Source: Candidatus Gallionella acididurans (GTDB taxonomy: Bacteria > Pseudomonadota > Gammaproteobacteria > Burkholderiales > Gallionellaceae). From it: DNA of 64,000 nt. Shown here one piece after another: positions 1-64,000 of the stretch. Position numbers and translations under genes: made by a program. Within the stretch, counting starts at the first letter, position 1; the number at the start of each line of letters is the position of its first letter. The DNA lies in contig LSLI01000007.1 of the NCBI GenBank assembly GCA_001577345.1, positions 1-64,000 of the forward strand, read 5' to 3'. The notes under the pieces were generated by a model. It was given only the letters and a program-made list of their open reading frames with translations. It was not told the DNA's origin and searched no databases.

Positions 1-133
1 CGACAAGGTGCACATCAATTTTACCCGACCCGATAACGGCGACATCTGCTTCGAATGCACCGTGTCCGGCAACAAGGTATTATCCGGCACTTCAAGTATG
101 CGCCACGTATCCGCCGGGGAATCACCATTGTGA
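1..133 (+). CDS. Hot-dog 3-hydroxyacyl-ACP dehydratase of the aryl polyene cluster (3' end only)
   Basis: Only the last 43 codons are in the window, reading in frame 2 from the left edge to a TGA at 131-133. The visible peptide contains KVHINFTRPDNGD and CTVSGNKVLS, which fit the terminal beta-strands of FabA/FabZ-like hot-dog dehydratases found in aryl polyene clusters (ApeI type). Its stop overlaps the GTG start of the next gene by 4 nt, so the two genes are probably translationally coupled. The assignment rests on a short peptide plus context. A thioesterase of the same fold is the main alternative. Confidence 0.5.
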   Translation, partial: DKVHINFTRPDNGDICFECTVSGNKVLSGTSSMRHVSAGESPL

Positions 134-1017
134 GCCAGGAGTGGACCACCCGTCCCGAGCGCAGCAATGTTCTCGTCATCCGTTTTATCGTATGGTTTGC
201 ACTTGCCGCGGGACGATACGCGTCACGCGCCCTGCTTTTCCCGATTTGCCTTTACTTCATCATCGTTTCCGCAAAGGCGCGTGCCGCCTCCCGTGATTAC
301 TTGAATCGGGCATTGCAGCGTCGCGCCAATCTGCGGGATATTTTCCGGCATTACTTTTTCTTTGCATCGACCATTCTCGACCGGATATTTCTGCTCGACG
401 GACGAAACGAATTATTCGAAATTCATGTGCAAGGGAAGGAGTTCTTAAAAGAAGCCATCTCCGGTGACCGCGGCTGCCTTCTTATCGGTGCCCATATGGG
501 CAGCTTCGAAATTTTGCATACTGTCAGCCTCGACCATGGATACGCTGAAACCAGCATGGCCATGTATCAGGAAAACGCACGCAAACTGAACACCGTCCTC
601 GGGAGCATCAATCCCCGGCGCAACCCGTCCGTGATCTCCCTTGGAAAAATCGACTCCATGCTGAAAATTCGCGAGGCGCTTGATGATGGCGAAACTGTCG
701 GCATGCTGGCGGATCGTGCCGTATCGGGGGAAAAGATGATCCGCTGCAATTTCCTGGGTGGGACAGCTGAATTCCCCTCCGGCCCGTTTCGTCTTGCGGC
801 GATCCTCGACCGCCCTATCATCCTGATGTTTGGCCTGTATCAGGGCGGGAACCGTTATAATGTTTACCTGGAGCGCCTGACCAGACTGCCGCCCGGGCAG
901 AATCCGGGACGCGATGAAGAAATAGAACAATCCGTAAAACAATTCGCCGGGCGGCTGGAACATTACTGCATCTTATCCCCCTATAACTGGTTTAATTTCT
1001 ATGATATCTGGAAATAA
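130..1017 (+). CDS. LpxL/HtrB-like lysophospholipid acyltransferase (aryl polyene cluster)
   Basis: This is a 295-aa inner-membrane acyltransferase of the lipid A lauroyl/myristoyl transferase family. An N-terminal hydrophobic anchor (about residues 15-45) is followed by the HMGSFE motif, the His-x4-Glu catalytic signature, and an ADRAVSGE segment typical of the family. An upstream ATG at 55 is possible, but the GTG at 130 overlaps the preceding stop as GTGA, and the hydrophobic N-terminus follows it directly, so I chose GTG. Homologues sit in aryl polyene clusters, where they are thought to attach the polyene acyl chain to a lipid or sugar carrier. The precise acceptor is not visible from sequence. 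Confidence 0.85.
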   Translation: MSQEWTTRPERSNVLVIRFIVWFALAAGRYASRALLFPICLYFIIVSAKARAASRDYLNRALQRRANLRDIFRHYFFFASTILDRIFLLDGRNELFEIHVQGKEFLKEAISGDRGCLLIGAHMGSFEILHTVSLDHGYAETSMAMYQENARKLNTVLGSINPRRNPSVISLGKIDSMLKIREALDDGETVGMLADRAVSGEKMIRCNFLGGTAEFPSGPFRLAAILDRPIILMFGLYQGGNRYNVYLERLTRLPPGQNPGRDEEIEQSVKQFAGRLEHYCILSPYNWFNFYDIWK

Positions 1018-1135
1018 TCCCGACTTGATTTTGCCAGCCCAAGCCACCGTACACGCACGAATCACGCATGGCGTAAAAACACCCTCTCCGGCAAGCTGCA
1101 ACAAACCCGGTGCGTATCCAAGGAAATGGGGAGGG

Positions 1136-1762
1136 TTGGATGACTTCCTTCCGGCTGACAACCGGCCGCGCCCGTTTTTCTGGGTGTTTCTGGCAGTTTT
1201 TTTCGGCCTGGCGTTCCAACCGGGTTACGCAGCCGAACCGGAAAGCGATACATGGAACATCAATGCGCTGATGCACGGGCTTGCCCAGGTAAAGCACTCC
1301 AAGGCCACCTTTGTCGAACACAAATATTTGAGCATACTGAAAACCCCGCTGAAATATTCCGGAACACTCACCTACAGCGCCCCGGGACATCTTGAAAAAC
1401 TCACGCTGCTTCCCAAACCGGAAAGCCTGATACTGGATCAGGATATTCTTGTAGTGCAACGCGGCGAGCCCGTCCAGAAACGCACCCTGTCCTTGCAGGA
1501 CTACCCGGCGATCTGGGCATTCGTCGAAAGTTTTCGCTCCACGCTGGCGGGAGACATAGCCACTCTCGACCGCTTTTACAAGGTATCCATGGAAGGCCAG
1601 CCGAATCAATGGCTGCTCATCCTGCGGCCGATCGATCCGAAGATGAAAAACCTGGTCAGCGAAATCCGCATCACTGGCAGCCTTGCGCAAATCGGCACCA
1701 TCGAGATCCGCGAACCGGGCGGTGACTATTCGGTAATGAACATCAGCAAGGATGATTCGTGA
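1136..1762 (+). CDS. LolA-like periplasmic lipoprotein/lipid carrier (aryl polyene cluster)
   Basis: A 208-aa exported protein of the LolA fold. A hydrophobic signal sequence (FFWVFLAVFFGLAF) is followed by a likely signal peptidase site near GYAA, then a beta-rich domain with LKYSGTLTYSAPGHLEKLT, a LolA hallmark. The longest reading starts at ATG 1001 inside the upstream gene, but that would put 60 extra residues before the signal peptide. TTG 1136, with AAGGA about 11 nt upstream, gives a normal LolA length, so I prefer it without certainty. The stop overlaps the GTG of the MMPL gene. LolA paralogues are regular members of aryl polyene clusters and probably chaperone the lipid-like product across the periplasm with the MMPL exporter. 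Confidence 0.75.
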   Translation: MDDFLPADNRPRPFFWVFLAVFFGLAFQPGYAAEPESDTWNINALMHGLAQVKHSKATFVEHKYLSILKTPLKYSGTLTYSAPGHLEKLTLLPKPESLILDQDILVVQRGEPVQKRTLSLQDYPAIWAFVESFRSTLAGDIATLDRFYKVSMEGQPNQWLLILRPIDPKMKNLVSEIRITGSLAQIGTIEIREPGGDYSVMNISKDDS

Positions 1763-4113
1763 AGCGTTTCAGCCGGTCCCTGTTTAGCCGGCATGCCGCT
1801 GTTGCGGCCTGGGTATTTTTCCTGGCGCTGTGCATTTTCGTTGTCAGCAGAGTTCAGGTCGGCGCCGACCTCAGCGCATTCCTGCCGCGCACACCAACCC
1901 CGGCGCAACAGTTGCTCAGCGAACAATTGCGTGACGGCGTTTTTTCCCGGCTGATCCTGATCGGCATTGAAGGGGGCACGCCGGATGCCTTGAGTGCAGC
2001 CAGCAAACAGCTCGCGCAGCAATTGCGCAATGAAAAACAGTTCTCGCTGGTCAATAATGGCGATGAAAGCAGCGTTGCCAAAGACCAGTCTTTCCTGCTT
2101 GAAAACCGCTACCTTCTGAGCTCCGCAGTCACCCCCGAACATTTCACTCCCGGCGGACTGCATGCAGAACTCGAGAATTCACTGCAGTTGCTGGGCTCCC
2201 CTGCCGGATTCATGGTCAAACAACTCATTCCCCGCGACCCCAGCGGGGAACTGCTGCATCTGCTTGAAGGATTTTCCGGCCAGAGCCAGCCATCTGCGCA
2301 TAATGGTGTGTGGGTATCGCATGACGGCAGGCGCGCGTTGCTGCTCGCACAAACCAGGGCGCCCGGATTTGACATTGATGCCCAGCAAAAAACCATCGCG
2401 CTGATTAATACCCGTTTTGCCGACATTGCACGCGGCGCGAAATTTTCCGGCTTGCGTCTGGTGCTGAGCGGTCCCGGCGTGTTTTCGGTGCATGCGCGAG
2501 ACCATATCAAGGATGTCGCATTCATTTTTTCCATCATCACTTCGATTCTTGTCAGCATCCTGCTGTTGCTGGTCTATCGTTCCTGGCGCGTGCTCGCCTT
2601 GTCGCTGCTTCCCGTGGCCAGCGGTGCACTGGCGGGCATCGCGGCAGTCAGCGTGGGTTACGGTGTGGTTTACGGAGTAACGCTGGGATTTGGCATCACA
2701 CTGATCGGTGAAGCGGTGGACTACGCGATCTTTTTCTTCACCCGCCTTGCTCCCGGCAAACCGCCAAACATGGCGCTCGACAGGATTTGGCCCACCCTGC
2801 GCCTGGGCGTAATGACCACGATCTGCGGTTTCAGCCCGATGTTCCTGGCGAATTTTCCGGGCTTCGCGCAATTGGGGCTGTTCTCGGTAGTAGGCCTGAT
2901 CGTAGCCGTGCTGGTCACCCGCTGGGTGCTGCCCAGCCTGGTACCAGACAATTTTTCCACCATTACACCCGCACGTCTTTCCGCCCGGCTGATGGATCTG
3001 ATACGGCAAGCTCCGCGGCTGCGCCCTGTGGTATTGACAGCAGTACTGGTCGCGGTTCTGTCCATCGTTTTCCACCGCGGGCCGGCGTGGAGCGACAGCC
3101 TCTCCAGTCTCAGTCCGTTGCTGGAGGAGGACAAGCGCCTGGACGAATCGTTGCGGCATGATATAGGCGCGCCGGATGTGGGCTATATGGTGATCGTCGG
3201 CGGCAATAGCCGCGAGGATGCGCTGGTGAACAGTGAAGCGTTGGGCGCCCGGCTTGATGTCCTGGTCAGCAGCCATGCCTTGTCCGGTTACGATACACCC
3301 GCCCGCTACCTGCCGAGCGACAAGGCGCAGCGCGCCCGACTGGCCGCATTGCCCGCAGCGGAAAAGTTGCAGGCCAACCTGAGGCAGTCACTCGCCGGCC
3401 TGCCGTTCCGCGCGAACCTGTTCGCGCCCTTCCTCAGCGATGTCGCCAACGCCCGCAAGCATCCGCTGCTTACACCCGATGATTTGCGCGGTACCAACCT
3501 CGGACTCCAGACTGAAAGCTTACTGGTTCAGCGCGGCAACGGCTGGGCAGCCATCCTGCCGCTGCGGGGCGTGACCGATATCACGACTGTACAGCGCGCA
3601 ATCACCCGGCAGGGTGGGAACATCGTATTGCTGGACTTGCAGCGCGAAAGCAATCTGCTCTACCAGACCTACGTTGATGAAGCCATAAAATTATCCAGTT
3701 TCGGCGCCCTGGCGATCATACTGCTGCTGCTGATCAACCTGCGCTCGGTGCGCCGCGTGGCAATGGTGTTGCTGCCATTGGCCGCCGCGGTAATCATCAC
3801 CACGGCCATTGTGCTGGCCAGCGGCCAGAAGCTGCTGATCTTCCACCTGATCGGCTTGCTGCTGGCGGTTGCGGTGGGTTCCAACTACTCGCTGTTCTTT
3901 GATCGCGAAAGTTATTCCGGACAGGATGACGACAGCAACCGGCGCACCATGCTGTCGCTGCTGGTTGCCAACATCTCAACCAGCATCGCATTCGGCATGC
4001 TGGGATTTTCCGGCGTCCCGCTGCTGGCAGCGATAGGCGAGACAGTAGCGTTGGGTGCGTTCCTGAGCCTGCTGTTCTCCGCCGTCCTGATGGGGCAAAA
4101 AGCGGTCCGCTGA
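1759..4113 (+). CDS. MMPL/RND-family exporter (aryl polyene cluster)
   Basis: A 784-aa inner-membrane transporter with the two-fold RND layout. TM1 (about residues 12-32) is followed by a large periplasmic loop and a first membrane bundle at about 255-395 containing GEAVDYAIFF, the MMPL Asp-Tyr motif. A second periplasmic loop and a second bundle from about 635 to the end complete the repeat. The GTG start overlaps the stop of the LolA-like gene (GTGA), so coupling is likely. Aryl polyene and related lipid-pigment loci carry such proteins as exporters acting with the LolA-like carrier. It is the last gene of this plus-strand run. A short GC-rich dyad at 4119-4133 follows but lacks a T-tract. 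Confidence 0.9.
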   Translation: MKRFSRSLFSRHAAVAAWVFFLALCIFVVSRVQVGADLSAFLPRTPTPAQQLLSEQLRDGVFSRLILIGIEGGTPDALSAASKQLAQQLRNEKQFSLVNNGDESSVAKDQSFLLENRYLLSSAVTPEHFTPGGLHAELENSLQLLGSPAGFMVKQLIPRDPSGELLHLLEGFSGQSQPSAHNGVWVSHDGRRALLLAQTRAPGFDIDAQQKTIALINTRFADIARGAKFSGLRLVLSGPGVFSVHARDHIKDVAFIFSIITSILVSILLLLVYRSWRVLALSLLPVASGALAGIAAVSVGYGVVYGVTLGFGITLIGEAVDYAIFFFTRLAPGKPPNMALDRIWPTLRLGVMTTICGFSPMFLANFPGFAQLGLFSVVGLIVAVLVTRWVLPSLVPDNFSTITPARLSARLMDLIRQAPRLRPVVLTAVLVAVLSIVFHRGPAWSDSLSSLSPLLEEDKRLDESLRHDIGAPDVGYMVIVGGNSREDALVNSEALGARLDVLVSSHALSGYDTPARYLPSDKAQRARLAALPAAEKLQANLRQSLAGLPFRANLFAPFLSDVANARKHPLLTPDDLRGTNLGLQTESLLVQRGNGWAAILPLRGVTDITTVQRAITRQGGNIVLLDLQRESNLLYQTYVDEAIKLSSFGALAIILLLLINLRSVRRVAMVLLPLAAAVIITTAIVLASGQKLLIFHLIGLLLAVAVGSNYSLFFDRESYSGQDDDSNRRTMLSLLVANISTSIAFGMLGFSGVPLLAAIGETVALGAFLSLLFSAVLMGQKAVR

Positions 4114-4215
4114 AACCGCCGGACCCGGTCCGGTACAGGAATAACATATGAATATGTCAGCGATAATTTCGCCGGCACGGCCAACCTTCAAACCGGGGCC
4201 TGGCCTTAAACGGAA

Positions 4216-5478
4216 TTATTCCTGCGCAGCGACGGAGCGGAACGCAAGCACCGCATTGCTGCCGCCGAAGGCGAATGAATTGGACAATGCTGCCCGTATC
4301 GGCACATTGCTCCTTCCCAGCCCCAGAACATGATCCACTCCCGCACAATCCGCCCCGATTTCAGTCACATTGGCGGTGGGAGGGGCAGCCTGACGGTAGA
4401 GCGCAAGAGCGGTAATTAGCGCCTCCATCGCGCCGGCCGCCCCCAATGAATGGCCGTGCATGGATTTCGTGGAGCTCACCGCCAGTTTGCCGGCATGCCC
4501 GCCGAACACGGATTTTATCGATTGAATCTCGATGGCATCTCCCTCGACGGTCGATGTACCGTGGGCATTCACATAGTCAATTTCATCGGGATGCAAACCG
4601 CCGTCTTGCAGCGCCGCAACGATGGCGCGCGACTGGCCCGCGCTGTCCGGCCGGGCTATATGGGTTCGATCACAGGTATTGCCATAACCTACGATCTCGG
4701 CATAAATGCGGGCTCCGCGGGCGCGCGCGTGATCCCAATTCTCTATCACCAGTGCGGCGGCGCCTTCTGCCAGGGTAAGCCCGGAGCGGTTTTTGGAAAA
4801 CGGGCGGGTGGCACGGTAAGCTGTCGCCTCATCCCCGTCTGACAAGACCCGCATCGCCTGCCAGGCACGTATGACGCCGTAGGACAATGGTGCCTCGGAG
4901 CCTCCCGCGAGCATCAGATTGATCCTGCCCTCGCGTATCAACCTAAAGGCATCGCCGATCGCTATCGACGAGGAAGCACAGGCTACCGTGCTGGTGACAC
5001 ACGGCCCCCCCAGCCCCAGCTGTATCGCAATATGGGATGCGGCCGAGTTGTTCATTGCCAGCACAACCGACAGGGGGGAAACTTTCTCCTTGTTTTCGAA
5101 ATAAAGTGTCTGGTAACCGCGTTCGATGGTCAACGATCCGCCGGAGCCGGTTCCCCAGCTCACCCCGTAATCATCCCGGTTGGCGGGTTTGGCAAGGCCG
5201 CTGTCCTGCCATGCGGACAAGGCGGAGGCCACCGCAAAATGGCTGAACCGGTCCATGGCATTCGCCAACGGCGGCCCCAGGGTCTCAATCGGATTGAAAT
5301 GGCTGCATGCGACCAGCGGCAATGCCAATGGCCGCGGGCTGTTGCCCAGGGTGTGATAACGGATCGCGGATTCGCCGCGCATGATGCGGGAGAAAAAATC
5401 CGCCACATCCCCTTCCCCGTATGGGTTGATCAATCCCAGGCCTGTGATCGCTACACGATGTCTTTTCACAACCGGCAA
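4216..5478 (-). CDS. Beta-ketoacyl-ACP synthase (FabF/ApeR-like)
   Basis: A 420-aa condensing enzyme with a complete Cys-His-His triad: Cys167 in TVACASSS, His306 in NAHGTST and His343 in GHSLGAAG. It should catalyse decarboxylative Claisen condensation of malonyl-ACP onto the growing polyene. It lies 1 nt downstream of an ACP gene on the same strand, and a PAP2-family gene precedes both, giving a three-gene minus-strand unit inside a mostly plus-strand cluster. A second, different ketosynthase with its chain-length factor is at 9.2-11.3 kb. Aryl polyene systems use one ketosynthase with the chain-length factor for elongation and a second (ApeR-like) enzyme. Which role this one has is inferred from family resemblance only. 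Confidence 0.9.
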   Translation of the reverse strand: MPVVKRHRVAITGLGLINPYGEGDVADFFSRIMRGESAIRYHTLGNSPRPLALPLVACSHFNPIETLGPPLANAMDRFSHFAVASALSAWQDSGLAKPANRDDYGVSWGTGSGGSLTIERGYQTLYFENKEKVSPLSVVLAMNNSAASHIAIQLGLGGPCVTSTVACASSSIAIGDAFRLIREGRINLMLAGGSEAPLSYGVIRAWQAMRVLSDGDEATAYRATRPFSKNRSGLTLAEGAAALVIENWDHARARGARIYAEIVGYGNTCDRTHIARPDSAGQSRAIVAALQDGGLHPDEIDYVNAHGTSTVEGDAIEIQSIKSVFGGHAGKLAVSSTKSMHGHSLGAAGAMEALITALALYRQAAPPTANVTEIGADCAGVDHVLGLGRSNVPIRAALSNSFAFGGSNAVLAFRSVAAQE

Positions 5479-5479
5479 T

Positions 5480-5743
5480 TTATTTTATTGCCTGGCGGCT
5501 TCTGATTTCTTTTAATTGCTGGAGCAATTCGCCGACCGTCTTGGGTGGAGGGATATCCGTGGGCACGGATATGCCGGTCTTGTCCTCGAACTCGAACAGC
5601 AATTCGACCTGCATAAGAGAATCAATGCCCAAATCCGTCAAGGTTGCCTCGGGCACGATCTTCTCTGTTTGCGCGGGACCGATCCGGTCCTTGAGAAAAT
5701 TCCGTATCAACTCGAGGTCGTTTTTTTCGTTTTCGTGAGGCAT
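5480..5743 (-). CDS. Acyl carrier protein
   Basis: An 87-aa acyl carrier protein. The helix II motif LGIDSLMQVEL holds the phosphopantetheine attachment site at Ser42. A good ribosome binding site (AGGAGC, 8 nt before ATG) supports the start. It is immediately upstream of a ketosynthase gene on the same strand and is probably the dedicated carrier for polyene chain assembly, separate from the housekeeping fatty-acid ACP. Aryl polyene clusters usually have two ACPs. The second is not in this window and may lie left of position 1. Confidence 0.93.
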   Translation of the reverse strand: MPHENEKNDLELIRNFLKDRIGPAQTEKIVPEATLTDLGIDSLMQVELLFEFEDKTGISVPTDIPPPKTVGELLQQLKEIRSRQAIK

Positions 5744-5837
5744 AAACCAAAGCTCCTATAGTTTTTCTGAATCCGGCGTAGACAGGAAGTTTTTATTAAA
5801 AATCAAGGCATGATACTACATCATCCATATGCCCCCA

Positions 5838-6620
5838 TTATGACTCGCGCCGCGGCTCAATTTTCTCTGGAAGCCGGTTCCGGATTGGCCAAAATGATGG
5901 CCGGTTTAGCGACAGGGTCGCAGCCAGGGCACCCAGCACAATCCCGGCAAGCATATCAACCGCAACATGCTGCTTGGTCGCAAGAGTCGAGTATGCGATG
6001 CCCGCGCACCACAACCAGTTGGATATGCGCACCACACGCGGAGCACCCACCTCCAGCAACTGCCGGCCAAGCCAAGCCGCGGAGAAGACCGCTGTCGCCA
6101 CGTGGAGGGAGGGACACGCATTTCCGGCGGCATCCACGCCCTTGAGCATGGAAAAACCGTAGCTGTTTGCCCAATCAATATTTGCCGGAGGTACCGCGGT
6201 AGGCCACAACAGAAAACAGGCCAAACCCGCCAGGCACAGGCCACCAACAGCCCAGCCGTAATTGATCAATTCGCGCCGGGTCGAAAACAGCGCCGGGGGC
6301 AGGGATACATACAACCACAGCGACACATACAAAAATATCGAATAAGGATGGAACCCGACGGCGTTATCCAGTGCAGTGACCGGCATTACGGTCACCGCGA
6401 AAACAGGATGTTTCAGAAGGTAAATATAGCCGGTAAAAAAAACCAGCATAAAAAGCGTGATGCCGGATGTTTTAAGAAAAAAATGGCTGCGCATTCTGGC
6501 CAGAATTTGAATGTGCCACGGAACTGTCTGGCCGGGGAATTGATTGGGGAATATTTTCATGCTGGAAGGCAATGCATTCATTAAGCGCATCAATGGCGAT
6601 CTGTTGCCGATATATAGCAC
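5838..6620 (-). CDS. PAP2-family membrane phosphatase/transferase
   Basis: A 260-aa multi-spanning protein with about five or six hydrophobic segments. The PAP2 motifs are partly recognisable: CPSLHVAT matches the PSxH motif, and STLATKQHVAVD matches the third motif with catalytic His and Asp. The usual SR dipeptide is replaced by ST, a pattern seen in the AUR1/inositol-phosphorylceramide synthase branch. The canonical KxxxxxxRP motif is not obvious. It precedes the ACP and ketosynthase genes on the same strand, so it may act on a lipid-linked intermediate of the polyene. The start is uncertain: ATGs at 6620, 6587 and 6560 are in frame and none has a clear Shine-Dalgarno. Confidence 0.75.
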   Translation of the reverse strand: MLYIGNRSPLMRLMNALPSSMKIFPNQFPGQTVPWHIQILARMRSHFFLKTSGITLFMLVFFTGYIYLLKHPVFAVTVMPVTALDNAVGFHPYSIFLYVSLWLYVSLPPALFSTRRELINYGWAVGGLCLAGLACFLLWPTAVPPANIDWANSYGFSMLKGVDAAGNACPSLHVATAVFSAAWLGRQLLEVGAPRVVRISNWLWCAGIAYSTLATKQHVAVDMLAGIVLGALAATLSLNRPSFWPIRNRLPEKIEPRRES

Positions 6621-6821
6621 ATATCGGCCGAAATAATCCAGATGTCGTTACGCGGCCAGCATATCGCAGCTGCTGTTGCTACGGGAATATCCCCCGGGTT
6701 AGAATGCCCCGCAGCCCTTCCCTTCCTTGGCAGGCTGCCAATGCACCGGTTTGACGGTCAACCCGTTTGGCCCATGAAAAGAAGTCCATTACCTCATCGT
6801 AGTTCTTTGGGAGACAGCAAA

Positions 6822-7280
6822 ATGCACTGCAATAAAACATTCATACCGGCTGTTTGCCTGACTTTACTGATTGGCTGCGCCTCGCAACAAAAGACCGACA
6901 CGGCGCAAGTCCCGGCAAACGCAGCATCGGCCTCCGCTTCAACAGCTGCAACACCAAATGGGCGATTAGTGAAATCCAAGGATGGAACAATTGAAGGGGA
7001 AATCGTCGGCAAGCCGGCGCCCAAGAGCAAATTTGCCAAATTGCAAATCGGCATGAGCCCGGAGGAAGTCGTGAATTTGATCGGAAATCCTGACGCCACA
7101 GACAGCCATATAACCGGCAAGGGATTCATCCCGTTCCACTTTAGCGGGGATACGCAACGCCTTGAAACCTTTTACAAGCACGAGGGGCAGCTGACATTTT
7201 ACAACACCAACAACTTCATCTCTCCAAACGCGCTGATTAAAATCGAGGTTAACCCGAAAGCAACCGGAATATCGAAGTAG
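6822..7280 (+). CDS. Small lipoprotein with a BamE/SmpA-like domain
   Basis: A 152-aa protein with a lipoprotein signal peptide: positively charged start, hydrophobic core and lipobox LIGC (lipidated Cys at about residue 18). An Ala/Ser/Thr-rich linker follows, then a C-terminal domain with KLQIGMSPEEVVNLIGNPD, the helix-turn signature of SmpA/BamE (OmlA)-like proteins. GGGAGAC about 7 nt before ATG 6822 fixes the start. A longer frame to 6642 would bury the signal peptide. It probably anchors in a cell-envelope membrane. It is not the housekeeping BamE, judging by the linker, and its role in this locus is unknown. Confidence 0.75.
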   Translation: MHCNKTFIPAVCLTLLIGCASQQKTDTAQVPANAASASASTAATPNGRLVKSKDGTIEGEIVGKPAPKSKFAKLQIGMSPEEVVNLIGNPDATDSHITGKGFIPFHFSGDTQRLETFYKHEGQLTFYNTNNFISPNALIKIEVNPKATGISK

Positions 7281-7297
7281 CCCCGGCGACTCCGCGC

Positions 7298-7315
7298 GCC
7301 TCCCTGAAGGGAGGC
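7298..7315 (+). terminator. GC-rich hairpin after the lipoprotein gene
   Basis: A perfect 7-bp stem (GCCTCCC/GGGAGGC) with a TGAA loop starts 18 nt after the lipoprotein stop. No T-tract follows, so it is at best a weak or Rho-assisted transcript end. The rest of the 7281-7506 gap shows no recognisable element. Confidence 0.3.
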
Positions 7316-7506
7316 CGCATAACGCCCTGTCTTCACGCTATTGATGCTGCCATGGATCAACTCAATTAACCAAAACATGACGGGCCTGGAACAGCAACTG
7401 CTTGAGGGAAGGCCGATGACTTTTCCTTGCCTCGTGTTCAGGCCGGACTTTTGCAGCATGACGGCGCAAAACAGGCACACCCTCCTTACTGCAAAGTATA
7501 TTTGAA

Positions 7507-8388
7507 ATGCTTCCCGACGCACCCTCCAATCTTGCGACAAAGGCAGGGCATCAGACCGCTGAAAATATTGTTCAGTTACCGTTGTGGCGTGCCAGCCCCG
7601 TACTGCTACTCAGCACGCCTTTGCATTTGTTTTGCCTGGCGCTTGTCTTGCTAGTCCCCTCCTTGTGGCGATGGGCGCTAAGTGCCGTGATAGCGAATCA
7701 CGTCCTGATCCTGGCATCGGTAATCTTGTCGCCGCGGGGCCGCCTGCTCGGGCCGAACATGACACGCCTTCCACTAGCGGCCGCACAACGCGGTGAGGTG
7801 GCACTTACCTTTGATGACGGGCCGGATCCACTGGTCACGCCCCAAGTGCTTGATCTGCTCGACCGTTACGGAGCCAAGGCCAGCTTCTTCTGCATAGGCA
7901 ACAAAGTCCTGGCATACCCGGAGCTGACGCGTGAAATCATCCGGCGCGGACACAGCGTGGAAAACCATACCAACAGCCACCCCCATGCTTTTGCGCTGTT
8001 CGGACCGGCGGCCATGCGGCGGGAAATCGATTCGGCCCAAACAGCGATCTGCGAGACTACCGGCATCGCTCCGTCATTCTTTCGTGCGCCCATGGGTTTC
8101 CGCAACCCCCTGCTTGCACCGGTGGTTGCGCGCACCGGAATGCACTATATCAGCTGGACTCGGCGCGGTTATGACACCGTTGCGAAATCTGCCGAGCAGG
8201 TTTTGCAAAGGCTGCAGCGCGGCCTTGCGGCCGGCGACATATTGCTATTGCACGACGGCCGTTCGATCCGGACCCGCAATGATTCGCCGCTAATTCTCGA
8301 GGTGCTGCCGCGCTTGCTTGAACATCTCAGTACGCTCGACCTGAAACCCGTTGCACTGCAAACCGCCGGCCATGTCGGTAAATTTTAA
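7507..8388 (+). CDS. NodB-type polysaccharide deacetylase family protein
   Basis: A 293-aa protein with two N-terminal hydrophobic segments (about residues 30-80) and a NodB domain. The motifs are intact: TFDDGPD (metal and catalytic Asp), HTNSH (metal-binding His pair), FRAPMGF and LLLHDG. It should remove N- or O-acetyl groups from a sugar-containing substrate, anchored at the membrane. It overlaps the following methyltransferase gene by 17 nt and lies upstream of the ketosynthase block. Deacetylases of this kind occur in some aryl polyene clusters, fitting with a glycosylated product, but the substrate here is inferred. Confidence 0.85.
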   Translation: MLPDAPSNLATKAGHQTAENIVQLPLWRASPVLLLSTPLHLFCLALVLLVPSLWRWALSAVIANHVLILASVILSPRGRLLGPNMTRLPLAAAQRGEVALTFDDGPDPLVTPQVLDLLDRYGAKASFFCIGNKVLAYPELTREIIRRGHSVENHTNSHPHAFALFGPAAMRREIDSAQTAICETTGIAPSFFRAPMGFRNPLLAPVVARTGMHYISWTRRGYDTVAKSAEQVLQRLQRGLAAGDILLLHDGRSIRTRNDSPLILEVLPRLLEHLSTLDLKPVALQTAGHVGKF

Positions 8389-9082
8389 TGCTCTCGTTGA
8401 TGCCGCCACCCGGCCCTATGCCCGGGCCGGGCGTTATGCCTACCATTTCGTGCGCGGCAAATTGCGCCGCGATCCGGTGTTTCGCGCCATACTGAAAAAT
8501 GGCTGGTTGCCCGACGAAGGCCGATTGATAGATCTCGGCTGCGGCCTGGGCTTGCTATCGGCATTACTGGCCGAGGCACAAAAGCAGCATCAGGCCGGGA
8601 ACTGGGCCCCCGACTGGTCAACGCCCCCGCGGAACCTCGAATTTCAAGGCATAGAATTGCAGGGCTGGAAAGTTCAAGCAGCCAGGCAGGCTTTTGGCGA
8701 TAATAGCCCAATATGCCATGGCGATATTCGAACCGCTGAATTGCCCGACTGCTCGGCCGCCATCATCCTGGATGTTTTACTGTATTTGAATAATGCGGAG
8801 CAGCGCGAAATCCTGCAAAGAATAGTTCGCACCCTGCAGCCGGGCGGAACCCTGCTGTTGCGTGAGGGAAATGCTGCCGGTGGCCTGCGCCATTTCGTTA
8901 CAAGCACGGCCGAACATATCTGTTGCCTGTGGCGCGGTCAGGGGTGGCAAGATTTGCATTATCGAACCGAGACCCAATGGATAGCGCTGCTGGAAGAACT
9001 GGGATTTTCCGTTGATTCCCTGCCGATGAATCAGGGCACGCCGTTTTCCAACATATTATTCCACGCCACACGAATTACTTAA
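8372..9082 (+). CDS. Class I SAM-dependent methyltransferase (pigment cluster)
   Basis: A 237-aa protein with SAM-binding motif I (LIDLGCGLGLLSALL), an acidic motif II region and a motif IV-like segment AAIILDVLLYLNN, then the LQPGGTLLLREG post-motif. ATG 8372 is preferred over the upstream ATG 8351 because it gives a normal N-terminus, and it overlaps the deacetylase gene end by 17 nt. Position between the deacetylase and ketosynthase genes suggests it modifies the polyene or its sugar. Aryl polyene head groups are often methylated, but the target cannot be read from sequence. Confidence 0.8.
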   Translation: MSVNFNALVDAATRPYARAGRYAYHFVRGKLRRDPVFRAILKNGWLPDEGRLIDLGCGLGLLSALLAEAQKQHQAGNWAPDWSTPPRNLEFQGIELQGWKVQAARQAFGDNSPICHGDIRTAELPDCSAAIILDVLLYLNNAEQREILQRIVRTLQPGGTLLLREGNAAGGLRHFVTSTAEHICCLWRGQGWQDLHYRTETQWIALLEELGFSVDSLPMNQGTPFSNILFHATRIT

Positions 9083-9229
9083 GGATTGCTTTTGTGATGG
9101 ACAGACCCAAACCTTTCCCGCAGTTGCAGCTGTCGAAATAAATAGGGCAGCTGCGGTGCAAATGTGTCATTAGCAGCCAATATCAAACTTCATTTTGTTA
9201 ATATGCGCGCCTATCATCGCAGGCAGTTC

Positions 9230-10441
9230 ATGGAAAGAAATCATTTGCATCCCCTTCAATTATCCGCGTTCACGCTGTCCACCCCGCTGGGGGCCGGACT
9301 CTCCGCGACTTTGGACGCCTTGCGTGCCGGGCGCACGGGACTGAAGCGCTGCGACTTTCTTGATGTCGATCTGGATACCTGTATCGGGCGCATCGATGGG
9401 CTGGAACAGATGCCGGTGCGTGCCGGCCTTGCCGCTTACGATTGCCGCAACAATCGCCTCGCGCAATTGGGTCTGGAACAGGATAACTTTATTGCAGCGG
9501 TTTCGGCAGCGCGCCAGCGCTATGGCCGCGAGCGGATCGGCATATTCCTGGGCACCAGTACCTCCGGCATCCTGGACTCCGAACTCGCCTACCGGCAGCG
9601 CGACCCGGAAACTGGCGCCTTGCCAAAAAGTTTCAACTATGCGGGTTCTCATAGCTGCTACTCGGTGGCCGACTATGTGCAACAGGTGCTCGACCTGGCA
9701 GGACCGGCCATGGTCGTATCGACCGCATGCTCCTCGTCCGCCAAGGTATTTGGAACTGCCGCGCGCATGATACAGGCGGGTCTGTGCGATGCTGCCATCG
9801 TCGGCGGTGTCGATTCATTGTGCCTGACCACCTTGTACGGGTTCAACTCGCTTGAGCTGGTATCCAGCCGCCCCTGCCGCCCGTTTGATGCAGATCGCGA
9901 CGGCATTTCCATCGGCGAGGCCGCCGGCTTCGTGCTGCTGGAAAAGGCCGCGTCAAAAATCGATCCGGACAGCATCATGTTGCTGGGGGTTGGCGAAAGC
10001 AGCGACGCCTATCACATGTCCACCCCACATCCGGAAGGTGCGGGTGCGCAATTGGCGATACAGGCGGCACTGCACGCGGCGGGACTGGCCGCCGGCGACA
10101 TCGACTATATCAACCTGCATGGCACCGGGACAAAATCGAATGATGCTGCCGAGGACAAGGCGGTCTTCAATGTATTCGGCGGCGCCACACCGTGCAGTTC
10201 CACCAAGGGTGCGACAGGCCATTTGCTCGGGGCGGCGGGAGTCACCGAGGCGATCATTTCCGCGTTGTGCATACAACACGGCTTCATGCCCGGTGGATTG
10301 AACACCGAGCACATCGATCCGGCATTGAAGAGCGCATACCTGCTGAAAAACAAACAGCAAAAAATAAATTTTGTGCTTTCCAATTCATTGGGATTCGGCG
10401 GCAGCAATTGCAGCCTGGTATTCGGAAGGGCGATGCGATGA
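9230..10441 (+). CDS. Beta-ketoacyl-ACP synthase (ApeO-like elongating ketosynthase)
   Basis: A 403-aa ketosynthase counted from ATG 9230, which has AGGCAG just upstream. An upstream ATG at 9164 is in frame but adds an unconserved leader. The triad is complete: Cys167 (STACSSS), His297 (NLHGTGT) and His331 (ATGHLLGAAG). The stop overlaps the start of the chain-length-factor gene as ATGA, the classic arrangement of a ketosynthase/CLF heterodimer. It should elongate the aryl polyene with malonyl units. It differs substantially from the ketosynthase at 4.2-5.5 kb, so the two are not recent duplicates. Confidence 0.92.
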   Translation: MERNHLHPLQLSAFTLSTPLGAGLSATLDALRAGRTGLKRCDFLDVDLDTCIGRIDGLEQMPVRAGLAAYDCRNNRLAQLGLEQDNFIAAVSAARQRYGRERIGIFLGTSTSGILDSELAYRQRDPETGALPKSFNYAGSHSCYSVADYVQQVLDLAGPAMVVSTACSSSAKVFGTAARMIQAGLCDAAIVGGVDSLCLTTLYGFNSLELVSSRPCRPFDADRDGISIGEAAGFVLLEKAASKIDPDSIMLLGVGESSDAYHMSTPHPEGAGAQLAIQAALHAAGLAAGDIDYINLHGTGTKSNDAAEDKAVFNVFGGATPCSSTKGATGHLLGAAGVTEAIISALCIQHGFMPGGLNTEHIDPALKSAYLLKNKQQKINFVLSNSLGFGGSNCSLVFGRAMR

Positions 10442-11250
10442 AAGTATTCGTCGAAGGCGTTGGTATCGTCGGGCCGGGGCTGAATGGCTGGCAGGCCAGC
10501 CAGCCGGTATTGGCCGGAACCGTTTCTTATGTTGAAGCGGCCATTGCCATTCCGCCGAACGACCTGCTGCCGCCTGCCGAGCGCCGCCGCACCGGCATTC
10601 CGGTCAAGCTCGCCCTGGCTGTCGGCTGCGAAGCCATCGCCCAGTCGCAACGCAACGCAGCCGAGTTGCCCGCCGTGTTCGCCTCGTCCGCCGGAGACGG
10701 CGACAACATGCACAACATCTTCGACATGCTGGCCAAAAACGGCCGCGAGGTATCGCCGACGCGCTTCCATAACTCGGTGCACAACGCACCATCCGGCTAC
10801 TGGTCGATTGCGACCAAATCGATGGCGCCCACCACCAGCCTGGCTTGTTTCGATTCCAGTTTCGTCGCCGGGTTGATCGAAGCAGCCACACAAACACTGG
10901 CAAATTCCAATGCAGTGGTGCTGATCGCCTATGACTCCCCCTACCCCCAACCCATTCATGAGATGCGCCCAACCAACGCATCTTTCGGTGTTGCGCTGGT
11001 GCTGTCCGGTAGCAAGACAGATCGCAGCCTGGCCGAACTGGAGATCAGCATCAACCGCAACAACAAACCCGGCACATCCATCGCCAACGCCGAACTGGAA
11101 GCAATTCGGGCCGACACGCCAGCGGCGCGCAGCCTGCCGCTGCTGACTGCCCTGTCTAACTTGAGTTTGCACACAAACCGAAACTCCGGCGAAATTTATT
11201 TCGACTACATTGCCGGCAACCAGCTCGCAATCGCGGTTCGCCCATGCTAG
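10438..11250 (+). CDS. Chain-length factor-like ketosynthase subunit (ApeC type)
   Basis: A 270-aa protein matching the short beta-ketoacyl-synthase-like chain-length factors of aryl polyene clusters. It has the N-terminal thiolase half (RFHNSVHNAPSGYWSI, then TTSLACFDSSF around residue 137) but lacks the C-terminal half with the catalytic histidines. ATG 10438 overlaps the ketosynthase stop by 4 nt, so equimolar expression is likely. In characterised aryl polyene systems this subunit pairs with the elongating ketosynthase and sets chain length. It is probably not catalytic alone. Confidence 0.88.
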   Translation: MKVFVEGVGIVGPGLNGWQASQPVLAGTVSYVEAAIAIPPNDLLPPAERRRTGIPVKLALAVGCEAIAQSQRNAAELPAVFASSAGDGDNMHNIFDMLAKNGREVSPTRFHNSVHNAPSGYWSIATKSMAPTTSLACFDSSFVAGLIEAATQTLANSNAVVLIAYDSPYPQPIHEMRPTNASFGVALVLSGSKTDRSLAELEISINRNNKPGTSIANAELEAIRADTPAARSLPLLTALSNLSLHTNRNSGEIYFDYIAGNQLAIAVRPC

Positions 11251-11684
11251 GCCGTGCCGAAATACAAGCGCTGATCCCCCACTCCGGCGACATGTGCCTG
11301 CTGACCAGCGTGACCAGCTGGGATGCAACACACATCGCCTGCACTGCACAAAGCCATCGCGACACGAATAATCCGATGGCACACCACGGCAAACTGCATG
11401 CGCTGACCGGCATTGAATTCGCTGCACAGGCGATGGCCGTGCATGGCGGGCTCACCGGCGCGGTCAGGCAGCGCCCGCGCGCAGGCCTGCTGGTCAGCGT
11501 GCGCGATGTAGAAGCGCGCGTGCAATATCTCAGCGACTGTGCGGACGATCTGCACATCGCAGCGGAACAACTGATGTCCGCCGGCAACAGCGTGACCTAT
11601 TCATTTCGCATCAATGCCGGCGCACAGGAATTGCTGAGCGGTCGCGCGATGGTCGTGCTCGATGCTGAAGAGGCCCTGTCGTGA
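11244..11684 (+). CDS. 3-hydroxyacyl-ACP dehydratase, hot-dog fold (ApeP-like)
   Basis: A 146-aa single hot-dog protein. LIPHSGDMCLL near residue 10 contains the catalytic-type His, and GIEFAAQAMAVHGGL the central helix with its Glu. It should dehydrate each 3-hydroxyacyl intermediate so that the double bonds of the polyene remain. It overlaps the chain-length-factor gene by 7 nt and the ketoreductase gene by 4 nt, so ketosynthase, CLF, dehydratase and ketoreductase form one tightly coupled operon. The partial dehydratase at the window start would be its partner. Confidence 0.88.
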   Translation: MLGRAEIQALIPHSGDMCLLTSVTSWDATHIACTAQSHRDTNNPMAHHGKLHALTGIEFAAQAMAVHGGLTGAVRQRPRAGLLVSVRDVEARVQYLSDCADDLHIAAEQLMSAGNSVTYSFRINAGAQELLSGRAMVVLDAEEALS

Positions 11685-12400
11685 AACGCGCACTGGTCAC
11701 AGGCGGCAGCGGCGCGATAGGTTCGGCAATATGCCGCCAGCTGGCAAAAGACGGTTGCGAGGTGATCATCCATGCCAACAGCAATCTGGCTCAGGCACAA
11801 CAGGTAGCCGATGAGATCAAAACAAGCGGAGGCGCGGCACATGCCGTCGCCTTCGACATCACCGACGCTGACGCGACCAAAACCGCGCTGGAAAAAATCC
11901 TCGCCGATGGCGCGATACAAATTTTGGTGAACAATGCGGGCATTCACGATGACGCGGTGATGCCCGGCATGCGCCCGGAACAATGGACCAGCGTGATCGA
12001 CGTGTCGCTGAATGGATTTTTCAATGTCACACAGCCGCTGCTGATGGCGATGATAGGCAAACGCTGGGGGCGCATCATCAGCCTGTCGTCATTGGCGGCG
12101 GTGACGGGTAATCGCGGCCAGGTCAATTACGCCGCCGCAAAAGCCGGGCTGCACGGCGCCACCAAATCGCTGGCACTGGAGCTCGCCAGCCGCGGCATCA
12201 CCGTCAATGCGGTGGCCCCGGGCATCATCGCTTCGCCGATGACAGAAACCGCCTTCCCCAAAGAGACGATCAACAGCATGGTGCCGATGAAGCGCACCGG
12301 AAAACCGGAAGAAGTCGCCGACCTGGTCGCCTTCCTCGCCTCGGATCGCGCCGCTTACATCTCGGGCCAGATCATCTCGATCAACGGGGCGATGGCATGA
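11681..12400 (+). CDS. 3-oxoacyl-ACP reductase, SDR family (FabG/ApeQ-like)
   Basis: A 239-aa short-chain dehydrogenase/reductase. The cofactor-binding motif TGGSGAIG (residues 7-14), NNAG (84-87), and the catalytic Ser137, Tyr150 and Lys154 (YAAAK) are all present. It should reduce the 3-keto group of each extended intermediate with NADPH. GTG 11681 overlaps the dehydratase stop (GTGA). With the three preceding genes it completes the reductive cycle: condensation, ketoreduction, dehydration and no enoyl reduction, as expected for a conjugated polyene. It ends this plus-strand operon; no strong terminator follows. Confidence 0.92.
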   Translation: MKRALVTGGSGAIGSAICRQLAKDGCEVIIHANSNLAQAQQVADEIKTSGGAAHAVAFDITDADATKTALEKILADGAIQILVNNAGIHDDAVMPGMRPEQWTSVIDVSLNGFFNVTQPLLMAMIGKRWGRIISLSSLAAVTGNRGQVNYAAAKAGLHGATKSLALELASRGITVNAVAPGIIASPMTETAFPKETINSMVPMKRTGKPEEVADLVAFLASDRAAYISGQIISINGAMA

Positions 12401-12496
12401 TCCCATCCAGGGATACAAAGTGAAGCATCGGGCCGCCCGCCGGGGTTGCGCCGGGCACGGAATGATCGAGACCGGCGCCGGGCAGGAGACATCAGG

Positions 12497-12694
12497 TTGA
12501 GCGATAATGACAGCAGTATCCAGTCCCCTTGCATACGAAATTGCTGCCTGGATGATGACGATATTTGCCTTGGCTGTTTTCGTTCGCTGGAAGAAATCAC
12601 CCGGTGGGGGACAGCAACAAGGAATGAGCGCGTTATTTTTTTGCAGAATGCCCGGCAACGGCTGGAGGCTCATCGCCCGGGCGGGAATAATTAA
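12497..12694 (+). CDS. DUF1289 family small cysteine-rich protein
   Basis: A 65-aa protein starting at TTG 12497, supported by AGGAG 8 nt upstream. A longer frame exists from ATG 12446 but adds an Arg-rich leader without a ribosome binding site. The core has SPCIRNC, ICLGC and RSLEEITRW, the four-cysteine pattern of DUF1289 proteins, which probably bind a metal or Fe-S cluster. The function of this family is not established. It sits between the ketoreductase and a methyltransferase and may be unrelated to pigment synthesis. Confidence 0.75.
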   Translation: MSDNDSSIQSPCIRNCCLDDDDICLGCFRSLEEITRWGTATRNERVIFLQNARQRLEAHRPGGNN

Positions 12695-12828
12695 TAAACG
12701 GATTTTCAACGGCCGATTTTTTAGCAACCTGCGTGTACTGCTGATTATCCACCCTGCAGGCTATCAACCTTCAGCGGCGCGTTGGGAGCAAACACCGGGA
12801 GTTTGAGTAAATGTCGGGAGATACAACT

Positions 12829-13449
12829 ATGGATCACAAACAACATTGGGAACAGATATATTCCACCAAACCATCGGACGCGGTCAGCTGGTTTCAGGGT
12901 CACGCCGACCTGTCGTTGCGCCTGATCCACAATACTGGACTCGGCAGGGACGCCGCCATCATTGATGTGGGCGCGGGAGCTTCGACGCTGGTGGACGATC
13001 TTCTTGCCGAAGGCTATACCGACCTGACGGTGCTGGATTTGTCTCCGGCCGCGCTTATGGTGGCAAAGCAGAGATTAGCGAAACATGCCGAATGCGTACG
13101 CTGGGCAGAAGGCGACGTCACGCGCGCGGAGTTTCCCGCCCACCGTTTCGACATCTGGCATGACCGGGCAGTATTTCATTTCCTGACCGAACCGGCCGAC
13201 CGTCAAGCATATGTTGAGCAGGTTGTTCGTTCGGTTCGCCCGGGCGGACACGTTATCGTCGCCACTTTTGCCGAGGATGGTCCCGAAAAATGCAGCGGCT
13301 TGCCCGTGGTGCGATATCAGCCCGAATCCCTGCATGCCGAATTCGGAGACGCGTTTCTGCTTGTCGGGCATGAGAAGGAAGCCCACCATACCCCTTCCGG
13401 TGCGGTTCAGCAGTTTGTGTATTGCTACTGTCGAAAGGCCGATTGCTGA
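12829..13449 (+). CDS. Class I SAM-dependent methyltransferase
   Basis: A 206-aa methyltransferase. ATG 12829 has GGGAG 9 nt upstream; another ATG at 12811 in frame lies upstream of that site. Motif I reads IIDVGAGASTLVDDLL, and later segments WHDRAVFHFL and VRPGGHVIVATF fit motifs IV to VI. The N-terminus (HWEQIYSTKPSDAVSWFQ) is typical of a widespread family of small methyltransferases of uncertain substrate. Its context does not fix a role; small-molecule or thiol methylation is possible. Confidence 0.78.
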   Translation: MDHKQHWEQIYSTKPSDAVSWFQGHADLSLRLIHNTGLGRDAAIIDVGAGASTLVDDLLAEGYTDLTVLDLSPAALMVAKQRLAKHAECVRWAEGDVTRAEFPAHRFDIWHDRAVFHFLTEPADRQAYVEQVVRSVRPGGHVIVATFAEDGPEKCSGLPVVRYQPESLHAEFGDAFLLVGHEKEAHHTPSGAVQQFVYCYCRKADC

Positions 13450-13548
13450 CACCGCCGGAATTCAAAGGGCGCGCCAAAATTACCGCTTCTTGCGCAAAAA
13501 CGCAGGCTGCGCGGGGCAGCTAATATCTGATTTTATATTGGAGGAAAA

Positions 13549-14850
13549 ATGCTGACAGCCCATGCCGCCCCTGACAACACCCCCGTTGATTTCACAGCCC
13601 GCCAGCGCTATCTCACCCTGACAGGCGCCTGGGTCGCCTGGCTGTTCGATGCCCTGGATGCGGGCATATTCAGTTTCGTGATACTGGCTATAGCGCACAG
13701 TTTTTCAGTCAAGCTGGGGGATGTCGTTTCGACAGTGGCCTGGTTTCTGTTGGCCACGGGTATAGGCGGCTACTTTATTGGAAACATATCCGACAAAATA
13801 GGCCGCAAGAAAACCATACTCCTGTCGGTATTGGCTTACGGTACCGGCACGCTGCTGTGCAGTTTTGCGCACAACCTGGTTGAATTAAATGTGTGCCGTT
13901 TTATCGTGGGTGTTGCGGTCGGGGGACTTTGGCCGGCTGCCGCTTCCCTGATCTGTGAAGTATGGAAACCCGAGGGCCGGGCAAAAGCAATCGGTGTCAT
14001 GCAAACGGGCTGGTCGGGTGGAAATCTGCTGGCCGCGTTTTTCGCGTGGAATTTATTGGATCCGTCCAATCCCGAGTCCTGGAGGACGCTCTTTATTTAT
14101 GCCAGCCTGCCGGCCTATGCCACCTTCCTTTTCGTCCTGTTTTTTGTCAGGGAATCGCCGGTCTGGCTGGCCAATCGCGAATTCATGAAAAACAATTCGC
14201 ACAAAGGGAGCCTGCTGGAAATCTTTCGCCCCCCATATCTGAAGTCAACGCTGCTGGCCCTGGCAATTTCAGTCCTCGGCATGCTGGGGTACTGGATAGT
14301 CTTTACCTTCACGCCGGCGTTTTTGCAGAGCACGCTCAAGGTGCGCATTGACCAGGCACCCGTATTCCTGGTGTGGACCGGTATAGGCGCGATATTGGGC
14401 TACCTGATTTTCGGCGTTGTTGCCGAGAAGATTGGCCGCAGGAAAACCTTCGCCCTGTTTTTCCTCGGCATGACTATCATGGTTCCGGTGTTCACCGTTT
14501 CGGCCGGCATGATGACCTTGACCGATGGAAAGCTGGCCTTCACGCCGCAGAATATCGCGATGCTCGGCAGCCTGGCCGCGCTGCTGGGATTTTTCACCGG
14601 ATATTTCAGCGGATTCGGCGCCTGGTATTCGGAACTCTTCCCGACCAGCATACGCTCCACCGCCTCCGGGTTCTGCTTTAATTTCGGGCGCGTCGGCGCC
14701 ATCGCGGGAATCAAACTGGTGCCGGTGCTGATCCCGGTTATCGGCTTTGCCGCGACTATCTCCATGGCGTCAGCCGCCTATTTTCTCGCGGCCATCATGG
14801 TGTTTACGCTCAGGGAAACCAAGGGTACGCAACTGACCAGCGGGAATTGA
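13549..14850 (+). CDS. MFS transporter, aromatic acid/sialate-like symporter branch
   Basis: A 433-aa 12-TM major facilitator. The loop 2-3 signature DKIGRKK and the repeat-two equivalent EKIGRRK are both present, plus CRFIVGVAVGGLWPAAASL in TM4. It has GGAGG 4 nt before the ATG. The sequence fits proton-coupled carboxylate or aromatic-acid importers. Lying in a cluster that needs a hydroxybenzoate starter, it could move aromatic acids, but general organic-acid uptake is equally plausible. Confidence 0.82.
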   Translation: MLTAHAAPDNTPVDFTARQRYLTLTGAWVAWLFDALDAGIFSFVILAIAHSFSVKLGDVVSTVAWFLLATGIGGYFIGNISDKIGRKKTILLSVLAYGTGTLLCSFAHNLVELNVCRFIVGVAVGGLWPAAASLICEVWKPEGRAKAIGVMQTGWSGGNLLAAFFAWNLLDPSNPESWRTLFIYASLPAYATFLFVLFFVRESPVWLANREFMKNNSHKGSLLEIFRPPYLKSTLLALAISVLGMLGYWIVFTFTPAFLQSTLKVRIDQAPVFLVWTGIGAILGYLIFGVVAEKIGRRKTFALFFLGMTIMVPVFTVSAGMMTLTDGKLAFTPQNIAMLGSLAALLGFFTGYFSGFGAWYSELFPTSIRSTASGFCFNFGRVGAIAGIKLVPVLIPVIGFAATISMASAAYFLAAIMVFTLRETKGTQLTSGN

Positions 14851-15078
14851 TTTTCAGCAGGGGATTCCCGATATAAAGATATCCCTTTCCTGCGGTACTT
14901 GAGTGTTGTTGTGCCGAAAAATATTTGTTCAGCCCGACCCGTTTCCGATTGAACGACAGCCATAAAGGAATCTGAATCTCGGTCTGGCGTGAAAACCCCA
15001 GGCAGCGCCGGCCATCTCGCAGATATACGACTTTGCCGCATTACAGGCACCCTGTAAAACAGGATCAATCAGCCTGCA

Positions 15079-16290
15079 TCACTTCGACCTGAAGATGATC
15101 TCTTTCATGCGCTCCAGTTTCGGCGACACCACAGGCACGGTCAGCATGGTGCTGGCGACTGCCATCAGCAGCAGCGCGGTGAAAGTCGCGTTGGTGATGA
15201 TGCCCTTGTCCAGCAGCACGTTGGCGAAGATGATCATGATCAGCGCCTTGGTTTGCAGCAGCCAGCCTATCAACGATGCTTCTCCGGGCTGCCATTTGAG
15301 CATCTTTCCGGCGATATGAGTGCCGAGCAGTTTCCCCGAGACCGAGGCAAGTAGCAATGCCACTGCGGCGATGAATACCGCCGCGCCGCCCACGGCCCAG
15401 TTGGTGCGCAAACCGGTGCTGAGAAAAAACACCGGCATGATCACCAGCAGCACGTGATGGCGCAGCATATCCATCTGCTTCCGGTCGAACCAGTCACCAT
15501 CCATGACTGCTCCGGCCAGAAATGAACCGACCATGAAGTGCAGCCCCGACCAGTCGGCGCCGAAACCGCACACGGCCAGCCAGATCAGGCCCACGTACCA
15601 GCGGTCGCGCCCTGGCAGCCACCTCATCAGCTTGCGGAAAAAATATCCGGCCACAGCAAAAGCCAGCAGGAACCCGGCCTGCCTGCCGATGCGCTGCCAG
15701 TCCATCAGGATCAGCGCTAGCACCCCCCAGATCGCGACATCGTCCATGCTGGCATATCGCAGGATGCGCTGGCCCACGGGCTGGCGCAGGATTTCCAGTT
15801 TCTCCATCAGCAAGATCAGGATAGGCAGCGCCGTGACGGCACAGGCCATGCCGACGCCCATGACGAATTGCCACGGCATCCCGTTCGGCCCGATCCAGCC
15901 GTCATACATCAACATGCCGGCGGCGGCGATGCAGCCGAACAGCAATGGAGTCCCCAGCGCCAAGCCCGCAGTGAGGCCGCTTTCAATGCGGTGTTCCCAG
16001 GTCTTGCGCAAATCCAGTTCGATGCCGGCGATCCAGACGAACAGCATCACCGCCCACCAGGCGATGCCATTCAATAACTGGATCACCGGCGCAGTAAAGA
16101 CGAAGTTGTAGTAATCGGGAAAGGCCGCGCCCAGGATACCCGGGCCCAGCAGGATGCCGGTAATGATCTGCACCACCACCAGCGGCGCGAAATACTCGGT
16201 CTTGCCCATCCTCCAGATCAGATAGGGAATGGCAAATATCAGCGTCATCGCAATCAGGAATATTTCCGTGGTGCTCATTGTTGCGTGCAT
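15079..16290 (-). CDS. Cation:proton antiporter (CPA family, Na+/H+ exchanger domain)
   Basis: A 403-aa inner-membrane protein with about 11-12 hydrophobic segments and no cytoplasmic regulatory domain. The motif ASMDDVAIW holds the paired aspartates that bind the cation in Kef/NhaP-like antiporters, and GIELDLRKTWEHR is the usual TM3-TM4 region. It converges with the MFS gene; the 228-bp gap between them shows only weak dyads. It is 69 bp downstream of the glycosyltransferase on the same strand, so co-transcription is possible. A role in pigment synthesis is not evident. Confidence 0.82.
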   Translation of the reverse strand: MHATMSTTEIFLIAMTLIFAIPYLIWRMGKTEYFAPLVVVQIITGILLGPGILGAAFPDYYNFVFTAPVIQLLNGIAWWAVMLFVWIAGIELDLRKTWEHRIESGLTAGLALGTPLLFGCIAAAGMLMYDGWIGPNGMPWQFVMGVGMACAVTALPILILLMEKLEILRQPVGQRILRYASMDDVAIWGVLALILMDWQRIGRQAGFLLAFAVAGYFFRKLMRWLPGRDRWYVGLIWLAVCGFGADWSGLHFMVGSFLAGAVMDGDWFDRKQMDMLRHHVLLVIMPVFFLSTGLRTNWAVGGAAVFIAAVALLLASVSGKLLGTHIAGKMLKWQPGEASLIGWLLQTKALIMIIFANVLLDKGIITNATFTALLLMAVASTMLTVPVVSPKLERMKEIIFRSK

Positions 16291-16359
16291 GGCTTCCTCA
16301 TGTTGCGCTGGTCATGGACAAGATTAACCCCGGCGTCAGGATACGGTGTTGTTCTGCAT

Positions 16360-17139
16360 TTACCCGCCCGCAGCGAACTTCCGCCACAACAACAGCGGCA
16401 AGCGCAGCACAAAGCCGCACATCAGGCGGATGTGCATCCACGTCAGCAGCGTGTTGTCGCGCAAATACCTGAAGTGCGATACACCGCCCTCCGCGGCGCT
16501 GAAATAGCGCACCGGTGAATCAAGATTGACCGGCTTGACACCCAGCCAGCACAAACGCACCGCGACTTCGGGATCGAAATCGAAGCGGCGCATCCACGGG
16601 CTGCGTTCCATGATCCGGCGCAGCGGCCGGACCGGATAGACGCGAAAACCGAACAGCGAATCCCCTATCCCGGCTCCCAGCGTTTCCAGATTGGCCCACC
16701 AGTTTGAGACCTTGCGCCCGTTCACGCGCAATGCCGGCGCGCTGGCATCGAATACCGGTTTGCCCAGCACGGCTGCCAGTGGATTTTTTTGCGACACCGA
16801 CATGAATTCCGGAATCATCGCGGCGGGGTGCTGCCCGTCGGCATCCATCGTGAGCACATGCGTATAGCCCGCCGCATCGGCCTGTTGCAGGCCATGCAGC
16901 ACGGCCGCGCCCTTGCCCCGGTTATGCGGCAGCACGAACACTCTCAGCTCCGGGGTATTCGCCGCCAGCGCCTGCAGGGTTTCCGCCGTGCCATCGGTGC
17001 TGCCGTCGACCACCACCCATACCGGCTGCCAGACAGCCAGCGCGAGACGCGCGGTTTCCACGACTTTGGGACCGGTGTTATAGGACGGAATGAGAACTAG
17101 GTGGGAATGAGATCGGGCCAACGCGATATTCCTGTTCAA
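16360..17139 (-). CDS. Family 2 glycosyltransferase (aryl polyene cluster type)
   Basis: A 259-aa GT-A glycosyltransferase. PSYNTGPKV, VVDGSTDGT and the DXD-type TMDADGQHP are clear, and FGFRVYPV precedes a C-terminal amphipathic or membrane-associated stretch (LMCGFVLRLPLLLW). Dolichyl-phosphate-mannose-synthase-like enzymes of this size are regular members of aryl polyene clusters. It lies 27 bp downstream of a PlsC-like acyltransferase on the same strand. The likely role is attaching a sugar to the polyene or its lipid carrier. The donor sugar is unknown. Confidence 0.87.
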   Translation of the reverse strand: MNRNIALARSHSHLVLIPSYNTGPKVVETARLALAVWQPVWVVVDGSTDGTAETLQALAANTPELRVFVLPHNRGKGAAVLHGLQQADAAGYTHVLTMDADGQHPAAMIPEFMSVSQKNPLAAVLGKPVFDASAPALRVNGRKVSNWWANLETLGAGIGDSLFGFRVYPVRPLRRIMERSPWMRRFDFDPEVAVRLCWLGVKPVNLDSPVRYFSAAEGGVSHFRYLRDNTLLTWMHIRLMCGFVLRLPLLLWRKFAAGG

Positions 17140-17166
17140 TCAACTGGACACGGGCATCGGCCCGGC

Positions 17167-17958
17167 TTAATCATGCTTCCTTGCCGCAAGCTGTTCCCTG
17201 AAATAATTTTCCAGCTCGTCAACAAATGATTTCGTGTCTTCGCCGACCATGAACCGCTTGCCCAGCGTTACCCGGAAGGTCAGCGGGAATTGCGGTTTTT
17301 TCCACAGCGGCCAGCCCTTGCCGAGAAACGCCGAACTGTATTCGATAAATACCGTTTGCACCGGCACACCCGCCCTGCGGGCAATCAGCGGGAAAGCCCC
17401 GGTGAATCTGTTAACCGGCTGCACCGTGGTGCGGGTACCCTCCGGGAAAATCAGCAGCTGGCTGCCCTGCTTCAATTCGGCAACTGCGGCTCTGACCATG
17501 TTGCCGGTCGAATCATTGCGTATATATCCCGCCAGACGCGCACAACCGCCGAAAAGAACGTTGTCCTGTATTTCTTTCTTCATGATGCAGACGATATTTG
17601 TCAGGCGCGAACCGGCCAGCACCACATCGATCAGACCCGGATGGTTGGGCACGATGACGATGGATTCGTCGCTGGCCAACGCGTCGAGCGCGGACAGATC
17701 GCACTTGAAAAGACCGGTACTTTCGATAAAGGCGATGTACGGCCAGAAGATGCAGGTGATGAGCAAACGGCCGAGGCGCGCGCCAAATCGCCTGGGCAAC
17801 AGCTGGTACAACACCGCCGCGATGACGGAAAACAAAATACCTCCCAGGCCGAAAACAGCGAGCGAAACATATAGCGCAAAATATTCGTATAAAGTCCGCA
17901 GCCCGGCGACCAGCACTTCCAAACCGCGTTTAACCAAGTTGATCATGACAAATCCCAA
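17167..17958 (-). CDS. PlsC-like lysophospholipid acyltransferase
   Basis: A 263-aa membrane acyltransferase. An N-terminal hydrophobic hairpin (about residues 20-60) precedes the catalytic His-x4-Asp motif in NHPGLID and the substrate-binding FPEGTRT motif. A TTG at 17958 with GGAG 4 nt upstream gives the listed start; ATG 17946 is the alternative. It is the first of a pair with the glycosyltransferase. A PlsC-like and an LpxL-like acyltransferase in one locus fits loading of the polyene onto a lipid-type anchor in the outer membrane. It is unlikely to be the housekeeping PlsC. Confidence 0.85.
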   Translation of the reverse strand: MGFVMINLVKRGLEVLVAGLRTLYEYFALYVSLAVFGLGGILFSVIAAVLYQLLPRRFGARLGRLLITCIFWPYIAFIESTGLFKCDLSALDALASDESIVIVPNHPGLIDVVLAGSRLTNIVCIMKKEIQDNVLFGGCARLAGYIRNDSTGNMVRAAVAELKQGSQLLIFPEGTRTTVQPVNRFTGAFPLIARRAGVPVQTVFIEYSSAFLGKGWPLWKKPQFPLTFRVTLGKRFMVGEDTKSFVDELENYFREQLAARKHD

Positions 17959-17981
17959 TTAACTCCATGCAAAGCACGACA

Positions 17982-18815
17982 TCATTTACCCACTTCAACC
18001 CTGTTCGGAGATTCCGCAAGTATCCATGAAATGGCAAAGCCGACAGTGGCCGAATCATTCTGCTTAACCAGGGGACTCTGTTCAAATACCGCCCCGCGGA
18101 GCATATCCCATTTCACGAATCCGCCAAACCAGTAACCGGGAAAACGCTTGGACAGAGAAACGGTCAACTGGCTGCCCGAGTAACCGCCACCGGCAGTATA
18201 AGCCGGGCGATCCGGGCGGGCAAAACCCGGCGCGACACTATAAAAATACTGGTTATACCGCCTGTCGGAATAAATCGCACCTGCAGCCATCCCCAAATCC
18301 CATCCGGGTTGACCCAGCACGTCATGCACATCAAGATTCAGCTGCGGCTGAAACATCAAGCCAATATCGTGCAAGTAGGAAAAATCCGTGGCGACAGCAA
18401 AACGCAACGGCAAACGCAATTCCAGCTGCACATTACCCGACTCCCGTTTGTGCAGAAAGATATTCAGTGCCGGACCGATTTCAAACGCCGGATCAAGGTT
18501 GGGCATGCCCTGCCGCGCCTGGTTATCGCGGACCGGCACCGAACCGTTGACACTCACGTCCAGTTCCGCCGCACCGGCCTCAAGGAACAGGCCGCGAGTC
18601 CGCTCGTGATCGATTTTCAGGAAGTCTCCGTTATATACCGCATAGGGTACCGGAAGGAAATAAACCTGCCTCTGGTTTGAGCCGCGGTATTGCGGAAGAT
18701 CGATATAGGCCAGGCCCGCCCCAAGCTCCCACTGCGGAACCTGCTCCGCGATTGCCGGATAGGCCATCAGCATGTTCGCCGCAACTGCGACGAGAATATT
18801 TTTTGGCAGTTTCAT
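17982..18815 (-). CDS. MipA/OmpV family outer-membrane beta-barrel protein
   Basis: A 277-aa exported protein. The signal peptide ends near AIAEQ. The mature sequence has alternating beta-strands typical of MipA/OmpV: WELGAGLAYIDLPQYRGS, FLPVPYAVYNGDFL, and a C-terminal strand region before the end. Members of this family are outer-membrane barrels, with roles in murein-enzyme scaffolding or small-molecule permeation. It lies 23 bp upstream of the PlsC-like gene and 25 bp downstream of the chorismatase, so it is probably part of the same minus-strand transcript. A role in displaying or exporting the pigment is inference. Confidence 0.82.
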   Translation of the reverse strand: MKLPKNILVAVAANMLMAYPAIAEQVPQWELGAGLAYIDLPQYRGSNQRQVYFLPVPYAVYNGDFLKIDHERTRGLFLEAGAAELDVSVNGSVPVRDNQARQGMPNLDPAFEIGPALNIFLHKRESGNVQLELRLPLRFAVATDFSYLHDIGLMFQPQLNLDVHDVLGQPGWDLGMAAGAIYSDRRYNQYFYSVAPGFARPDRPAYTAGGGYSGSQLTVSLSKRFPGYWFGGFVKWDMLRGAVFEQSPLVKQNDSATVGFAISWILAESPNRVEVGK

Positions 18816-18840
18816 TTGGGGACTGAATTGCCCTGCAGCA

Positions 18841-19860
18841 TCACCCAGCCCGGTTCCAGCAGACCGCCTCTATCTCCACCAGCAGGTCGGTGCGGCAAAT
18901 GTCGGCCTGGAGAACAATCAAATCGGCCGGGGTTCCGAATTCCCTCTGAATGACGCCCATCACTTCCGCAAAGTCTTCGGCATTGCGCACGTATACCTTC
19001 AGCGCCATGTCGGTTGCAAAATTCACCGGCGCGAATCCCTTAAGGATAGCCTGCCCAATCACGGCGCGAATATTTTCCAGTGTTTCCAGTGTTTGCAGAC
19101 CCACCGATGCCGGGTGCACGGTTTCGTGACCCAAAATACTGGCCGTGCCGGAAATGAATAAAGTCTGCCCCTGTTCCCGGAATGCCAATGTAGCCCTTGA
19201 AAAAGTCGGGCTGCGCGGCCCGTATTGCGTCGGGTAGTTATAAGCGCTGACCTGGCGCGGGTTTTCTATTTTCATTCCGGCAGTACGCGCGGCAAGAAAA
19301 TAAATTGCCAGTCCGCCCCCGTGACTGCCCAGCGCGCAGGCTGCCGGCGAATCCTCGATTTTTGCCTGGTAATGCACAAAAGCCTCGTGGCGGCCGAGAC
19401 TGAAACTGCGGTAGCGCTCCAGGCCGTTTTCCATGGCATTGATCTCCGGAAAATAATTCCAGACCCTGATCAGGCTGGGATAGTCGCCACGCTGCAAGAA
19501 TTCGAATATGCCGGAAAATGCGCGAAATGTTGCATCGCTGAAATTTCCGGCCTGATCATTCTTCAGCAGGATGCGCCCGAAGAAAATATCTTCGTTGCCG
19601 CTACCGGCAATCAAGTCGTCCTGATACCGGCTCACCGGCTTGCCGGTTGTCCATACTTCATAGGCGGCCCCGCTTCCCAGTACCGGGGTATCGACCCACA
19701 GCACCGGAAAACCTGACTTTGTCGCCGCAACGGGATTGCTGCCGAAGCCAATCACACATGCAACCCTGTCGGCGCGCTGCGCGAGGTACGCATCGGCCTC
19801 CCCGGACAGGAGATACCTGAGTGTTACAGCCCGGTCTTGATTGTCTTCATATTCCGTCAT
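18841..19860 (-). CDS. Chorismatase / 3-hydroxybenzoate synthase-like (XanB2/Hyg5 family)
   Basis: A 339-aa protein from ATG 19860, which overlaps the halogenase stop as ATGA. A longer frame to 19914 is less likely. Conserved blocks of the FkbO/Hyg5/XanB2 chorismatase family are visible: RVWNYFPEIN, ENGLERYRSFSLGR, PAACALGSHGGG, YGPRSPTFSRA and FISGTASILGHETVH. These enzymes split chorismate to pyruvate plus hydroxybenzoate or a dihydroxycyclohexadiene acid. In Xanthomonas the XanB2 enzyme supplies the hydroxybenzoate starter of xanthomonadin. Here it would make the aryl head group of the polyene. Whether it yields 3- or 4-hydroxybenzoate or a diol cannot be decided by eye. Confidence 0.88.
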   Translation of the reverse strand: MTEYEDNQDRAVTLRYLLSGEADAYLAQRADRVACVIGFGSNPVAATKSGFPVLWVDTPVLGSGAAYEVWTTGKPVSRYQDDLIAGSGNEDIFFGRILLKNDQAGNFSDATFRAFSGIFEFLQRGDYPSLIRVWNYFPEINAMENGLERYRSFSLGRHEAFVHYQAKIEDSPAACALGSHGGGLAIYFLAARTAGMKIENPRQVSAYNYPTQYGPRSPTFSRATLAFREQGQTLFISGTASILGHETVHPASVGLQTLETLENIRAVIGQAILKGFAPVNFATDMALKVYVRNAEDFAEVMGVIQREFGTPADLIVLQADICRTDLLVEIEAVCWNRAG

Positions 19861-21209
19861 GGTGCGGTCAAATTTGCAGCAACTTCCCTGATGGCACGTT
19901 TGCGGCGCTGCCATGCCCGGTAACTCTCCCGGAACATGGCGATGCTTTGCAGGTAATAAATAAACTTGAAGATTGCCAGCCTGAACCGTATCGGGGTGTC
20001 ACCGAAGAGATCGCCGGTCAGCACCGAAAGCAGCGTTTCCTGCAGGCGGAATTTATTGCTGGGATGCATGAACATGTCACGCATTACCGGCGTGGTCATG
20101 CGGTAAATTATCCAGGAAAAAATTTTCAGGCCATGCCGGGAAGTCCGGTCGAAATTCCTTAAGGCGTGTGATGCTGCGGCGGGATTGCGCAGGCATTGGT
20201 CGATAGTCTCCGCGCCTGAAAATGCGCTGTTCATGGCCAGCAAAACACCGGAGGAAAACACCGGGTCGATAAAGGCAAAGGCGTCACCCAGCATCAGGTA
20301 GTTTGACCCCGAGCTGCGGCTTGAAGCATAAGAAAAATTACCTGTCGCAGAAACCGGGGACGCCCGCGTGGCTTCCTTCAGCCGCTCTGCCAGGGGCGGG
20401 CAAAGCGCGATGGTGTCGGAAAAGAATTGCTCAACGGGGACTTTGCGCGCCTTCATATAATAGGGCCAGCATACCGCGCCCACGCTGACCGAGCCGTCCG
20501 CCAGCGGAATGTACCAGAACCAGCCGTGTTCGAACCAGAACAGGGAAATATTCCCCTCCTCCCTGCCGGTGCGCCTCGCGGCACCCTCGTAGTGTGCATA
20601 GATAGCCGCACTGGCGTGCTTCCTGTTGCGTTGCTTGGTCCCGAACTGGTTCGCCAGCAGCGTGTCCCGCCCCGAGGCATCAACCACAAAACGCGGATGC
20701 CATTCGGTAATCTGCCCTTCCTCGCTCAGCGAAGTGACTATCGCCCGCTGAGCGCGCGGGAATTCGGTCATTGTGACTTTGCAGCCCTCGCGGGCGCGCG
20801 CCCCTTTGGTGACGGCGTTCTTGAACAATATCTCATCGAGATCAGAGCGGCGCACTTCATAAGAATGAGGAAACGATTTGTCCAGCGCCTGTCCAAAATC
20901 GAAATAGCTTGCCTGGTCATGATCCGGCGAAATGAACTCCGCGCCGTATTTGAGCATCCCGATGGCGGCAACCTGTTCAGCGACACCCAGACGCTCAAAC
21001 AAGGGGAGGTTTAATGGCAATAGCGACTCTCCGATATGAAATCGCGGGTGGCGCGATTTTTCCAGAATAACGACGTCGTAACCCCGCTCAGCCAGCAAAG
21101 CCGCGACGGTTGATCCGGCAGGGCCCCCGCCAACGACCAGTATGTCGGGAGCAGTGTCGTTGCGCTGGTGTATGGCTTCCTGCCGCATAGAGGCTTCGTG
21201 GTCTGTCAT
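19857..21209 (-). CDS. Flavin-dependent halogenase-like protein
   Basis: A 450-aa FAD enzyme. The Rossmann motif VVGGGPAGST is at residues 25-34. HIGESLLP at about 58-65 and the halogenase-type WxWxIP motif (WFWYIP, 230-235) are present. LKYGAEF places Lys87 where the catalytic lysine of phenolic flavin halogenases lies. LGDAFAFIDPVFSSGV is the second FAD-binding block. It should halogenate an aromatic ring, probably the aryl head or a carrier-bound intermediate. Brominated xanthomonadins are the obvious precedent. It precedes the chorismatase with a 4-nt overlap, so the two are likely made together. A related flavin monooxygenase without halide activity remains possible. Confidence 0.82.
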   Translation of the reverse strand: MTDHEASMRQEAIHQRNDTAPDILVVGGGPAGSTVAALLAERGYDVVILEKSRHPRFHIGESLLPLNLPLFERLGVAEQVAAIGMLKYGAEFISPDHDQASYFDFGQALDKSFPHSYEVRRSDLDEILFKNAVTKGARAREGCKVTMTEFPRAQRAIVTSLSEEGQITEWHPRFVVDASGRDTLLANQFGTKQRNRKHASAAIYAHYEGAARRTGREEGNISLFWFEHGWFWYIPLADGSVSVGAVCWPYYMKARKVPVEQFFSDTIALCPPLAERLKEATRASPVSATGNFSYASSRSSGSNYLMLGDAFAFIDPVFSSGVLLAMNSAFSGAETIDQCLRNPAAASHALRNFDRTSRHGLKIFSWIIYRMTTPVMRDMFMHPSNKFRLQETLLSVLTGDLFGDTPIRFRLAIFKFIYYLQSIAMFRESYRAWQRRKRAIREVAANLTAP

Positions 21210-21485
21210 CGCAAGTTTTACCTGTTCCTCTTTTTTTCGATTCTAGCATAGCGTGATGACTATACGCTTCAGGCCGCATGCGCAGGACAGGCCGGAGGGA
21301 CGCATCAAATTCGATGATCAGGATTTGCCGTACTATTTGCGTTTTCCACCCCCTGCATGCCAAATTGCTGACCGGCTTCACCCGGAATTGGTCCGCATTT
21401 TTCATGCTAGACTTGATTCGCACCGCTCCCGAACAATGTAAATTCAGTACTGTTTGAATTGATGAAATTTAAGGAGGGCTAATTT
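21210..21485. promoter_or_regulatory. Divergent intergenic region, halogenase / cupredoxin
   Basis: This 276-bp gap separates the minus-strand halogenase gene from the plus-strand cupredoxin gene, so it should hold promoters in both directions. I see a strong ribosome binding site for the cupredoxin (AAGGAGGG at 21471-21478, 7 nt before ATG) but no operator or promoter hexamers that I would defend. Confidence 0.45.
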
Positions 21486-21908
21486 ATGAAAAACTTCTGG
21501 ATGCTTATTCTGCTCTGCATCGGGATGGCGGGTTTTTCAATGTGCCGCGCGGATACCACTCCGCCCGTTGAGGTAATTTATCAGGCGACCATCTCCGCAG
21601 ATGGCGTGCAGCATGTGCGGATCGAGGGGGGAAGTTACTTCTTCAAACCCGGCCACGTGATCGTCAAGGTGAATATACCCGTGGAACTGGCGGTCAGTAT
21701 TGAAAAGGGGTGGATACCCCACACCTTCGTCATTCAATCGCCTGCCGCTGGAATTTCGGTGGATGAAAGCCTGTCCAGCGACGCCAAAAATATTCGCTTT
21801 ACACCCACTGCCACGGGCAAATACCCTTTTTATTGCAGGAACAAACTGCTGTTTTTTGCCAGCCATCGCGAAAAAGGCATGGAAGGCGTGCTCGAGGTAG
21901 TGCAATAA
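21486..21908 (+). CDS. Periplasmic cupredoxin-like protein
   Basis: A 140-aa exported protein with a signal peptide ending near residue 22 and a single cupredoxin fold. Candidate copper ligands are His79 (WIPHTF), Cys117 (YPFYC), His127 and Met132 (SHREKGMEG). The Cys-to-His spacing of ten residues is longer than in plastocyanin or azurin, so the active site may be unusual. Strong ribosome binding site. It faces away from the halogenase gene. It may carry electrons or copper in the periplasm; any link to pigment oxidation is speculative. Confidence 0.75.
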   Translation: MKNFWMLILLCIGMAGFSMCRADTTPPVEVIYQATISADGVQHVRIEGGSYFFKPGHVIVKVNIPVELAVSIEKGWIPHTFVIQSPAAGISVDESLSSDAKNIRFTPTATGKYPFYCRNKLLFFASHREKGMEGVLEVVQ

Positions 21909-22078
21909 GTCATGGGTCCGTCCATAAACCCCGGGACCCCTGCCGGAGGAACTGACAGTCCGTCCTCCTGTGCTGAACCGCAAGGAAAATTTTTTTCTGC
22001 ATGCCATCCATATGCCGCATTGCCAAACTTGACCACGCTTTGCATTTCGGCCCACTCCGAATTTCCGGAGGCAAGCCA

Positions 22079-22702
22079 GTGCTATCTGCCCTGATGCTTG
22101 CCGCAACACTCACCGGCACCCCCCCAGACCCGCTGGCCGGCGCCATCGAGCAATATCGCGCAGTCACTTCCTACAGTGTCACGATACATTCCATGCATGC
22201 GGACGGCGAGGAGAATATCCGGTACTACTACAAAAAACCCGGTTTCGTGCGCATGGAATTCATCCGCCCGCATGCCGGCGCGGTGTTGATCTACAATCCC
22301 CACACGAGAAAAGTTCGCCTGTGGCCATTCGGCGTCAAGCATTTCCCGGAACTTGATTTGAGCCCCGACAATCCGCTGATCGGGAATAGCCGCGGCCAGC
22401 GCGTGGACCGCTCGGATGTCGGCGTCCTGCTGGAAAATGCCCGCGCATTGCGTGATGGCGGTAAACTCGATTCGTCTGGCCCTGACATCATAGCCGGCAG
22501 GAAAGCTGTTTATTTTGCCGTAACCGGGGCGGGGAATTTCGAGATTGGCGGCGTGCACCGGTATGAACTATGGCTGGACCCGGAAAGCCTGTTTCCTCTC
22601 CGGGTGGTCAGTCGCGACCTGCGGAATGCGGTCATCGAAACCGTAACGATGGACGCTGCGAAAATCAACACTGCGCTGCCGGATTCACTCTTCAATCCAT
22701 AA
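22079..22702 (+). CDS. Exported LolA-like / DUF1571-type protein
   Basis: A 207-aa protein starting at GTG 22079, which has GGAGG 7 nt upstream. The frame is open from ATG 22001, but the GTG puts a short hydrophobic signal segment at the N-terminus. The body resembles lipoprotein-sorting-type domains: YYYKKPGFVRMEFIRPHAGA, then VLIYNPHTRKVRLWPFG and a late ELWLDPESLFPLRVVSRD strand pair. It is the middle gene of a cupredoxin / LolA-like / SRPBCC run. It may bind a hydrophobic ligand in the periplasm, perhaps the pigment. Confidence 0.68.
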   Translation: MLSALMLAATLTGTPPDPLAGAIEQYRAVTSYSVTIHSMHADGEENIRYYYKKPGFVRMEFIRPHAGAVLIYNPHTRKVRLWPFGVKHFPELDLSPDNPLIGNSRGQRVDRSDVGVLLENARALRDGGKLDSSGPDIIAGRKAVYFAVTGAGNFEIGGVHRYELWLDPESLFPLRVVSRDLRNAVIETVTMDAAKINTALPDSLFNP

Positions 22703-22714
22703 ACAGGGGAAAAG

Positions 22715-23191
22715 ATGAAGTACCATTTTGTCACCGTCTGGCGCATCGAAGCCCCGCTCGAGGCAGTCTGCGAAGCCATCTACCATTCCCTGAACTGGCC
22801 GCTGTGGTGGCGCAATGTGGAAAGGGTCGAGGAACTGATCCGGGGAGATGAGCAAGGCATCGGCAGCGTACGCCGGTATTCCTGGAAGGGGCGCCTTCCA
22901 TACCGGCTCACTTTTGACATTCACGTTATGCACGTCGAACCCCTTGCCGCAATCGAAGGCATCGCCAGCGGCGATGTGGAAGGCCAGGGTCGCTGGTCGT
23001 TCTCCGCCGAGGGAACGGTATCCATCGTGCGCTTCGAGTGGCAGGTGTACACCACGCCGGCATGGATGAATTTTATGGCGCTGTTTGCGCGCCCGCTGAT
23101 CAAGTGGAACCATGACAGCGTCATGCGGCAGGGTGGCAAGGCACTGGCGCGCATGCTCAATGCACGGCTTGTCGACATCGCGCATAATTGA
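22715..23191 (+). CDS. SRPBCC (START/polyketide cyclase-like) protein
   Basis: A 158-aa single-domain protein without signal peptide. The N-terminus (VWRIEAPLEAVCEAIYHS) and spaced Trp residues (LNWPLWWRNVERVEEL) fit the SRPBCC fold, which forms a hydrophobic ligand cavity, and a long C-terminal helix ends the protein. It begins 12 nt after the LolA-like gene, so they are probably co-transcribed. Family members bind lipids, polyketides or isoprenoids. Here it could be a polyketide-binding or cyclase-like protein, but the family is too broad to say. Confidence 0.72.
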   Translation: MKYHFVTVWRIEAPLEAVCEAIYHSLNWPLWWRNVERVEELIRGDEQGIGSVRRYSWKGRLPYRLTFDIHVMHVEPLAAIEGIASGDVEGQGRWSFSAEGTVSIVRFEWQVYTTPAWMNFMALFARPLIKWNHDSVMRQGGKALARMLNARLVDIAHN

Positions 23192-23307
23192 ACATCAGAG
23201 CCGCAACTTCAAACGGCACCATAACTCGACATCACCCGACAATTTTTAATGTTTGCATTTATGCCGCACACCCTGACCTGTTTCGTGCGCCCGTGAAATA
23301 ATTTCCG

Positions 23308-25293
23308 ATGACTTTCATGCCAAAACAATCGCCCGCATCACCCGCAATCGTTGCATCCTGGCTGGATACTGCGTCGGGAATTTTTGCTCCCGCCGAGGTT
23401 GAAGTGCTGCGCAGCGCATGCCAGTTGGCCGGCCCGCTCTACGAGGGCAAAGTCGAACTCACCGGCACGCCGCTGCTGCATCACGCGCTGGGTGCGGCAT
23501 CAATACTGGCAGGCATGAACCTGGATTATGAAACGATCACTGCCGCCATTTTGCATGCCGTGCCCCGGTATCTGGATGGCTGGGCCGAAAAAATCGAGCA
23601 GGGTTACGGCACCAACGTGAAGATGCTGGTCGCAGGCATTTCACAAATGGAACGGATACACCTGTTCAGCGAAACAAGCGGCGCCACAGACAAGGACGAG
23701 GCCGCGCAGCAGACAGAAATCCTGCGCAAGATGCTGCTGGCGATGGTGGAAGACATCCGCGTGGTGCTGATCAAACTGGCCGAACGCACCCAGACCCTGC
23801 GCCATTTATCCGGCGCCGGTGAGGAACAGCAAAAACTCACCGCGCAGCAAACGCGCAGCATCTTTGCGCCACTGGCCAACCGTCTCGGCGTGTGGCAACT
23901 CAAATGGGAGCTGGAAGACCTGTCCGTGCGCTATCTGGAACCCGGGCTGTACAAACAAGTTGCCAGACTGCTGGATGAACGCAGGGCGGATCGCGAACAA
24001 TATATCGCCGATGTGGTATCCCGGTTAAAGCAGGCGTTACGCCAGGCAGGCATATCCGCCGAGGTGACCGGGCGCCCCAAACACATCTACAGCATCATCA
24101 ACAAGATGAAACTCAAACAGATGGATTTCAGCGAGCTCCACGACGTGCGGGCAGTGCGCATACTGATCGACGACAACCAGGTCGACGGCATCCCGGTTGA
24201 CGGCATCAGGTTATGCTATACAGCGCTCGGCCTGGTGCATGAATTGTGGCCGCCGATAGAAAGTGAGTTCGACGATTACATCGCCCATCCCAAGAGCAAC
24301 GACTATCGCTCGCTGCATACCGCCGTGACCGGCCCGCGCGGCCTTGCAGTGGAAGTGCAGATACGCACCCGCGAGATGCACCGGCATTCCGAACTCGGTG
24401 TCGCCGCACACTGGCGCTACAAGGAAGGCGGAAAATCCGATACCCGGTTCGATGAGAAAATCGCCTGGCTGCGCCAGATACTGGAATGGAAAGAAGACCT
24501 GAGCGGCCAGGGCGACCTGCAGGAACAGTTCAAAAATGAATTATTTCGCGACCAGGTTTATGTGTTTACTCCGCTAGGCAAAGTCATCGCCCTGCCCAGA
24601 GATGCGACCCCGGTGGACTTCGCCTACATCCTGCACACCGACCTGGGCCACCGCACCCGCGGCGCCAAGGTGGATGGCAGCATAGTCCCGCTCAACTACA
24701 AATTGCAGAACGGGCAGCGGGTGGAAATCCTGACCGTCAAACTGGGCGCACCAAGCCGCGACTGGATCAACCCCGCGCTGGGTTATCTGAAAAGCCCGCG
24801 CGCCCGCGCCAAGGTGCGCGCATGGTTCAAGAACCAGAACCTCGACGAAAGCATCGCACAGGGCAGAACACAACTGGATCGCGAACTGCACCGCCTGGGC
24901 ATCACTTCCATCAACCAGGAAAAGATCGCGCAGCGGCTGCATTTCAACAAACTGGAGGATTTTCTGGCCGCCATCGGGCGCAACGAAATCACCCAGCGGC
25001 GTATCGCCGTCGCCATCCAGGAAGAGTTGCCGGGCAGGACAATCGGGATAGCCGCGCCCAGGGCATTCAAACCCGCGGCCCCGCGCAAGCCCACGGCAGA
25101 CATCACGGTTGGCGGAGTGAACAACCTGATGACCCGGATCGCCAAATGTTGCAAGCCCGCACCGCCGGATGCCATCGTCGGCTACGTCACCCGCGACCGG
25201 GGCATTACCATACACCGCGAAGATTGCCCGTTCATGCTGCGCCTGGCGGAGAGCCGGCGCGAGCGCAAACTGACTGCGCAGTGGGGCGAATAG
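23308..25293 (+). CDS. relA: RelA-type (p)ppGpp synthetase, lacking the C-terminal ACT domain
   Basis: A 661-aa RelA/SpoT homologue. The N-terminal HD domain is degenerate: the His-Asp pair reads HAVPRY, so hydrolase activity is unlikely. The synthetase domain is intact (GRPKHIYSI, HDVRAVRI, EFDDYIA, QIRTREMH), and the EFDD signature is the RelA type. A TGS domain (VYVFTPLGKVIALP) and the conserved-cysteine domain (RIAKCCKP) follow. The reading then stops after RERKLTAQWGE, where other RelA proteins continue with an ACT/RRM domain of about 80 residues. No ACT remnant is visible in the downstream frames. It should make (p)ppGpp upon amino-acid starvation at the ribosome. Confidence 0.93.
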   Translation: MTFMPKQSPASPAIVASWLDTASGIFAPAEVEVLRSACQLAGPLYEGKVELTGTPLLHHALGAASILAGMNLDYETITAAILHAVPRYLDGWAEKIEQGYGTNVKMLVAGISQMERIHLFSETSGATDKDEAAQQTEILRKMLLAMVEDIRVVLIKLAERTQTLRHLSGAGEEQQKLTAQQTRSIFAPLANRLGVWQLKWELEDLSVRYLEPGLYKQVARLLDERRADREQYIADVVSRLKQALRQAGISAEVTGRPKHIYSIINKMKLKQMDFSELHDVRAVRILIDDNQVDGIPVDGIRLCYTALGLVHELWPPIESEFDDYIAHPKSNDYRSLHTAVTGPRGLAVEVQIRTREMHRHSELGVAAHWRYKEGGKSDTRFDEKIAWLRQILEWKEDLSGQGDLQEQFKNELFRDQVYVFTPLGKVIALPRDATPVDFAYILHTDLGHRTRGAKVDGSIVPLNYKLQNGQRVEILTVKLGAPSRDWINPALGYLKSPRARAKVRAWFKNQNLDESIAQGRTQLDRELHRLGITSINQEKIAQRLHFNKLEDFLAAIGRNEITQRRIAVAIQEELPGRTIGIAAPRAFKPAAPRKPTADITVGGVNNLMTRIAKCCKPAPPDAIVGYVTRDRGITIHREDCPFMLRLAESRRERKLTAQWGE

Positions 25294-25706
25294 CATCGCT
25301 GCAGCAGTTCGCATGCCTGGCAGCCATCCAGTTCCCGGCCGAATCGGCGCAACATACATTCCCATGCAATAGCCTGTCATAGCGGTCACGCCGCATACTC
25401 ATGTGCTGCGGAAAAACCGGGACACATTCCTTCATGCGGTGAATTTTCCGCAGGCGGAAAATTCAAATCATAGGCCTGCGCGGCCCTGCGCAAGTCTCGT
25501 TACAACAAATCAAGCCTATCAGCATAAAATCCCGGCGAGTGTCTGTCGGCATTTACCGCATTGCCCACCAACGGAAATATTTCAGCAATAAAAAAGTCAC
25601 AAACTCTTAATTTATTTTTAACATTGCGCAGGTACATTCCCCCAGCGTTTCAAGTTCATTACGCCGCGTTGGCTTTCAGTTCAAATTTATCTAGGGGAAA
25701 TTACGC
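25294..25706 (+). promoter_or_regulatory. Intergenic leader of the TonB receptor operon
   Basis: A 413-bp gap with no credible gene. It becomes AT-rich after about 25560, with an A6 run at 25592-25597, which is where a promoter for the receptor would be expected. AGGGGAAA lies about 10 nt before the ATG at 25707. I looked for a Fur box (GATAATGATAATCATTATC-like) and for a riboswitch and did not see either. Confidence 0.4.
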
Positions 25707-27917
25707 ATGCGCAAAAAAAGTGATGTCGGGCAAAACCTGTCCAACTGTTTCAATCGCAGCAATCTCGGAAAACTTGTTCCGGCCGGAATCGTACTCTCGA
25801 TTTTAGCCTGTGCAAGCAATGGCGCTTTTGCCGCCGACGTGACCGATCTGGGCGTGGTCGGCGCAACCGATACCGGGAATGTGGCGGTCAACAAGGATTC
25901 CCCGACCTACCAGGCGCCCACCCAGGGTTCGCTGGATGCTGCCCAGCCCCAATCCATCATCAACCAGCATTACATCCAGGAAAATGCCTCGGCGGGCTCC
26001 AATTATACGGATATTGTAAATATCGCACCCGGCATGTTCAGCGTGGATCCCAACGGGCCCGGGATGATGGAAACCCAGAGCCTGACGATGAGAGGCTTCC
26101 AGGACGGCCAATATAACGTAACCTTCGACGGTATTCCCTGGGGAGACTCCAACGACTTCACGCATCATTCCACCTCCTATTTCATGTCCCAGGATATCGG
26201 CAACATCGTCATCGACCGCGGCCCGGGAGATGCGAGCAACATCGGCAATGCGACGTTTGGCGGCACGATAGCGGTGAATTCAAAAGATCCCATGACTACG
26301 GCTGCGACCACGCCCTATGCCACTGTGGGAAGCTTCAACACCGTTCTGGCAGGCGCTGAATTTGATACCGGAGCGATGAAGAACTACGGCGATGCAAGCG
26401 CGTTTATCGACTACAAGAACTTCTCATCTGACGGATATCTCACCAACAGCAACATCAGGCGCAACAACCTGTTCATCAAATTCATCAAACCGGTATCGGA
26501 AAATACCGCGCTTACTTTTGTGACCATGCAGAACCAGGTTCACCAGAACGTACCTCTGGGCGCCACGCTCGCCAACATTGCGAAATATGGACAGAATTAC
26601 GGCCTGAGCTCCAACCCAAACAGCCAGAATTATTACGGTTACAACTACGACGATATTACCGGGGATTTTGAATACGTCGGGCTTAACAGCGTGCAGGGCA
26701 ACCTGAAGATCGATAACAAGATCTACACCTATGCTTATTACCACAACGGTTTCAATGGCAACGACCCGGGTGGCGCAGGGGCCAACGGCACTTCATACGG
26801 AGCCAGTAATGTTCCCGGGCAGAAAATGGACATGAACTACAGGTCTTACGGCGATCTGTTGCGCCTGACGAATACACTGGAACACGGAAACCTGGAATAC
26901 GGGGCGTGGGTCGACCATCAGACCAATAATCGCATGAACATGAATGTCGACTACTCGCTGGGCGGAGCGCTCAACCCGGCCGGCGGCGGTGTCAATGGCG
27001 TGAACCAATCGATGGTTGATACCCTGACCACCATCCAGCCTTATATGCAATATGAATGGAAAGCCACGGACTCCCTTACGGTTACCCCGGGCTTGAAATA
27101 CTCCTCGTTCACCCGCACGATAGATGCGACCGTCAACGCGGGAACCAACCAGCCTTACAGCACATCGCAAACCTGGGCCAAGGCCCTGCCCGCTGTTTCG
27201 GCGCATTATAAAATCAGGTCAAACTGGACAACTTACGCCCAGTTTGCCGAAGGTTTCCTGGCTCCCAACCTGAATAGCTTCTATCAGCCTAATGTATTGC
27301 CCGCCACTCTGAGCCCCCAGTCGACAAAAAATTACCAGCTGGGTACAACCTGGAGCGGAAGCCGATTGACTGTTTCCGGCGACGTTTACAAGATCGACTT
27401 CAACAACCAGATCACTGCTGCGCCTTGCGGCATAAACACCTGCTTCAGTAATGCCGGGGGGGTGAAATACAACGGTATCGAGGGAGAATCAACTTATGTC
27501 GTGGGCGAGGGTTTCAGCCTTTACGGCAACTATGCGATCAACAACTATTCGATGAGCACGGCTGGAAACGTGTTGCTGAACGTTCCGAAAAATACCGCTG
27601 CAGCAGGATTGATCTACAACCGCGGCCCGGTCTATGCCTCGCTGATCGCCAAGGAAGTCGGCCATCGCTACAGCGGGCAGGATGCCCAGGGCAATCCTAT
27701 TCCCTTCGCCAGCTTTACGATAACCAATTTCAATTACAGCTACGCGCTGGACAGCATGGGAAGCTGGGGGGAAAACGCCAAAGTTGGATTCCAGGTCAAC
27801 AACGTATTCGACAAGAACGGCATCTTCGCTTCTTTCGCCAATGATGCCGGCGGGAACCCGATGTTCTATGTCAATCCTGTGCGCAATTACGCATTGAGCC
27901 TGTCGGTCAGCATGTAA
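25707..27917 (+). CDS. TonB-dependent outer-membrane receptor
   Basis: A 736-aa outer-membrane transporter. The signal peptide ends at about residue 43 (GAFAADV). The plug domain follows (MRGFQDGQYNVTFDGIP, then IDRGPGDASNIGNATFGGTI), then the 22-strand barrel rich in Tyr/Asn/Gly. No clear TonB box (ETVIV-like) is seen, although the N-terminal stretch after the signal is long enough to hold a variant. The last residue is Met rather than the usual aromatic. It heads an apparent operon with its own ExbB, ExbD and TonB and a metallophosphoesterase. The substrate is unknown. I do not see a siderophore-specific signature or a Fur box. Confidence 0.88.
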   Translation: MRKKSDVGQNLSNCFNRSNLGKLVPAGIVLSILACASNGAFAADVTDLGVVGATDTGNVAVNKDSPTYQAPTQGSLDAAQPQSIINQHYIQENASAGSNYTDIVNIAPGMFSVDPNGPGMMETQSLTMRGFQDGQYNVTFDGIPWGDSNDFTHHSTSYFMSQDIGNIVIDRGPGDASNIGNATFGGTIAVNSKDPMTTAATTPYATVGSFNTVLAGAEFDTGAMKNYGDASAFIDYKNFSSDGYLTNSNIRRNNLFIKFIKPVSENTALTFVTMQNQVHQNVPLGATLANIAKYGQNYGLSSNPNSQNYYGYNYDDITGDFEYVGLNSVQGNLKIDNKIYTYAYYHNGFNGNDPGGAGANGTSYGASNVPGQKMDMNYRSYGDLLRLTNTLEHGNLEYGAWVDHQTNNRMNMNVDYSLGGALNPAGGGVNGVNQSMVDTLTTIQPYMQYEWKATDSLTVTPGLKYSSFTRTIDATVNAGTNQPYSTSQTWAKALPAVSAHYKIRSNWTTYAQFAEGFLAPNLNSFYQPNVLPATLSPQSTKNYQLGTTWSGSRLTVSGDVYKIDFNNQITAAPCGINTCFSNAGGVKYNGIEGESTYVVGEGFSLYGNYAINNYSMSTAGNVLLNVPKNTAAAGLIYNRGPVYASLIAKEVGHRYSGQDAQGNPIPFASFTITNFNYSYALDSMGSWGENAKVGFQVNNVFDKNGIFASFANDAGGNPMFYVNPVRNYALSLSVSM

Positions 27918-27934
27918 AGGAACTGGATACCATC

Positions 27935-28606
27935 ATGAACATTACACACTTGTTTGAACTTGCCAACGACTCGGGCGGCACGTTGTATCTGATGCTGTTG
28001 CTGTTGCTGGTCGCGTTGACCGTGATCATCGAGCGCAGCCGCCACCTGTCCAATATGCAGGAAGGAGGCGCGCGGCTGATAGCCATGCTCAAGACTGCGG
28101 ACGTGCAGATTGCCTCACTGGCTGTTCCGGATGAACTTGCGCAATTGCCTCATGCCAGCCTGTTCTCGATCCTGCAGCACGAACCCGCCAGCGTCGATCG
28201 CGAAAGCCTGGACGGCCACTTGGAAGAAGCGATCATGCACGAAGTGCCCAGCCTGGACCGATCGCTGTGGATGCTGGACACCGTGATCACGCTGGCCCCG
28301 CTGCTGGGCCTGTTCGGCACGATCATCGGCATGTTCAACGCGTTTCATGCGCTGGGTGATGCCCAGACCGGCGCGATGCAGGTTACCGGAGGCATTGCCG
28401 AAGCACTGATCGCCACCGCTTCCGGCCTGCTGATCGCGATGATAGGGCTGGTGTTCTTCAATGCCCTGCATACCCGCGTGCGCACCATCCTGCACCAGCT
28501 GGAGACGATCAAGGTGATGTTGCTCAACCGCCAGGGCCGGCCCGGAGTCCCGCACTCGTCCAGACAGGCTACGGTCGAACTGATCCGCGCCCAGGCGAGG
28601 GCCTGA
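27935..28606 (+). CDS. exbB: MotA/TolQ/ExbB proton channel family protein
   Basis: A 223-aa inner-membrane protein with three TM segments (about residues 15-35, 110-130 and 160-180). The second and third lie in LDTVITLAPLLGLFGTIIGM and ALIATASGLLIAMIG, the hallmark of the ExbB/TolQ family. It begins 17 bp after the receptor gene with AAGGA upstream, and ends 1 bp before exbD. With ExbD it should use the proton motive force to energise TonB for the adjacent receptor. Confidence 0.9.
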   Translation: MNITHLFELANDSGGTLYLMLLLLLVALTVIIERSRHLSNMQEGGARLIAMLKTADVQIASLAVPDELAQLPHASLFSILQHEPASVDRESLDGHLEEAIMHEVPSLDRSLWMLDTVITLAPLLGLFGTIIGMFNAFHALGDAQTGAMQVTGGIAEALIATASGLLIAMIGLVFFNALHTRVRTILHQLETIKVMLLNRQGRPGVPHSSRQATVELIRAQARA

Positions 28607-28607
28607 G

Positions 28608-29006
28608 ATGAGATATTTTGAAACGCGCAAGGCCAGGATAGAAATCATCCCGATGATAGACATCATGCTGTTCCTGCTGGTCTTCTTTGCGATGCTGACG
28701 CTGCGCATGATCCCGACCTCGGGCCAGGTGACCAAGCTGCCGACCAGCTCGACCGCGGTTACGATACCGCCGCCGAAATTACTGGTTGAAATAACTGCGG
28801 ACGGCTCTTTGCAGGTGGAGAATCGCACCCTGACTCCGGCACAGCTGACCGACCTGCTGCTGCAGCGCGGCAGCAGCAAGACTGCCGTGACGATCGCCGG
28901 CAACCAGACCGCCACGCTGCAGGAAGTGATGAGCGTGATCGATGCGATCCGCGCCGGAGGGGCATCCGAGATCGGTCTTGCCGCCAGCATTACCAACAGC
29001 AGGTAA
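28608..29006 (+). CDS. exbD: ExbD/TolR family biopolymer transport protein
   Basis: A 132-aa protein with a short cytoplasmic N-terminus, one TM helix carrying the conserved proton-accepting Asp (IPMIDIMLFLLVFF, Asp18) and a periplasmic domain of about 90 residues ending in DAIRAGGASEIGLAA. It follows exbB by 1 bp and precedes tonB by 4 bp. It forms the proton-conducting complex with ExbB. Confidence 0.9.
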   Translation: MRYFETRKARIEIIPMIDIMLFLLVFFAMLTLRMIPTSGQVTKLPTSSTAVTIPPPKLLVEITADGSLQVENRTLTPAQLTDLLLQRGSSKTAVTIAGNQTATLQEVMSVIDAIRAGGASEIGLAASITNSR

Positions 29007-29010
29007 AGCG

Positions 29011-29652
29011 ATGTCCGCACTTTATAGCCGTCATCCCGTGCAGGCATTCGGTTTGGCTGTCGTGATCGAACTGGGACTGCTGGCCTTCGCGGTGGTCGTC
29101 CTGGGTACAGCATCCCGGACCAAACCGGCGCTGTCCGAGACCATGCCCATCGAACTGGAAAATGCGCAACAGCCGTCCTTGAAGCCACCTGAACCCAAAC
29201 CTCCGGTGCCACCCAAACCCAGGCAGCCAACTCCGCCGCCAAAGGAGGCGCAGAACACACCCCCGCCACCGCCTGAGCCGCCCACCCCGCAAGCTTCTGT
29301 GCCAACTGCGTTCACCCAGCCTGCCCCGCCACCGCCCGCGCCCTCCCCTGCAGCCAGTGCGGCGAACGTCAAACCCAGTGATGTGTATGCGGCCAGGGTC
29401 CACACTGCGGTGCAGGCGGCGCATTACTACCCGCCGGCAGCGCAAGCGCTGCATTATGCCGGACGGGTCAGGGTGGAGTTCCACTTGCGCGACGGCGTTC
29501 CCGGAGATGCGCGGCTGCTGGCCGGCAGCGGTATCGGCCTGATAGACCGCGCCGCGCTGCAGGCGGTACAAAGCGCCCGTTATCCTGAAACGCCGCCGGA
29601 ATTGCGCGGCTCCGACCTGGTGTTTCAGGTCTGGGTCGAATTTGACCGTTAA
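29011..29652 (+). CDS. tonB: TonB energy-transducing protein
   Basis: A 213-aa protein. An N-terminal TM anchor (about residues 12-35) is followed by a Pro-rich periplasmic spacer (about 50-120, with repeated KPP, PPP and PEP units). The C-terminal TonB domain (about 130-213) has YPPAAQALHYAGRVRVEF and the closing strand. ATG 29011, 4 nt after exbD, gives the anchor at the right place; a longer frame to 28942 overlaps exbD and is rejected. It should couple ExbBD to the receptor at 25.7 kb. Confidence 0.88.
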   Translation: MSALYSRHPVQAFGLAVVIELGLLAFAVVVLGTASRTKPALSETMPIELENAQQPSLKPPEPKPPVPPKPRQPTPPPKEAQNTPPPPPEPPTPQASVPTAFTQPAPPPPAPSPAASAANVKPSDVYAARVHTAVQAAHYYPPAAQALHYAGRVRVEFHLRDGVPGDARLLAGSGIGLIDRAALQAVQSARYPETPPELRGSDLVFQVWVEFDR

Positions 29653-29683
29653 TGTATAGTCTGGCAATCAATCAGGGGATTCA

Positions 29684-31108
29684 ATGTCCGGGCCATCCGA
29701 TATGCCTTTGCGCCGCCTGCTGTTGCTGCTGGCGGCGACGGGTTTGCTGTTCAGCTGCGAGTTACAGGCTCAGGTTCTGGCGAGCGGAGGCATAGCCACG
29801 GCCTATGTGGTGCTGGGAACGGATGGAGCGGCGTTCGCGCGGGTGCTGACGACGGATACGCAATGTCCGTTGATCCGGTTTGATGCGCGAGAAGTGCGAA
29901 TGAATGTGCGCGCCGCGCCCGCATCCATGCCCTTGCGACCCACACGCTCGGCACCGGCAGACTCCAAACCGTCGGTCTTTCCGCTGCTCACTTGCGAGAA
30001 GGAAATCCCGCGCGGCACCGGCAGTGCCAAACTTGGAACCCTGTCCCTGCCGCTGCCGAAACACCAGATCGACCGTATCGTTGTGATAGGCGACAGCGGC
30101 TGCCGCCTGAAGAAAAGTGACGGAGCGTATCAGGCCTGCAATGACAGCGATCTCTACCCGTTCGCCCGAGTGGCGGCCGCAGCCGCAAGGTGGAAACCCG
30201 ACCTTGTCGTTCATGTGGGCGATTTCCTGTACCGCGAAAATGAATGCGCCCAGGGGAATCCGGGCTGCGCGGGCAGTCCATGGGGTTACGGCTGGGATGC
30301 CTGGCAAGCCGACTTTTTCAGGCCTGCCGCCGCGCTGTTGCAAGCCGCGCCGTGGGTAATGGTGCGCGGCAACCACGAATCCTGCTCGCGCGCTGGCCAG
30401 GGCTGGTGGCGCATGATGGATCCGCACCGCCTGTTGCCGGCGCAGGATTGCAACGATCCCGCTAACGACCAGACCGGCGATTACAGCGATCCCTATGCGG
30501 TCCCGCTGGGTAGCGATACGCAACTGATCGTGCTGGACACGTCAAATACCCCGGGCAGCGCAATCCCGCCGGGAGATATACGCCGGATCAAATACCGAAA
30601 TTTGTACCGGCAACTCGAGATACTGTCGCGGCAAGCGGCATACAACATCGTGGCCAATCATCATCCGCTGCTCGGCTTCGCCACGGAACAGGGCCCGCAC
30701 GGGGCAGTGACCTTGCACCCGGGCAACCTTGGACTGCAATCCGTATTCGGCGCCATCAATCCCCTGCTGATGCCGCCGCGCATAGACGTGTTGCTGTCGG
30801 GTCATGTCCATATGTGGCAGCAGCTCAGTTTCTCCAGTCCGCACCCGACCCAGTTTGTGGCAGGTTTTTCGGGAACGATGGAAGACCTGGTGCCGTTGCC
30901 CGCCCGATTGCCTCCCGCAGCAACTCCCGCCCCCGGAGCTGTGGTAGAACAGCATGATTCGTGGGTAGGCGGTTTCGGCTTCATGACGATGCAGCGCAAG
31001 GGACCCGGACAATGGCAGGTCAAGGTGTGGGACAGCGCCGGCCGGCAAATCAATACCTGCAGTATCTATGGACGCCGTTCCTCCTGCGCAGAAGCGCAAG
31101 TCAAATAA
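29684..31108 (+). CDS. Exported metallophosphoesterase (calcineurin-like)
   Basis: A 474-aa protein with an N-terminal signal sequence (cleavage near ELQAQ). The dinuclear-metal phosphoesterase motifs are in order: VIGDSGC, HVGDFLY, RGNHESC, ANHHPL and SGHVHMW. It resembles purple-acid-phosphatase-like exported phosphatases. It starts 31 bp after tonB on the same strand, so the operon may couple hydrolysis of a phosphorylated compound to TonB-dependent uptake. The substrate is not known; organophosphate or sugar-phosphate is an inference. Confidence 0.82.
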   Translation: MSGPSDMPLRRLLLLLAATGLLFSCELQAQVLASGGIATAYVVLGTDGAAFARVLTTDTQCPLIRFDAREVRMNVRAAPASMPLRPTRSAPADSKPSVFPLLTCEKEIPRGTGSAKLGTLSLPLPKHQIDRIVVIGDSGCRLKKSDGAYQACNDSDLYPFARVAAAAARWKPDLVVHVGDFLYRENECAQGNPGCAGSPWGYGWDAWQADFFRPAAALLQAAPWVMVRGNHESCSRAGQGWWRMMDPHRLLPAQDCNDPANDQTGDYSDPYAVPLGSDTQLIVLDTSNTPGSAIPPGDIRRIKYRNLYRQLEILSRQAAYNIVANHHPLLGFATEQGPHGAVTLHPGNLGLQSVFGAINPLLMPPRIDVLLSGHVHMWQQLSFSSPHPTQFVAGFSGTMEDLVPLPARLPPAATPAPGAVVEQHDSWVGGFGFMTMQRKGPGQWQVKVWDSAGRQINTCSIYGRRSSCAEAQVK

Positions 31109-31164
31109 CGCCACGAATTTTCGACCTGGAATTGAACAAGCCACGCGGCCGGAAGCCATGGGCG

Positions 31165-31869
31165 TTATGCACCCTTCAGCGCCTGCTTCCAGCTGCGCAG
31201 CGGGATACATGTCTGCAGGCGATGAATGGCACGCTCGGCAAGGACGGCATGAATCTCGTGGCCAACAGATGATGCGATGTCCAGTGTGGCATCCCCCTGC
31301 AGTTGCATGAGCCTTTCATAGGCAGCGTGCGCATGTTCGACAGGAATCACTTGGTCATCTTCTCCGTGCAGCAGATGCAGAGTGGTGAACTCTGGCGCCG
31401 CTTCGGGAAGTTTCGCAAACCGGCCGGAAAATGCGACGACCCTTCCGACATGGCCATCATGTGCCACGCTGAATTCCAGGGCCATGATTGCGCCCTGGGA
31501 AAAACCGACCAGCGCGCTGTCGGACTGCAAAACCTTGAAGCGATTCTGGGCATCCCGCACCATCGCATGCAGCGCCGGCATCGCGCCGGCAACTCGCTCA
31601 GCCCGGTTCCCCTCGGTCACTGCGCTGACAGAGAACCACTGCCGGCGGATGTCTCCACTGTCGAATCGTCCCCCACGGTCGAACGGGAAGGTGCCGTCCG
31701 GAAGCAGCAACGCGGCATTCGGAAATGCATCCCTGAGCTTGTTGGCCAGCGGCACCAGATCGGGTGCTCCCGCTCCCACACCATGCAACAAAATAAACAG
31801 CTGCCTGACCGGCCCGGCTTCCGGCAATATCTCGATACCGCTAAAAATTCCTTCGTCCATTTTTTCCAC
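31165..31869 (-). CDS. YpfH-like esterase (phospholipase/carboxylesterase family)
   Basis: A 234-aa alpha/beta hydrolase. The nucleophile elbow GFSQGA holds the catalytic Ser, LHGEDDQVIP the Asp and SVGHEIHAV the His. LLHGVGAGAPDL supplies the oxyanion-hole region. It resembles the cytoplasmic serine esterase YpfH. It is convergent with the phosphoesterase and lies 27 bp downstream of livF on the same strand, so it may be a distal member of the liv transcript. Confidence 0.83.
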   Translation of the reverse strand: MEKMDEGIFSGIEILPEAGPVRQLFILLHGVGAGAPDLVPLANKLRDAFPNAALLLPDGTFPFDRGGRFDSGDIRRQWFSVSAVTEGNRAERVAGAMPALHAMVRDAQNRFKVLQSDSALVGFSQGAIMALEFSVAHDGHVGRVVAFSGRFAKLPEAAPEFTTLHLLHGEDDQVIPVEHAHAAYERLMQLQGDATLDIASSVGHEIHAVLAERAIHRLQTCIPLRSWKQALKGA

Positions 31870-31896
31870 TGCAATATCAATGTGTCTGCATGCAGA

Positions 31897-32658
31897 CTAA
31901 GTTCCCAGATACGCGCGCTGCACCGCATCGCTGCCGAGCAATTCACTCGCAGCGCCCGACAAGGTGATCGCTCCGCTTTCCATCACATAGCCGCGCTGCG
32001 CGACTTGCAGGGCGAGCCTGGCGTTCTGCTCGACCAGCAGGATGCTCATGCCTAGCGCGGCGATGTCGCGTATCGTGGCGAAGATTTTTTGCACCATCAG
32101 CGGCGCGAGTCCCATGCTGGGTTCGTCCAGCATCAGCAGGCGCGGGCGGCTCATCAGCGCGCGCGCCATCGCGACCATTTGCTGCTCGCCGCCGGAAAGG
32201 GTTCCGGCCAACTGGTATTTTCGTTCGGCGAGACGCGGAAAGAGCGCGTACATGCGATCGAGGTCTGTCGCGATTTCGATTTTGTCGCTGCGGCTGTATG
32301 CGCCCATCAGCAGATTTTCTGCAATCGTCATGCGCGCGAACACCCCGCGCCCTTCGGGCACCAGCGCGATGCCCATCGCGGCGCGCCGGTGCGCCGCGAT
32401 GCTGTGCAATTCCCCGCCCTCGTATCGAATCTGCCCGCCGGCCGGATGAACCAGGCCGGCCAGGGTTTTCAGCGTGGTGGTCTTGCCCGCGCCGTTGCTG
32501 CCGATCAGCGCGACCAGTTCGCCGCGGTCGATGTGCAGGTCAATTCCCTTCACGGCCCGGATGCCGCCGTAGGCGACATGGAGATCGCGGACTTCCAGGA
32601 GCGGATTGCCAGCCTTTGGTGCCCCCATAGAGGGAGCGGGAGTTTTCGACTCACTCAT
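31897..32658 (-). CDS. livF: Branched-chain amino acid ABC transporter ATP-binding protein LivF
   Basis: A 253-aa ABC ATPase: Walker A GSNGAGKTTT, signature LSGGEQQM, Walker B LLMLDEPSMGLAP and a switch His region. The LivF-type motif EGRGVFARMTIAENL follows the Q-loop. It overlaps livG by 8 nt. With LivG it powers the LivHM permease fed by the LivK binding protein. Confidence 0.93.
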   Translation of the reverse strand: MSESKTPAPSMGAPKAGNPLLEVRDLHVAYGGIRAVKGIDLHIDRGELVALIGSNGAGKTTTLKTLAGLVHPAGGQIRYEGGELHSIAAHRRAAMGIALVPEGRGVFARMTIAENLLMGAYSRSDKIEIATDLDRMYALFPRLAERKYQLAGTLSGGEQQMVAMARALMSRPRLLMLDEPSMGLAPLMVQKIFATIRDIAALGMSILLVEQNARLALQVAQRGYVMESGAITLSGAASELLGSDAVQRAYLGT

Positions 32659-33430
32659 CTCCGCCTCCGAGATAGGCGGCGATCACTGCAGGGTCCTTGC
32701 GCACTTGTTCCGGCACGCCTTCGGCGATCTTCTTGCCGTAATCCAGCACTGCCACCCGGTCGCACAGGCCCATGATCAGCTTTACATCGTGTTCGATCAG
32801 CAACACGGTGATGCCGCTGTCACGGATGGTTTGCAGCAGTGTTTTCAGGCTTGCGGTTTCGGTTGCGTTCATGCCCGCGGCGGGCTCGTCGAGTGCCAGC
32901 AGCAGGGGATCGGTGGCCAGCGCGCGGGCAATTTCCAGGCGCCGTTGTTCTCCGTAGGACAGATGCTTGGCAAGGGTCTGCCCGGGTTTTTCGATACCCA
33001 CGTAACTCAGCAGTTCGCGCGATCGTTCCGTGATTGCACGTTCTTCGTCGCGTGTTGCCCGGTTGCGCAACAAGGCGCCGAATACCCCGGCGCGGGTGCG
33101 CACGTGGCGGCCTATCATCACGTTTTCCAGCGCGGTGAGATTGGCGAACAAACGAATGTTCTGGAAAGTGCGTGCGATCCCGGCCCGGGCCAGAACATGC
33201 GGCTTGCCGGCCCGGTAGGGTGCTCCATTGAACTGGAATTCCCCGGCGCTCGGTTGATACAACCCGGTCAGCACATTGAACAGCGTGGTTTTGCCGGCGC
33301 CATTGGGTCCGATCAGGCCGTAGATTTCGCCGCGCTGTATGTGCAGCGTGACATCGGATAGCGCGCTGAGGCCGCCGAACTTCTTGCCGATGCGCGAAGT
33401 GCGCAACAAGATGTCCTCAGTGTGTCGCAT
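32651..33430 (-). CDS. livG: Branched-chain amino acid ABC transporter ATP-binding protein LivG
   Basis: A 259-aa ABC ATPase from ATG 33430; a longer frame to 33487 reaches into livM and lacks a conserved N-terminus. Walker A GPNGAGKTTLFN, signature LSYGEQRR and Walker B LLALDEPAAGMN are present, and the sequence VLARAGIARTFQNIRLF is the LivG Q-loop. It overlaps livM by 14 nt and livF by 8 nt, so the three are coupled. Confidence 0.93.
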   Translation of the reverse strand: MRHTEDILLRTSRIGKKFGGLSALSDVTLHIQRGEIYGLIGPNGAGKTTLFNVLTGLYQPSAGEFQFNGAPYRAGKPHVLARAGIARTFQNIRLFANLTALENVMIGRHVRTRAGVFGALLRNRATRDEERAITERSRELLSYVGIEKPGQTLAKHLSYGEQRRLEIARALATDPLLLALDEPAAGMNATETASLKTLLQTIRDSGITVLLIEHDVKLIMGLCDRVAVLDYGKKIAEGVPEQVRKDPAVIAAYLGGGDE

Positions 33431-34538
33431 CGTACACGCTCGTTTCGGCGGCCGGTTCATCCGCGCCCAGTTCGCGGCGGCGCACACGCGACGGCAACAG
33501 CCCCGCCGGGCGGTACAGCATCATCACGATCAGGGCCGTGCCGAACAGCAGCATGCGCAGGCTTTCCGGATCGACCAGCGTCCTGCCGAACAGGGCCTGC
33601 TGCGCAGGCACGACGATGTGGCGCAGCACTTCGGGCAGCAGTGCCAGCAGGATGCCGCCGAGAATCACGCCGGCGATATTGCCCATGCCGCCCAGCACGA
33701 CCATGCACAAGACCATGACGGATTCCATCAGGCTGAAACTTTCCGGGCTGACAAAACCCTGGAAACCCGCAAACAGCGCGCCGGATGCGCCGCCAGACAT
33801 GGCGCCCATCGCGAACGCCAGCAACTTGAGATTGCGCGTGTCTATGCCCATCGCGGAGGCGGCGACCTCGTCTTCGCGTATCGCCATCCAGGCCCTGCCG
33901 ATACGCGATCTTTCCAGGCGCTGCGAAACGAATACCACCAGTGCGGTGAATGCCAGGAACAGGTAAAAATACAGGTGCACGGCAGGAAAGGCGATGCCGA
34001 AAATATGCTGTGTGCTGTTCAGCGACACGCCCGCCACGCTGACCGGATCGATGCGGCTGATGCCTTGCGGTCCGTTGGTCAGATTGACCGGGGCATCGAG
34101 ATTGTTCAAAAAAATGCGGATGATTTCGCCGAAACCCAGCGTGACGATGGCAAGATAGTCGCCGCGCAAACGCAATGTCGGCGCACCGAGCAGCACGCCA
34201 AAACCGCCCGCCACCAAAGCCGCCATCGGCAGGACAATCCAGAACGGCAGATGCACCCCCGCGGGGAACATCATCGGAAACGCGAGCGCCAGGTGGGGCG
34301 AGCCGGTCAGCGCGTAGCAATAGGCGCCCACCGCAAAAAAAGCGATATACCCCAGATCCAGCAAGCCCGCGTAGCCGACCACGATGTTCAGGCCGAGCGC
34401 CAGCATGATATAGAGCATCGCAAAATCGACGATGCGCACCCAGCTGCGCCCGAGCAACGCATCGGTGATGAAAGGCAGGAGCAACAGCGCGATGACGAGC
34501 GCGGCGAGCAGCAATTTGGATTTATGGTTGGCTTTCAT
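33417..34538 (-). CDS. livM: Branched-chain amino acid ABC transporter permease LivM
   Basis: A 373-aa inner-membrane permease with about ten TM segments. The N-terminal membrane repeat holds YIMLALGLNIVVGYAGLLDL, the LivM signature, and the coupling-helix region follows RLERSRIGRAWMAIREDE. It lies downstream of livH but is separated from it by a 105-bp gap that contains a CACAGAG inverted repeat. It forms the transmembrane channel with LivH. Confidence 0.93.
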   Translation of the reverse strand: MKANHKSKLLLAALVIALLLLPFITDALLGRSWVRIVDFAMLYIMLALGLNIVVGYAGLLDLGYIAFFAVGAYCYALTGSPHLALAFPMMFPAGVHLPFWIVLPMAALVAGGFGVLLGAPTLRLRGDYLAIVTLGFGEIIRIFLNNLDAPVNLTNGPQGISRIDPVSVAGVSLNSTQHIFGIAFPAVHLYFYLFLAFTALVVFVSQRLERSRIGRAWMAIREDEVAASAMGIDTRNLKLLAFAMGAMSGGASGALFAGFQGFVSPESFSLMESVMVLCMVVLGGMGNIAGVILGGILLALLPEVLRHIVVPAQQALFGRTLVDPESLRMLLFGTALIVMMLYRPAGLLPSRVRRRELGADEPAAETSVYDATH

Positions 34539-34555
34539 CTTGGAAAAATCATTTA

Positions 34556-34623
34556 GCCACAGAGTACACAGAGATCACAGAGAAAACCGTTTTCATCTCT
34601 GTGTCCTCTGTGATCTCTGTGGC
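34556..34623. repeat. CACAGAG-type inverted repeat between livH and livM
   Basis: Two 28-nt arms (34556-34583 and 34596-34623) are inverted copies with about four mismatches around a 12-nt loop. Each arm itself repeats the unit CACAGAG three times in approximate form. Such CACAGAG arrays are known as dispersed repeats in several bacterial genomes. Folded in RNA it would give a long hairpin inside the liv mRNA, possibly lowering downstream expression. Confidence 0.8.
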
Positions 34624-34643
34624 CTGAACTTTGGTTTTTAAAT

Positions 34644-35576
34644 TCATGCCCGCTCCGCCAGGCGTTCGCCAAGAAGACCGGACGGCCTGAACACCAGCAC
34701 TGCGATCAGGACCAGGAATGCGAACACATCCTGGTAGTTGCTGCCAAAGAATCCCCCGCTCAGGTCGCCTATGTAACCCGCGCCCAGACTCTCGATCAGG
34801 CCCAGCAACAAACCGCCCAGCATCGCGCCGCGCAAGTTGCCTATCCCGCCCAGCACCGCGGCGGTAAAGGCTTTCAGTCCAAGCAAAAAACCCATGTAGT
34901 AATGCGCCAGACCGTAGTTGGCGCTGACCATCAATCCTGCCACGGCAGCCATCGCCGAGCCGAGCATGAAGGTGATCGATATCACCCGGTTGACGTCCAC
35001 CCCCATCAACTGCGCGGCGTGCTGATTTTCTGCGATCGCGCGCATCGCGCGTCCCAGCCGGGTGTGATGCACGACCACCATCAAGCCGGCCATGATCGCC
35101 ACTGCCATGATAAAGATAATGATTTGAATATCGTTGATGACCGCACCGCCGAAACTGTGGGTCGTGTTGGCGAACAGCTGCGGAAATGAATGATAGTCGC
35201 GCCCCCAGATCATCATGGCCAGATTCTGCAATACGATGGACACGCCTATCGCAGTGATCAGCGGGGCAAGACGGGGGGCGTGTCTCAGGGGGCGGTAGGC
35301 GATGCGTTCGATGCCATAACCCAGGGCCATGCATCCCGTTATAGCCAGCATGACGCTGACCGGCAATGCCAGCACCGGCGGTATCCCCCAACCCAGCATT
35401 GCGGTCAGCGAGGAGAGAACCAGCATTGCGCCGACCATCACCACCTCGCCATGGGCAAAGTTGATCAGGCCAAGTATGCCGTACACCATCGTGTAGCCCA
35501 GCGCCACCAGGGCATAAATACTGCCCTGCACCAGGCCGTTAATTATTTGCTGCAGCAGGATTTCCATAATTGGCAA
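34644..35576 (-). CDS. livH: Branched-chain amino acid ABC transporter permease LivH
   Basis: A 310-aa permease with about eight TM segments. The N-terminus IINGLVQGSIYALVALGYTM and the region HTRLGRAMRAIAEN are classic LivH. It follows livK by 44 bp, with a hairpin in between. It pairs with LivM. Confidence 0.94.
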   Translation of the reverse strand: MPIMEILLQQIINGLVQGSIYALVALGYTMVYGILGLINFAHGEVVMVGAMLVLSSLTAMLGWGIPPVLALPVSVMLAITGCMALGYGIERIAYRPLRHAPRLAPLITAIGVSIVLQNLAMMIWGRDYHSFPQLFANTTHSFGGAVINDIQIIIFIMAVAIMAGLMVVVHHTRLGRAMRAIAENQHAAQLMGVDVNRVISITFMLGSAMAAVAGLMVSANYGLAHYYMGFLLGLKAFTAAVLGGIGNLRGAMLGGLLLGLIESLGAGYIGDLSGGFFGSNYQDVFAFLVLIAVLVFRPSGLLGERLAERA

Positions 35577-35581
35577 ACAAG

Positions 35582-35603
35582 AACGGCACGAGAATGTGCC
35601 GTT
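35582..35603 (-). terminator. Hairpin between livK and livH (partial terminator)
   Basis: A perfect 8-bp stem (AACGGCAC / GTGCCGTT) with a 6-nt loop is followed on the minus strand by CTTGTTT. It sits 18 nt after the livK stop. It could be an attenuator or an mRNA-stabilising stem that leaves binding protein more abundant than permease, as is common in binding-protein operons. Confidence 0.55.
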
Positions 35604-35620
35604 GGTAACCGGACATTAAC

Positions 35621-36799
35621 TCAATGTGCCGCAGCGCTGTTCGCGGCCATTGTGTACAACGGTTGCCACGTGCCGTGCTGCACCTGATACACGGTAATGG
35701 CGCCGCCCTTTAAATCACCTTTTGCATCGAACTGTATCCTGGCCGTCACCCCGTCGTAGGAAATATTGGCAAGCGCCGCCAGATATTTTTCCGGGTCAGC
35801 CGAACCCGCCTTCTGCATCGCGGCGATCATCACATTCACGGCGTCGTAACAGTAGGGAGCATACAACTGGATAGGCCCGTACTTGGCGACGAATCGCCCG
35901 GAGAACGCCTTGCCGCCCGGCATCTTGTCCAGCGGCACGCCGGGCAAGGAGGCATAGGCACCTTCGGCGGCAGCGCCCGCCAGCTTGATGAATTCCGGAG
36001 TTTTGCTGCCGTCACCAGTCATGAATTTCGCGTCTAGCTGCAGCGCCTTGAGCTGCTTTGCCATCGGCCCGCCTTGCGCATCCATCCCGCCATAAAACAG
36101 CAGGTCGGGTTTCTTGCTTTTCACCGCGGTCAGCACCGCGGTAAAGTCCATCGCCTTGTCGTTGGTGTATTCACGCGCGACGATTTGCGCGCCGTTGGCC
36201 TGCGCGGCCTTGATGAACTCATCCGCCAGACCCTGTCCGTACGCGGTACGGTCATCGATCACCGCGATGTTCTTCGCGCCCAGATTTTTTGCCGCATATT
36301 CCCCCAGCACATGTCCCTGCTGCGCGTCATTCGCCATCACGCGGAATGCCGTCTTGAAACCCTGGGCTGTGTAGGCGACCGCCGTGGCGGAAGGCGAAAT
36401 CTGGGGAATGCCGTTATCGCTGTAGATTTTTTCCGCGGGTATGCTGGTTCCTGAATTCATGTGACCGATGACACCGCTCACTTTGTCGTCCGCCAGCTTC
36501 TGTGCCACGATGGTTGCGCTCTTGGGATCAGCCTGGTCGTCTTCACTGATCAATTCGAAATGCACCTTGCGCCCGCCTATATCAATACCCCTGGCGTTGG
36601 CTTCATCTGTCGCCATGCGCGCGCCATTCTCGTTATCCTTGCCCAGATGCGCCTGCGGGCCGGTCAGCGGGGCCGACGCGCCAATGCGAACGACCAGGTC
36701 GGCGGAAGCGTTTTGCTCGGTCGTGGCCGATTTTCCGCAACCAAGCAGCATCAGCGTTGCTGCAGCCAGCGATAACGAACGGGCAAAATGAGAAATCAT
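35621..36799 (-). CDS. livK: Branched-chain amino acid ABC transporter substrate-binding protein LivK
   Basis: A 392-aa periplasmic binding protein of the type I fold, anchored as a lipoprotein (lipobox LLGCGKS, Cys at about residue 21). VRIGASAPLTGPQAHLGKD and DDQADPKSATIVAQKL are typical of Leu/Ile/Val-binding proteins. It is the first gene of the livKHMGF operon on the minus strand, so the promoter should be in 36800-36880. Confidence 0.93.
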   Translation of the reverse strand: MISHFARSLSLAAATLMLLGCGKSATTEQNASADLVVRIGASAPLTGPQAHLGKDNENGARMATDEANARGIDIGGRKVHFELISEDDQADPKSATIVAQKLADDKVSGVIGHMNSGTSIPAEKIYSDNGIPQISPSATAVAYTAQGFKTAFRVMANDAQQGHVLGEYAAKNLGAKNIAVIDDRTAYGQGLADEFIKAAQANGAQIVAREYTNDKAMDFTAVLTAVKSKKPDLLFYGGMDAQGGPMAKQLKALQLDAKFMTGDGSKTPEFIKLAGAAAEGAYASLPGVPLDKMPGGKAFSGRFVAKYGPIQLYAPYCYDAVNVMIAAMQKAGSADPEKYLAALANISYDGVTARIQFDAKGDLKGGAITVYQVQHGTWQPLYTMAANSAAAH

Positions 36800-36881
36800 G
36801 GTCTATCCCTTGATGAGGTGCATGGATTATGCGGAGCAGGCGTGATGCTTGTCAATTTAACCCGGAAAATTCGCAGACAAC

Positions 36882-36903
36882 AAAAAGGCCGGTTGCGCCG
36901 GCC
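36882..36903 (-). terminator. Rho-independent terminator of the first cytochrome c gene
   Basis: On the minus strand GGCCGG / CCGGCC form a perfect 6-bp stem around CGCAA, directly followed by five T. It lies 23 nt after the cytochrome stop. It closely resembles the terminator of the second cytochrome gene at 37556-37579. Confidence 0.85.
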
Positions 36904-36926
36904 AGTTACTGCTTGATGTCGCCAAC

Positions 36927-37289
36927 CTACTTGGTGGAAAGGCTCTGCTCGAACTTGACCAATTCAGTGATTTCCGCCTGCTTGGCACCGCTCGGATCGT
37001 TGGCCGGCATCGGCATGCTGCCCCAGTTGCCCGAACCGCCATGCGATACCTTCATCACCAAACCTTCGATCAGGGGGTATTCCTTGCCGTTATAGGTATA
37101 CTTGGTAACGCCACTGCCGGTGTACCTTCTGGCAACATCCCTCCAGGCCGGACCGACCACACGCTTGTCAATCGCGTGGCAGGCGGTGCAGTTGAGCTTC
37201 TTGGCCAGCGCCGGCATTTCTTCCGCCATTACACCAGCCGCAGCTACCAGGCTTGATAATGCAACCACACTTGCAATAATAGATTTCAT
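36927..37289 (-). CDS. Small periplasmic class I cytochrome c
   Basis: A 120-aa protein starting at ATG 37289, with GGAGAG 5 nt upstream; a frame to 37301 adds four residues without support. Signal peptide to about residue 22, then the heme-attachment motif CTACH (Cys34, Cys37, His38), GPAWRDVARRY and a late MPMPAND segment holding the axial Met. It is a c551/c552-like electron carrier. Its N-terminal third is nearly the same as that of the upstream cytochrome gene, so the pair arose by duplication. Confidence 0.9.
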   Translation of the reverse strand: MKSIIASVVALSSLVAAAGVMAEEMPALAKKLNCTACHAIDKRVVGPAWRDVARRYTGSGVTKYTYNGKEYPLIEGLVMKVSHGGSGNWGSMPMPANDPSGAKQAEITELVKFEQSLSTK

Positions 37290-37624
37290 ACTTCTCTCCA
37301 TTTCATAATTAAAGCACCTGAACTATTTTAAACCCGCCTCAACTTTGATTTTAAACAGGCAACCTGCCGGGCATAGCCGCCAGACCCAGACACCCGGATA
37401 GTCTTGTCAAGCAACCCGTTCCCTTTAAAATTTTTATTTACCGGCAATGGACAGTAACGCCGTCCTCCGAAGCAAAGTTGACAGCCCATTAGATATGGAA
37501 TCTTTGCCGCACACAAGTGGCGGCTAGTTATTCTTTGTAGGGTTCGGCACGGGCAATAAAAAGCCGGCTTGCGCCGGCTTTCTATAGGGTAGCTCCCTAT
37601 CCTTAGACATGACTCAGGACGGGC
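37290..37624 (-). promoter_or_regulatory. Spacer between the two cytochrome c genes
   Basis: A 335-bp gap. Its left part should contain the promoter and leader of the cytochrome at 36927, and its right part holds the terminator of the other cytochrome. Nothing else is recognisable; the short frame at 37328-37516 has no coding signature. Confidence 0.4.
37556..37579 (-). terminator. Rho-independent terminator of the second cytochrome c gene
   Basis: A 7-bp perfect stem (AGCCGGC / GCCGGCT) around a 4-nt loop, followed on the minus strand by a T-rich tract (TTTTTATT). It is 46 nt after the cytochrome stop. The stem, loop and tail match the terminator at 36882-36903, suggesting duplication of the whole transcription unit. 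Confidence 0.82.
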
Positions 37625-38035
37625 TTATTTTTTTTCCAGGCCAAGAATGAAGTCTACCAGTGTCTTGATGTCCGCTTGACTGACTCTCGGTGCATTCGGG
37701 ATCATCGCAGTCGTGGTGAACCAGTCGCCTTTGCCGCCCTTGGAAACTTTTTCTACCAGCCAAGCTTCAGGCGTGGCTTTGTCATGTTCCTTCAGGATTG
37801 CAGCAACCTTCTGGGTGGTTTGGTAAACCTTGGGATCAACGGCGGTTCCGGTAGCGCCCACCTTGTTGTAAGCCTTGGAAACATCTCTCCAGGCCGGGCC
37901 AACCAGTTTTTTCTCAACAGTGTGGCAAGCGGTGCAACCGCTCTTCTTTGCCAGCTCAGGCATGTCGGTCGCCATTGCACTGCCTGCAACCACCAAACTC
38001 GCTGCTGCAATCATGCTTACAAAAATTGATTTCAT
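37625..38035 (-). CDS. Small periplasmic class I cytochrome c
   Basis: A 136-aa protein from ATG 38035, with GGAGAG 4 nt upstream; the open frame to 38200 has no signal peptide at its start and is rejected. Signal peptide to about residue 22, heme motif CTACH (Cys34, Cys37, His38), GPAWRDVSKAY, and a late TTTAMIPN segment holding the likely axial Met. Compared with its neighbour it has about 16 more residues in the middle. It probably shuttles electrons in the periplasm, with c-type oxidases or iron/sulfur oxidation as possible partners. Confidence 0.9.
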   Translation of the reverse strand: MKSIFVSMIAAASLVVAGSAMATDMPELAKKSGCTACHTVEKKLVGPAWRDVSKAYNKVGATGTAVDPKVYQTTQKVAAILKEHDKATPEAWLVEKVSKGGKGDWFTTTAMIPNAPRVSQADIKTLVDFILGLEKK

Positions 38036-38362
38036 GTTCTCTCCATTTATAATTGATTTATTTTGAAACAACGCGAAGGCCTTGCCCCCGCTGACGATTC
38101 TAATCAACTCCATCCGCTTTGCAAACACTGCCAAGGCACGGCACATAATTAACGCTACAGTTAAGGCTAAAGTTGACTCTCCCCGTCGGGGGCAACACAA
38201 ACCCGATTGAAATCATAATGTTCGCAATCCGGCATGTCTTTGCGATGCTTAACAAATATACGGACACACCGGGCGATGCTCCCCCCGGTCATGCCCAATG
38301 GCATCCTTACTTAAATTTAATTTAATTTAATATTCGTTTTCCGGGATGCCTGAACCCGGCCG
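38036..38362. promoter_or_regulatory. Intergenic region upstream of the cytochrome pair
   Basis: A 327-bp gap, with both flanking genes on the minus strand. It should hold the promoter of the cytochrome at 37625-38035. Near its right end an AT-rich stretch (38311-38332) repeats the unit TTAAT/TTTAA about four times, and a GC dyad (ACCGGG/CCCGGT) lies at about 38267-38289 without a T-tract. No gene seen. Confidence 0.4.
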
Positions 38363-39274
38363 CTACAGCAGTTCGACCTGATACTCGACGATCAGGGTGT
38401 GCCGGGTTCCGGCGGCAACATTCACGACATTCTCGATCGCATTCCCCGACTCCACGCACACCATTTCGCGCCAGCCTTCCGGCTGCCCCAGATCGCCCAT
38501 CTTGGCGGCCTTTTCCGTCCACGGTGTCCACACCACCGTGGACAGGCTGCCGGACTTGGCGACATGAATCCGGCGCCCGAGCTTGTCGTCCTCGATCACG
38601 CACCCGGCTGCGGTATTAATGTAAACGCGGTCGGTCTCGCCAGAAAAGCTGATCGCGCCCGATTGCTTCCTGAGCGCGGAACCGCCGGCCTTGTCCCAAT
38701 AATCGCAGCCATCCAGTCCTTTGACGCGCCCCCCCCCGATGTCGCCGACACGGAAATAGGTATGCAAGGCTTCGCCGATCACAAAATCGGTCGCGCCGGT
38801 ATTTTCAGTGGCCAGTTCCATCCGCAGCGTTTCGCCGACGGTCACGGTCAAGTCCAGCGTGCCGGCATGCGGCCACTGCGAGCGGGTCTTCTCGCTTTGC
38901 ACCAGGCGCAGCGTCAGGTGCGTCGCGCCATCCGGCTCGGTGCCCGATTCCACGACTTGCCATGGCACGGTGCGCGCATAGCCGTGCCCGGGGAAAGCGG
39001 ATTCGGATGCATGCGCGCCGAACCACGGCCAGCACACCGGCACGCCGCCGCGTATCGATTTTCCCGCTGCAAGTTTCGCGTCGCGCGACAGCCATATCAC
39101 CGGCACGGCCTGGCTGTTCGGTTTCCATGTCATCAGGTGCGCGCCCTGCAAACAGAGCGACGCGCTTGCCTGCCCGTTGCTGATTTCCGCGACGATCAAG
39201 CCACTGGCATCCTCCCGGAATTTCAACTCCCCGTTGATGCCGAATTGCGTATTCAAATGCTGTGCTGTGGTCAT
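38363..39274 (-). CDS. D-hexose-6-phosphate mutarotase (YeaD-like)
   Basis: A 303-aa galactose-mutarotase-like protein. The beta-sandwich markers are present: [22 protein letters not shown], the catalytic His in [10 protein letters not shown], and the late [16 protein letters not shown] with CVESGN. It should interconvert the anomers of glucose-6-phosphate. It has an independent location between the cytochromes and lgt, with 139 bp to the divergent lgt start. Confidence 0.88.
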
Positions 39275-39413
39275 GTTTATGCTCTTTCTGTTTTTAAAAT
39301 TATGTGTGCGGAAACGGATCCAGGTTCCGGGGTTATTTACGGCTTGTCCGTCACTCGCGACGGCCTTCAGAGATGTCCGTATAATCGCCGCTTTGATTTT
39401 ACCCGATCAGACC

Positions 39414-40196
39414 ATGTTCGTTCATCCACAATTCAACCCTGTCGCCCTGCAACTCGGCCCGCTTGCCATTCATTGGTACGGCCTGATGTACCTTGCAGGA
39501 TTCCTGACCTTTTTGTGGCTGGGGCGCAAACGCATCGCCACGCTGAACAATCCGAAAATCAATACAAAACTGCTTGACGACCTGTTGTTTTATGGCGTGC
39601 TCGGCGTGATTTTCGGCGGACGGTTGGGCTACGTGCTGTTTTACAAGGCCGGATATTACCTCGCCCACCCGCTGGAGATTTTCGCAGTCTGGCAAGGCGG
39701 CATGTCATTTCACGGCGGCTTTCTGGGCGTACTGGCGGCGACGTTGTGGCTGGCCCGCAAACAACAATTGCCCCTGCTGCAACTGACCGACTTCATTGTG
39801 CCACTGGTACCCCCCGGCCTGGCCTTCGGGCGCCTCGGCAATTTCATCAACGGCGAACTGTGGGGACGACCCACCGATGTGCCATGGGCGATGATATTTC
39901 CCAGAGTGGATAACCTGCCGCGCCATCCTTCCGAGCTTTACGAATTCGCTTTGGAGGGCGTGCTGCTGTTCACGCTGTTGTGGTTGTATGCGCGCAAACC
40001 GCGTCCGGTCGGCGCCGTATCGGGGTTTTTCCTGATCGGCTACGGCAGCTTCCGTTTTCTCGTGGAATTCACCCGCGAGCCCGACGACTTTCTCGGACTG
40101 CTGTCGCTGGGCATGAGCATGGGGCAATGGCTGAGCCTGCCGATGATAATTGCCGGAATACTGCTGATGGTTTTCAGCTACAAGCGCGCCGCTTGA
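39414..40196 (+). CDS. lgt: Prolipoprotein diacylglyceryl transferase
   Basis: A 260-aa seven-TM enzyme. ATG 39414 gives the canonical N-terminus ([20 protein letters not shown]); the frame is open further upstream but not conserved. The Lgt signature [14 protein letters not shown] and the catalytic region [10 protein letters not shown] / MSFHGGFLG are intact. It transfers diacylglycerol from phosphatidylglycerol to the lipobox Cys of prelipoproteins, such as LivK here. Confidence 0.95.
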
Positions 40197-40267
40197 CACA
40201 CGCCCACCTCTCGCACACTATCCCTGGCATCAAAATGATACGCCATCTCTTTTACTAGGGCATCACT

Positions 40268-41548
40268 TTGGACGACATCTCTCTAGGCACGCTGCTGGGC
40301 ATTTTGCTGCTGCTGCTGATTTGCGGCGCATGGTTTTCCGCCGCGGAAACCAGCATGATGGCGATCAACCGCTATCGGCTCAGCGCGCTGGTGCGCAAGG
40401 GCAGCAAGAGTGCCAAGCTCACCTCCAGGCTGCTCGCGAAAATCGACAAGCTGCTGGGATCGATATTGTTCGGCAACACCCTGCTCAATGTCGCCGCAGC
40501 CGCCGTAACCAACGTGCTGGTTTTGCGCATATTCGGGGCCAGTGAACTGGCCCTGCTGCTGGGCACGCTAGCCATCACCTTTGTGCTGCTGGTCGTCAGC
40601 GAAATCATGCCCAAGATCATCGCCGCCAGCCATCCCGAACGCGTCGCGCTGCCTTCCAGCTACCTGCTCTCCCCGCTGGTCAAACTGTTTCATCCGGTTG
40701 TTTCGGTGGCTACCGCAATCGTGCACGGCCTGCTCTGGGTGGCGAGGATCAAGATCCAGACGGATCAGAGCAAACAAAAGATAACACTGGAGGAACTGCG
40801 CGGGCTGGTGCTGGATGCCGAGCACTTTTTGCCGCGCAAGCACCAGAAGATGCTGCTCAACCTGGTTGATCTCGAGCGCATCACCGTAAACGACGTGATG
40901 ATTCCGCGCAACCAGATCGAAGCGCTCGATATCAACGCCGCGGCGAACGAATTGCGCGAGCAGATCATTACCTGCCACCACACGCTCTTGCCGGTTTATG
41001 CCGACACCCCCAGCAACATCATCGGCATCCTGCATATCAAGCGCGCGCCCGCCTTGCTGCAGGAGACCGATCTGGACCTGGCCAGGCTGAGGGAAGTACT
41101 CAACGAACCTTACTTCATACCGTCCGACACCCCGCTGCTCAAACAGCTGCAGCAATTTCAGGAGCGCCACTTGCGACTCGGGCTGGTAGTGGACGAATAT
41201 GGCGAACTGCTCGGGCTGGTGACGCTGGAAAACATCCTCGAAGAAATCGTCGGCGAATTCACCACTCAATCCCCCGCGCAAACCGGCAAATTCCTGCGCC
41301 AGGACGATGGCAGCTTTTTGCTGGAAGGCAGCAGCAGTTTGCGCGAGCTGAACCGCAAGCTGGGCCTGCATCTGCCGCTGGATGGCGCCAAAACATTAAA
41401 TGGCCTGATCCTGGATCACCTCGGGGACATTCCGGAAACCGGCACCAGCCTGAAAATCTCGGGCTATCCCATAGAAGTCATTCAAACACAGGATCGCATC
41501 GTAAAAGTGGCGCGCATTTTTCCGGTCCCGCCGAAGAAGCCGCAATAG
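40268..41548 (+). CDS. HlyC/CorC family transporter with CBS domains (YfjD-like)
   Basis: A 426-aa protein. The N-terminal DUF21 membrane domain (about 1-180) has GAWFSAAETSMMAINRYRL, then a pair of CBS domains (about 200-330, with RITVNDVMIPRNQIEALD and GLVVDEYGELLGLVTLENIL), and a C-terminal CorC/HlyC domain. It probably transports Mg2+ or Co2+ or regulates divalent cation efflux. It starts after lgt with a 71-bp gap and may share its transcript. Confidence 0.88.
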   Translation: MDDISLGTLLGILLLLLICGAWFSAAETSMMAINRYRLSALVRKGSKSAKLTSRLLAKIDKLLGSILFGNTLLNVAAAAVTNVLVLRIFGASELALLLGTLAITFVLLVVSEIMPKIIAASHPERVALPSSYLLSPLVKLFHPVVSVATAIVHGLLWVARIKIQTDQSKQKITLEELRGLVLDAEHFLPRKHQKMLLNLVDLERITVNDVMIPRNQIEALDINAAANELREQIITCHHTLLPVYADTPSNIIGILHIKRAPALLQETDLDLARLREVLNEPYFIPSDTPLLKQLQQFQERHLRLGLVVDEYGELLGLVTLENILEEIVGEFTTQSPAQTGKFLRQDDGSFLLEGSSSLRELNRKLGLHLPLDGAKTLNGLILDHLGDIPETGTSLKISGYPIEVIQTQDRIVKVARIFPVPPKKPQ

Positions 41549-41639
41549 GAAACTTGCCTTTACAACAGGCGCAAAGCTCGGCATGATGCCCGCTGACATT
41601 GGCCTGCAAACATTCAGTGAATGATCCCGGGGAGACATT

Positions 41640-42862
41640 ATGGCGGTCGCAGCAAAAATCCAGAAAACCAAAGCCAAGGAATTTTCTTTTGCCTGGGAAG
41701 GGAAAGACAAATCCGGCAAAGTCGTCAAGGGGGAAATGCGGGCAGTCGGCGAGGCCAGCGCTTCCGCTTACCTGCGGCGCCAGGGGATCAATGCCACAAA
41801 AGTAAAACGCCAGCGCAACAAGGGTAAAAAATCACCGCCAAGGACATTACCCTGTTCACCCGCCAGCTTGCCGTCATGATGAAATCCGGCGTGCCCTTGT
41901 TGCAGGCTTTCGACATCGTGGGCAAGGCACACAGCAATCCTTCCGTGGCAAGACTGCTGCTGGCCATCAAGACGGATGTGGAAACCGGCAGCAGCCTGCA
42001 ACAGGCCTTCCTGAAATTCCCGCTGTATTTCGACGCCCTGTATTGCAACCTGATAGGCGCGGGCGAGGCAGCGGGTATTCTGGATGCCCTGCTGGAACGT
42101 CTTGCGACCTACATGGAAAAAACCCAGGCCCTCAAGGGCAAAATCAAATCGGCGCTGTTCTATCCCATTTCCATCATCGTGGTGGCTTTCGTCATCACCG
42201 CCGTGATCATGATTTTCGTCATCCCCGCGTTCAAGCAGTTGTTCGAGGGTTTCGGCGCGAAACTGCCCGGTCCGACCGTGGTGCTGATGAACATCTCGGA
42301 CGCTTTCGTCACTTACTGGTATTTGATTTTTGGCGGAATCGGTGGCGGCTTATACGCTTTCTTCTACTTCTGGAAACGCAGCAAGAAAATGCAGAACTTC
42401 CTGGACAAATGGTTTCTCAAATTGCCCATCTTTGGCGAACTGATACGCAAAGCCACGATCGCCCGCTGGACGCGCACGCTTTCCACGATGTTCGCCGCCG
42501 GTGTGCCCCTGGTCGAATCCCTGGATTCAGTCGCCGGCGCTGCAGGCAATGCCGTGTATTACAACGCCACCAAAGTCATACAGCACGCAGTCAGCGGCGG
42601 CAGCGGCCTGACTGCAGCGATGCAGGATACCGGGATATTCCCGAGCATGGTATTGCAAATGTGCGCCATCGGCGAGGAGGCCGGCTCACTGGACTCCATG
42701 CTCAGCAAGGTGGCCGATTTCTACGAGGCCGAAGTGGATGACGCGGTGACAGCCATCTCCAGCTTGATGGAGCCCGTCATCATGGTGGTTCTCGGTACGC
42801 TGATCGGCAGCATGGTGGTCGCGATGTATCTTCCGATCTTCAAGATGGGCGAAGTCATTTGA
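41640..42862 (+). pseudogene. pilC: Type IV pilus platform protein PilC, split by a frameshift
   Basis: The PilC/PulF homologue is broken into two overlapping frames. The first part (41640-41879) encodes the normal N-terminus (KEFSFAWEGKDKSGKVVKGE to KVKRQRNKGKK). The remainder (from codon ATC at 41831, in frame with 41876-42862) continues with ITAKDITLFTRQL, the three-TM core and two GspF domains to FKMGEVI. The reading shifts by one base in a run of six A at 41826-41831; seven A would restore one protein of about 407 aa. Everything else is intact, so a sequencing error, recent mutation or slippage at the A run are all possible. It precedes pilD, as in other betaproteobacteria, but pilB is not upstream. 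Confidence 0.88.
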
Positions 42863-42944
42863 TGAAAAAAACAGGAAAAAGATACAAGGTGCAAGGCGCA
42901 AGCTTATCCCCTGACAGCCGTTTCCCCACCCACGTCGCGGCACT

Positions 42945-43853
42945 ATGAGTCTCTTTGATCTGCTGCAAACGGTTCCCGCCGCATTTGTTGCCGCGTGCCT
43001 GATCCTCGGACTGATGGTCGGCAGTTTTCTTAACGTGGTAATCCATCGTTTGCCGAAAATGATGGAGCTGAACTGGCGGCAACAATGTGCCGAGTTCTCG
43101 TCCGCGGGCCAGGCCGACAGCGTTTCCCCGGAGACCGCGAGTGGGGAGCTTGCGACACATCCTCCCTACAATCTGATCGTGCCGCGCTCCGCGTGCCCGC
43201 ATTGCAATCATCCCATCAGCGCGTGGGAAAATATTCCCATCTTCAGTTATCTGCTGTTGCGCGGGAAATGCAGGGGCTGCGGCGCGGCCATTTCGCCGCG
43301 ATATCCGATCATCGAGGCGATCAGCGGCCTGCTGTGCGCCTATGCTGCCTGGCATTTCGGCTTCGGGCCGGCCGGGGCCGGCGCACTATTGCTCATCTGG
43401 GCCTTGCTGGCGCTCACCGCGATCGACTTTGACACGCAACTGTTGCCGGACGACATCACACTGCCCTTGCTCTGGACGGGTTTGCTGTTCAACCTGTCCG
43501 GGGTCTACACCGACATATCCAGCGCGGTGCTTGGCGCCGTGTTCGGCTATCTGGCGTTGTGGCTGGTGTACTGGGGATTCAAGCTCGCCACCGGCAAGGA
43601 AGGCATGGGCTACGGCGATTTCAAACTGCTGGCGGCGCTGGGAGCATGGATGGGCTGGCAGATGCTGCCGCTGATCATTCTGCTTTCATCACTGGTCGGC
43701 GCGGTGGCGGGCATCACCCTGATCGTTGCATTCAGGCATGGCCGGAACATTCCCATTCCCTTTGGCCCTTATCTGGCCGGGGGCGGGTTGATCGCCCTGT
43801 TCTGGGGGCAAACCCTGACCCGGGGATATCTGCATCTACTTTCGGTATCATGA
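42945..43853 (+). CDS. pilD: Type IV prepilin peptidase / N-methyltransferase PilD
   Basis: A 302-aa inner-membrane aspartic protease. The N-terminal zinc-binding cytoplasmic domain has two CxxC pairs (CPHC and CRGC). The two catalytic Asp lie in LTAIDFDTQLLPDDI and GYGDFKLLAALGAWMGW, the latter being the GxGD-like motif. It cleaves and N-methylates type IV prepilins. It follows pilC by 82 bp and precedes coaE by 4 bp, the common gene order. Confidence 0.94.
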   Translation: MSLFDLLQTVPAAFVAACLILGLMVGSFLNVVIHRLPKMMELNWRQQCAEFSSAGQADSVSPETASGELATHPPYNLIVPRSACPHCNHPISAWENIPIFSYLLLRGKCRGCGAAISPRYPIIEAISGLLCAYAAWHFGFGPAGAGALLLIWALLALTAIDFDTQLLPDDITLPLLWTGLLFNLSGVYTDISSAVLGAVFGYLALWLVYWGFKLATGKEGMGYGDFKLLAALGAWMGWQMLPLIILLSSLVGAVAGITLIVAFRHGRNIPIPFGPYLAGGGLIALFWGQTLTRGYLHLLSVS

Positions 43854-43857
43854 ACTG

Positions 43858-44475
43858 ATGGGCGGCTCCGGATTTGTTGTCGGGCTGACCGGCGGAATAG
43901 GCAGCGGAAAAAGCACGGTAGCCGACCTGTTTGAAAAACACGGGGCCGGTATCGTCGACACGGATGTGATCGCCCACCTGCTGACGCAAAGCGGCGGCGC
44001 TGCCATCGCCCCGGTTCGCGCGGCATTCGGCCCGGATTTCATCGCGGATGACGGCGCTCTGGATCGCGTGAAAATGCGCAAGCTGATCTTTTCCGATGCC
44101 GCCGCCAAGCACAAGCTGGAACAGATACTGCACCCCCTGATACTCGAACAGGCCAGGGTGCAGCTGGCCCAATTGCAGGCAAAGCCCTATATCATCCTGG
44201 TCGTACCGCTGCTGCCGGAAAGTCCCGCGTTCCGGCAATTGATCCGGCGCATGCTGGTTGTGGATAGCGCCGAGGCAACCCGGATCGCGCGGGTCATGGA
44301 CCGCAGCCGTATTGATGCCACAGAAGTACGGAACATCATCGCACAGCAGACACCGCGCGCCGAGTGGCTGCAAATGGCCGACGATGTGATACATAATGAC
44401 GCCGGCCTGGACAGCCTGGCGGAACAGGTTGCCGTTCTGCACGAGCAATACTCGGCGATGCAAAACAGCAATTGA
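43858..44475 (+). CDS. coaE: Dephospho-CoA kinase
   Basis: A 205-aa P-loop kinase (GLTGGIGSGKSTVADLF), with DTDVIAHLLT after strand 2 and the LID region SRIDATEVRNIIAQQ. It phosphorylates dephospho-CoA in the last step of CoA synthesis. It lies 4 bp after pilD in the conserved pilD-coaE-zapD-yacG order. Confidence 0.94.
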   Translation: MGGSGFVVGLTGGIGSGKSTVADLFEKHGAGIVDTDVIAHLLTQSGGAAIAPVRAAFGPDFIADDGALDRVKMRKLIFSDAAAKHKLEQILHPLILEQARVQLAQLQAKPYIILVVPLLPESPAFRQLIRRMLVVDSAEATRIARVMDRSRIDATEVRNIIAQQTPRAEWLQMADDVIHNDAGLDSLAEQVAVLHEQYSAMQNSN

Positions 44476-44567
44476 CGCTGGCAATGCATTCAATATATCG
44501 TTCGCGCCGGACTTCCCTTCAACAGCATATCTGGCAATAACGGAACAGCACATCGGGCAATAACGGC

Positions 44568-45329
44568 GTGATCAGCTACGAATACCCCCTTAATGAAAAG
44601 GTTCGCATCCTGTTGCGGCTCGAGGATTTGTTCGCGCGCATGACGCATTTTACGCAGCAGGACCACAGCATGGGACACCATGCGGCACTATCCACTCTTT
44701 TTGAAATTCTTGAAGTGATCAGCCGCGCCGATTTGAAATCCGATCTGCTGCAGGAACTGGAGCGCCAGAAACGCGTGTTATCAAACCTGCACAACAACCC
44801 GGCAATCTCCGAGCAGGCGCTGGAGGCGATTCTGAACGAGATCGAGCAGGCTTCCGGGCTGTTGCTCGCCATGAGCGGGAAGCTGGGCCAGCATCTGCGC
44901 GAAAACGAGTGGCTGATGGGCATCAAACAACGCTCCGTAATGCCGGGCGGCACCTGCGAGTTCGACCTGCCTTCCTATCACTACTGGCAGGAACAGGATA
45001 TGGACCTGCGGCGCGCGAATCTGCGTTCCTGGCTGGCCCCGCTGCTGCCATTGCATGCCGGGCTGAAGATCATCCTGAGATTGTTGCGGGAAAACGGCAA
45101 AACGTTCCGCTTCACCGCGCACCAAGGCACCTTCCAGCAAATGCAGGGCGGACGCGTCGCGCAAATGCTGCGTGTGCGGCTGAGCAGGGAACTGGCGTGC
45201 ATACCCGAGGTCGGGGCGAACAAATACGCGATCAACATCCGCTTCATCGCCGCAAACTACGCGGCCAAGACCACGCTGGTCGAACAGGATGTCCCGTTTG
45301 AATTGACTTTCTGCAGCATCTCGACTTAA
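44568..45329 (+). CDS. zapD: Cell division protein ZapD
   Basis: A 253-aa protein of the ZapD (DUF1342) family. [21 protein letters not shown] at the start and [17 protein letters not shown] are diagnostic. It begins at GTG 44568; the ribosome binding site is weak. ZapD cross-links FtsZ filaments at the division site. Located between coaE and yacG as usual. Confidence 0.92.
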
Positions 45330-45337
45330 GGCAAACC

Positions 45338-45535
45338 ATGCAACAAAAGAAACCGCCTATCGTCATATGCCCGCATTGCGGCAAGGAACACCAGTGGGAC
45401 ACCGCCAACCGGTTCCGCCCGTTCTGCAGCGAGCGCTGCAAGATGATCGATCTGGGGCGCTGGGCCAACGAGGAATATCGCGTCGAACATCGCGAAACAG
45501 AGCAGGAATTCCCGGAACCCGATCACCAGGCCTGA
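45338..45535 (+). CDS. yacG: DNA gyrase inhibitor YacG
   Basis: A 65-aa zinc protein. Four cysteines in CPHCGK and [14 protein letters not shown] bind zinc; the acidic tail follows. YacG proteins bind GyrB and inhibit gyrase in vitro. It starts 8 bp after zapD. Its 3' end overlaps the convergent Nudix/ThiE gene by 13 bp. Confidence 0.92.
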
Positions 45536-46494
45536 CGCAGCAACCCCACGCCATGCGCGCCATGCTGCCACGCAGTGCTCATGTCGGCTTGCGTCAAACC
45601 GCCCAGCGCATACACCGGTATCGAACAACCCGCCGCGCTCGCCGCAAATTTTTCCCAGCCCAAATGCGGCGCACCCGGATGCGAGCGCGTAGCCAGCACC
45701 GGACTCAGCAGCGCGAAATCGCAGCCCAGCGCTTCGGCCCGGCGCAACTCCTCCGCGCTGTGACAGGAAGCCGCACACCATTCGACATCAGGACGCACAA
45801 TCAACTCGGCCAGCTGCACGCCGGTCAACTGCACCCCGTCCGCACCGATTTCTTTTGCCAGCTCAATGTCGGCATTGATGAGCAGTCGTGCATCATGTGA
45901 CCGTATCAGCGGCAGCATCTTCAGCGCCAGCGCACGCAACGCCGCGCGCGAATAATCCTTCTCGCGCAACTGCACCAGCCGCAGGCCATTGTGCAGAGCG
46001 GCCTCCAGCCGCCGGATGAATTCATCCTCGCCCAATTCGGCGACATTGCTGATCGCATACAGCGTCGGCAAGGACAGCGCGCGCAGGATGGGAGCGTTGG
46101 CAGGCAATAGCGGAGAAACCATCTCCCTCTCCCCCCGGGGGAGGGTCGGGGTGGGGGACTGCCAGGAAAATTGCTGCCCCTCATGCGGATGCAGCTCGCC
46201 GCTCCACGCCGTCACGCGAAAGAAATGCAGCCGCACTGTCGCATGCGGATAGGTGTACACGCGCGTCAGCCACGGGTAGGCGGTGGTGACGGTGATGCCC
46301 AACTCCTCGCGCAGCTCGCGCACCAGCGCAGCGTATGGCGTCTCGCCGGGCTCGATCTTGCCGCCGGGGAATTCCCAATAGCCGGCCCAGATTTTGTCGG
46401 GGGGACGTTGGGCTAATAGAAATGTGCCGTCAGCACGCTGGAGAACGGCGGCGGAGACTTCGACGATCTTGGTTTTTTCAATCGGGGTGTTCAA
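45523..46494 (-). CDS. Nudix hydrolase / thiamine-phosphate-synthase-like fusion (MutT-type)
   Basis: A 323-aa two-domain protein. The N-terminal Nudix domain has the full Nudix box (from G45 through E51, R59, E63 and E64) and probably hydrolyses oxidised nucleotides. The C-terminal domain (about 135-323) is a ThiE/TenI-like barrel ([30 protein letters not shown]). Such fusions are common in proteobacteria next to this cluster. Residues 113-126 ([14 protein letters not shown]) are encoded by a GC-rich palindromic repeat at 46121-46161, an insertion in the linker. Whether the ThiE-like part is active is unclear. Confidence 0.88.
46121..46161. repeat. GC-rich palindromic repeat inside the Nudix/ThiE gene
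   Basis: A near-palindrome built from CCCTCTCC and GGGGGAGGG blocks, followed by GGGGTGGGGG. It is read in frame and encodes a Pro/Thr/Arg/Gly-rich linker peptide. Similar CCCTCTC...GGGAGAG elements occur at 60243-60277 and 62683-62758. Confidence 0.65.
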
Positions 46495-46515
46495 TGGAGC
46501 CTCATTTTTATTTTA

Positions 46516-46790
46516 CCGTTCGCCCTGAGGTATCGAAGGGTGAGCGCACACAACATCAAAACCAAAACCGCCGGGGGTAGCCCGGCAGCTAGTCACTTTC
46601 TTTTGCTTCGCCAAAAAGAAAGTAACCAAAGAAAAGGCGACCCCGGTTTGCCGCCCCTGCGGGGTACCCTGCGTTGCTCGACTGGTCAGGCGGCTGCGGA
46701 ACTCGCACGATCCGCTACGCGTCCACGTGCTCAGACAGTCCTCGCCGACATCCCCTGACCAGCCTCCGCTACTCGGCGGCGCACAGGGGA
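46516..46790 (+). repeat. Left arm of a long inverted repeat flanking the AT-rich insert
   Basis: A 275-bp segment starting with CCGTTCGCCCTGAGGTATCG and ending with the GGCGCACAGGGGA block. It is nearly identical, in reverse complement, to 48451-48707. The two differ mainly by a few substitutions, a variable patch near CACAACATC and one extra short stretch at about 46705-46735. It contains short open frames in several phases that look like shadows; I do not call a gene. Similar segments may be dispersed elsewhere in the genome. Confidence 0.9.
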
Positions 46791-46825
46791 TGAGAAGCAG
46801 AAAACCAAAACCTGAAAACCGTAGA

Positions 46826-46844
46826 GTGGGCACGTTGTGCCCAC
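46826..46844. repeat. GTGGGCAC hairpin next to the AT-rich insert
   Basis: A perfect 8-bp stem GTGGGCAC / GTGCCCAC with a 3-nt loop, downstream of the insert gene. No T-tract on the minus strand follows. GTGGGCAC-type dyads are common dispersed elements in proteobacteria. It might also end the transcript of the insert gene. Confidence 0.55.
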
Positions 46845-46912
46845 CATCCTTTAAATTTCCATGTGTGTTCTAAATTACCCTACCGCGCTATGCAAAAGCA
46901 AAATGCAACCCT

Positions 46913-48274
46913 CTAGATGCCCAAACGAAATTGATTCTCTCTAGCCATTTTGGCAGTTAGTTCTTCAATAGTCTTATCAGGATCAATATGTAATCTCAAT
47001 TGTTCAAATGCAGACACCAATTCATCTTTTGTTACCAAAATCACTTGATGAGCCTGTAAATCATCTGAGCGACTAGCAACTTGATCTTTGGGGAGCGCGC
47101 ATACAAGTACCGCGTCAACGCGAGATGGCTTTTTGATCTCTTGCAGTGCTCTCAACAGTGATCCCTTTCGATCTACTAATTTACCCAGCTTTGAATTAAA
47201 GTCGGCAATGCGAGTTGTACACTCAACCAGCACAAGCCTTCCACCCGGAGTTGTAGCAACAATATCTGGAGAGTCAGTTTCAACCTGCACCGCAGAAGAG
47301 AACCCCATAAGAAAAAGTAGCGCTGAAACGCCCAACTCAAAACGTGCAGAATCCGTTTGATCAAAGATTGCACTTCTAATCATCCGAAGGTCTTTATCAA
47401 AGTGCTGAACGGCTATCAGTCGATTGTTATCGCCCTTTACTGGATCTAAAAACCATTGTCTTCTGACAGTGGTTTCGCCAATCATAAGCATGGCTAACGC
47501 ACTATCAGCATTCCTGAGTGTAATCGTCGCCCTTCCTTCTCGCCTTCCCTTGCGTACCTTTTTCCATTTAACATGTGCACTTACCTGCTTCCTACTACTT
47601 ACCCCATTTCCTGGGACCGCTCGAACAGCCAATCCCAAGCGTGCCAAATCAAAATCCGGATGAGCATTTAGAAGTATTTGAAGTTTGTCTTTATCTAAAC
47701 GACAATTGGAAAGAATTAGATCAACAGGCGGAAGAATACGAATATTAATTGAGAGTGACTCACGACTAAATTGTGGGTCCTTTAATCCAAGCCATCCAAA
47801 TAAATCAGAAAGACCATCAAAGGGCGTCGAGCATTGTCGGAGTGCATTGTCTATACCACTTAAATTGCTTTGAGAAAGAGCAACGTCTGTATTTCCAACG
47901 ACTTGAAGGTGTAGATCATAAAACCATCGGTCTCTAAAGTTCATATCAGAATGGTAACTGTACTGGCGTTCATTCTTTAAAGTGAGCAAATGATCGTGAG
48001 CCTCAAGTTGGCCCTGTGCCGCCATATTTAAAATTTTTAATAAATTTTCCTTATTTTCTATTAGTTGTATCTGCCCCGCATACAAACCATTCACCTCAAT
48101 ATTAAAGCCTATGTTCTCGGTTGGGGGCAGAGGTGCCAGTCCAATATAGGCAGCAATTAAGCAAATTTCTTCGCCATCTTTTCTGCCAATATAGCGAATA
48201 TCGGCTGAGTAAGAATCGCAAACCCAATCATTAGCGGCTCGAAGAAAAAGGTCTTTGTTGAGGTTATCCAACAT
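46913..48274 (-). CDS. Unrecognised 453-aa protein, possible PD-(D/E)xK-like C-terminal domain
   Basis: I do not recognise the N-terminal 290 residues. The C-terminal part has FELGV (Glu313), then SPDIVATTPGGRLVLVECTT: Asp337 and Glu351 spaced as in PD-(D/E)xK nucleases, with Thr353 where Lys is expected. The same fold in a non-catalytic form is possible. The gene is distinctly AT-rich (sampled 60-base lines run about 30-48% GC) against GC-rich neighbours. It is alone between long inverted repeats, both signs of transfer. AGGAGG lies only 2 nt before the ATG, so the TTG at 48271 may be the real start. No membrane segment or signal peptide. A defence or DNA-processing role is conjecture. Confidence 0.72.
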   Translation of the reverse strand: MLDNLNKDLFLRAANDWVCDSYSADIRYIGRKDGEEICLIAAYIGLAPLPPTENIGFNIEVNGLYAGQIQLIENKENLLKILNMAAQGQLEAHDHLLTLKNERQYSYHSDMNFRDRWFYDLHLQVVGNTDVALSQSNLSGIDNALRQCSTPFDGLSDLFGWLGLKDPQFSRESLSINIRILPPVDLILSNCRLDKDKLQILLNAHPDFDLARLGLAVRAVPGNGVSSRKQVSAHVKWKKVRKGRREGRATITLRNADSALAMLMIGETTVRRQWFLDPVKGDNNRLIAVQHFDKDLRMIRSAIFDQTDSARFELGVSALLFLMGFSSAVQVETDSPDIVATTPGGRLVLVECTTRIADFNSKLGKLVDRKGSLLRALQEIKKPSRVDAVLVCALPKDQVASRSDDLQAHQVILVTKDELVSAFEQLRLHIDPDKTIEELTAKMARENQFRLGI

Positions 48275-48450
48275 AGCCTCCTAAACTTTAATTATTCAAA
48301 AGTAATTGAATTGCTGGTCAGCAAGTTCAAGTTACATGACTTATCTTTCTCGCTTATATACTGCCTGGCCTGTCACCAGCGTAGCACGCGCTACGCTGGT
48401 GACAAAACAAAGAACGTGCGCACAGCGCACACCATATCTTTTGCTTTTCT

Positions 48451-48707
48451 TCCCCTGTGCGCCGCCGAGTAGCGGAGACTGATCAGGGGATGTCGGCGAG
48501 GACTGTCTGAGCGCGTAGCGCGAGTTCCGCAGCCGCCTGACCAGTCGAGCAACGCAGGGCACCGCGTAGCGGCGGCAAACCGGGGTCGCCTTTTCTTTGG
48601 TTACTTTCTTTTTGGCGAAGCAAAAGAAAGTGACTTGCTGCCGGGCAACCCCCGGCGAAGTTGACTTGCTTTTGGTCATTCACCCTTCGATACCTCAGGG
48701 CGAACGG
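48451..48707 (-). repeat. Right arm of the long inverted repeat flanking the AT-rich insert
   Basis: A 257-bp reverse-complement counterpart of 46516-46790. It ends 5 nt before the stop codon of the DUF815 ATPase gene, so the insertion stopped short of that gene. The stretch between the arm and the insert gene (48275-48450) has a strong Shine-Dalgarno and AT-rich leader on the minus strand but no further gene. Confidence 0.9.
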
Positions 48708-48712
48708 AATAA

Positions 48713-49564
48713 TTAACTCTTCCCTGCCCAATCCCTCGCAAACTGCCACCCCACGCGCCCGCTGCGCGATCCTCGCTGTATGCTCCATTGCAACGCCGCC
48801 TGCCGCGCAACCTCATCCAGCTCACCGCTCATCCCGAAGTGCTTCAGCCAGTGCGCGACGATATCCAGGTATTCGTCCTGGGAGAAAGGATAGAACGACA
48901 CCCACAAGCCGAAGCGTTCCGACAGCGAGATTTTCTCCTCTACAGTTTCCCCCGGATGAATCTCGTCGCCGACATATTTCGTCGCGAGATTGTCCTGCAT
49001 GGATTCCGGCATCAGGTGGCGGCGGTTGGAGGTGGCGTAGATCAGCAGGTTGTCGGAGAACGCCACCAGCGAGCCGTCGAGCGCGGCCTTGAGCGCCTGG
49101 TAGCCGGGCTCGTCTGCATTGAACGACAGGTCGTCGCAATACAGGATGAATCGTTCCGGTCTGCCGGCGACCAGCGCGATGATGTGCGGCAGGTCGGCCA
49201 GCGCCGGCTTGCCGACTTCGATCAGGCGCAGGCCATCCTTCGAGTATTCGTTGAGCAGCGCCTTGACCAGCGAGGACTTGCCGGTACCGCGCGAGCCGGT
49301 GAGCAGCATGTTGTTGGCCGTGCGGCCCTGCACGAACTGCCTGGTGTTCTGCTCGATGATTTGCTTCTGCCTGTCTATGCCGAGCAGGTCGGAAAGTGTG
49401 ATGCGGTGCGGGTGCTGCACCGGGATCAGCCGGCCCTGCTCCCAGCGGAAGGCATGCGCAGCACCCCAGTCCGGTGCATTGCCCGCCGCGGATTTGGGCA
49501 GCGTGCGTTCCAGCTTTTCCATCAGCCTTTCGGCGCGGTCGAGAAAACGGTCGAATTTGTCCAT
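48713..49564 (-). CDS. DUF815 family AAA-type ATPase
   Basis: A 283-aa ATPase. Walker A LLTGSRGTGKSSLVKALL, Walker B FILYCDDLSF and sensor-like IYATSNRRHLMPE are clear. N-terminal coiled stretch (FLDRAERLMEKLERTL). The family is widely conserved but of unknown role. It lies 139 bp from argJ on the same strand. The right arm of the inverted repeat ends right after its stop. Confidence 0.88.
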   Translation of the reverse strand: MDKFDRFLDRAERLMEKLERTLPKSAAGNAPDWGAAHAFRWEQGRLIPVQHPHRITLSDLLGIDRQKQIIEQNTRQFVQGRTANNMLLTGSRGTGKSSLVKALLNEYSKDGLRLIEVGKPALADLPHIIALVAGRPERFILYCDDLSFNADEPGYQALKAALDGSLVAFSDNLLIYATSNRRHLMPESMQDNLATKYVGDEIHPGETVEEKISLSERFGLWVSFYPFSQDEYLDIVAHWLKHFGMSGELDEVARQAALQWSIQRGSRSGRVGWQFARDWAGKS

Positions 49565-49703
49565 TCAATGCTCCACTCTAAAATCCGTCGCGAGCAGATC
49601 AATATGCAAGGCGCAGTGGAGCGCGCGACGAAGACATACCTACTGGGTAGGCAAGGATGCGCGCGACACTGCAACACCGCAGATTGATCGCGCAGCAGGA
49701 TTT

Positions 49704-50948
49704 TTAACTTCGGTAGCTGGCGTTGATCTTGACGTAATCATAGGAGAAATCACACGTCCACAGCGTCGCATTTTCCGCACCGCGACCCAGCACCACGCGT
49801 ATCGTGATGTCGCTCTGCCGCATCACGCGCTGGCCCTCCTCCTCGCGGTAGCTGGCGGCGCGCCCGCCGTTCTCGGCGACCAGCACCTCGTCGAGGTAGA
49901 GCTTGAGCGCGGCGACATCGAGATCGTCTATTCCCGCATAACCGATCGCGGCAAGGATGCGGCCGAGATTGGGGTCGGAGGCAAAAAACGCGGTCTTGAC
50001 CAGCGGCGAGTGCGCGATCGCGTAACCGATCTTCCTGCACTCGGCCTCGCTCGTGCCGCCCTCGACGCGCACAGTGATGAATTTGGTCGCGCCTTCCCCG
50101 TCGCGCACGATGGCCTGCGCAAGATGAATCGCGACTTCGCTGATGGCCGCCTGCAATGCCTTGCCGGCCTTGCTGCCGGCGTCTGCCACTTCGGGCAGCG
50201 CTGCCTTGCCGGTGGCGATCAGCATCAGCGCGTCGTTGGTCGAGGTGTCGCCGTCGACGGTGATGCAGTTGAACGAACGGTTGGCCGCCTCGGCGACCAT
50301 AGCCTGCAGCAGCGGTTGCGCGATTTTCGCATCGGTGGCGATGTAGCCCAGCATGGTCGCCATGTTCGGGTGGATCATGCCCGAGCCCTTGGCGATACCG
50401 GTGATCGTGATGGCCACGCCATCTATCGTCACTTGTCTGGAGATCGCCTTGGCGACGATGTCGGTGGTCATGATCGCCTCGGCGGCAGCCAGCCAGTTGT
50501 CGGCGCGCATGTTGGTGACGGCGCCGGGCAGGCCTGCGGCGATCTTCGCTACCGGCAGTATCTCCATGATCACGCCGGTCGAAAACGGCAGAATTTGACT
50601 GGCTTTGCAGCCGAGCAAGCCGGCCAGTGCCGCGCAGCTGGTGCGCGCATCCCGCATGCCATGTTCGCCGGTTCCGGCATTGGCATTGCCGGTGTTGACC
50701 AGCAGCGCGCGTATGCCTGTCGAGCCTGCAACCGCTGACTGGGCAAGATGCTCGCGCGCGACGATCACCGGCGCGGCGCAAAAGCGGTTCTTCGTGAACA
50801 CGCCAGCGACCCGCGCACCATCGCAGAATTGCATCACCAGCAGGTCTTTCCGGTCAGGCCGTTTGATATTCGCTTCCGCGACGCCCAAGGAAACGCCCGC
50901 AACGGGCAGCAGTTGTGCCGCGACGGGCGTGGACAGATTGACAGGCAT
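49704..50948 (-). CDS. argJ: Bifunctional glutamate N-acetyltransferase / amino-acid N-acetyltransferase
   Basis: A 414-aa ArgJ. The self-cleavage region [14 protein letters not shown] contains the Ala-Thr bond whose Thr becomes the nucleophile. The N-terminus ([20 protein letters not shown]) and the end ([14 protein letters not shown]) are canonical. It recycles the acetyl group from N-acetylornithine to glutamate in arginine synthesis. It is 11 bp from the cNMP-binding gene upstream. Confidence 0.95.
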
Positions 50949-50959
50949 TTTACTGGTTC

Positions 50960-51445
50960 CTAATAACGGCCGTTATTGCGATAGATGTAATTGCTGAGCT
51001 CCGCAGACTGGCTGTTCACGCGCCGGACGATGCCATGCACATTGCGCACCACACCGCGCATCACTTTGTAGACTATCATCGGGTGCGAGTTGACCAGCTT
51101 TTCGAACTCGGACCTGGCCATGCTCAGCACCTTGGTTTTTCCCACCGCGTAAAGCGTCGCGCTGATATCGGAGGCCGCTCCGCCGACAAAGGTGATGATG
51201 CCCGCCAGATCGCCGGGTTTGAGCACGTGGATAATGGATTGCTCGCTGCCGCTTTCTATCTTCACCTCGATATCGCCATGCGCGAGTATGTACAGATTGT
51301 CCGGCTGTTTGTCTCCCGGCTTGACGATGATTTCTCCGGACTTGTAATCCTGAACCTCGAACAAGCCCACGATAACTCCCACTTCGGCATCACTCAGCTC
51401 TTCGGTGATCGTCGAGGTGCGCAGCGTATCAAACACTAATGACAT
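50960..51445 (-). CDS. Cyclic nucleotide-binding domain protein
   Basis: A 161-aa protein consisting of one CAP-like cNMP-binding domain ([34 protein letters not shown]) and a short C-terminal helix without an evident DNA-binding domain. The conserved phosphate-binding Arg of cAMP binders is not obvious. It sits between secA and argJ. It may be a sensor or regulatory subunit; function unknown. Confidence 0.82.
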
Positions 51446-51463
51446 TTCACTCTCCCTAGAGGG

Positions 51464-54196
51464 TTAATTCAGCCTGCCATGGCACTGTTTGTATTTCTTG
51501 CCGGATCCGCACGGACAGGGATCGTTCCGGCCCACCTTTTGCTCGTTGCGCACAAACGGCTTGTGCTCTTCCTGCGTTGCCTGGCCCGCTTCCGGCTGCG
51601 CCAGGGCCTCTTCATAATCCGCATGATGGTACTGCACGTTTTCCGGTGCCGGCACGGACTGCACAGCCTCGACATCCTCTTCGCCGCGCACCTGGACGGT
51701 CATCAGCACCTGGGTCACTTCGTTTTTGATCGCATCCAGCATCGTGGAGAACAGCTCAAATGCCTCGCGCTTATACTCCTGTTTCGGGTTCTTTTGCGCA
51801 TAACCGCGCAAATGTATCCCCTGGCGCAGGTGATCCAGTGCGGCCAGGTGCTCACGCCAATGCACGTCCAGGCTTTGCAGCATGATCATGCGTTCGTAGT
51901 GGTGCATGACTTCCGCGCCCACCGCAATCACTTTGTCCTGGTATTGCCGATGGGCATGCTCGATTATGCGCGCGCGCAGTCCCGCCTCATTCAACTGCTT
52001 GTCCTGTTCCAGCCAGGCCGCCAGGGCCAGCTCCAGCCGGAACTCCGCAGCCAGTATTCTTTCCAGCCCGGGCACATTCCACAACTCTTCCATCGAGTGC
52101 GGCGGAATATAAAGGCTGACGGTGCTTTCCATCACGTCTGCGCGCATCGCCTGTATGGTTTCGGAGATATCCGTGCTTTCCAGCAGTTCGCTGCGCTGCT
52201 GATAGATCACTTTGCGCTGGTCGTTGGCGACATCATCGTACTCGAGGATCTGCTTGCGCATGTCGAAGTTGCGGGCCTCGACTTTGCGCTGCGCATTCTC
52301 TATCGCGCGCGTCACCCAGCTATGCTCAATCGCCTCTCCTTCCGGCAGCTTGAACCTGTTCATGATCGCGGTGACCCGGTCCGAGGCAAAAATCCTCAGC
52401 AATGGATCCTCCAGCGACAGGAAAAAACGGCTGGAGCCCGGGTCGCCCTGGCGCCCGGCCCGGCCGCGCAACTGGTTGTCCACGCGGCGCGACTCGTGGC
52501 GTTCGGTGCCGATAATATGCAGCCCGCCGCTGGCAAGCACCTGCTGGTGCAATTCCTGCCATTCGGTTTTTAACCGGGTAACGCGCTGTTCTTTGGCTGC
52601 ATCGTCCAGACCGGCATCTGCATGCAACAGCTCGATCTGCTTCTCGGCATTGCCGCCCAGCACGATATCCGTTCCGCGCCCCGCCATGTTGGTGGCAATG
52701 GTGATCATCCCGGGGCGCCCGGCTTGCGCGATGATTTCCGCTTCGCGCGCATGCTGCTTGGCGTTGAGCACCTGGTGCGGCAGCTTGTCGCGCTGCAGAT
52801 AGCCGGACAGCAATTCCGAATTCTCGATCGAGGTCGTGCCCACCAGCACCGGTTGCCCGCGCTGGTGGCAATCCTTGATGTCGTCTATCACCGCATGGTA
52901 TTTTTCCTTGGCGGTGAGGTAGACCTTGTCCATCATGTCTTTGCGTATGGTCGGGCGGTGCGGCGGAATGATCACGGTTTCCAGGCTGTATATCTGCTGG
53001 AACTCATACGCTTCGGTATCCGCAGTCCCCGTCATGCCTGCAAGCTTGCCGTACATGCGGAAATAATTCTGGAAGGTGATCGCGGCCAGCGTCTGGTTCT
53101 CCTTCTGGATGGTCACCCGCTCTTTCGCTTCCACCGCCTGGTGCAAACCATCCGACCAGCGCCGTCCGGCCATCAGGCGTCCGGTAAACTCGTCCACGAT
53201 CACCACTTCGCCGTCCTGCACCACGTAGTGCTGGTCGAGGTGAAACAGGTTGTGGGCGCGCAGTGCCGCATACAAATGGTGGATCAGGGTGATGTTGGCG
53301 GGGTCGTACAGGCTTCCGTCTTCCGGCAGCAGCCCGGCCCTGACCAGGATATTTTCGGCATTTTCATGGCCCGCCTCGGTCAGCAGGATCTGGTTGTTTT
53401 TCTCGTCCACGCTGTAGTCGCCCGGACCTTCCGCATCCGGTTCCCCGGCCTTGCGCACCAATTGCGGCACCAGTTTGTCGATGCGCACGTATATATCCAC
53501 ATTATCTTCGGCCTGGCCGGAAATGATCAGCGGCGTGCGCGCCTCGTCGATCAGGATCGAGTCCACCTCGTCCACGATGGCATAGTTGAGCGCGCGCTGA
53601 AAACGTTCGCCCACCTGGGTCGCCATGTTGTCGCGCAGGTAGTCGAAGCCGAATTCGTTATTGGTTCCATAGGTGACATCGGCCGCGTACGCGGCCTGCT
53701 TGTCGGCCGAATCCATCTGCGACAGGATCACGCCCACCGACAAGCCCAAAAAGCGATACACCCGGCCCATCCACTCGGCATCCCGCCCCGCCAGATAATC
53801 GTTCACGGTGACGACATGCACGCCCCTGCCGGAAATCGCATTCAGGTAAACCGGCAGCGTGGCCATCAGGGTTTTCCCCTCGCCGGTGCGCATCTCGGCG
53901 ATCTTGCCATAATGCAGCACCATCCCGCCGATCAGCTGCACATCATAGTGACGCATCCCCAGCACGCGGGTACTGGCTTCCCGCACCACGGCAAAAGTCT
54001 CGGGCAACAGCGCGTCCAGCGTCTCCCCCCGCTCGAAGCGCTGCTTGAACTCGGCAGTTTTCTGGCGCAGCTCTGCATCGCTTAATTTGGCGATGTCGGC
54101 TTCTAGCTTGTTGATGGACTGGACTGTAGCGCGATATTGCTTGAGCAAACGGTCGTTGCGGCTACCGAAGATACTTTTCAGCACACTGGAAATCAT
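51464..54196 (-). CDS. secA: Preprotein translocase ATPase SecA
   Basis: A 910-aa motor from ATG 54196; a frame to 54259 is open but the N-terminus [19 protein letters not shown] is canonical. Walker [16 protein letters not shown]-like [19 protein letters not shown], the helicase motif [20 protein letters not shown] and the C-terminal zinc motif [14 protein letters not shown] are intact. It drives preproteins through SecYEG. Confidence 0.97.
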
Positions 54197-54230
54197 ATTT
54201 TTATATTCTCTACTACTGTGAGCGCCCTGC

Positions 54231-54266
54231 AAATAATAAAAGGGTGAGGCAAGCAACACCCCACCC
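54231..54266 (-). terminator. Rho-independent terminator of the M23 peptidase gene
   Basis: On the minus strand an 8-bp stem (GGGTGGGG / CCTCACCC, one G-T wobble) around a 9-nt loop is followed by TTTTATTATTT. It sits between the peptidase stop (54285) and the secA start (54196), so secA probably has its own promoter or depends on readthrough. Confidence 0.8.
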
Positions 54267-54284
54267 TCGCCAATACCATCACTG

Positions 54285-55205
54285 TCAGCTGGCAGCTTTT
54301 TCTAAAAAGCGCACGGGATTCTGGGCAATACCTTTGTAACGGACTTCAAAGTGCAGGTGGTTGCCGGTAGAACGCCCGGTGCTCCCCACCTCGGCGATCT
54401 TTTCGCCGCGCCGGACAATCTGGCCGACTTTCACGAACAACTTCGAGCAATGCGCATAACGCGTGACTATCTCGTTGCCGTGATCAATCTCGACCATATT
54501 ACCATATGAACTATTCAAGCTCGCATAGTCCACCACCCCCCCGGCTGAAGCATAGATCGGAGTCCCCGCGTCCGCGACAAAATCCACCCCTTCGTGCATC
54601 GCGTTTTCCCCGGTAAACGGATCGATGCGCCAGCCGAAATTGGAGGAATAATAGCCCGTATGGACGGGCGGGATGGAGGGCAGCATCTTCCTGCTCAATT
54701 GATTCTGCAGCAGCATGGTTTCCAGGGCCAGCAGCTTGTCGTTGCGGTCATTCAGCATATGGCTCAGGCTGTCCAGTTGCTGGCCCAGGCCGTTCTCCGA
54801 CATTTTCTGTCCGGGTATGGTCACCAGCGGACCCCCTTCCGCGGGTGGGTTGGAGAACTGGAATTCCTCGGGTTTCATCCCGGTCAGCTTGGCCAGGCGC
54901 GCGCCCAGCGCGTCCAGGCGCTGCACCTGCGCCTGCATCCGTCCCACCCTGACCGCCATCGCATCGAGGCTGCTATGCAGATAGAACTGCTGTTTTTGCT
55001 GCTCGTCGTTCTGCACCTGGGATAGCATGACGCGTATTTCGTCGCTCAGGTCCTCGGGAGCGAAGCGCACCAGCAGGTATTGCAGCGTAAAAGCCGCTCC
55101 CAGCATCAAGCCCGACAGCAACAGCAACAACAGCGCTATCTGCAACCCGCCCAGCGAAATACTGCGGGTTTTTGCCAGGCGATTGGAAACTAGAATAATA
55201 TTCAT
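54285..55205 (-). CDS. M23 (LytM-type) peptidase, membrane-anchored
   Basis: A 306-aa protein. One N-terminal TM (about residues 20-42), a coiled-coil region, and a C-terminal M23 domain with zinc ligands HEGVDF and HLHFE. Two ATGs in tandem (55208 and 55205) follow AAGGGGGG; spacing favours 55205. It is predicted to cleave peptidoglycan peptide cross-links or to activate amidases. It diverges from dciA with only 17 bp between starts. Confidence 0.9.
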
Positions 55206-55222
55206 CATTCCCCCCTTCTCAA

Positions 55223-55663
55223 GTGATCCAAACATTCGTGACGCAACAACTGAAAACCCTGTTAAACGGCAACCAGGAATTCCATTCCCTGATGGCCCAC
55301 GCCCAAGCCTTATCGGACTTGCAGCGGCACTTTACTGCGGTTGCACCACCCCACTTGACGCAGTCCATCCAGATACTGAGCCTGAAAATGGGCAGGCTCA
55401 GCATCGCCGCCGCCAACGCCGCGAGCGCCGCCAAACTGCGCCAACTTGCCCCGGAACTGGTTGTTCTGTTGCAAAACAGGGGATGCGAGGTTAGCGGAAT
55501 CGCTGTCAAGGTGCAAGTTTCCTACGACCGCCCGAAACCCAAAACGACCCCGCGCAAACTCGGTCATGCGGCACAGGCTGCATTGCACGAGCTCAGCCTG
55601 AGCCTGAATGACTCCCGCCTCAAGCTTGCGCTGGACAGGTTGGCGAAAAAAACTAAAGCATGA
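55223..55663 (+). CDS. DciA-like (DUF721) replicative helicase loader candidate
   Basis: A 146-aa protein starting at GTG 55223. FHSLMAHAQALSDLQRHFTAV and the hydrophobic core LRQLAPELVVLLQ fit the DUF721/DciA family, whose members load the DnaB helicase in bacteria lacking DnaC. The Lys-rich C-terminal region fits too. It is transcribed away from the M23 peptidase, in the usual position between secA and lpxC. Its end overlaps the convergent 66-aa membrane protein gene by 11 bp. Confidence 0.8.
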   Translation: MIQTFVTQQLKTLLNGNQEFHSLMAHAQALSDLQRHFTAVAPPHLTQSIQILSLKMGRLSIAAANAASAAKLRQLAPELVVLLQNRGCEVSGIAVKVQVSYDRPKPKTTPRKLGHAAQAALHELSLSLNDSRLKLALDRLAKKTKA

Positions 55664-55853
55664 CCCGCCAACCCGCCAATACATAGCGCTCCAGCACAAA
55701 CAGCAGGGCGAAGACCAATACCACCAGCACCGCAAAGCGCAATGTCTGCCACGCAAAGTCGAGATATTTCCGGTTACGCGTCAGGACGAACATTGCGCCG
55801 CTCAATACCAGCAGCGCTGTCATCAGCACGACAAGCAGGCGCAGGATCAGCAT
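55653..55853 (-). CDS. Small two-TM hypothetical protein
   Basis: A 66-aa protein with two hydrophobic helices (residues 2-25 and 40-60) separated by a basic turn (RNRKYLDF). It is 22 bp downstream of lpxC on the same strand, so it could be part of its transcript. I do not recognise it. The length and two clean TM helices support a real gene; conservation cannot be tested here. Confidence 0.6.
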   Translation of the reverse strand: MLILRLLVVLMTALLVLSGAMFVLTRNRKYLDFAWQTLRFAVLVVLVFALLFVLERYVLAGWRVML

Positions 55854-55875
55854 AAGCCCGGCGCCTTCATGTTAG

Positions 55876-56787
55876 TCAGACGGTTTGTAATTGCAGGCGG
55901 AGGAATGCCGGCGCATCTTCCGCGCTATTGAACGTGACGAACTCCCATGCCTCTTCATCGGCATGCAGCTCCCGCAGCAGCGCATTGTTCAGGGCATGGC
56001 CGGATTTATAGCCGGAAAATGCCCCGATCAGCGGATGGCCCAGCAGGTACAGGTCGCCAATCGCGTCGAGTACCTTGTGCTTCACAAATTCGTCCTCGAA
56101 ACGCAAGCCATCTGCATTCAGGACCCGGTAGTCGTCCATCACGATGGCGTTGTCCAGGCTGCCGCCCAGCGCCAGCCCCTGGGAACGCATGTACTCGACG
56201 TCCTGCATGAAGCCAAAGGTGCGCGCGCGGCTTATGTCGCGCACGTAGGATTCGTCGTCCAGATCGATGGTCACATTCTGCTTGGTATTGGCAAAAACGG
56301 GATGGGGAAAATCGATGGTAAAAGTCAGCTTGTAGCCGTGATGCGGTTCAAAGCGCACCCATTTGTCGCCGTGTTTTACCTCCACGGTTTTCATGATGCG
56401 GATGAATTTTTTGGCGGCAGACTGCTCGATGATGCCGGCGGATTGCAACAGGAACACGAAAGTGCCCGCGCTGCCGTCCATGATCGGGACTTCTGCGCTG
56501 TCCAGGTCGACATAGGCGTTATCCACGCCCAGTCCTGCAAAGGCGGACATCAGATGCTCTATCGTGGCGACTCGCACGCCATTCTGTTCCATGCAGGTCG
56601 ACAGGCGCGTGTCATGCACCAGTTCGGCGCTCACACGAATCTCTTCGGCCGGTTTTACGTCCACTCGACGAAATACGATGCCGGTGTTGACCGGGGCCGG
56701 GCGCAAGCCGAGCGTGACCTTTTCGCCGCTGTGCAAGCCGACTCCCGTCACGCTGACGGAGTTTTTCAAGGTGCGTTGCTTAACCAT
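55876..56787 (-). CDS. lpxC: UDP-3-O-acyl-N-acetylglucosamine deacetylase
   Basis: A 303-aa LpxC. The N-terminus ([22 protein letters not shown]), [18 protein letters not shown] with a zinc His, and [19 protein letters not shown] with the second His and catalytic Asp are intact. It catalyses the committed step of lipid A synthesis. It follows ftsZ by 74 bp, the standard order. Confidence 0.96.
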
Positions 56788-56861
56788 GGTCAGTTCTATT
56801 CGATGAAATCACGGCCTATTTTATCACAGTCCCAAAGCAGGCTTCATGCCACCGTCCCGGA

Positions 56862-58028
56862 TCAGTCCGCCTGCTTGCGCAGAAATGACGGGATATCATA
56901 GGTATCCACCCCGGATTTTTCCATCGCATCGACTGCGGCCCTGCGCCCGCTCCTCATGATGGTTGGAGTTTCCAGTTCGCCGTAATTCACGCCGGACCCC
57001 TGTTCGTCATGCGTGCCGGTGCGTTGCATATCCTGGTTCTGGTAGACGATTTCAGGCTTGGCTTGTTTGCGCGCAAGCGGTGTGCCCAGGCCGGTGGCCA
57101 CTACTGTCACACGCATTTCATCGCCCATGCTCTCATCGAACACGGAACCGACGATCACTGTCGCCTCTTCTGCGGCAAACTGCACGCAATCCATCACGTC
57201 GTCGATCTCCTTCAGCTTCAGGTTGCTGCTCGAGGTAATGTTAACCAGCACACCGCGTGCCCCGGTCATGTCCACGTCTTCCAGCAACGGGCTGGCGATC
57301 GCACGCTCGGCTGCGACCCGGGCGCGGTCATGACCCGAAGCGATTGCCGATCCCATCATTGCCATGCCGTTTTCCGACATCACGGTGCGCACGTCGGCGA
57401 AGTCCACGTTGATCAAACCGGGCACATTGATCACTTCCGCGATACCCGCCACCGCGCCCTGCAGCACGCCATTGGCCGCCTTGAATGCTTCCGGCACCGT
57501 GACATCGTCACCCAGCACTTCCATCAGCTTGGAGTTGGGAACAATGATCAGCGAATCGACATACCCGGCCAGCACCTCTATCCCCGCCTTGGCAAAGCGT
57601 ATCCGGTTTCCCTCGTATGCGAACGGCTTGGTGACCACTGCCACGGTCAGGATATCCAGCTCCTTTGCGATCTGCGCGACGACAGGCGCGGCGCCGGTTC
57701 CTGTCCCGCCCCCCATGCCCGCGGTGATGAATACCATATGCGCACCGACCAGCATCTCCTTGATGCGCTCCCTGTCTTCTTCTGCCGCAGCCTCCCCGAC
57801 CGAAGGTTTCGCTCCGGCACCCAGGCCCTTGGTGATGTTCACGCCTATCTGCAACTGGGTGCGCGCCTTGCTGCGCTTGAGCGCTTGCGCATCAGTGTTG
57901 ATAACGATGAACTCGACCCCCTGCACGCCCTGTTCGATCATATGATCCACGGCGTTACCGCCGCACCCGCCCACACCAATCACCTTGATGACCGCATCCT
58001 GCGTTTCCGTTTCCATGATTTCAAACAT
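56862..58028 (-). CDS. ftsZ: Cell division GTPase FtsZ
   Basis: A 388-aa tubulin homologue. The tubulin signature GGGTGTGAAP, T7-loop NVDFADVR and the C-terminal anchor peptide DTYDIPSFLRKQAD are present. AGGAGAT lies just upstream of the ATG. It assembles the Z ring, anchored by FtsA. Separated from ftsA by 146 bp that may hold an extra promoter. Confidence 0.97.
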   Translation of the reverse strand: MFEIMETETQDAVIKVIGVGGCGGNAVDHMIEQGVQGVEFIVINTDAQALKRSKARTQLQIGVNITKGLGAGAKPSVGEAAAEEDRERIKEMLVGAHMVFITAGMGGGTGTGAAPVVAQIAKELDILTVAVVTKPFAYEGNRIRFAKAGIEVLAGYVDSLIIVPNSKLMEVLGDDVTVPEAFKAANGVLQGAVAGIAEVINVPGLINVDFADVRTVMSENGMAMMGSAIASGHDRARVAAERAIASPLLEDVDMTGARGVLVNITSSSNLKLKEIDDVMDCVQFAAEEATVIVGSVFDESMGDEMRVTVVATGLGTPLARKQAKPEIVYQNQDMQRTGTHDEQGSGVNYGELETPTIMRSGRRAAVDAMEKSGVDTYDIPSFLRKQAD

Positions 58029-58174
58029 CGTTATCTCCTCAAAAGTTACCTAAAATTAACCCAAAAACCAACCCCGAGCCTACACGTGCGTAATGATGTA
58101 ACAATTAGCCATTCCACTAGGTCACCCCAAAACGGTAACCAAGTGGCTGGTTATACCCCACGCCCCTGCCACCC

Positions 58175-59410
58175 TTAAAAATTGCCCTGCAACCAGGCCT
58201 TCATCCTTGCCAGCACGTCACCGAACGAGTTCGATTGCATGCGCGTCTCCAGATTGCGCTGGTGATGCTCCAGGCCGTACAACAGCAGCCCCACACCGGT
58301 CGCCATGCGCGGCGTTTTCACCACATCGGACAGACCGCCTATATACTTTGGTATGCCCAGGCGCACCGGCAGATGGAATATCTCCTCGCCCAGCTCGACC
58401 ATGCCCTGCATCGCACTGCTGCCGCCGGTGATCACGATGCCCGATGACAACAGCTCCTCGAGTCCGCTGCGGCGCAATTCCTGCTGCACCAGCGAATACA
58501 GTTCCTCGACACGCGGCTCTATCACTTCCGCCAGCGTTTGCCTGGACAGCATGCGCGGCCCCCGCTCCCCCACGCCGGGCACTTCGATCGCCGCGCCATC
58601 CGCCAGTTGGCGCAGCGCGCAGCCGTGCTTGATCTTGATGTCTTCGGCATCCTGCGTGGGCGTGCGCAAGGCCATCGCGATGTCATTGGTGATCTGGTCG
58701 CCGGCAATCGGTATCACCGCGGTATGTCGGATCGCGCCGCCGGTGAACACCGCGATATCGGTGGTTCCCCCGCCTATATCCACGAGACATACACCCAATT
58801 CCTTTTCATCATCCTCAAGCACGGCCTTGCCTGAGGCCAGTGGTTGCAGAATCAACTCGTTGACTTCCAACCCGCAGCGATGGATGCATTTCATGATGTT
58901 CTGCACTGCGGATACCGCGCCGCTGATGATGTGCACCTCGACATCCAGACGCATCCCGCTCATGCCCAGCGGCTTCTTGATGCCGTCCTGCCCGTCTATG
59001 CTGAATTCCTGTTCCAGGATGTGCAGAATCTGCTGGTCGCCGGGCAGGCTTATCGAACTGGCCGTCTCGATCACGCGCTCGATATCCGGCGCCGCCACTT
59101 CCTTTTCCTTGATCTTCACCATGCCGCGCGAATTGATGCTGCGGATATGACTGCCTGCAATGCCGGTGTAGACCTCCTGGATTTTGCAATCGGCCATCAG
59201 CTCGGCCTCCTCCAGTGCGCGCTGGATAGCGCCCACCGTGGCTTCGATGTTGACCACCATGCCTTTTTTCATGCCCGAAGACTCGTGCATACCCATGCCG
59301 ATCACTTCAAGCATGCCGTCCGGCCTGACTTCGCTGACGATGACCACGATCTTTGACGTGCCTATGTCCAGTCCGACTACCAGATTCTTGGTTTCCTTGT
59401 TTCTACTCAT
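58175..59410 (-). CDS. ftsA: Cell division protein FtsA
   Basis: A 411-aa actin-like ATPase. Phosphate-binding blocks VGLDIGTSKIVV and CLVDIGGGTTDIAVF and the C-terminal amphipathic helix (VLARMKAWLQGNF) that tethers it to the membrane are intact. It links FtsZ to the inner membrane. Confidence 0.97.
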   Translation of the reverse strand: MSRNKETKNLVVGLDIGTSKIVVIVSEVRPDGMLEVIGMGMHESSGMKKGMVVNIEATVGAIQRALEEAELMADCKIQEVYTGIAGSHIRSINSRGMVKIKEKEVAAPDIERVIETASSISLPGDQQILHILEQEFSIDGQDGIKKPLGMSGMRLDVEVHIISGAVSAVQNIMKCIHRCGLEVNELILQPLASGKAVLEDDEKELGVCLVDIGGGTTDIAVFTGGAIRHTAVIPIAGDQITNDIAMALRTPTQDAEDIKIKHGCALRQLADGAAIEVPGVGERGPRMLSRQTLAEVIEPRVEELYSLVQQELRRSGLEELLSSGIVITGGSSAMQGMVELGEEIFHLPVRLGIPKYIGGLSDVVKTPRMATGVGLLLYGLEHHQRNLETRMQSNSFGDVLARMKAWLQGNF

Positions 59411-59433
59411 TGCTCGCTCCTCACTGCCGGCTG

Positions 59434-60237
59434 TCAGCCCTGTTTGGCCAATCCGCTTACCGCAAACCCATTGCGATAGCGCAGATCCACATACTTCACT
59501 TTGCCCGATGCCGCCGCCAGACTGTAGGGATAAACCTCCACAAATCTTGCCAGGCGCTGCTGCATATCATCGCGCCCCAGCTCAAGCACCATGCCGTTGC
59601 TCAAGTGCAATTGCCATGCATGGCGGGCTGACAACCCCAGCTGTGTCACCCGCAGATCCAGACCGGCAAGCTGCTGGCTGAACTGTGCGTACTGCCGGGT
59701 CATTTCTGCCGCCGCCTCATCCTGGCCGATAAAAAGCGGCAGCTGTTGCTCGCTTTCCCCGTAAAAAGGAGGCCGGCGTGCACCCGGCACACCGCCAGAC
59801 GCTCGGACTTCATCCGGTCCCGGCGCAGCCTGCGGCATCGCCCCCCCGCTCTCAGCCGCAAAAATCTCGCCCTGCCGGTTCACCAGCGCAACATTGTTCC
59901 AGCGGGCCAGTGCCTGATCCTCTTCAAGTTGCAGCACCAGGCCATGCGGAAATTCCCTGCGTATGCTGGCGTTTCTCACCCAGGGCAGTTTTTCCAGCGC
60001 TTGCCTCAGGCGGTCAATATCCACGGTAAAGAAATTACCCCTGGCGTCGTTGCGCACCACCCGCAAAACCTCGGCCGCCTCGACGCGTTGCGGAACAGCG
60101 CTCAGTCGCACGGTCTGCAGGGGGAACCAGCCCGGCAGATGCGTCGCATAAAATACAGCGCCATACAGCACTGCGCCCGCGCACAAGACCAGCAGCGCGT
60201 TGGCAATACTGCGCAGCAGTGGCGCGTTATCCCACAT
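59434..60237 (-). CDS. ftsQ: Cell division protein FtsQ with an internal insertion
   Basis: A 267-aa bitopic protein. One TM (about residues 10-32), POTRA domain (about 40-108) and beta domain (110-250). Residues 131-164 (from GGAMPQAAPGPDE to GESEQQ) interrupt the beta domain between GEIFAAES and LPLFIG, where other FtsQ proteins have only a few residues. The reading frame stays open. FtsQ nucleates the FtsQLB subcomplex of the divisome. Confidence 0.93.
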   Translation of the reverse strand: MWDNAPLLRSIANALLVLCAGAVLYGAVFYATHLPGWFPLQTVRLSAVPQRVEAAEVLRVVRNDARGNFFTVDIDRLRQALEKLPWVRNASIRREFPHGLVLQLEEDQALARWNNVALVNRQGEIFAAESGGAMPQAAPGPDEVRASGGVPGARRPPFYGESEQQLPLFIGQDEAAAEMTRQYAQFSQQLAGLDLRVTQLGLSARHAWQLHLSNGMVLELGRDDMQQRLARFVEVYPYSLAAASGKVKYVDLRYRNGFAVSGLAKQG

Positions 60238-60242
60238 ACATC

Positions 60243-60277
60243 CCTCTCTCTAACTCTCTCCCGCAAGCGGGAGAAAG
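60243..60277. repeat. GC-rich dyad between ddlB and ftsQ
   Basis: A CCCTCTC-type element with a CCCGC/GCGGG stem, similar to the repeats inside the Nudix/ThiE gene and murC. It lies 14-48 nt after the ddlB stop on the minus strand and close to the ftsQ start, where it could form a leader hairpin. Confidence 0.5.
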
Positions 60278-60291
60278 GACAAACGTGAAAA

Positions 60292-61245
60292 TCATTTGTT
60301 AACCCCCGACAACTCCAAAATTCGCAGCACCAGTTGATCGAAACTTATCCCGGCCTGTCGCGCCGCCATCGGCACCAGGCTGTGATCAGTCATCCCCGGC
60401 GAGGTATTCACTTCCAGCAGATACTGCTTCCCCGCTTCATCATTCAGGAAATCCACGCGGCCCCAGCCCCGCCCGCCTATCAGCGCAAAAGCCTGTTGGG
60501 CGATGCGCTGCATCTCGGCTTCCTGCGTGGCACCGAGACCGCTCGGGCACAGATAGCGGGTGTCATTGCGCAGGTATTTGGCCTCATAGTCATAAAACTC
60601 GTTGGCCGGTTCGATCTTGATCACCGGCAGGGCCCGCTCGCCCAGAATCGCAACGGTAAACTCCCCGCCGCCGATGTAGCTTTCCGCAAGCACCAGCTTG
60701 TCGTGCCTTGCCGCTTCCCTGTACGCAGCCGGCAATTCGCCGGCTGCGTTGACCTTGCTGATGCCGACGCTGGAGCCTTCGTTGGCGGGTTTTACAAACA
60801 GCGGCAAGCCCAGCTGTTTAGCGACAGCCTGCCAATCGCTGTGTTCATTAAGCAATGTGTAATCCGGTATCGGCAAACCCGCCGCATGCCACACCAGTTT
60901 GCTGCGCCACTTGTCCATGCCCAGCGCGGAAGCCATTACCCCGCTGCCGGTATAAGGTATCCCCAGCAATTCCAGCGCGCCCTGCACGGTTCCATCTTCG
61001 CCGTAGCGCCCGTGCAGGGCGATGAAGGCGCGGTCAAAGCCATCGTCAACCAGCACCTGCAAATTCTGCGTAGCCGGATCGAACGGACAGGCATCCACGC
61101 CGCTGCGCAACAGCGCAGCCAGCACCGCGGCGCCGCTTTTCAGCGAAACCTCCCGTTCGGCGGAACGACCGCCAAACAGCACTGCAACTTTGCCAAAAGA
61201 GGCAGGACTGAGGACTGAGGACTGAGGACTGGGGAGCGGGCTCAT
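60292..61245 (-). CDS. ddlB: D-alanine--D-alanine ligase
   Basis: A 317-aa ATP-grasp ligase. [29 protein letters not shown] and [12 protein letters not shown] are intact. The ATG overlaps the murB stop by 4 nt. The N-terminus, [14 protein letters not shown], comes from a tandem 7-bp repeat (61203-61230) rather than the usual short start before [10 protein letters not shown]. It makes the D-Ala-D-Ala dipeptide for peptidoglycan. Confidence 0.96.
61203..61230. repeat. Tandem GAGGACT heptamers in the ddlB 5' end
   Basis: Four tandem 7-bp units (three perfect GAGGACT, one CAGGACT) read in the ddlB frame. The same heptamer occurs four times in murB at 61609-61636. This resembles short tandemly repeated (STRR-type) heptamers. 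Confidence 0.85.
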
Positions 61246-62222
61246 GATCTCATTTCACCGACTATGCGTACTTCCGGATGCAACTTGACGCCGGTCTGTT
61301 GTTGCACCTCTGCCTGAACTTCCAAAATCAAATTCTCGATATCCGCCGCGCTCGCGGCGCCCAGGTTCACAATAAAGTTCGCATGTTTTTCCGACACCTG
61401 GGCGCCGCCGATTTGCCTGCCTTTCAACCCGCATTGCTCGATCAGCCGCGCGGCGTGATCGCCCGGCGGATTGCGAAATACCGATCCGGCATTCGGCAGG
61501 TTCAACGGCTGGGTGGCGATGCGTTTGCTCAACAATGCCTTGATCCCCAGCCGCGCCTCGTCGCCATCGCCCCTGGCAAGCTGCAGCCATGCGGCAACAA
61601 AAAATTCTGAGGACTGAGGACTGAGGACTGAGGACTGAAGAACATGAGGATCTTCCCCAGCCCCCAGTCCTTTTCCCTCAGTCCTGATTACGTGCCGGTA
61701 TCCGATCTCGTATTCGGCCGGTGTGCGCACATGCACTTCGCCGCGCCGGTCCACGGTCTGCACGCGCATCACTTTTTCCCATGTCTCGCTGCCATAGCAG
61801 CCGGCATTCATCGCCAGCATGCCTCCCAGCGTGCCGGGAATTCCTGCAAAAAATTCCGCCCCCTGCAAGTTGTGCTGTGCGGCAAAACGGGCCAGCTTTG
61901 CACCCGGCACCCCGGCTTCGGCATAGATGCTCCCGTCCATTTCGAGATGCAATGCGCTCAATGACCCGTGCAGCAGCAGCACCGTGCCGCGCAAACCCCC
62001 GTCGCGCACCAGCAGATTGCTGCCCAGGCCCACTGCACACAATGGTTCATCTGGAGGCAGGCCGCGCAGGAACACCAGCAGGTCTTCCAGATCGGCAGGC
62101 TGGTACATGCGCTCGGCTGTGCCGCCCGTCCTCCAGCTGGTGTGTTTGCGCATGGGCTCGTCGCGGCTCAGGGTTCCGCGCAATGGCGATTTGGCGTAGT
62201 GTTGCAGCTCGGTCATGTTCAT
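61242..62222 (-). CDS. murB: UDP-N-acetylenolpyruvoylglucosamine reductase with a repeat insertion
   Basis: A 326-aa FAD enzyme. [31 protein letters not shown] and [11 protein letters not shown] are typical. The 4-nt ATGA overlap with murC fixes the start. Residues 183-206 (from GKGLGAGE to PQSSEF) are extra compared with the family and are encoded by tandem GAGGACT heptamers plus inverted copies. The ddlB start carries the same peptide (QSSVLSP). It reduces the enolpyruvyl group to give UDP-MurNAc. Confidence 0.95.
61609..61636. repeat. Tandem GAGGACT heptamers within murB
   Basis: Four perfect tandem copies of GAGGACT. Inverted CAGTCC units follow at 61650-61680, so RNA could fold into a hairpin. 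The whole extra segment is 61605-61676 and keeps the murB frame. Confidence 0.88.
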
Positions 62223-63832
62223 GGCTCACCCGAACGTTGCGCCTGCACGGCCGGCGTCTTCCCGGTTGCATCGGCGTCGCTCTTTCCCAGCAATCTGTTC
62301 GGCGTGTTTCCTATCGAACCGGCGCCCATCGTGATGACCACATCGCCGTCGCGCGCCATCTGCATGATCGCCTGCGGCATCTGCTGTATATCCTCGACAA
62401 ACACCGCTTCGCTCTGGCCCGCCACACGCAGGGCATGCATCAGCGCGCGCCCGTCTGCCGCCACGACGGGCGGTTCGCCGGCCGGATAGACTTCCGCCAG
62501 CAGCAGCGCGTCCACGCTGCACAATACTTGCACGAAATCCTCGAACAGGTCGCGCGTGCGCGTGTAGCGATGCGGCTGGAAGGCCAGCACCAGGCGCCGG
62601 CCGGGAAACGCACCGCGCACCGCCTCCAGCGTGGCCAGCATTTCCGCAGGGTGATGCCCGTAGTCGTCGATCAAAGTAAAGCTGCCTCTCCCGCTTTCCG
62701 GGGAGGCAACGATTGCCCTCTCTCCCTCCGGGGGAGAGTTGGAGAGGGGGTGCCCCGGCAATACAATTTCACCGTAGCGCTGGAAGCGCCTGCCCACCCC
62801 CTGAAATTCGGCCAGTGCAGAAATGATTGCGTCATCCGCGACACCGACCTCGAGTGCGACGGCGATCGCGGCAAGGGAGTTCAGCACGTTGTGCATGCCC
62901 GCCAGATTGAGCGTGATATCCAAATCCTTGGGCGTGTCGCCCCGACACGGTGCGGTGGAACCGTCTGGTGCGGGAGGGGCGGACGGGCGGCTGTTCCCGC
63001 AATCGGCTGGCTCCGCCAGTAACGTGTCACAGCCGCCGTTCTGCCGGCATTGCGCGGTAAAGTGCATCCGTCCGCCCAGATGCCGCACGTTCACCGCGCG
63101 GATCTGCGCGCCCTCGCCGAATCCGTAAGTCGTCACCGGCTTGCTGATGCGCGGCAAGATTTCCCGCACGTTGGCATCATCCACGCACAATATTGCCCTG
63201 CCGTAGAACGGCAGGTGTTCGACAAACTCCACAAACGCCTGCTTGAGTTTTTCGAAATCGTGGCCGTAGGTTTCCATGTGATCGGCGTCGATATTGGTGA
63301 TCACCGCGAGTATCGGCTGCAGGTGCAGGAATGACGCATCCGACTCGTCGGCCTCAACCACGATGAATTCACCCGTGCCGAGCTTGGCATTGCTGTCGCT
63401 GCTGTTCAGCTTGCCGCCAATCACATAGGTGGGATCGAAACCGCCCCTGGCCAGCACACTGGAGGTCAGGGAAGTGGTGGTGGTCTTGCCATGCGTCCCC
63501 GCCACAGCAATGCCCTGGCGCAGGCGCATCAGTTCGGCCAGCATCATCGCGCGCGGCACCACCGGTATGCGGCGCTCCCGGGCCGCCAGCACTTCGGGAT
63601 TGTCCATGCCCACAGCCGTCGAGACCACCACCGCGTCGGCGTTGGTCAGGTTCTGCCCGGCATGGCCGAGATACACCGTCGCGCCCAGTTTCCTTAAACG
63701 CTTGGTGGCTGCATTTGTCCCCAAATCCGAGCCGCTTATCTGGTACCCCAGATTGAGCAACACTTCGGCTATGCCGCTCATGCCCGAACCGCCGATGCCC
63801 ACAAAGTGGAGATGCTTGACCTTGTGCTTCAT
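62219..63832 (-). CDS. murC: UDP-N-acetylmuramate--L-alanine ligase with two insertions
   Basis: A 537-aa Mur ligase from ATG 63832, which overlaps the murG stop. [14 protein letters not shown], the P-loop GTHGKTTTT (112-120), ATP-site [10 protein letters not shown] and [10 protein letters not shown] are intact. It is about 60 residues longer than usual. Two segments look inserted: residues about 262-301 (from QNGGCDTLL to CRGDTP, within the central domain) and about 360-383 ([13 protein letters not shown] to SPESGR). The second is encoded by a CCCTCTC/GGGAGAG repeat. Both keep the frame. It adds L-Ala to UDP-MurNAc. Confidence 0.95.
62683..62758. repeat. GC-rich palindromic repeat inside murC
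   Basis: Contains CCTCTCCC/GGGGAGG and CCCTCTCTCC/GGGGGAGAG dyads. Read in frame it gives the extra segment around residues 360-383 of MurC. Related to the elements at 46121-46161 and 60243-60277. Confidence 0.7.
62930..63049. repeat. Second extra segment inside murC
   Basis: 120 bp in frame with no counterpart in typical MurC, encoding a Cys/Pro-rich stretch. Its left edge has a dyad CGTGTCG/CGACACG (62935-62950). I cannot show a second copy in the window, so its repeat nature is inferred. Confidence 0.45.
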
Positions 63833-64000
63833 GCCGCCACCTCCGCGCAAATTTCCGCGACTGCGGCCGCAGCTCCCGCCTTGGCCAGGTCGCGCGCCTG
63901 GAGCGCCATCGCCAATAATTTTTCGCGATTCAATTCCTGCAGCAACCGAGCCAGCTTTGCCACGCTTAATTCAGACTGGGGAAGCAAGACTGCGGCGTCG
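63829..64000 (-). CDS. murG: UDP-GlcNAc:undecaprenyl-PP-MurNAc-pentapeptide transferase MurG (3' end only)
   Basis: The last 56 codons are visible, ending at TGA 63829-63831. [20 protein letters not shown] and a helix rich in Ala ([17 protein letters not shown]) are the normal C-terminal end of MurG. It overlaps the murC start by 2 nt within ATGA. The gene continues beyond the right edge of the window. Confidence 0.9.

Follow-up and report, generated by a model that had tools for sequence, protein, structure and literature searches.

A probable arcuflavin/xanthomonadin-type aryl-polyene gene cluster of Gallionella, split across two contigs, joined to dialkylresorcinol genes and carrying a flavin-dependent halogenase gene

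The window, that is the whole stretch of 64,000 nucleotides of Candidatus Gallionella acididurans that was analysed, very probably holds a part of an arcuflavin/xanthomonadin-type aryl-polyene cluster, which continues on a second contig and is linked there with genes for a dialkylresorcinol (DAR). Such a cluster is already known in kind and is not complete within the window, and its product is likely an arcuflavin-like polyene-DAR hybrid, as predicted from the genes. The nearest relatives bearing names are Gallionella. Window ORFs were identified by Pfam and NCBIfam profile matches, and those of the cluster are:

2..133 (+), C-terminal fragment of an ArcS-type dehydratase; translation corresponds to the end of the ArcS-like protein in sister genome G026 (L043)
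55..1017 (+), lipid A acyltransferase-like acyltransferase, ArcR-type; PF03279, 3.9e-12, and synteny; true start probably downstream of 55
1001..1762 (+), LolA-like carrier, ArcQ-type; PF19574
1759..4113 (+), MMPL exporter, ArcP-type; PF03176
4216..5478 (-), extra FabF-like ketosynthase, in an accessory module with ACP and PAP2; PF00109/PF02801
5480..5743 (-), acyl carrier protein beside the extra ketosynthase; PF00550
5838..6620 (-), PAP2-family protein; PF01569/PF14378
7507..8388 (+), polysaccharide deacetylase-family protein, ArcN-type; PF01522, arcN in PMC3949708 Table 1
8351..9082 (+), methyltransferase, ArcM-type; PF13489
9164..10441 (+), main aryl-polyene ketosynthase, ArcK-type; NF006618, 555 bits over a cut-off of 407, CSSS motif visible
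10438..11250, start approximate (+), chain-length-factor-like half-ketosynthase, ArcJ-type; PF13723 and sequence, overlaps the ketosynthase stop
11244..11684 (+), dehydratase, ArcI/ApeP-like; PF22817 sub-threshold (20.8 bits, cut-off 27), and synteny
11681..12400 (+), SDR ketoreductase, ArcH-type; PF00106
12811..13449, second methyltransferase (MT2)
15079..16290 (-), Na+/H+ antiporter, ArcG-type; PF00999
16360..17139 (-), glycosyltransferase 2 (GT2), ArcE-type; PF00535, in 66 of 80 named loci
17167..17958 (-), PlsC-like acyltransferase, ArcD-type; PF01553, in 65 of 80 named loci
17982..18815 (-), MipA-like outer-membrane protein, ArcC-type; PF06629
18841..19860 (-), chorismatase, ArcB/XanB2-type; ORF to 19914, start more likely 19860; PF21168 over cut-off
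19857..21209 (-), flavin-dependent halogenase, ArcA-type; PF04820, PDB matches FasV, CndH, ChlB4, Mpy16 and PltA

The 80 named loci are the best 80 of at least 591 halogenase relatives from the genome scan, and no Xanthomonas record is among these 80. Chance is no issue in these assignments, since long ORFs lie far over family cut-offs (named exceptions aside) and synteny is kept in relatives. The arc/xan-type core of a ketosynthase (KS), a half-size CLF-like partner, a ketoreductase (KR) and two dehydratases is present, and profile matches bear out the two ketosynthases, chain-length factor, ACP, ketoreductase, two acyltransferases, GT2, LolA-like carrier and MMPL exporter of an earlier sequence-only reading. 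Both dehydratases named there were found, but one only through its sub-threshold ApeP match, and the other as a C-terminal fragment of a gene split over two contigs. A separate enoyl reductase, also said to be lacking, was not found among the 30 window ORFs scanned. The ketoreductase also matches adh_short_C2, a Pfam model described as enoyl-ACP reductase, as is usual for SDR ketoreductases. Overlooked earlier were the PAP2 protein, two methyltransferases, an MFS transporter and the Na+/H+ antiporter. The extra FabF-like ketosynthase occurs at E<=1e-150 in 6 of 101 genomes, five of them within the genus, own genome included.

The starter ligase, the second ACP and the DAR genes lie off-window, a further point overlooked earlier, because the first base of the window is also that of contig C7, inside arcS. 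Contig C94 of the same genome carries the start of arcS, an ArcT-like aryl-ACP (AMP) ligase, ArcU and the second ACP, followed by the DAR genes, and its end abuts the start of C7 in frame within the ArcS-type dehydratase gene. No sequence overlap between C94 and C7 was found, so it is the split arcS-type gene by which C94 is placed as the probable neighbour of C7. On contig L043 of the sister Gallionella genome G026, arcS-T-U-V plus DarA/DarB-like genes run unbroken. DarB of C94 scores 591.7 bits against the StlD/DarB cut-off of 450, and 498 bits against the stricter resorcinol_DarB cut-off of 550. The gene which we take to be DarA has no match in Pfam or NCBIfam, and is tentatively so called from position, synteny and presumed family.

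In a comparison by annotation, not by sequence, with the arc/dar genes of Azoarcus sp. BH72 (PMC3949708 Table 1), counterparts exist for arcA-E, G-K, M, N, P-T and V, and for darA, darB, darE, darF, darI and darJ, including ABC transporter parts and a darJ-like KS. Gene orders arcA-B-C-D-E-G and H-I-J-K are common to both; however, the Gallionella locus is apparently continuous, whereas Azoarcus has two unlinked arc loci. The KS-ACP-PAP2, second methyltransferase and MFS genes are Gallionella extras, while counterparts of the Azoarcus arcF, darC, darG and darH were not seen in the window or C94. According to the same source, this kind of cluster exists in Sideroxydans lithotrophicus ES-1, Dechloromonas aromatica and Variovorax paradoxus (PMC3949708). 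Azoarcus is reported to lose its pigment when arcK or arcT carries an insertion, and its ArcB and ArcT to be active in vitro. Likened by description, not by sequence, the Xanthomonas xan cluster for brominated xanthomonadin has in common with Gallionella a KS, CLF-like protein, DH, KR, AT, the XanB2 chorismatase and a halogenase (PMC3691225, PMC3949708), but the Xanthomonas pigments as described are without the DAR part predicted here. The yellow locus of Lysobacter enzymogenes is likewise described with a type II PKS, half-size CLF, two DH, KR, AT, a XanB2 homologue and a LolA-like carrier; unlike the window, it has no halogenase in that account, and its pigment is non-brominated (PMC3691225). 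Among the matches listed in a literature search on Gallionella, Sideroxydans and aryl-polyene, PMC3949708 alone pairs a Gallionellaceae name with a polyene term, which is not proof of absence from print.

The chorismatase lies over the PF21168 cut-off and scores 258.6 bits against TIGR04444, under its cut-off of 325; in alignment it shows the G, C and catalytic E of the Hyg5 type. According to the literature, product type is not predictable from alignment alone. The ArcB/XanB2-type enzyme would supply 3-hydroxybenzoate. Family matches, synteny, the arc Table 1 comparison and these chorismatase residues support the earlier proposal that the aryl polyene resembles xanthomonadin and that the locus supplies the 3-hydroxybenzoate starter itself. 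The 4-nt overlap noted at the same time was recovered, as ATGA contains both the stop codon of the halogenase gene and the likely start codon of the chorismatase gene. For G007 and G032, the in-frame TGA of the chorismatase gene is the normal stop codon near its end. The pairing of the two genes, previously regarded as special, is already published as arcB-arcA (PMC3949708), and that view is herewith corrected.

The ArcA-type gene is assigned to the flavin-dependent halogenases, as had been proposed, on the strength of its sequence and motifs, the predicted fold of its product and the purifying selection acting on it. The protein carries Lys87, WFWYIP at 230-235 and FIDPVFSSG at 313-321; GxGxxG is present in 17 of 17 sequences, and the Lys, WxWxIP and FxDPxxSxG positions are identical in 95 of 95 tree rows. 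The top 14 of 41 PDB sequence matches are 13 halogenases and 3nix. Halogenases and 3nix match its predicted fold with Z of 36.4-44.8 versus at most 35.3 for monooxygenases, and the best ten entries (nine halogenases and 3nix) lie 1.1 to 9.5 Z over the best monooxygenase. PltA, Mpy16, Bmp2, ChlB4, CndH and CmlS resemble it in motifs and fold at 25-32% identity in structural alignments, and several of the nearest solved relatives act on ACP-bound intermediates. Values of dN/dS are 0.10-0.19 for the halogenase (4 pairs) and 0.09-0.19 for the KS (3 pairs). Relatives were absent from the viral contigs searched, and the plasmid search gave 22 records, all below 60% identity, with one region inspected being without annotated genes.

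It is somewhat favoured that this halogenase works and that the pigment is an arcuflavin bearing bromine or chlorine, a reading which extends the preferred one and is not exclusive of it. Every halogenase signature is kept, purifying selection is like that of the core KS, and WxWxIP is suggested to prevent monooxygenase action (PMC5945002), but bromide is low in freshwater and the gene is absent or decayed in cluster-bearing relatives. Halogenase-bearing Xanthomonas clusters accompany brominated pigments, as described, while the halogenase-less Lysobacter pigment is without a bromine isotope pattern (PMC3691225). However, Azoarcus sp. BH72, reported with the same gene pair including arcA, gave non-brominated arcuflavin, C41H52O4, in LB with 0.5% NaCl (PMC3949708); hence ArcA may lack activity, accept bromide alone or act in some other way. 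Thus, of the halogenated pigment proposed earlier, a credible halogenase gene stands and the halogen itself remains a prediction. The same Azoarcus result would suit ArcA-type enzymes turned FAD monooxygenases or performing a cryptic step, with a halogen-free product, as would the fold in common with p-hydroxybenzoate hydroxylases (Z about 33-34) and the second NCBIfam match, monooxygenase QhpG (150 bits, cut-off 240). We consider this improbable given the invariant catalytic Lys and WxWxIP and the halogenase-like fold ranking.

The view put forward earlier, that deacetylase, cupredoxin and SRPBCC genes set this locus apart as a new subclass of aryl polyenes, is very improbable. The cupredoxin/LolA-like/SRPBCC trio does adjoin the halogenase in the window and in a 95%-identical relative (L029), the cupredoxin recurs in L032, whose contig ends thereafter, and in G018 the trio-type LolA-like gene shares a contig with the main KS, about 3.4 kb away. 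But the deacetylase is the standard ArcN of arc clusters (PMC3949708 Table 1), L030 and L031 are without the trio between halogenase and SpoT, and its LolA-like gene, found in no more than 6 of 101 genomes, is separated in G022 and G026 from the contigs that carry KS, chorismatase or halogenase. The trio is patchy and not cluster-defining, and the subclass was rejected. A further copy of the LolA-like gene, in G054, sits at a contig edge, where placement relative to the cluster is not possible.

Of the 19 genomes in the genus that bear the cluster, 11 have kept a halogenase. In G013 and G026 the chorismatase gene is flanked by decayed halogenase remnants, with weaker traces in G010 and G032; these rest on protein comparison, since at the DNA level none clearly matches the window halogenase (G007 30, shuffle maximum 26; G032 23, maximum 28; G013 28, maximum 33). 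A second-type halogenase, grouping with a Variovorax enzyme, stands beside the KR in two genomes; in the window, no remnant of it exceeded 100 shuffles each between KR and second methyltransferase, between MFS gene and antiporter, or beside the cupredoxin. It is possible, if doubtful, that Gallionella species make graded arcuflavin-like polyene-DAR pigments with zero, one or two halogens, the chorismatase-linked enzyme acting at one position and the second type at another, and the gene of the former having disappeared repeatedly from clusters that were otherwise retained. If true, aryl-polyene-DAR hybrids carrying halogen would make up a new group of products.

In the proposed pathway, ArcB would convert chorismate to 3-hydroxybenzoate, which ArcT would activate onto an ACP, and KS/CLF with KR and two dehydratases would extend this starter, without an enoyl reductase, to a fully conjugated polyene. 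A methyltransferase may O-methylate the ring, and DarB/DarA would make the dialkylresorcinol to be esterified to the polyene acid; LolA-like, MMPL, acyltransferase, glycosyltransferase and MipA proteins would bring the pigment into the outer membrane. Flavin-dependent halogenation by ArcA of an ACP-bound aryl or polyenoyl intermediate would probably be an optional tailoring step, perhaps bromide-dependent. An arcuflavin-type (polyene plus DAR) cluster is now placed in Gallionella, an iron-oxidising genus. The sole characterised arcA strain yielded no halogen, as reported (PMC3949708), and close relatives, in which halogenase genes are variously intact, decayed or additional, form a natural series for asking if ArcA is a working halogenase, which halide it takes, at what position it acts and what use the halogen has.

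Scanning the ORFs with Pfam and NCBIfam models bore out the gene list that the sequence-only reading had drawn up for bases 1-23191. The features referred to below are as follows.

Features of the window
4216-6620, minus strand: FabF-like KS (extra KS, 4216-5478), ACP and PAP2 protein, reversed, between exporter and deacetylase
9164-10441, plus strand: main KS (ArcK-type)
12811-14850, plus strand: methyltransferase and MFS transporter between KR and antiporter
18841-19860, minus strand: chorismatase
19857-21209, minus strand: halogenase, whose stop and the likely chorismatase start have ATGA in common
21486-23191, plus strand: cupredoxin, MucB/LolA-like and SRPBCC genes, divergent from the halogenase, between it and the RelA/SpoT gene; patchy in the genus
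23308-29006, plus strand: RelA/SpoT gene, then TonB-dependent receptor, ExbB and ExbD

The window constitutes the leading 64 kb of contig C7 in a genome of 3.43 Mb in 316 contigs, and its bases 2-133 encode the C-terminus of a dehydratase resembling ArcS. Another contig of this genome, C94, ends within arcS, base 1 of C7 completes the codon and the frame continues as in the protein of a sister genome (G026), where the arcS-like gene, AMP ligase, ArcU-like, ACP and divergent DarA-/DarB-like genes lie on a single contig (L043). The AMP ligase of the own genome sits on C94, 77% identical to that of the sister, and C94 also encodes an ArcU-like protein, ACP, a DarA-like protein, DarB, a BtrH-like protein, an ABC transporter pair and a KS. 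C94 DarB scores 591.7 bits with the StlD/DarB family (cut-off 450) and 498.1 bits with resorcinol_DarB, under the cut-off of 550. No overlap was found between the ends of C94 and C7, and hence we infer their adjacency from sequence rather than take it as assembled.

Table 1 of the report on the Azoarcus sp. BH72 arcuflavin cluster (PMC3949708) lists arcA halogenase, arcB chorismatase, arcC outer membrane protein (MltA-interacting), arcD acyltransferase, arcE glycosyltransferase, arcG antiporter, arcH reductase, arcI DH, arcJ N-terminal KS domain, arcK KS, arcM methyltransferase, arcN deacetylase, arcP exporter, arcQ LolA, arcR acyltransferase, arcS DH, arcT ligase and arcV ACP, and its dar (dialkylresorcinol, DAR) genes include KS, ABC transporter parts, BtrH-like peptidase, darB and darA. 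The same functions, matched by annotation and not by sequence, recur in the window and C94, with the order A-B-C-D-E-G and H-I-J-K kept in the window; arcF, darC, darG and darH were not seen in these two. The same report includes Sideroxydans lithotrophicus ES-1 (Gallionellales) as carrying this kind of cluster, DAR genes included. Because of this match in functions and order and the report for ES-1, the Gallionella cluster, as judged from annotation and gene order, belongs to the already published arc/dar kind. The extra KS occurs in 6 of 101 genomes, of which five are Gallionella, counting the own genome, and the sixth belongs to another family; the closest NCBIfam model of the MFS transporter is the aromatic acid/H+ symport family, below cut-off.

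The earlier call of a halogenase also held, since PDB matches, predicted fold and motifs side with halogenases over monooxygenases. The top 14 of 41 matched PDB sequences comprise 13 halogenases, with FasV, CndH, Mpy16, ChlB4, CmlS, PltA, RadH, Bmp2, CtcP and PltM among them, and 3nix, a Cytophaga flavoprotein. Several of these halogenases use carrier-bound substrates. The predicted model (mean pLDDT 84.5) gave Z of 36.4-44.8 with halogenases and 3nix and at most 35.3 with monooxygenases among the 50 entries listed. Lys87, W/W/I/P of WxWxIP, F313, D315, P316, S319 and G321 are identical in all 95 rows of the halogenase tree (99 family rows plus 3 distant minus 7 duplicates); passages of PMC5945002 describe the conserved Lys as required for activity and suggest that WxWxIP blocks monooxygenase action. 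3nix, from Cytophaga hutchinsonii and annotated just as flavoprotein/dehydrogenase, ranks among the closest structures by fold and, as a guess, may be a polyene-pigment (flexirubin) halogenase.

In the chorismatase, Gly of SGTAS and Cys and Glu of ICRTDLLVE align with the 5ag3 chain (Hyg5 by its numbering), while FkbO has Ala at both the Gly and the Cys positions. According to passages of PMC7170507, the 3-hydroxybenzoate type is recognised by Gly, Gly and Cys, and Glu is the catalytic residue; two of the three type-marking residues and Glu are thus placed, and PMC3949708 states that product type is not given by alignment alone.

All presence counts refer to one set of 101 genomes (own and 100 relatives): the halogenase was matched in 18 (E<=1e-40; 11 in the genus, own included), the main KS in 27 (E<=1e-110; 18 in the genus), the chorismatase in 25 (E<=1e-30; 19 in the genus) and a DarA-like protein in nine, every one in the genus. 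KS, chorismatase or both occur in 19 genus members; a halogenase accompanies them in 11, and none was matched in the other eight (G007, G010, G013, G018, G031, G032, G044, G047), single absences being soft because several genomes are incomplete. Among the best 80 of at least 591 halogenase relatives, the closest named records are Gallionella MAGs (95, 82, 80 and 79% identity), on which grounds the source of the window is regarded as a Gallionella sp. In 74 of these 80 named loci the retrieved DNA encodes one or more further arc proteins (GT 66, ArcD acyltransferase 65, chorismatase 48, main KS 44); those with no other arc match are L101, cut at the halogenase, L129, L156, L169, L175 and L177.

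The cupredoxin/LolA-like/SRPBCC trio lies likewise between halogenase and SpoT in locus L029, L030 and L031 have no genes there, and in L032 the contig ends after the cupredoxin. Six of the 101 genomes have the LolA-like gene. In G018 some 3.4 kb separate it from the KS, in G054 it sits at a contig edge, and in G022 and G026 its contig carries neither KS nor chorismatase nor halogenase.

A second type of halogenase, 56% identical to that of the window, lies beside KR in two Gallionella genomes.

Second-type halogenases
L032:9483-10802, plus strand: beside KR
L043:280-1596, minus strand: beside KR
L046:1-662, plus strand: contig-cut copy in G026, 90% identical to its complete copy on another contig

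G054 has this type beside KR, where the window has the methyltransferase and MFS transporter, plus a chorismatase-linked halogenase, and G026 has the second type too. Because its contig-cut copy is 90% identical to the complete one, G026 either has a duplicated (tandem) gene or is a mixture of strains. In a quick tree the second type falls outside the clade of chorismatase-linked Gallionella halogenases and clusters with the halogenase of Variovorax sp. dw_308 (L177), around which no arc protein was matched within 10 kb.

On the KS tree, several forks of which are open, the 18 genus members that have the main KS require at least three changes in the presence of any halogenase, or four if the chorismatase-linked site decides the score of G026; all 27 scored rows require six, a value as low in 57 of 500 label shuffles and hence no clear departure. 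Gains and losses are told apart by remnants only, not by such minimum counts. Translated DNA directly upstream of the chorismatase, scored against the maximum of 200 shuffles, revealed an N-terminal halogenase remnant in G013 (L085:2536-2772, minus strand; tblastn E 4e-7, 43% over 81 residues; 115 vs 60) and a C-terminal one in G026 (upstream of the chorismatase in L046, 9040-9587, minus strand; 85 vs 49), with the adjoining chorismatase genes still open. Weaker traces were observed in G010 (68 vs 59) and G032 (48 vs 42), and none in this position in G007, G018, G031, G044 and G047. The upstream DNA of G007 and G032 resembles that of G013 (64 and 82 vs 26), with no likeness between G007 and G032 (25 vs 28), and the remnants show no clear DNA-level match to the window halogenase. 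Pairwise dN/dS is 0.10-0.19 for the chorismatase-linked halogenase (four pairs), 0.12 for the second type (one pair), 0.09-0.19 for KS (three pairs), and 0.18-0.27 for chorismatase (two pairs); the three accessory genes, with a single pair for each, gave 0.21-0.38.

Passages of PMC3691225 on Xanthomonas and Lysobacter describe a halogenase in the cluster and pigments brominated to varying degree in the former, and neither in the latter. Arcuflavin, C41H52O4, is proposed in PMC3949708 as a non-brominated aryl-heptaene linked to dialkylresorcinol, and the producing strain, which has arcA, was grown there in LB containing 0.5% NaCl. Halogenation of the product is not decided by the halogenase gene alone, and a bromide-only halogenase together with a low-bromide medium would fit both the presence of arcA and halogen-free arcuflavin.
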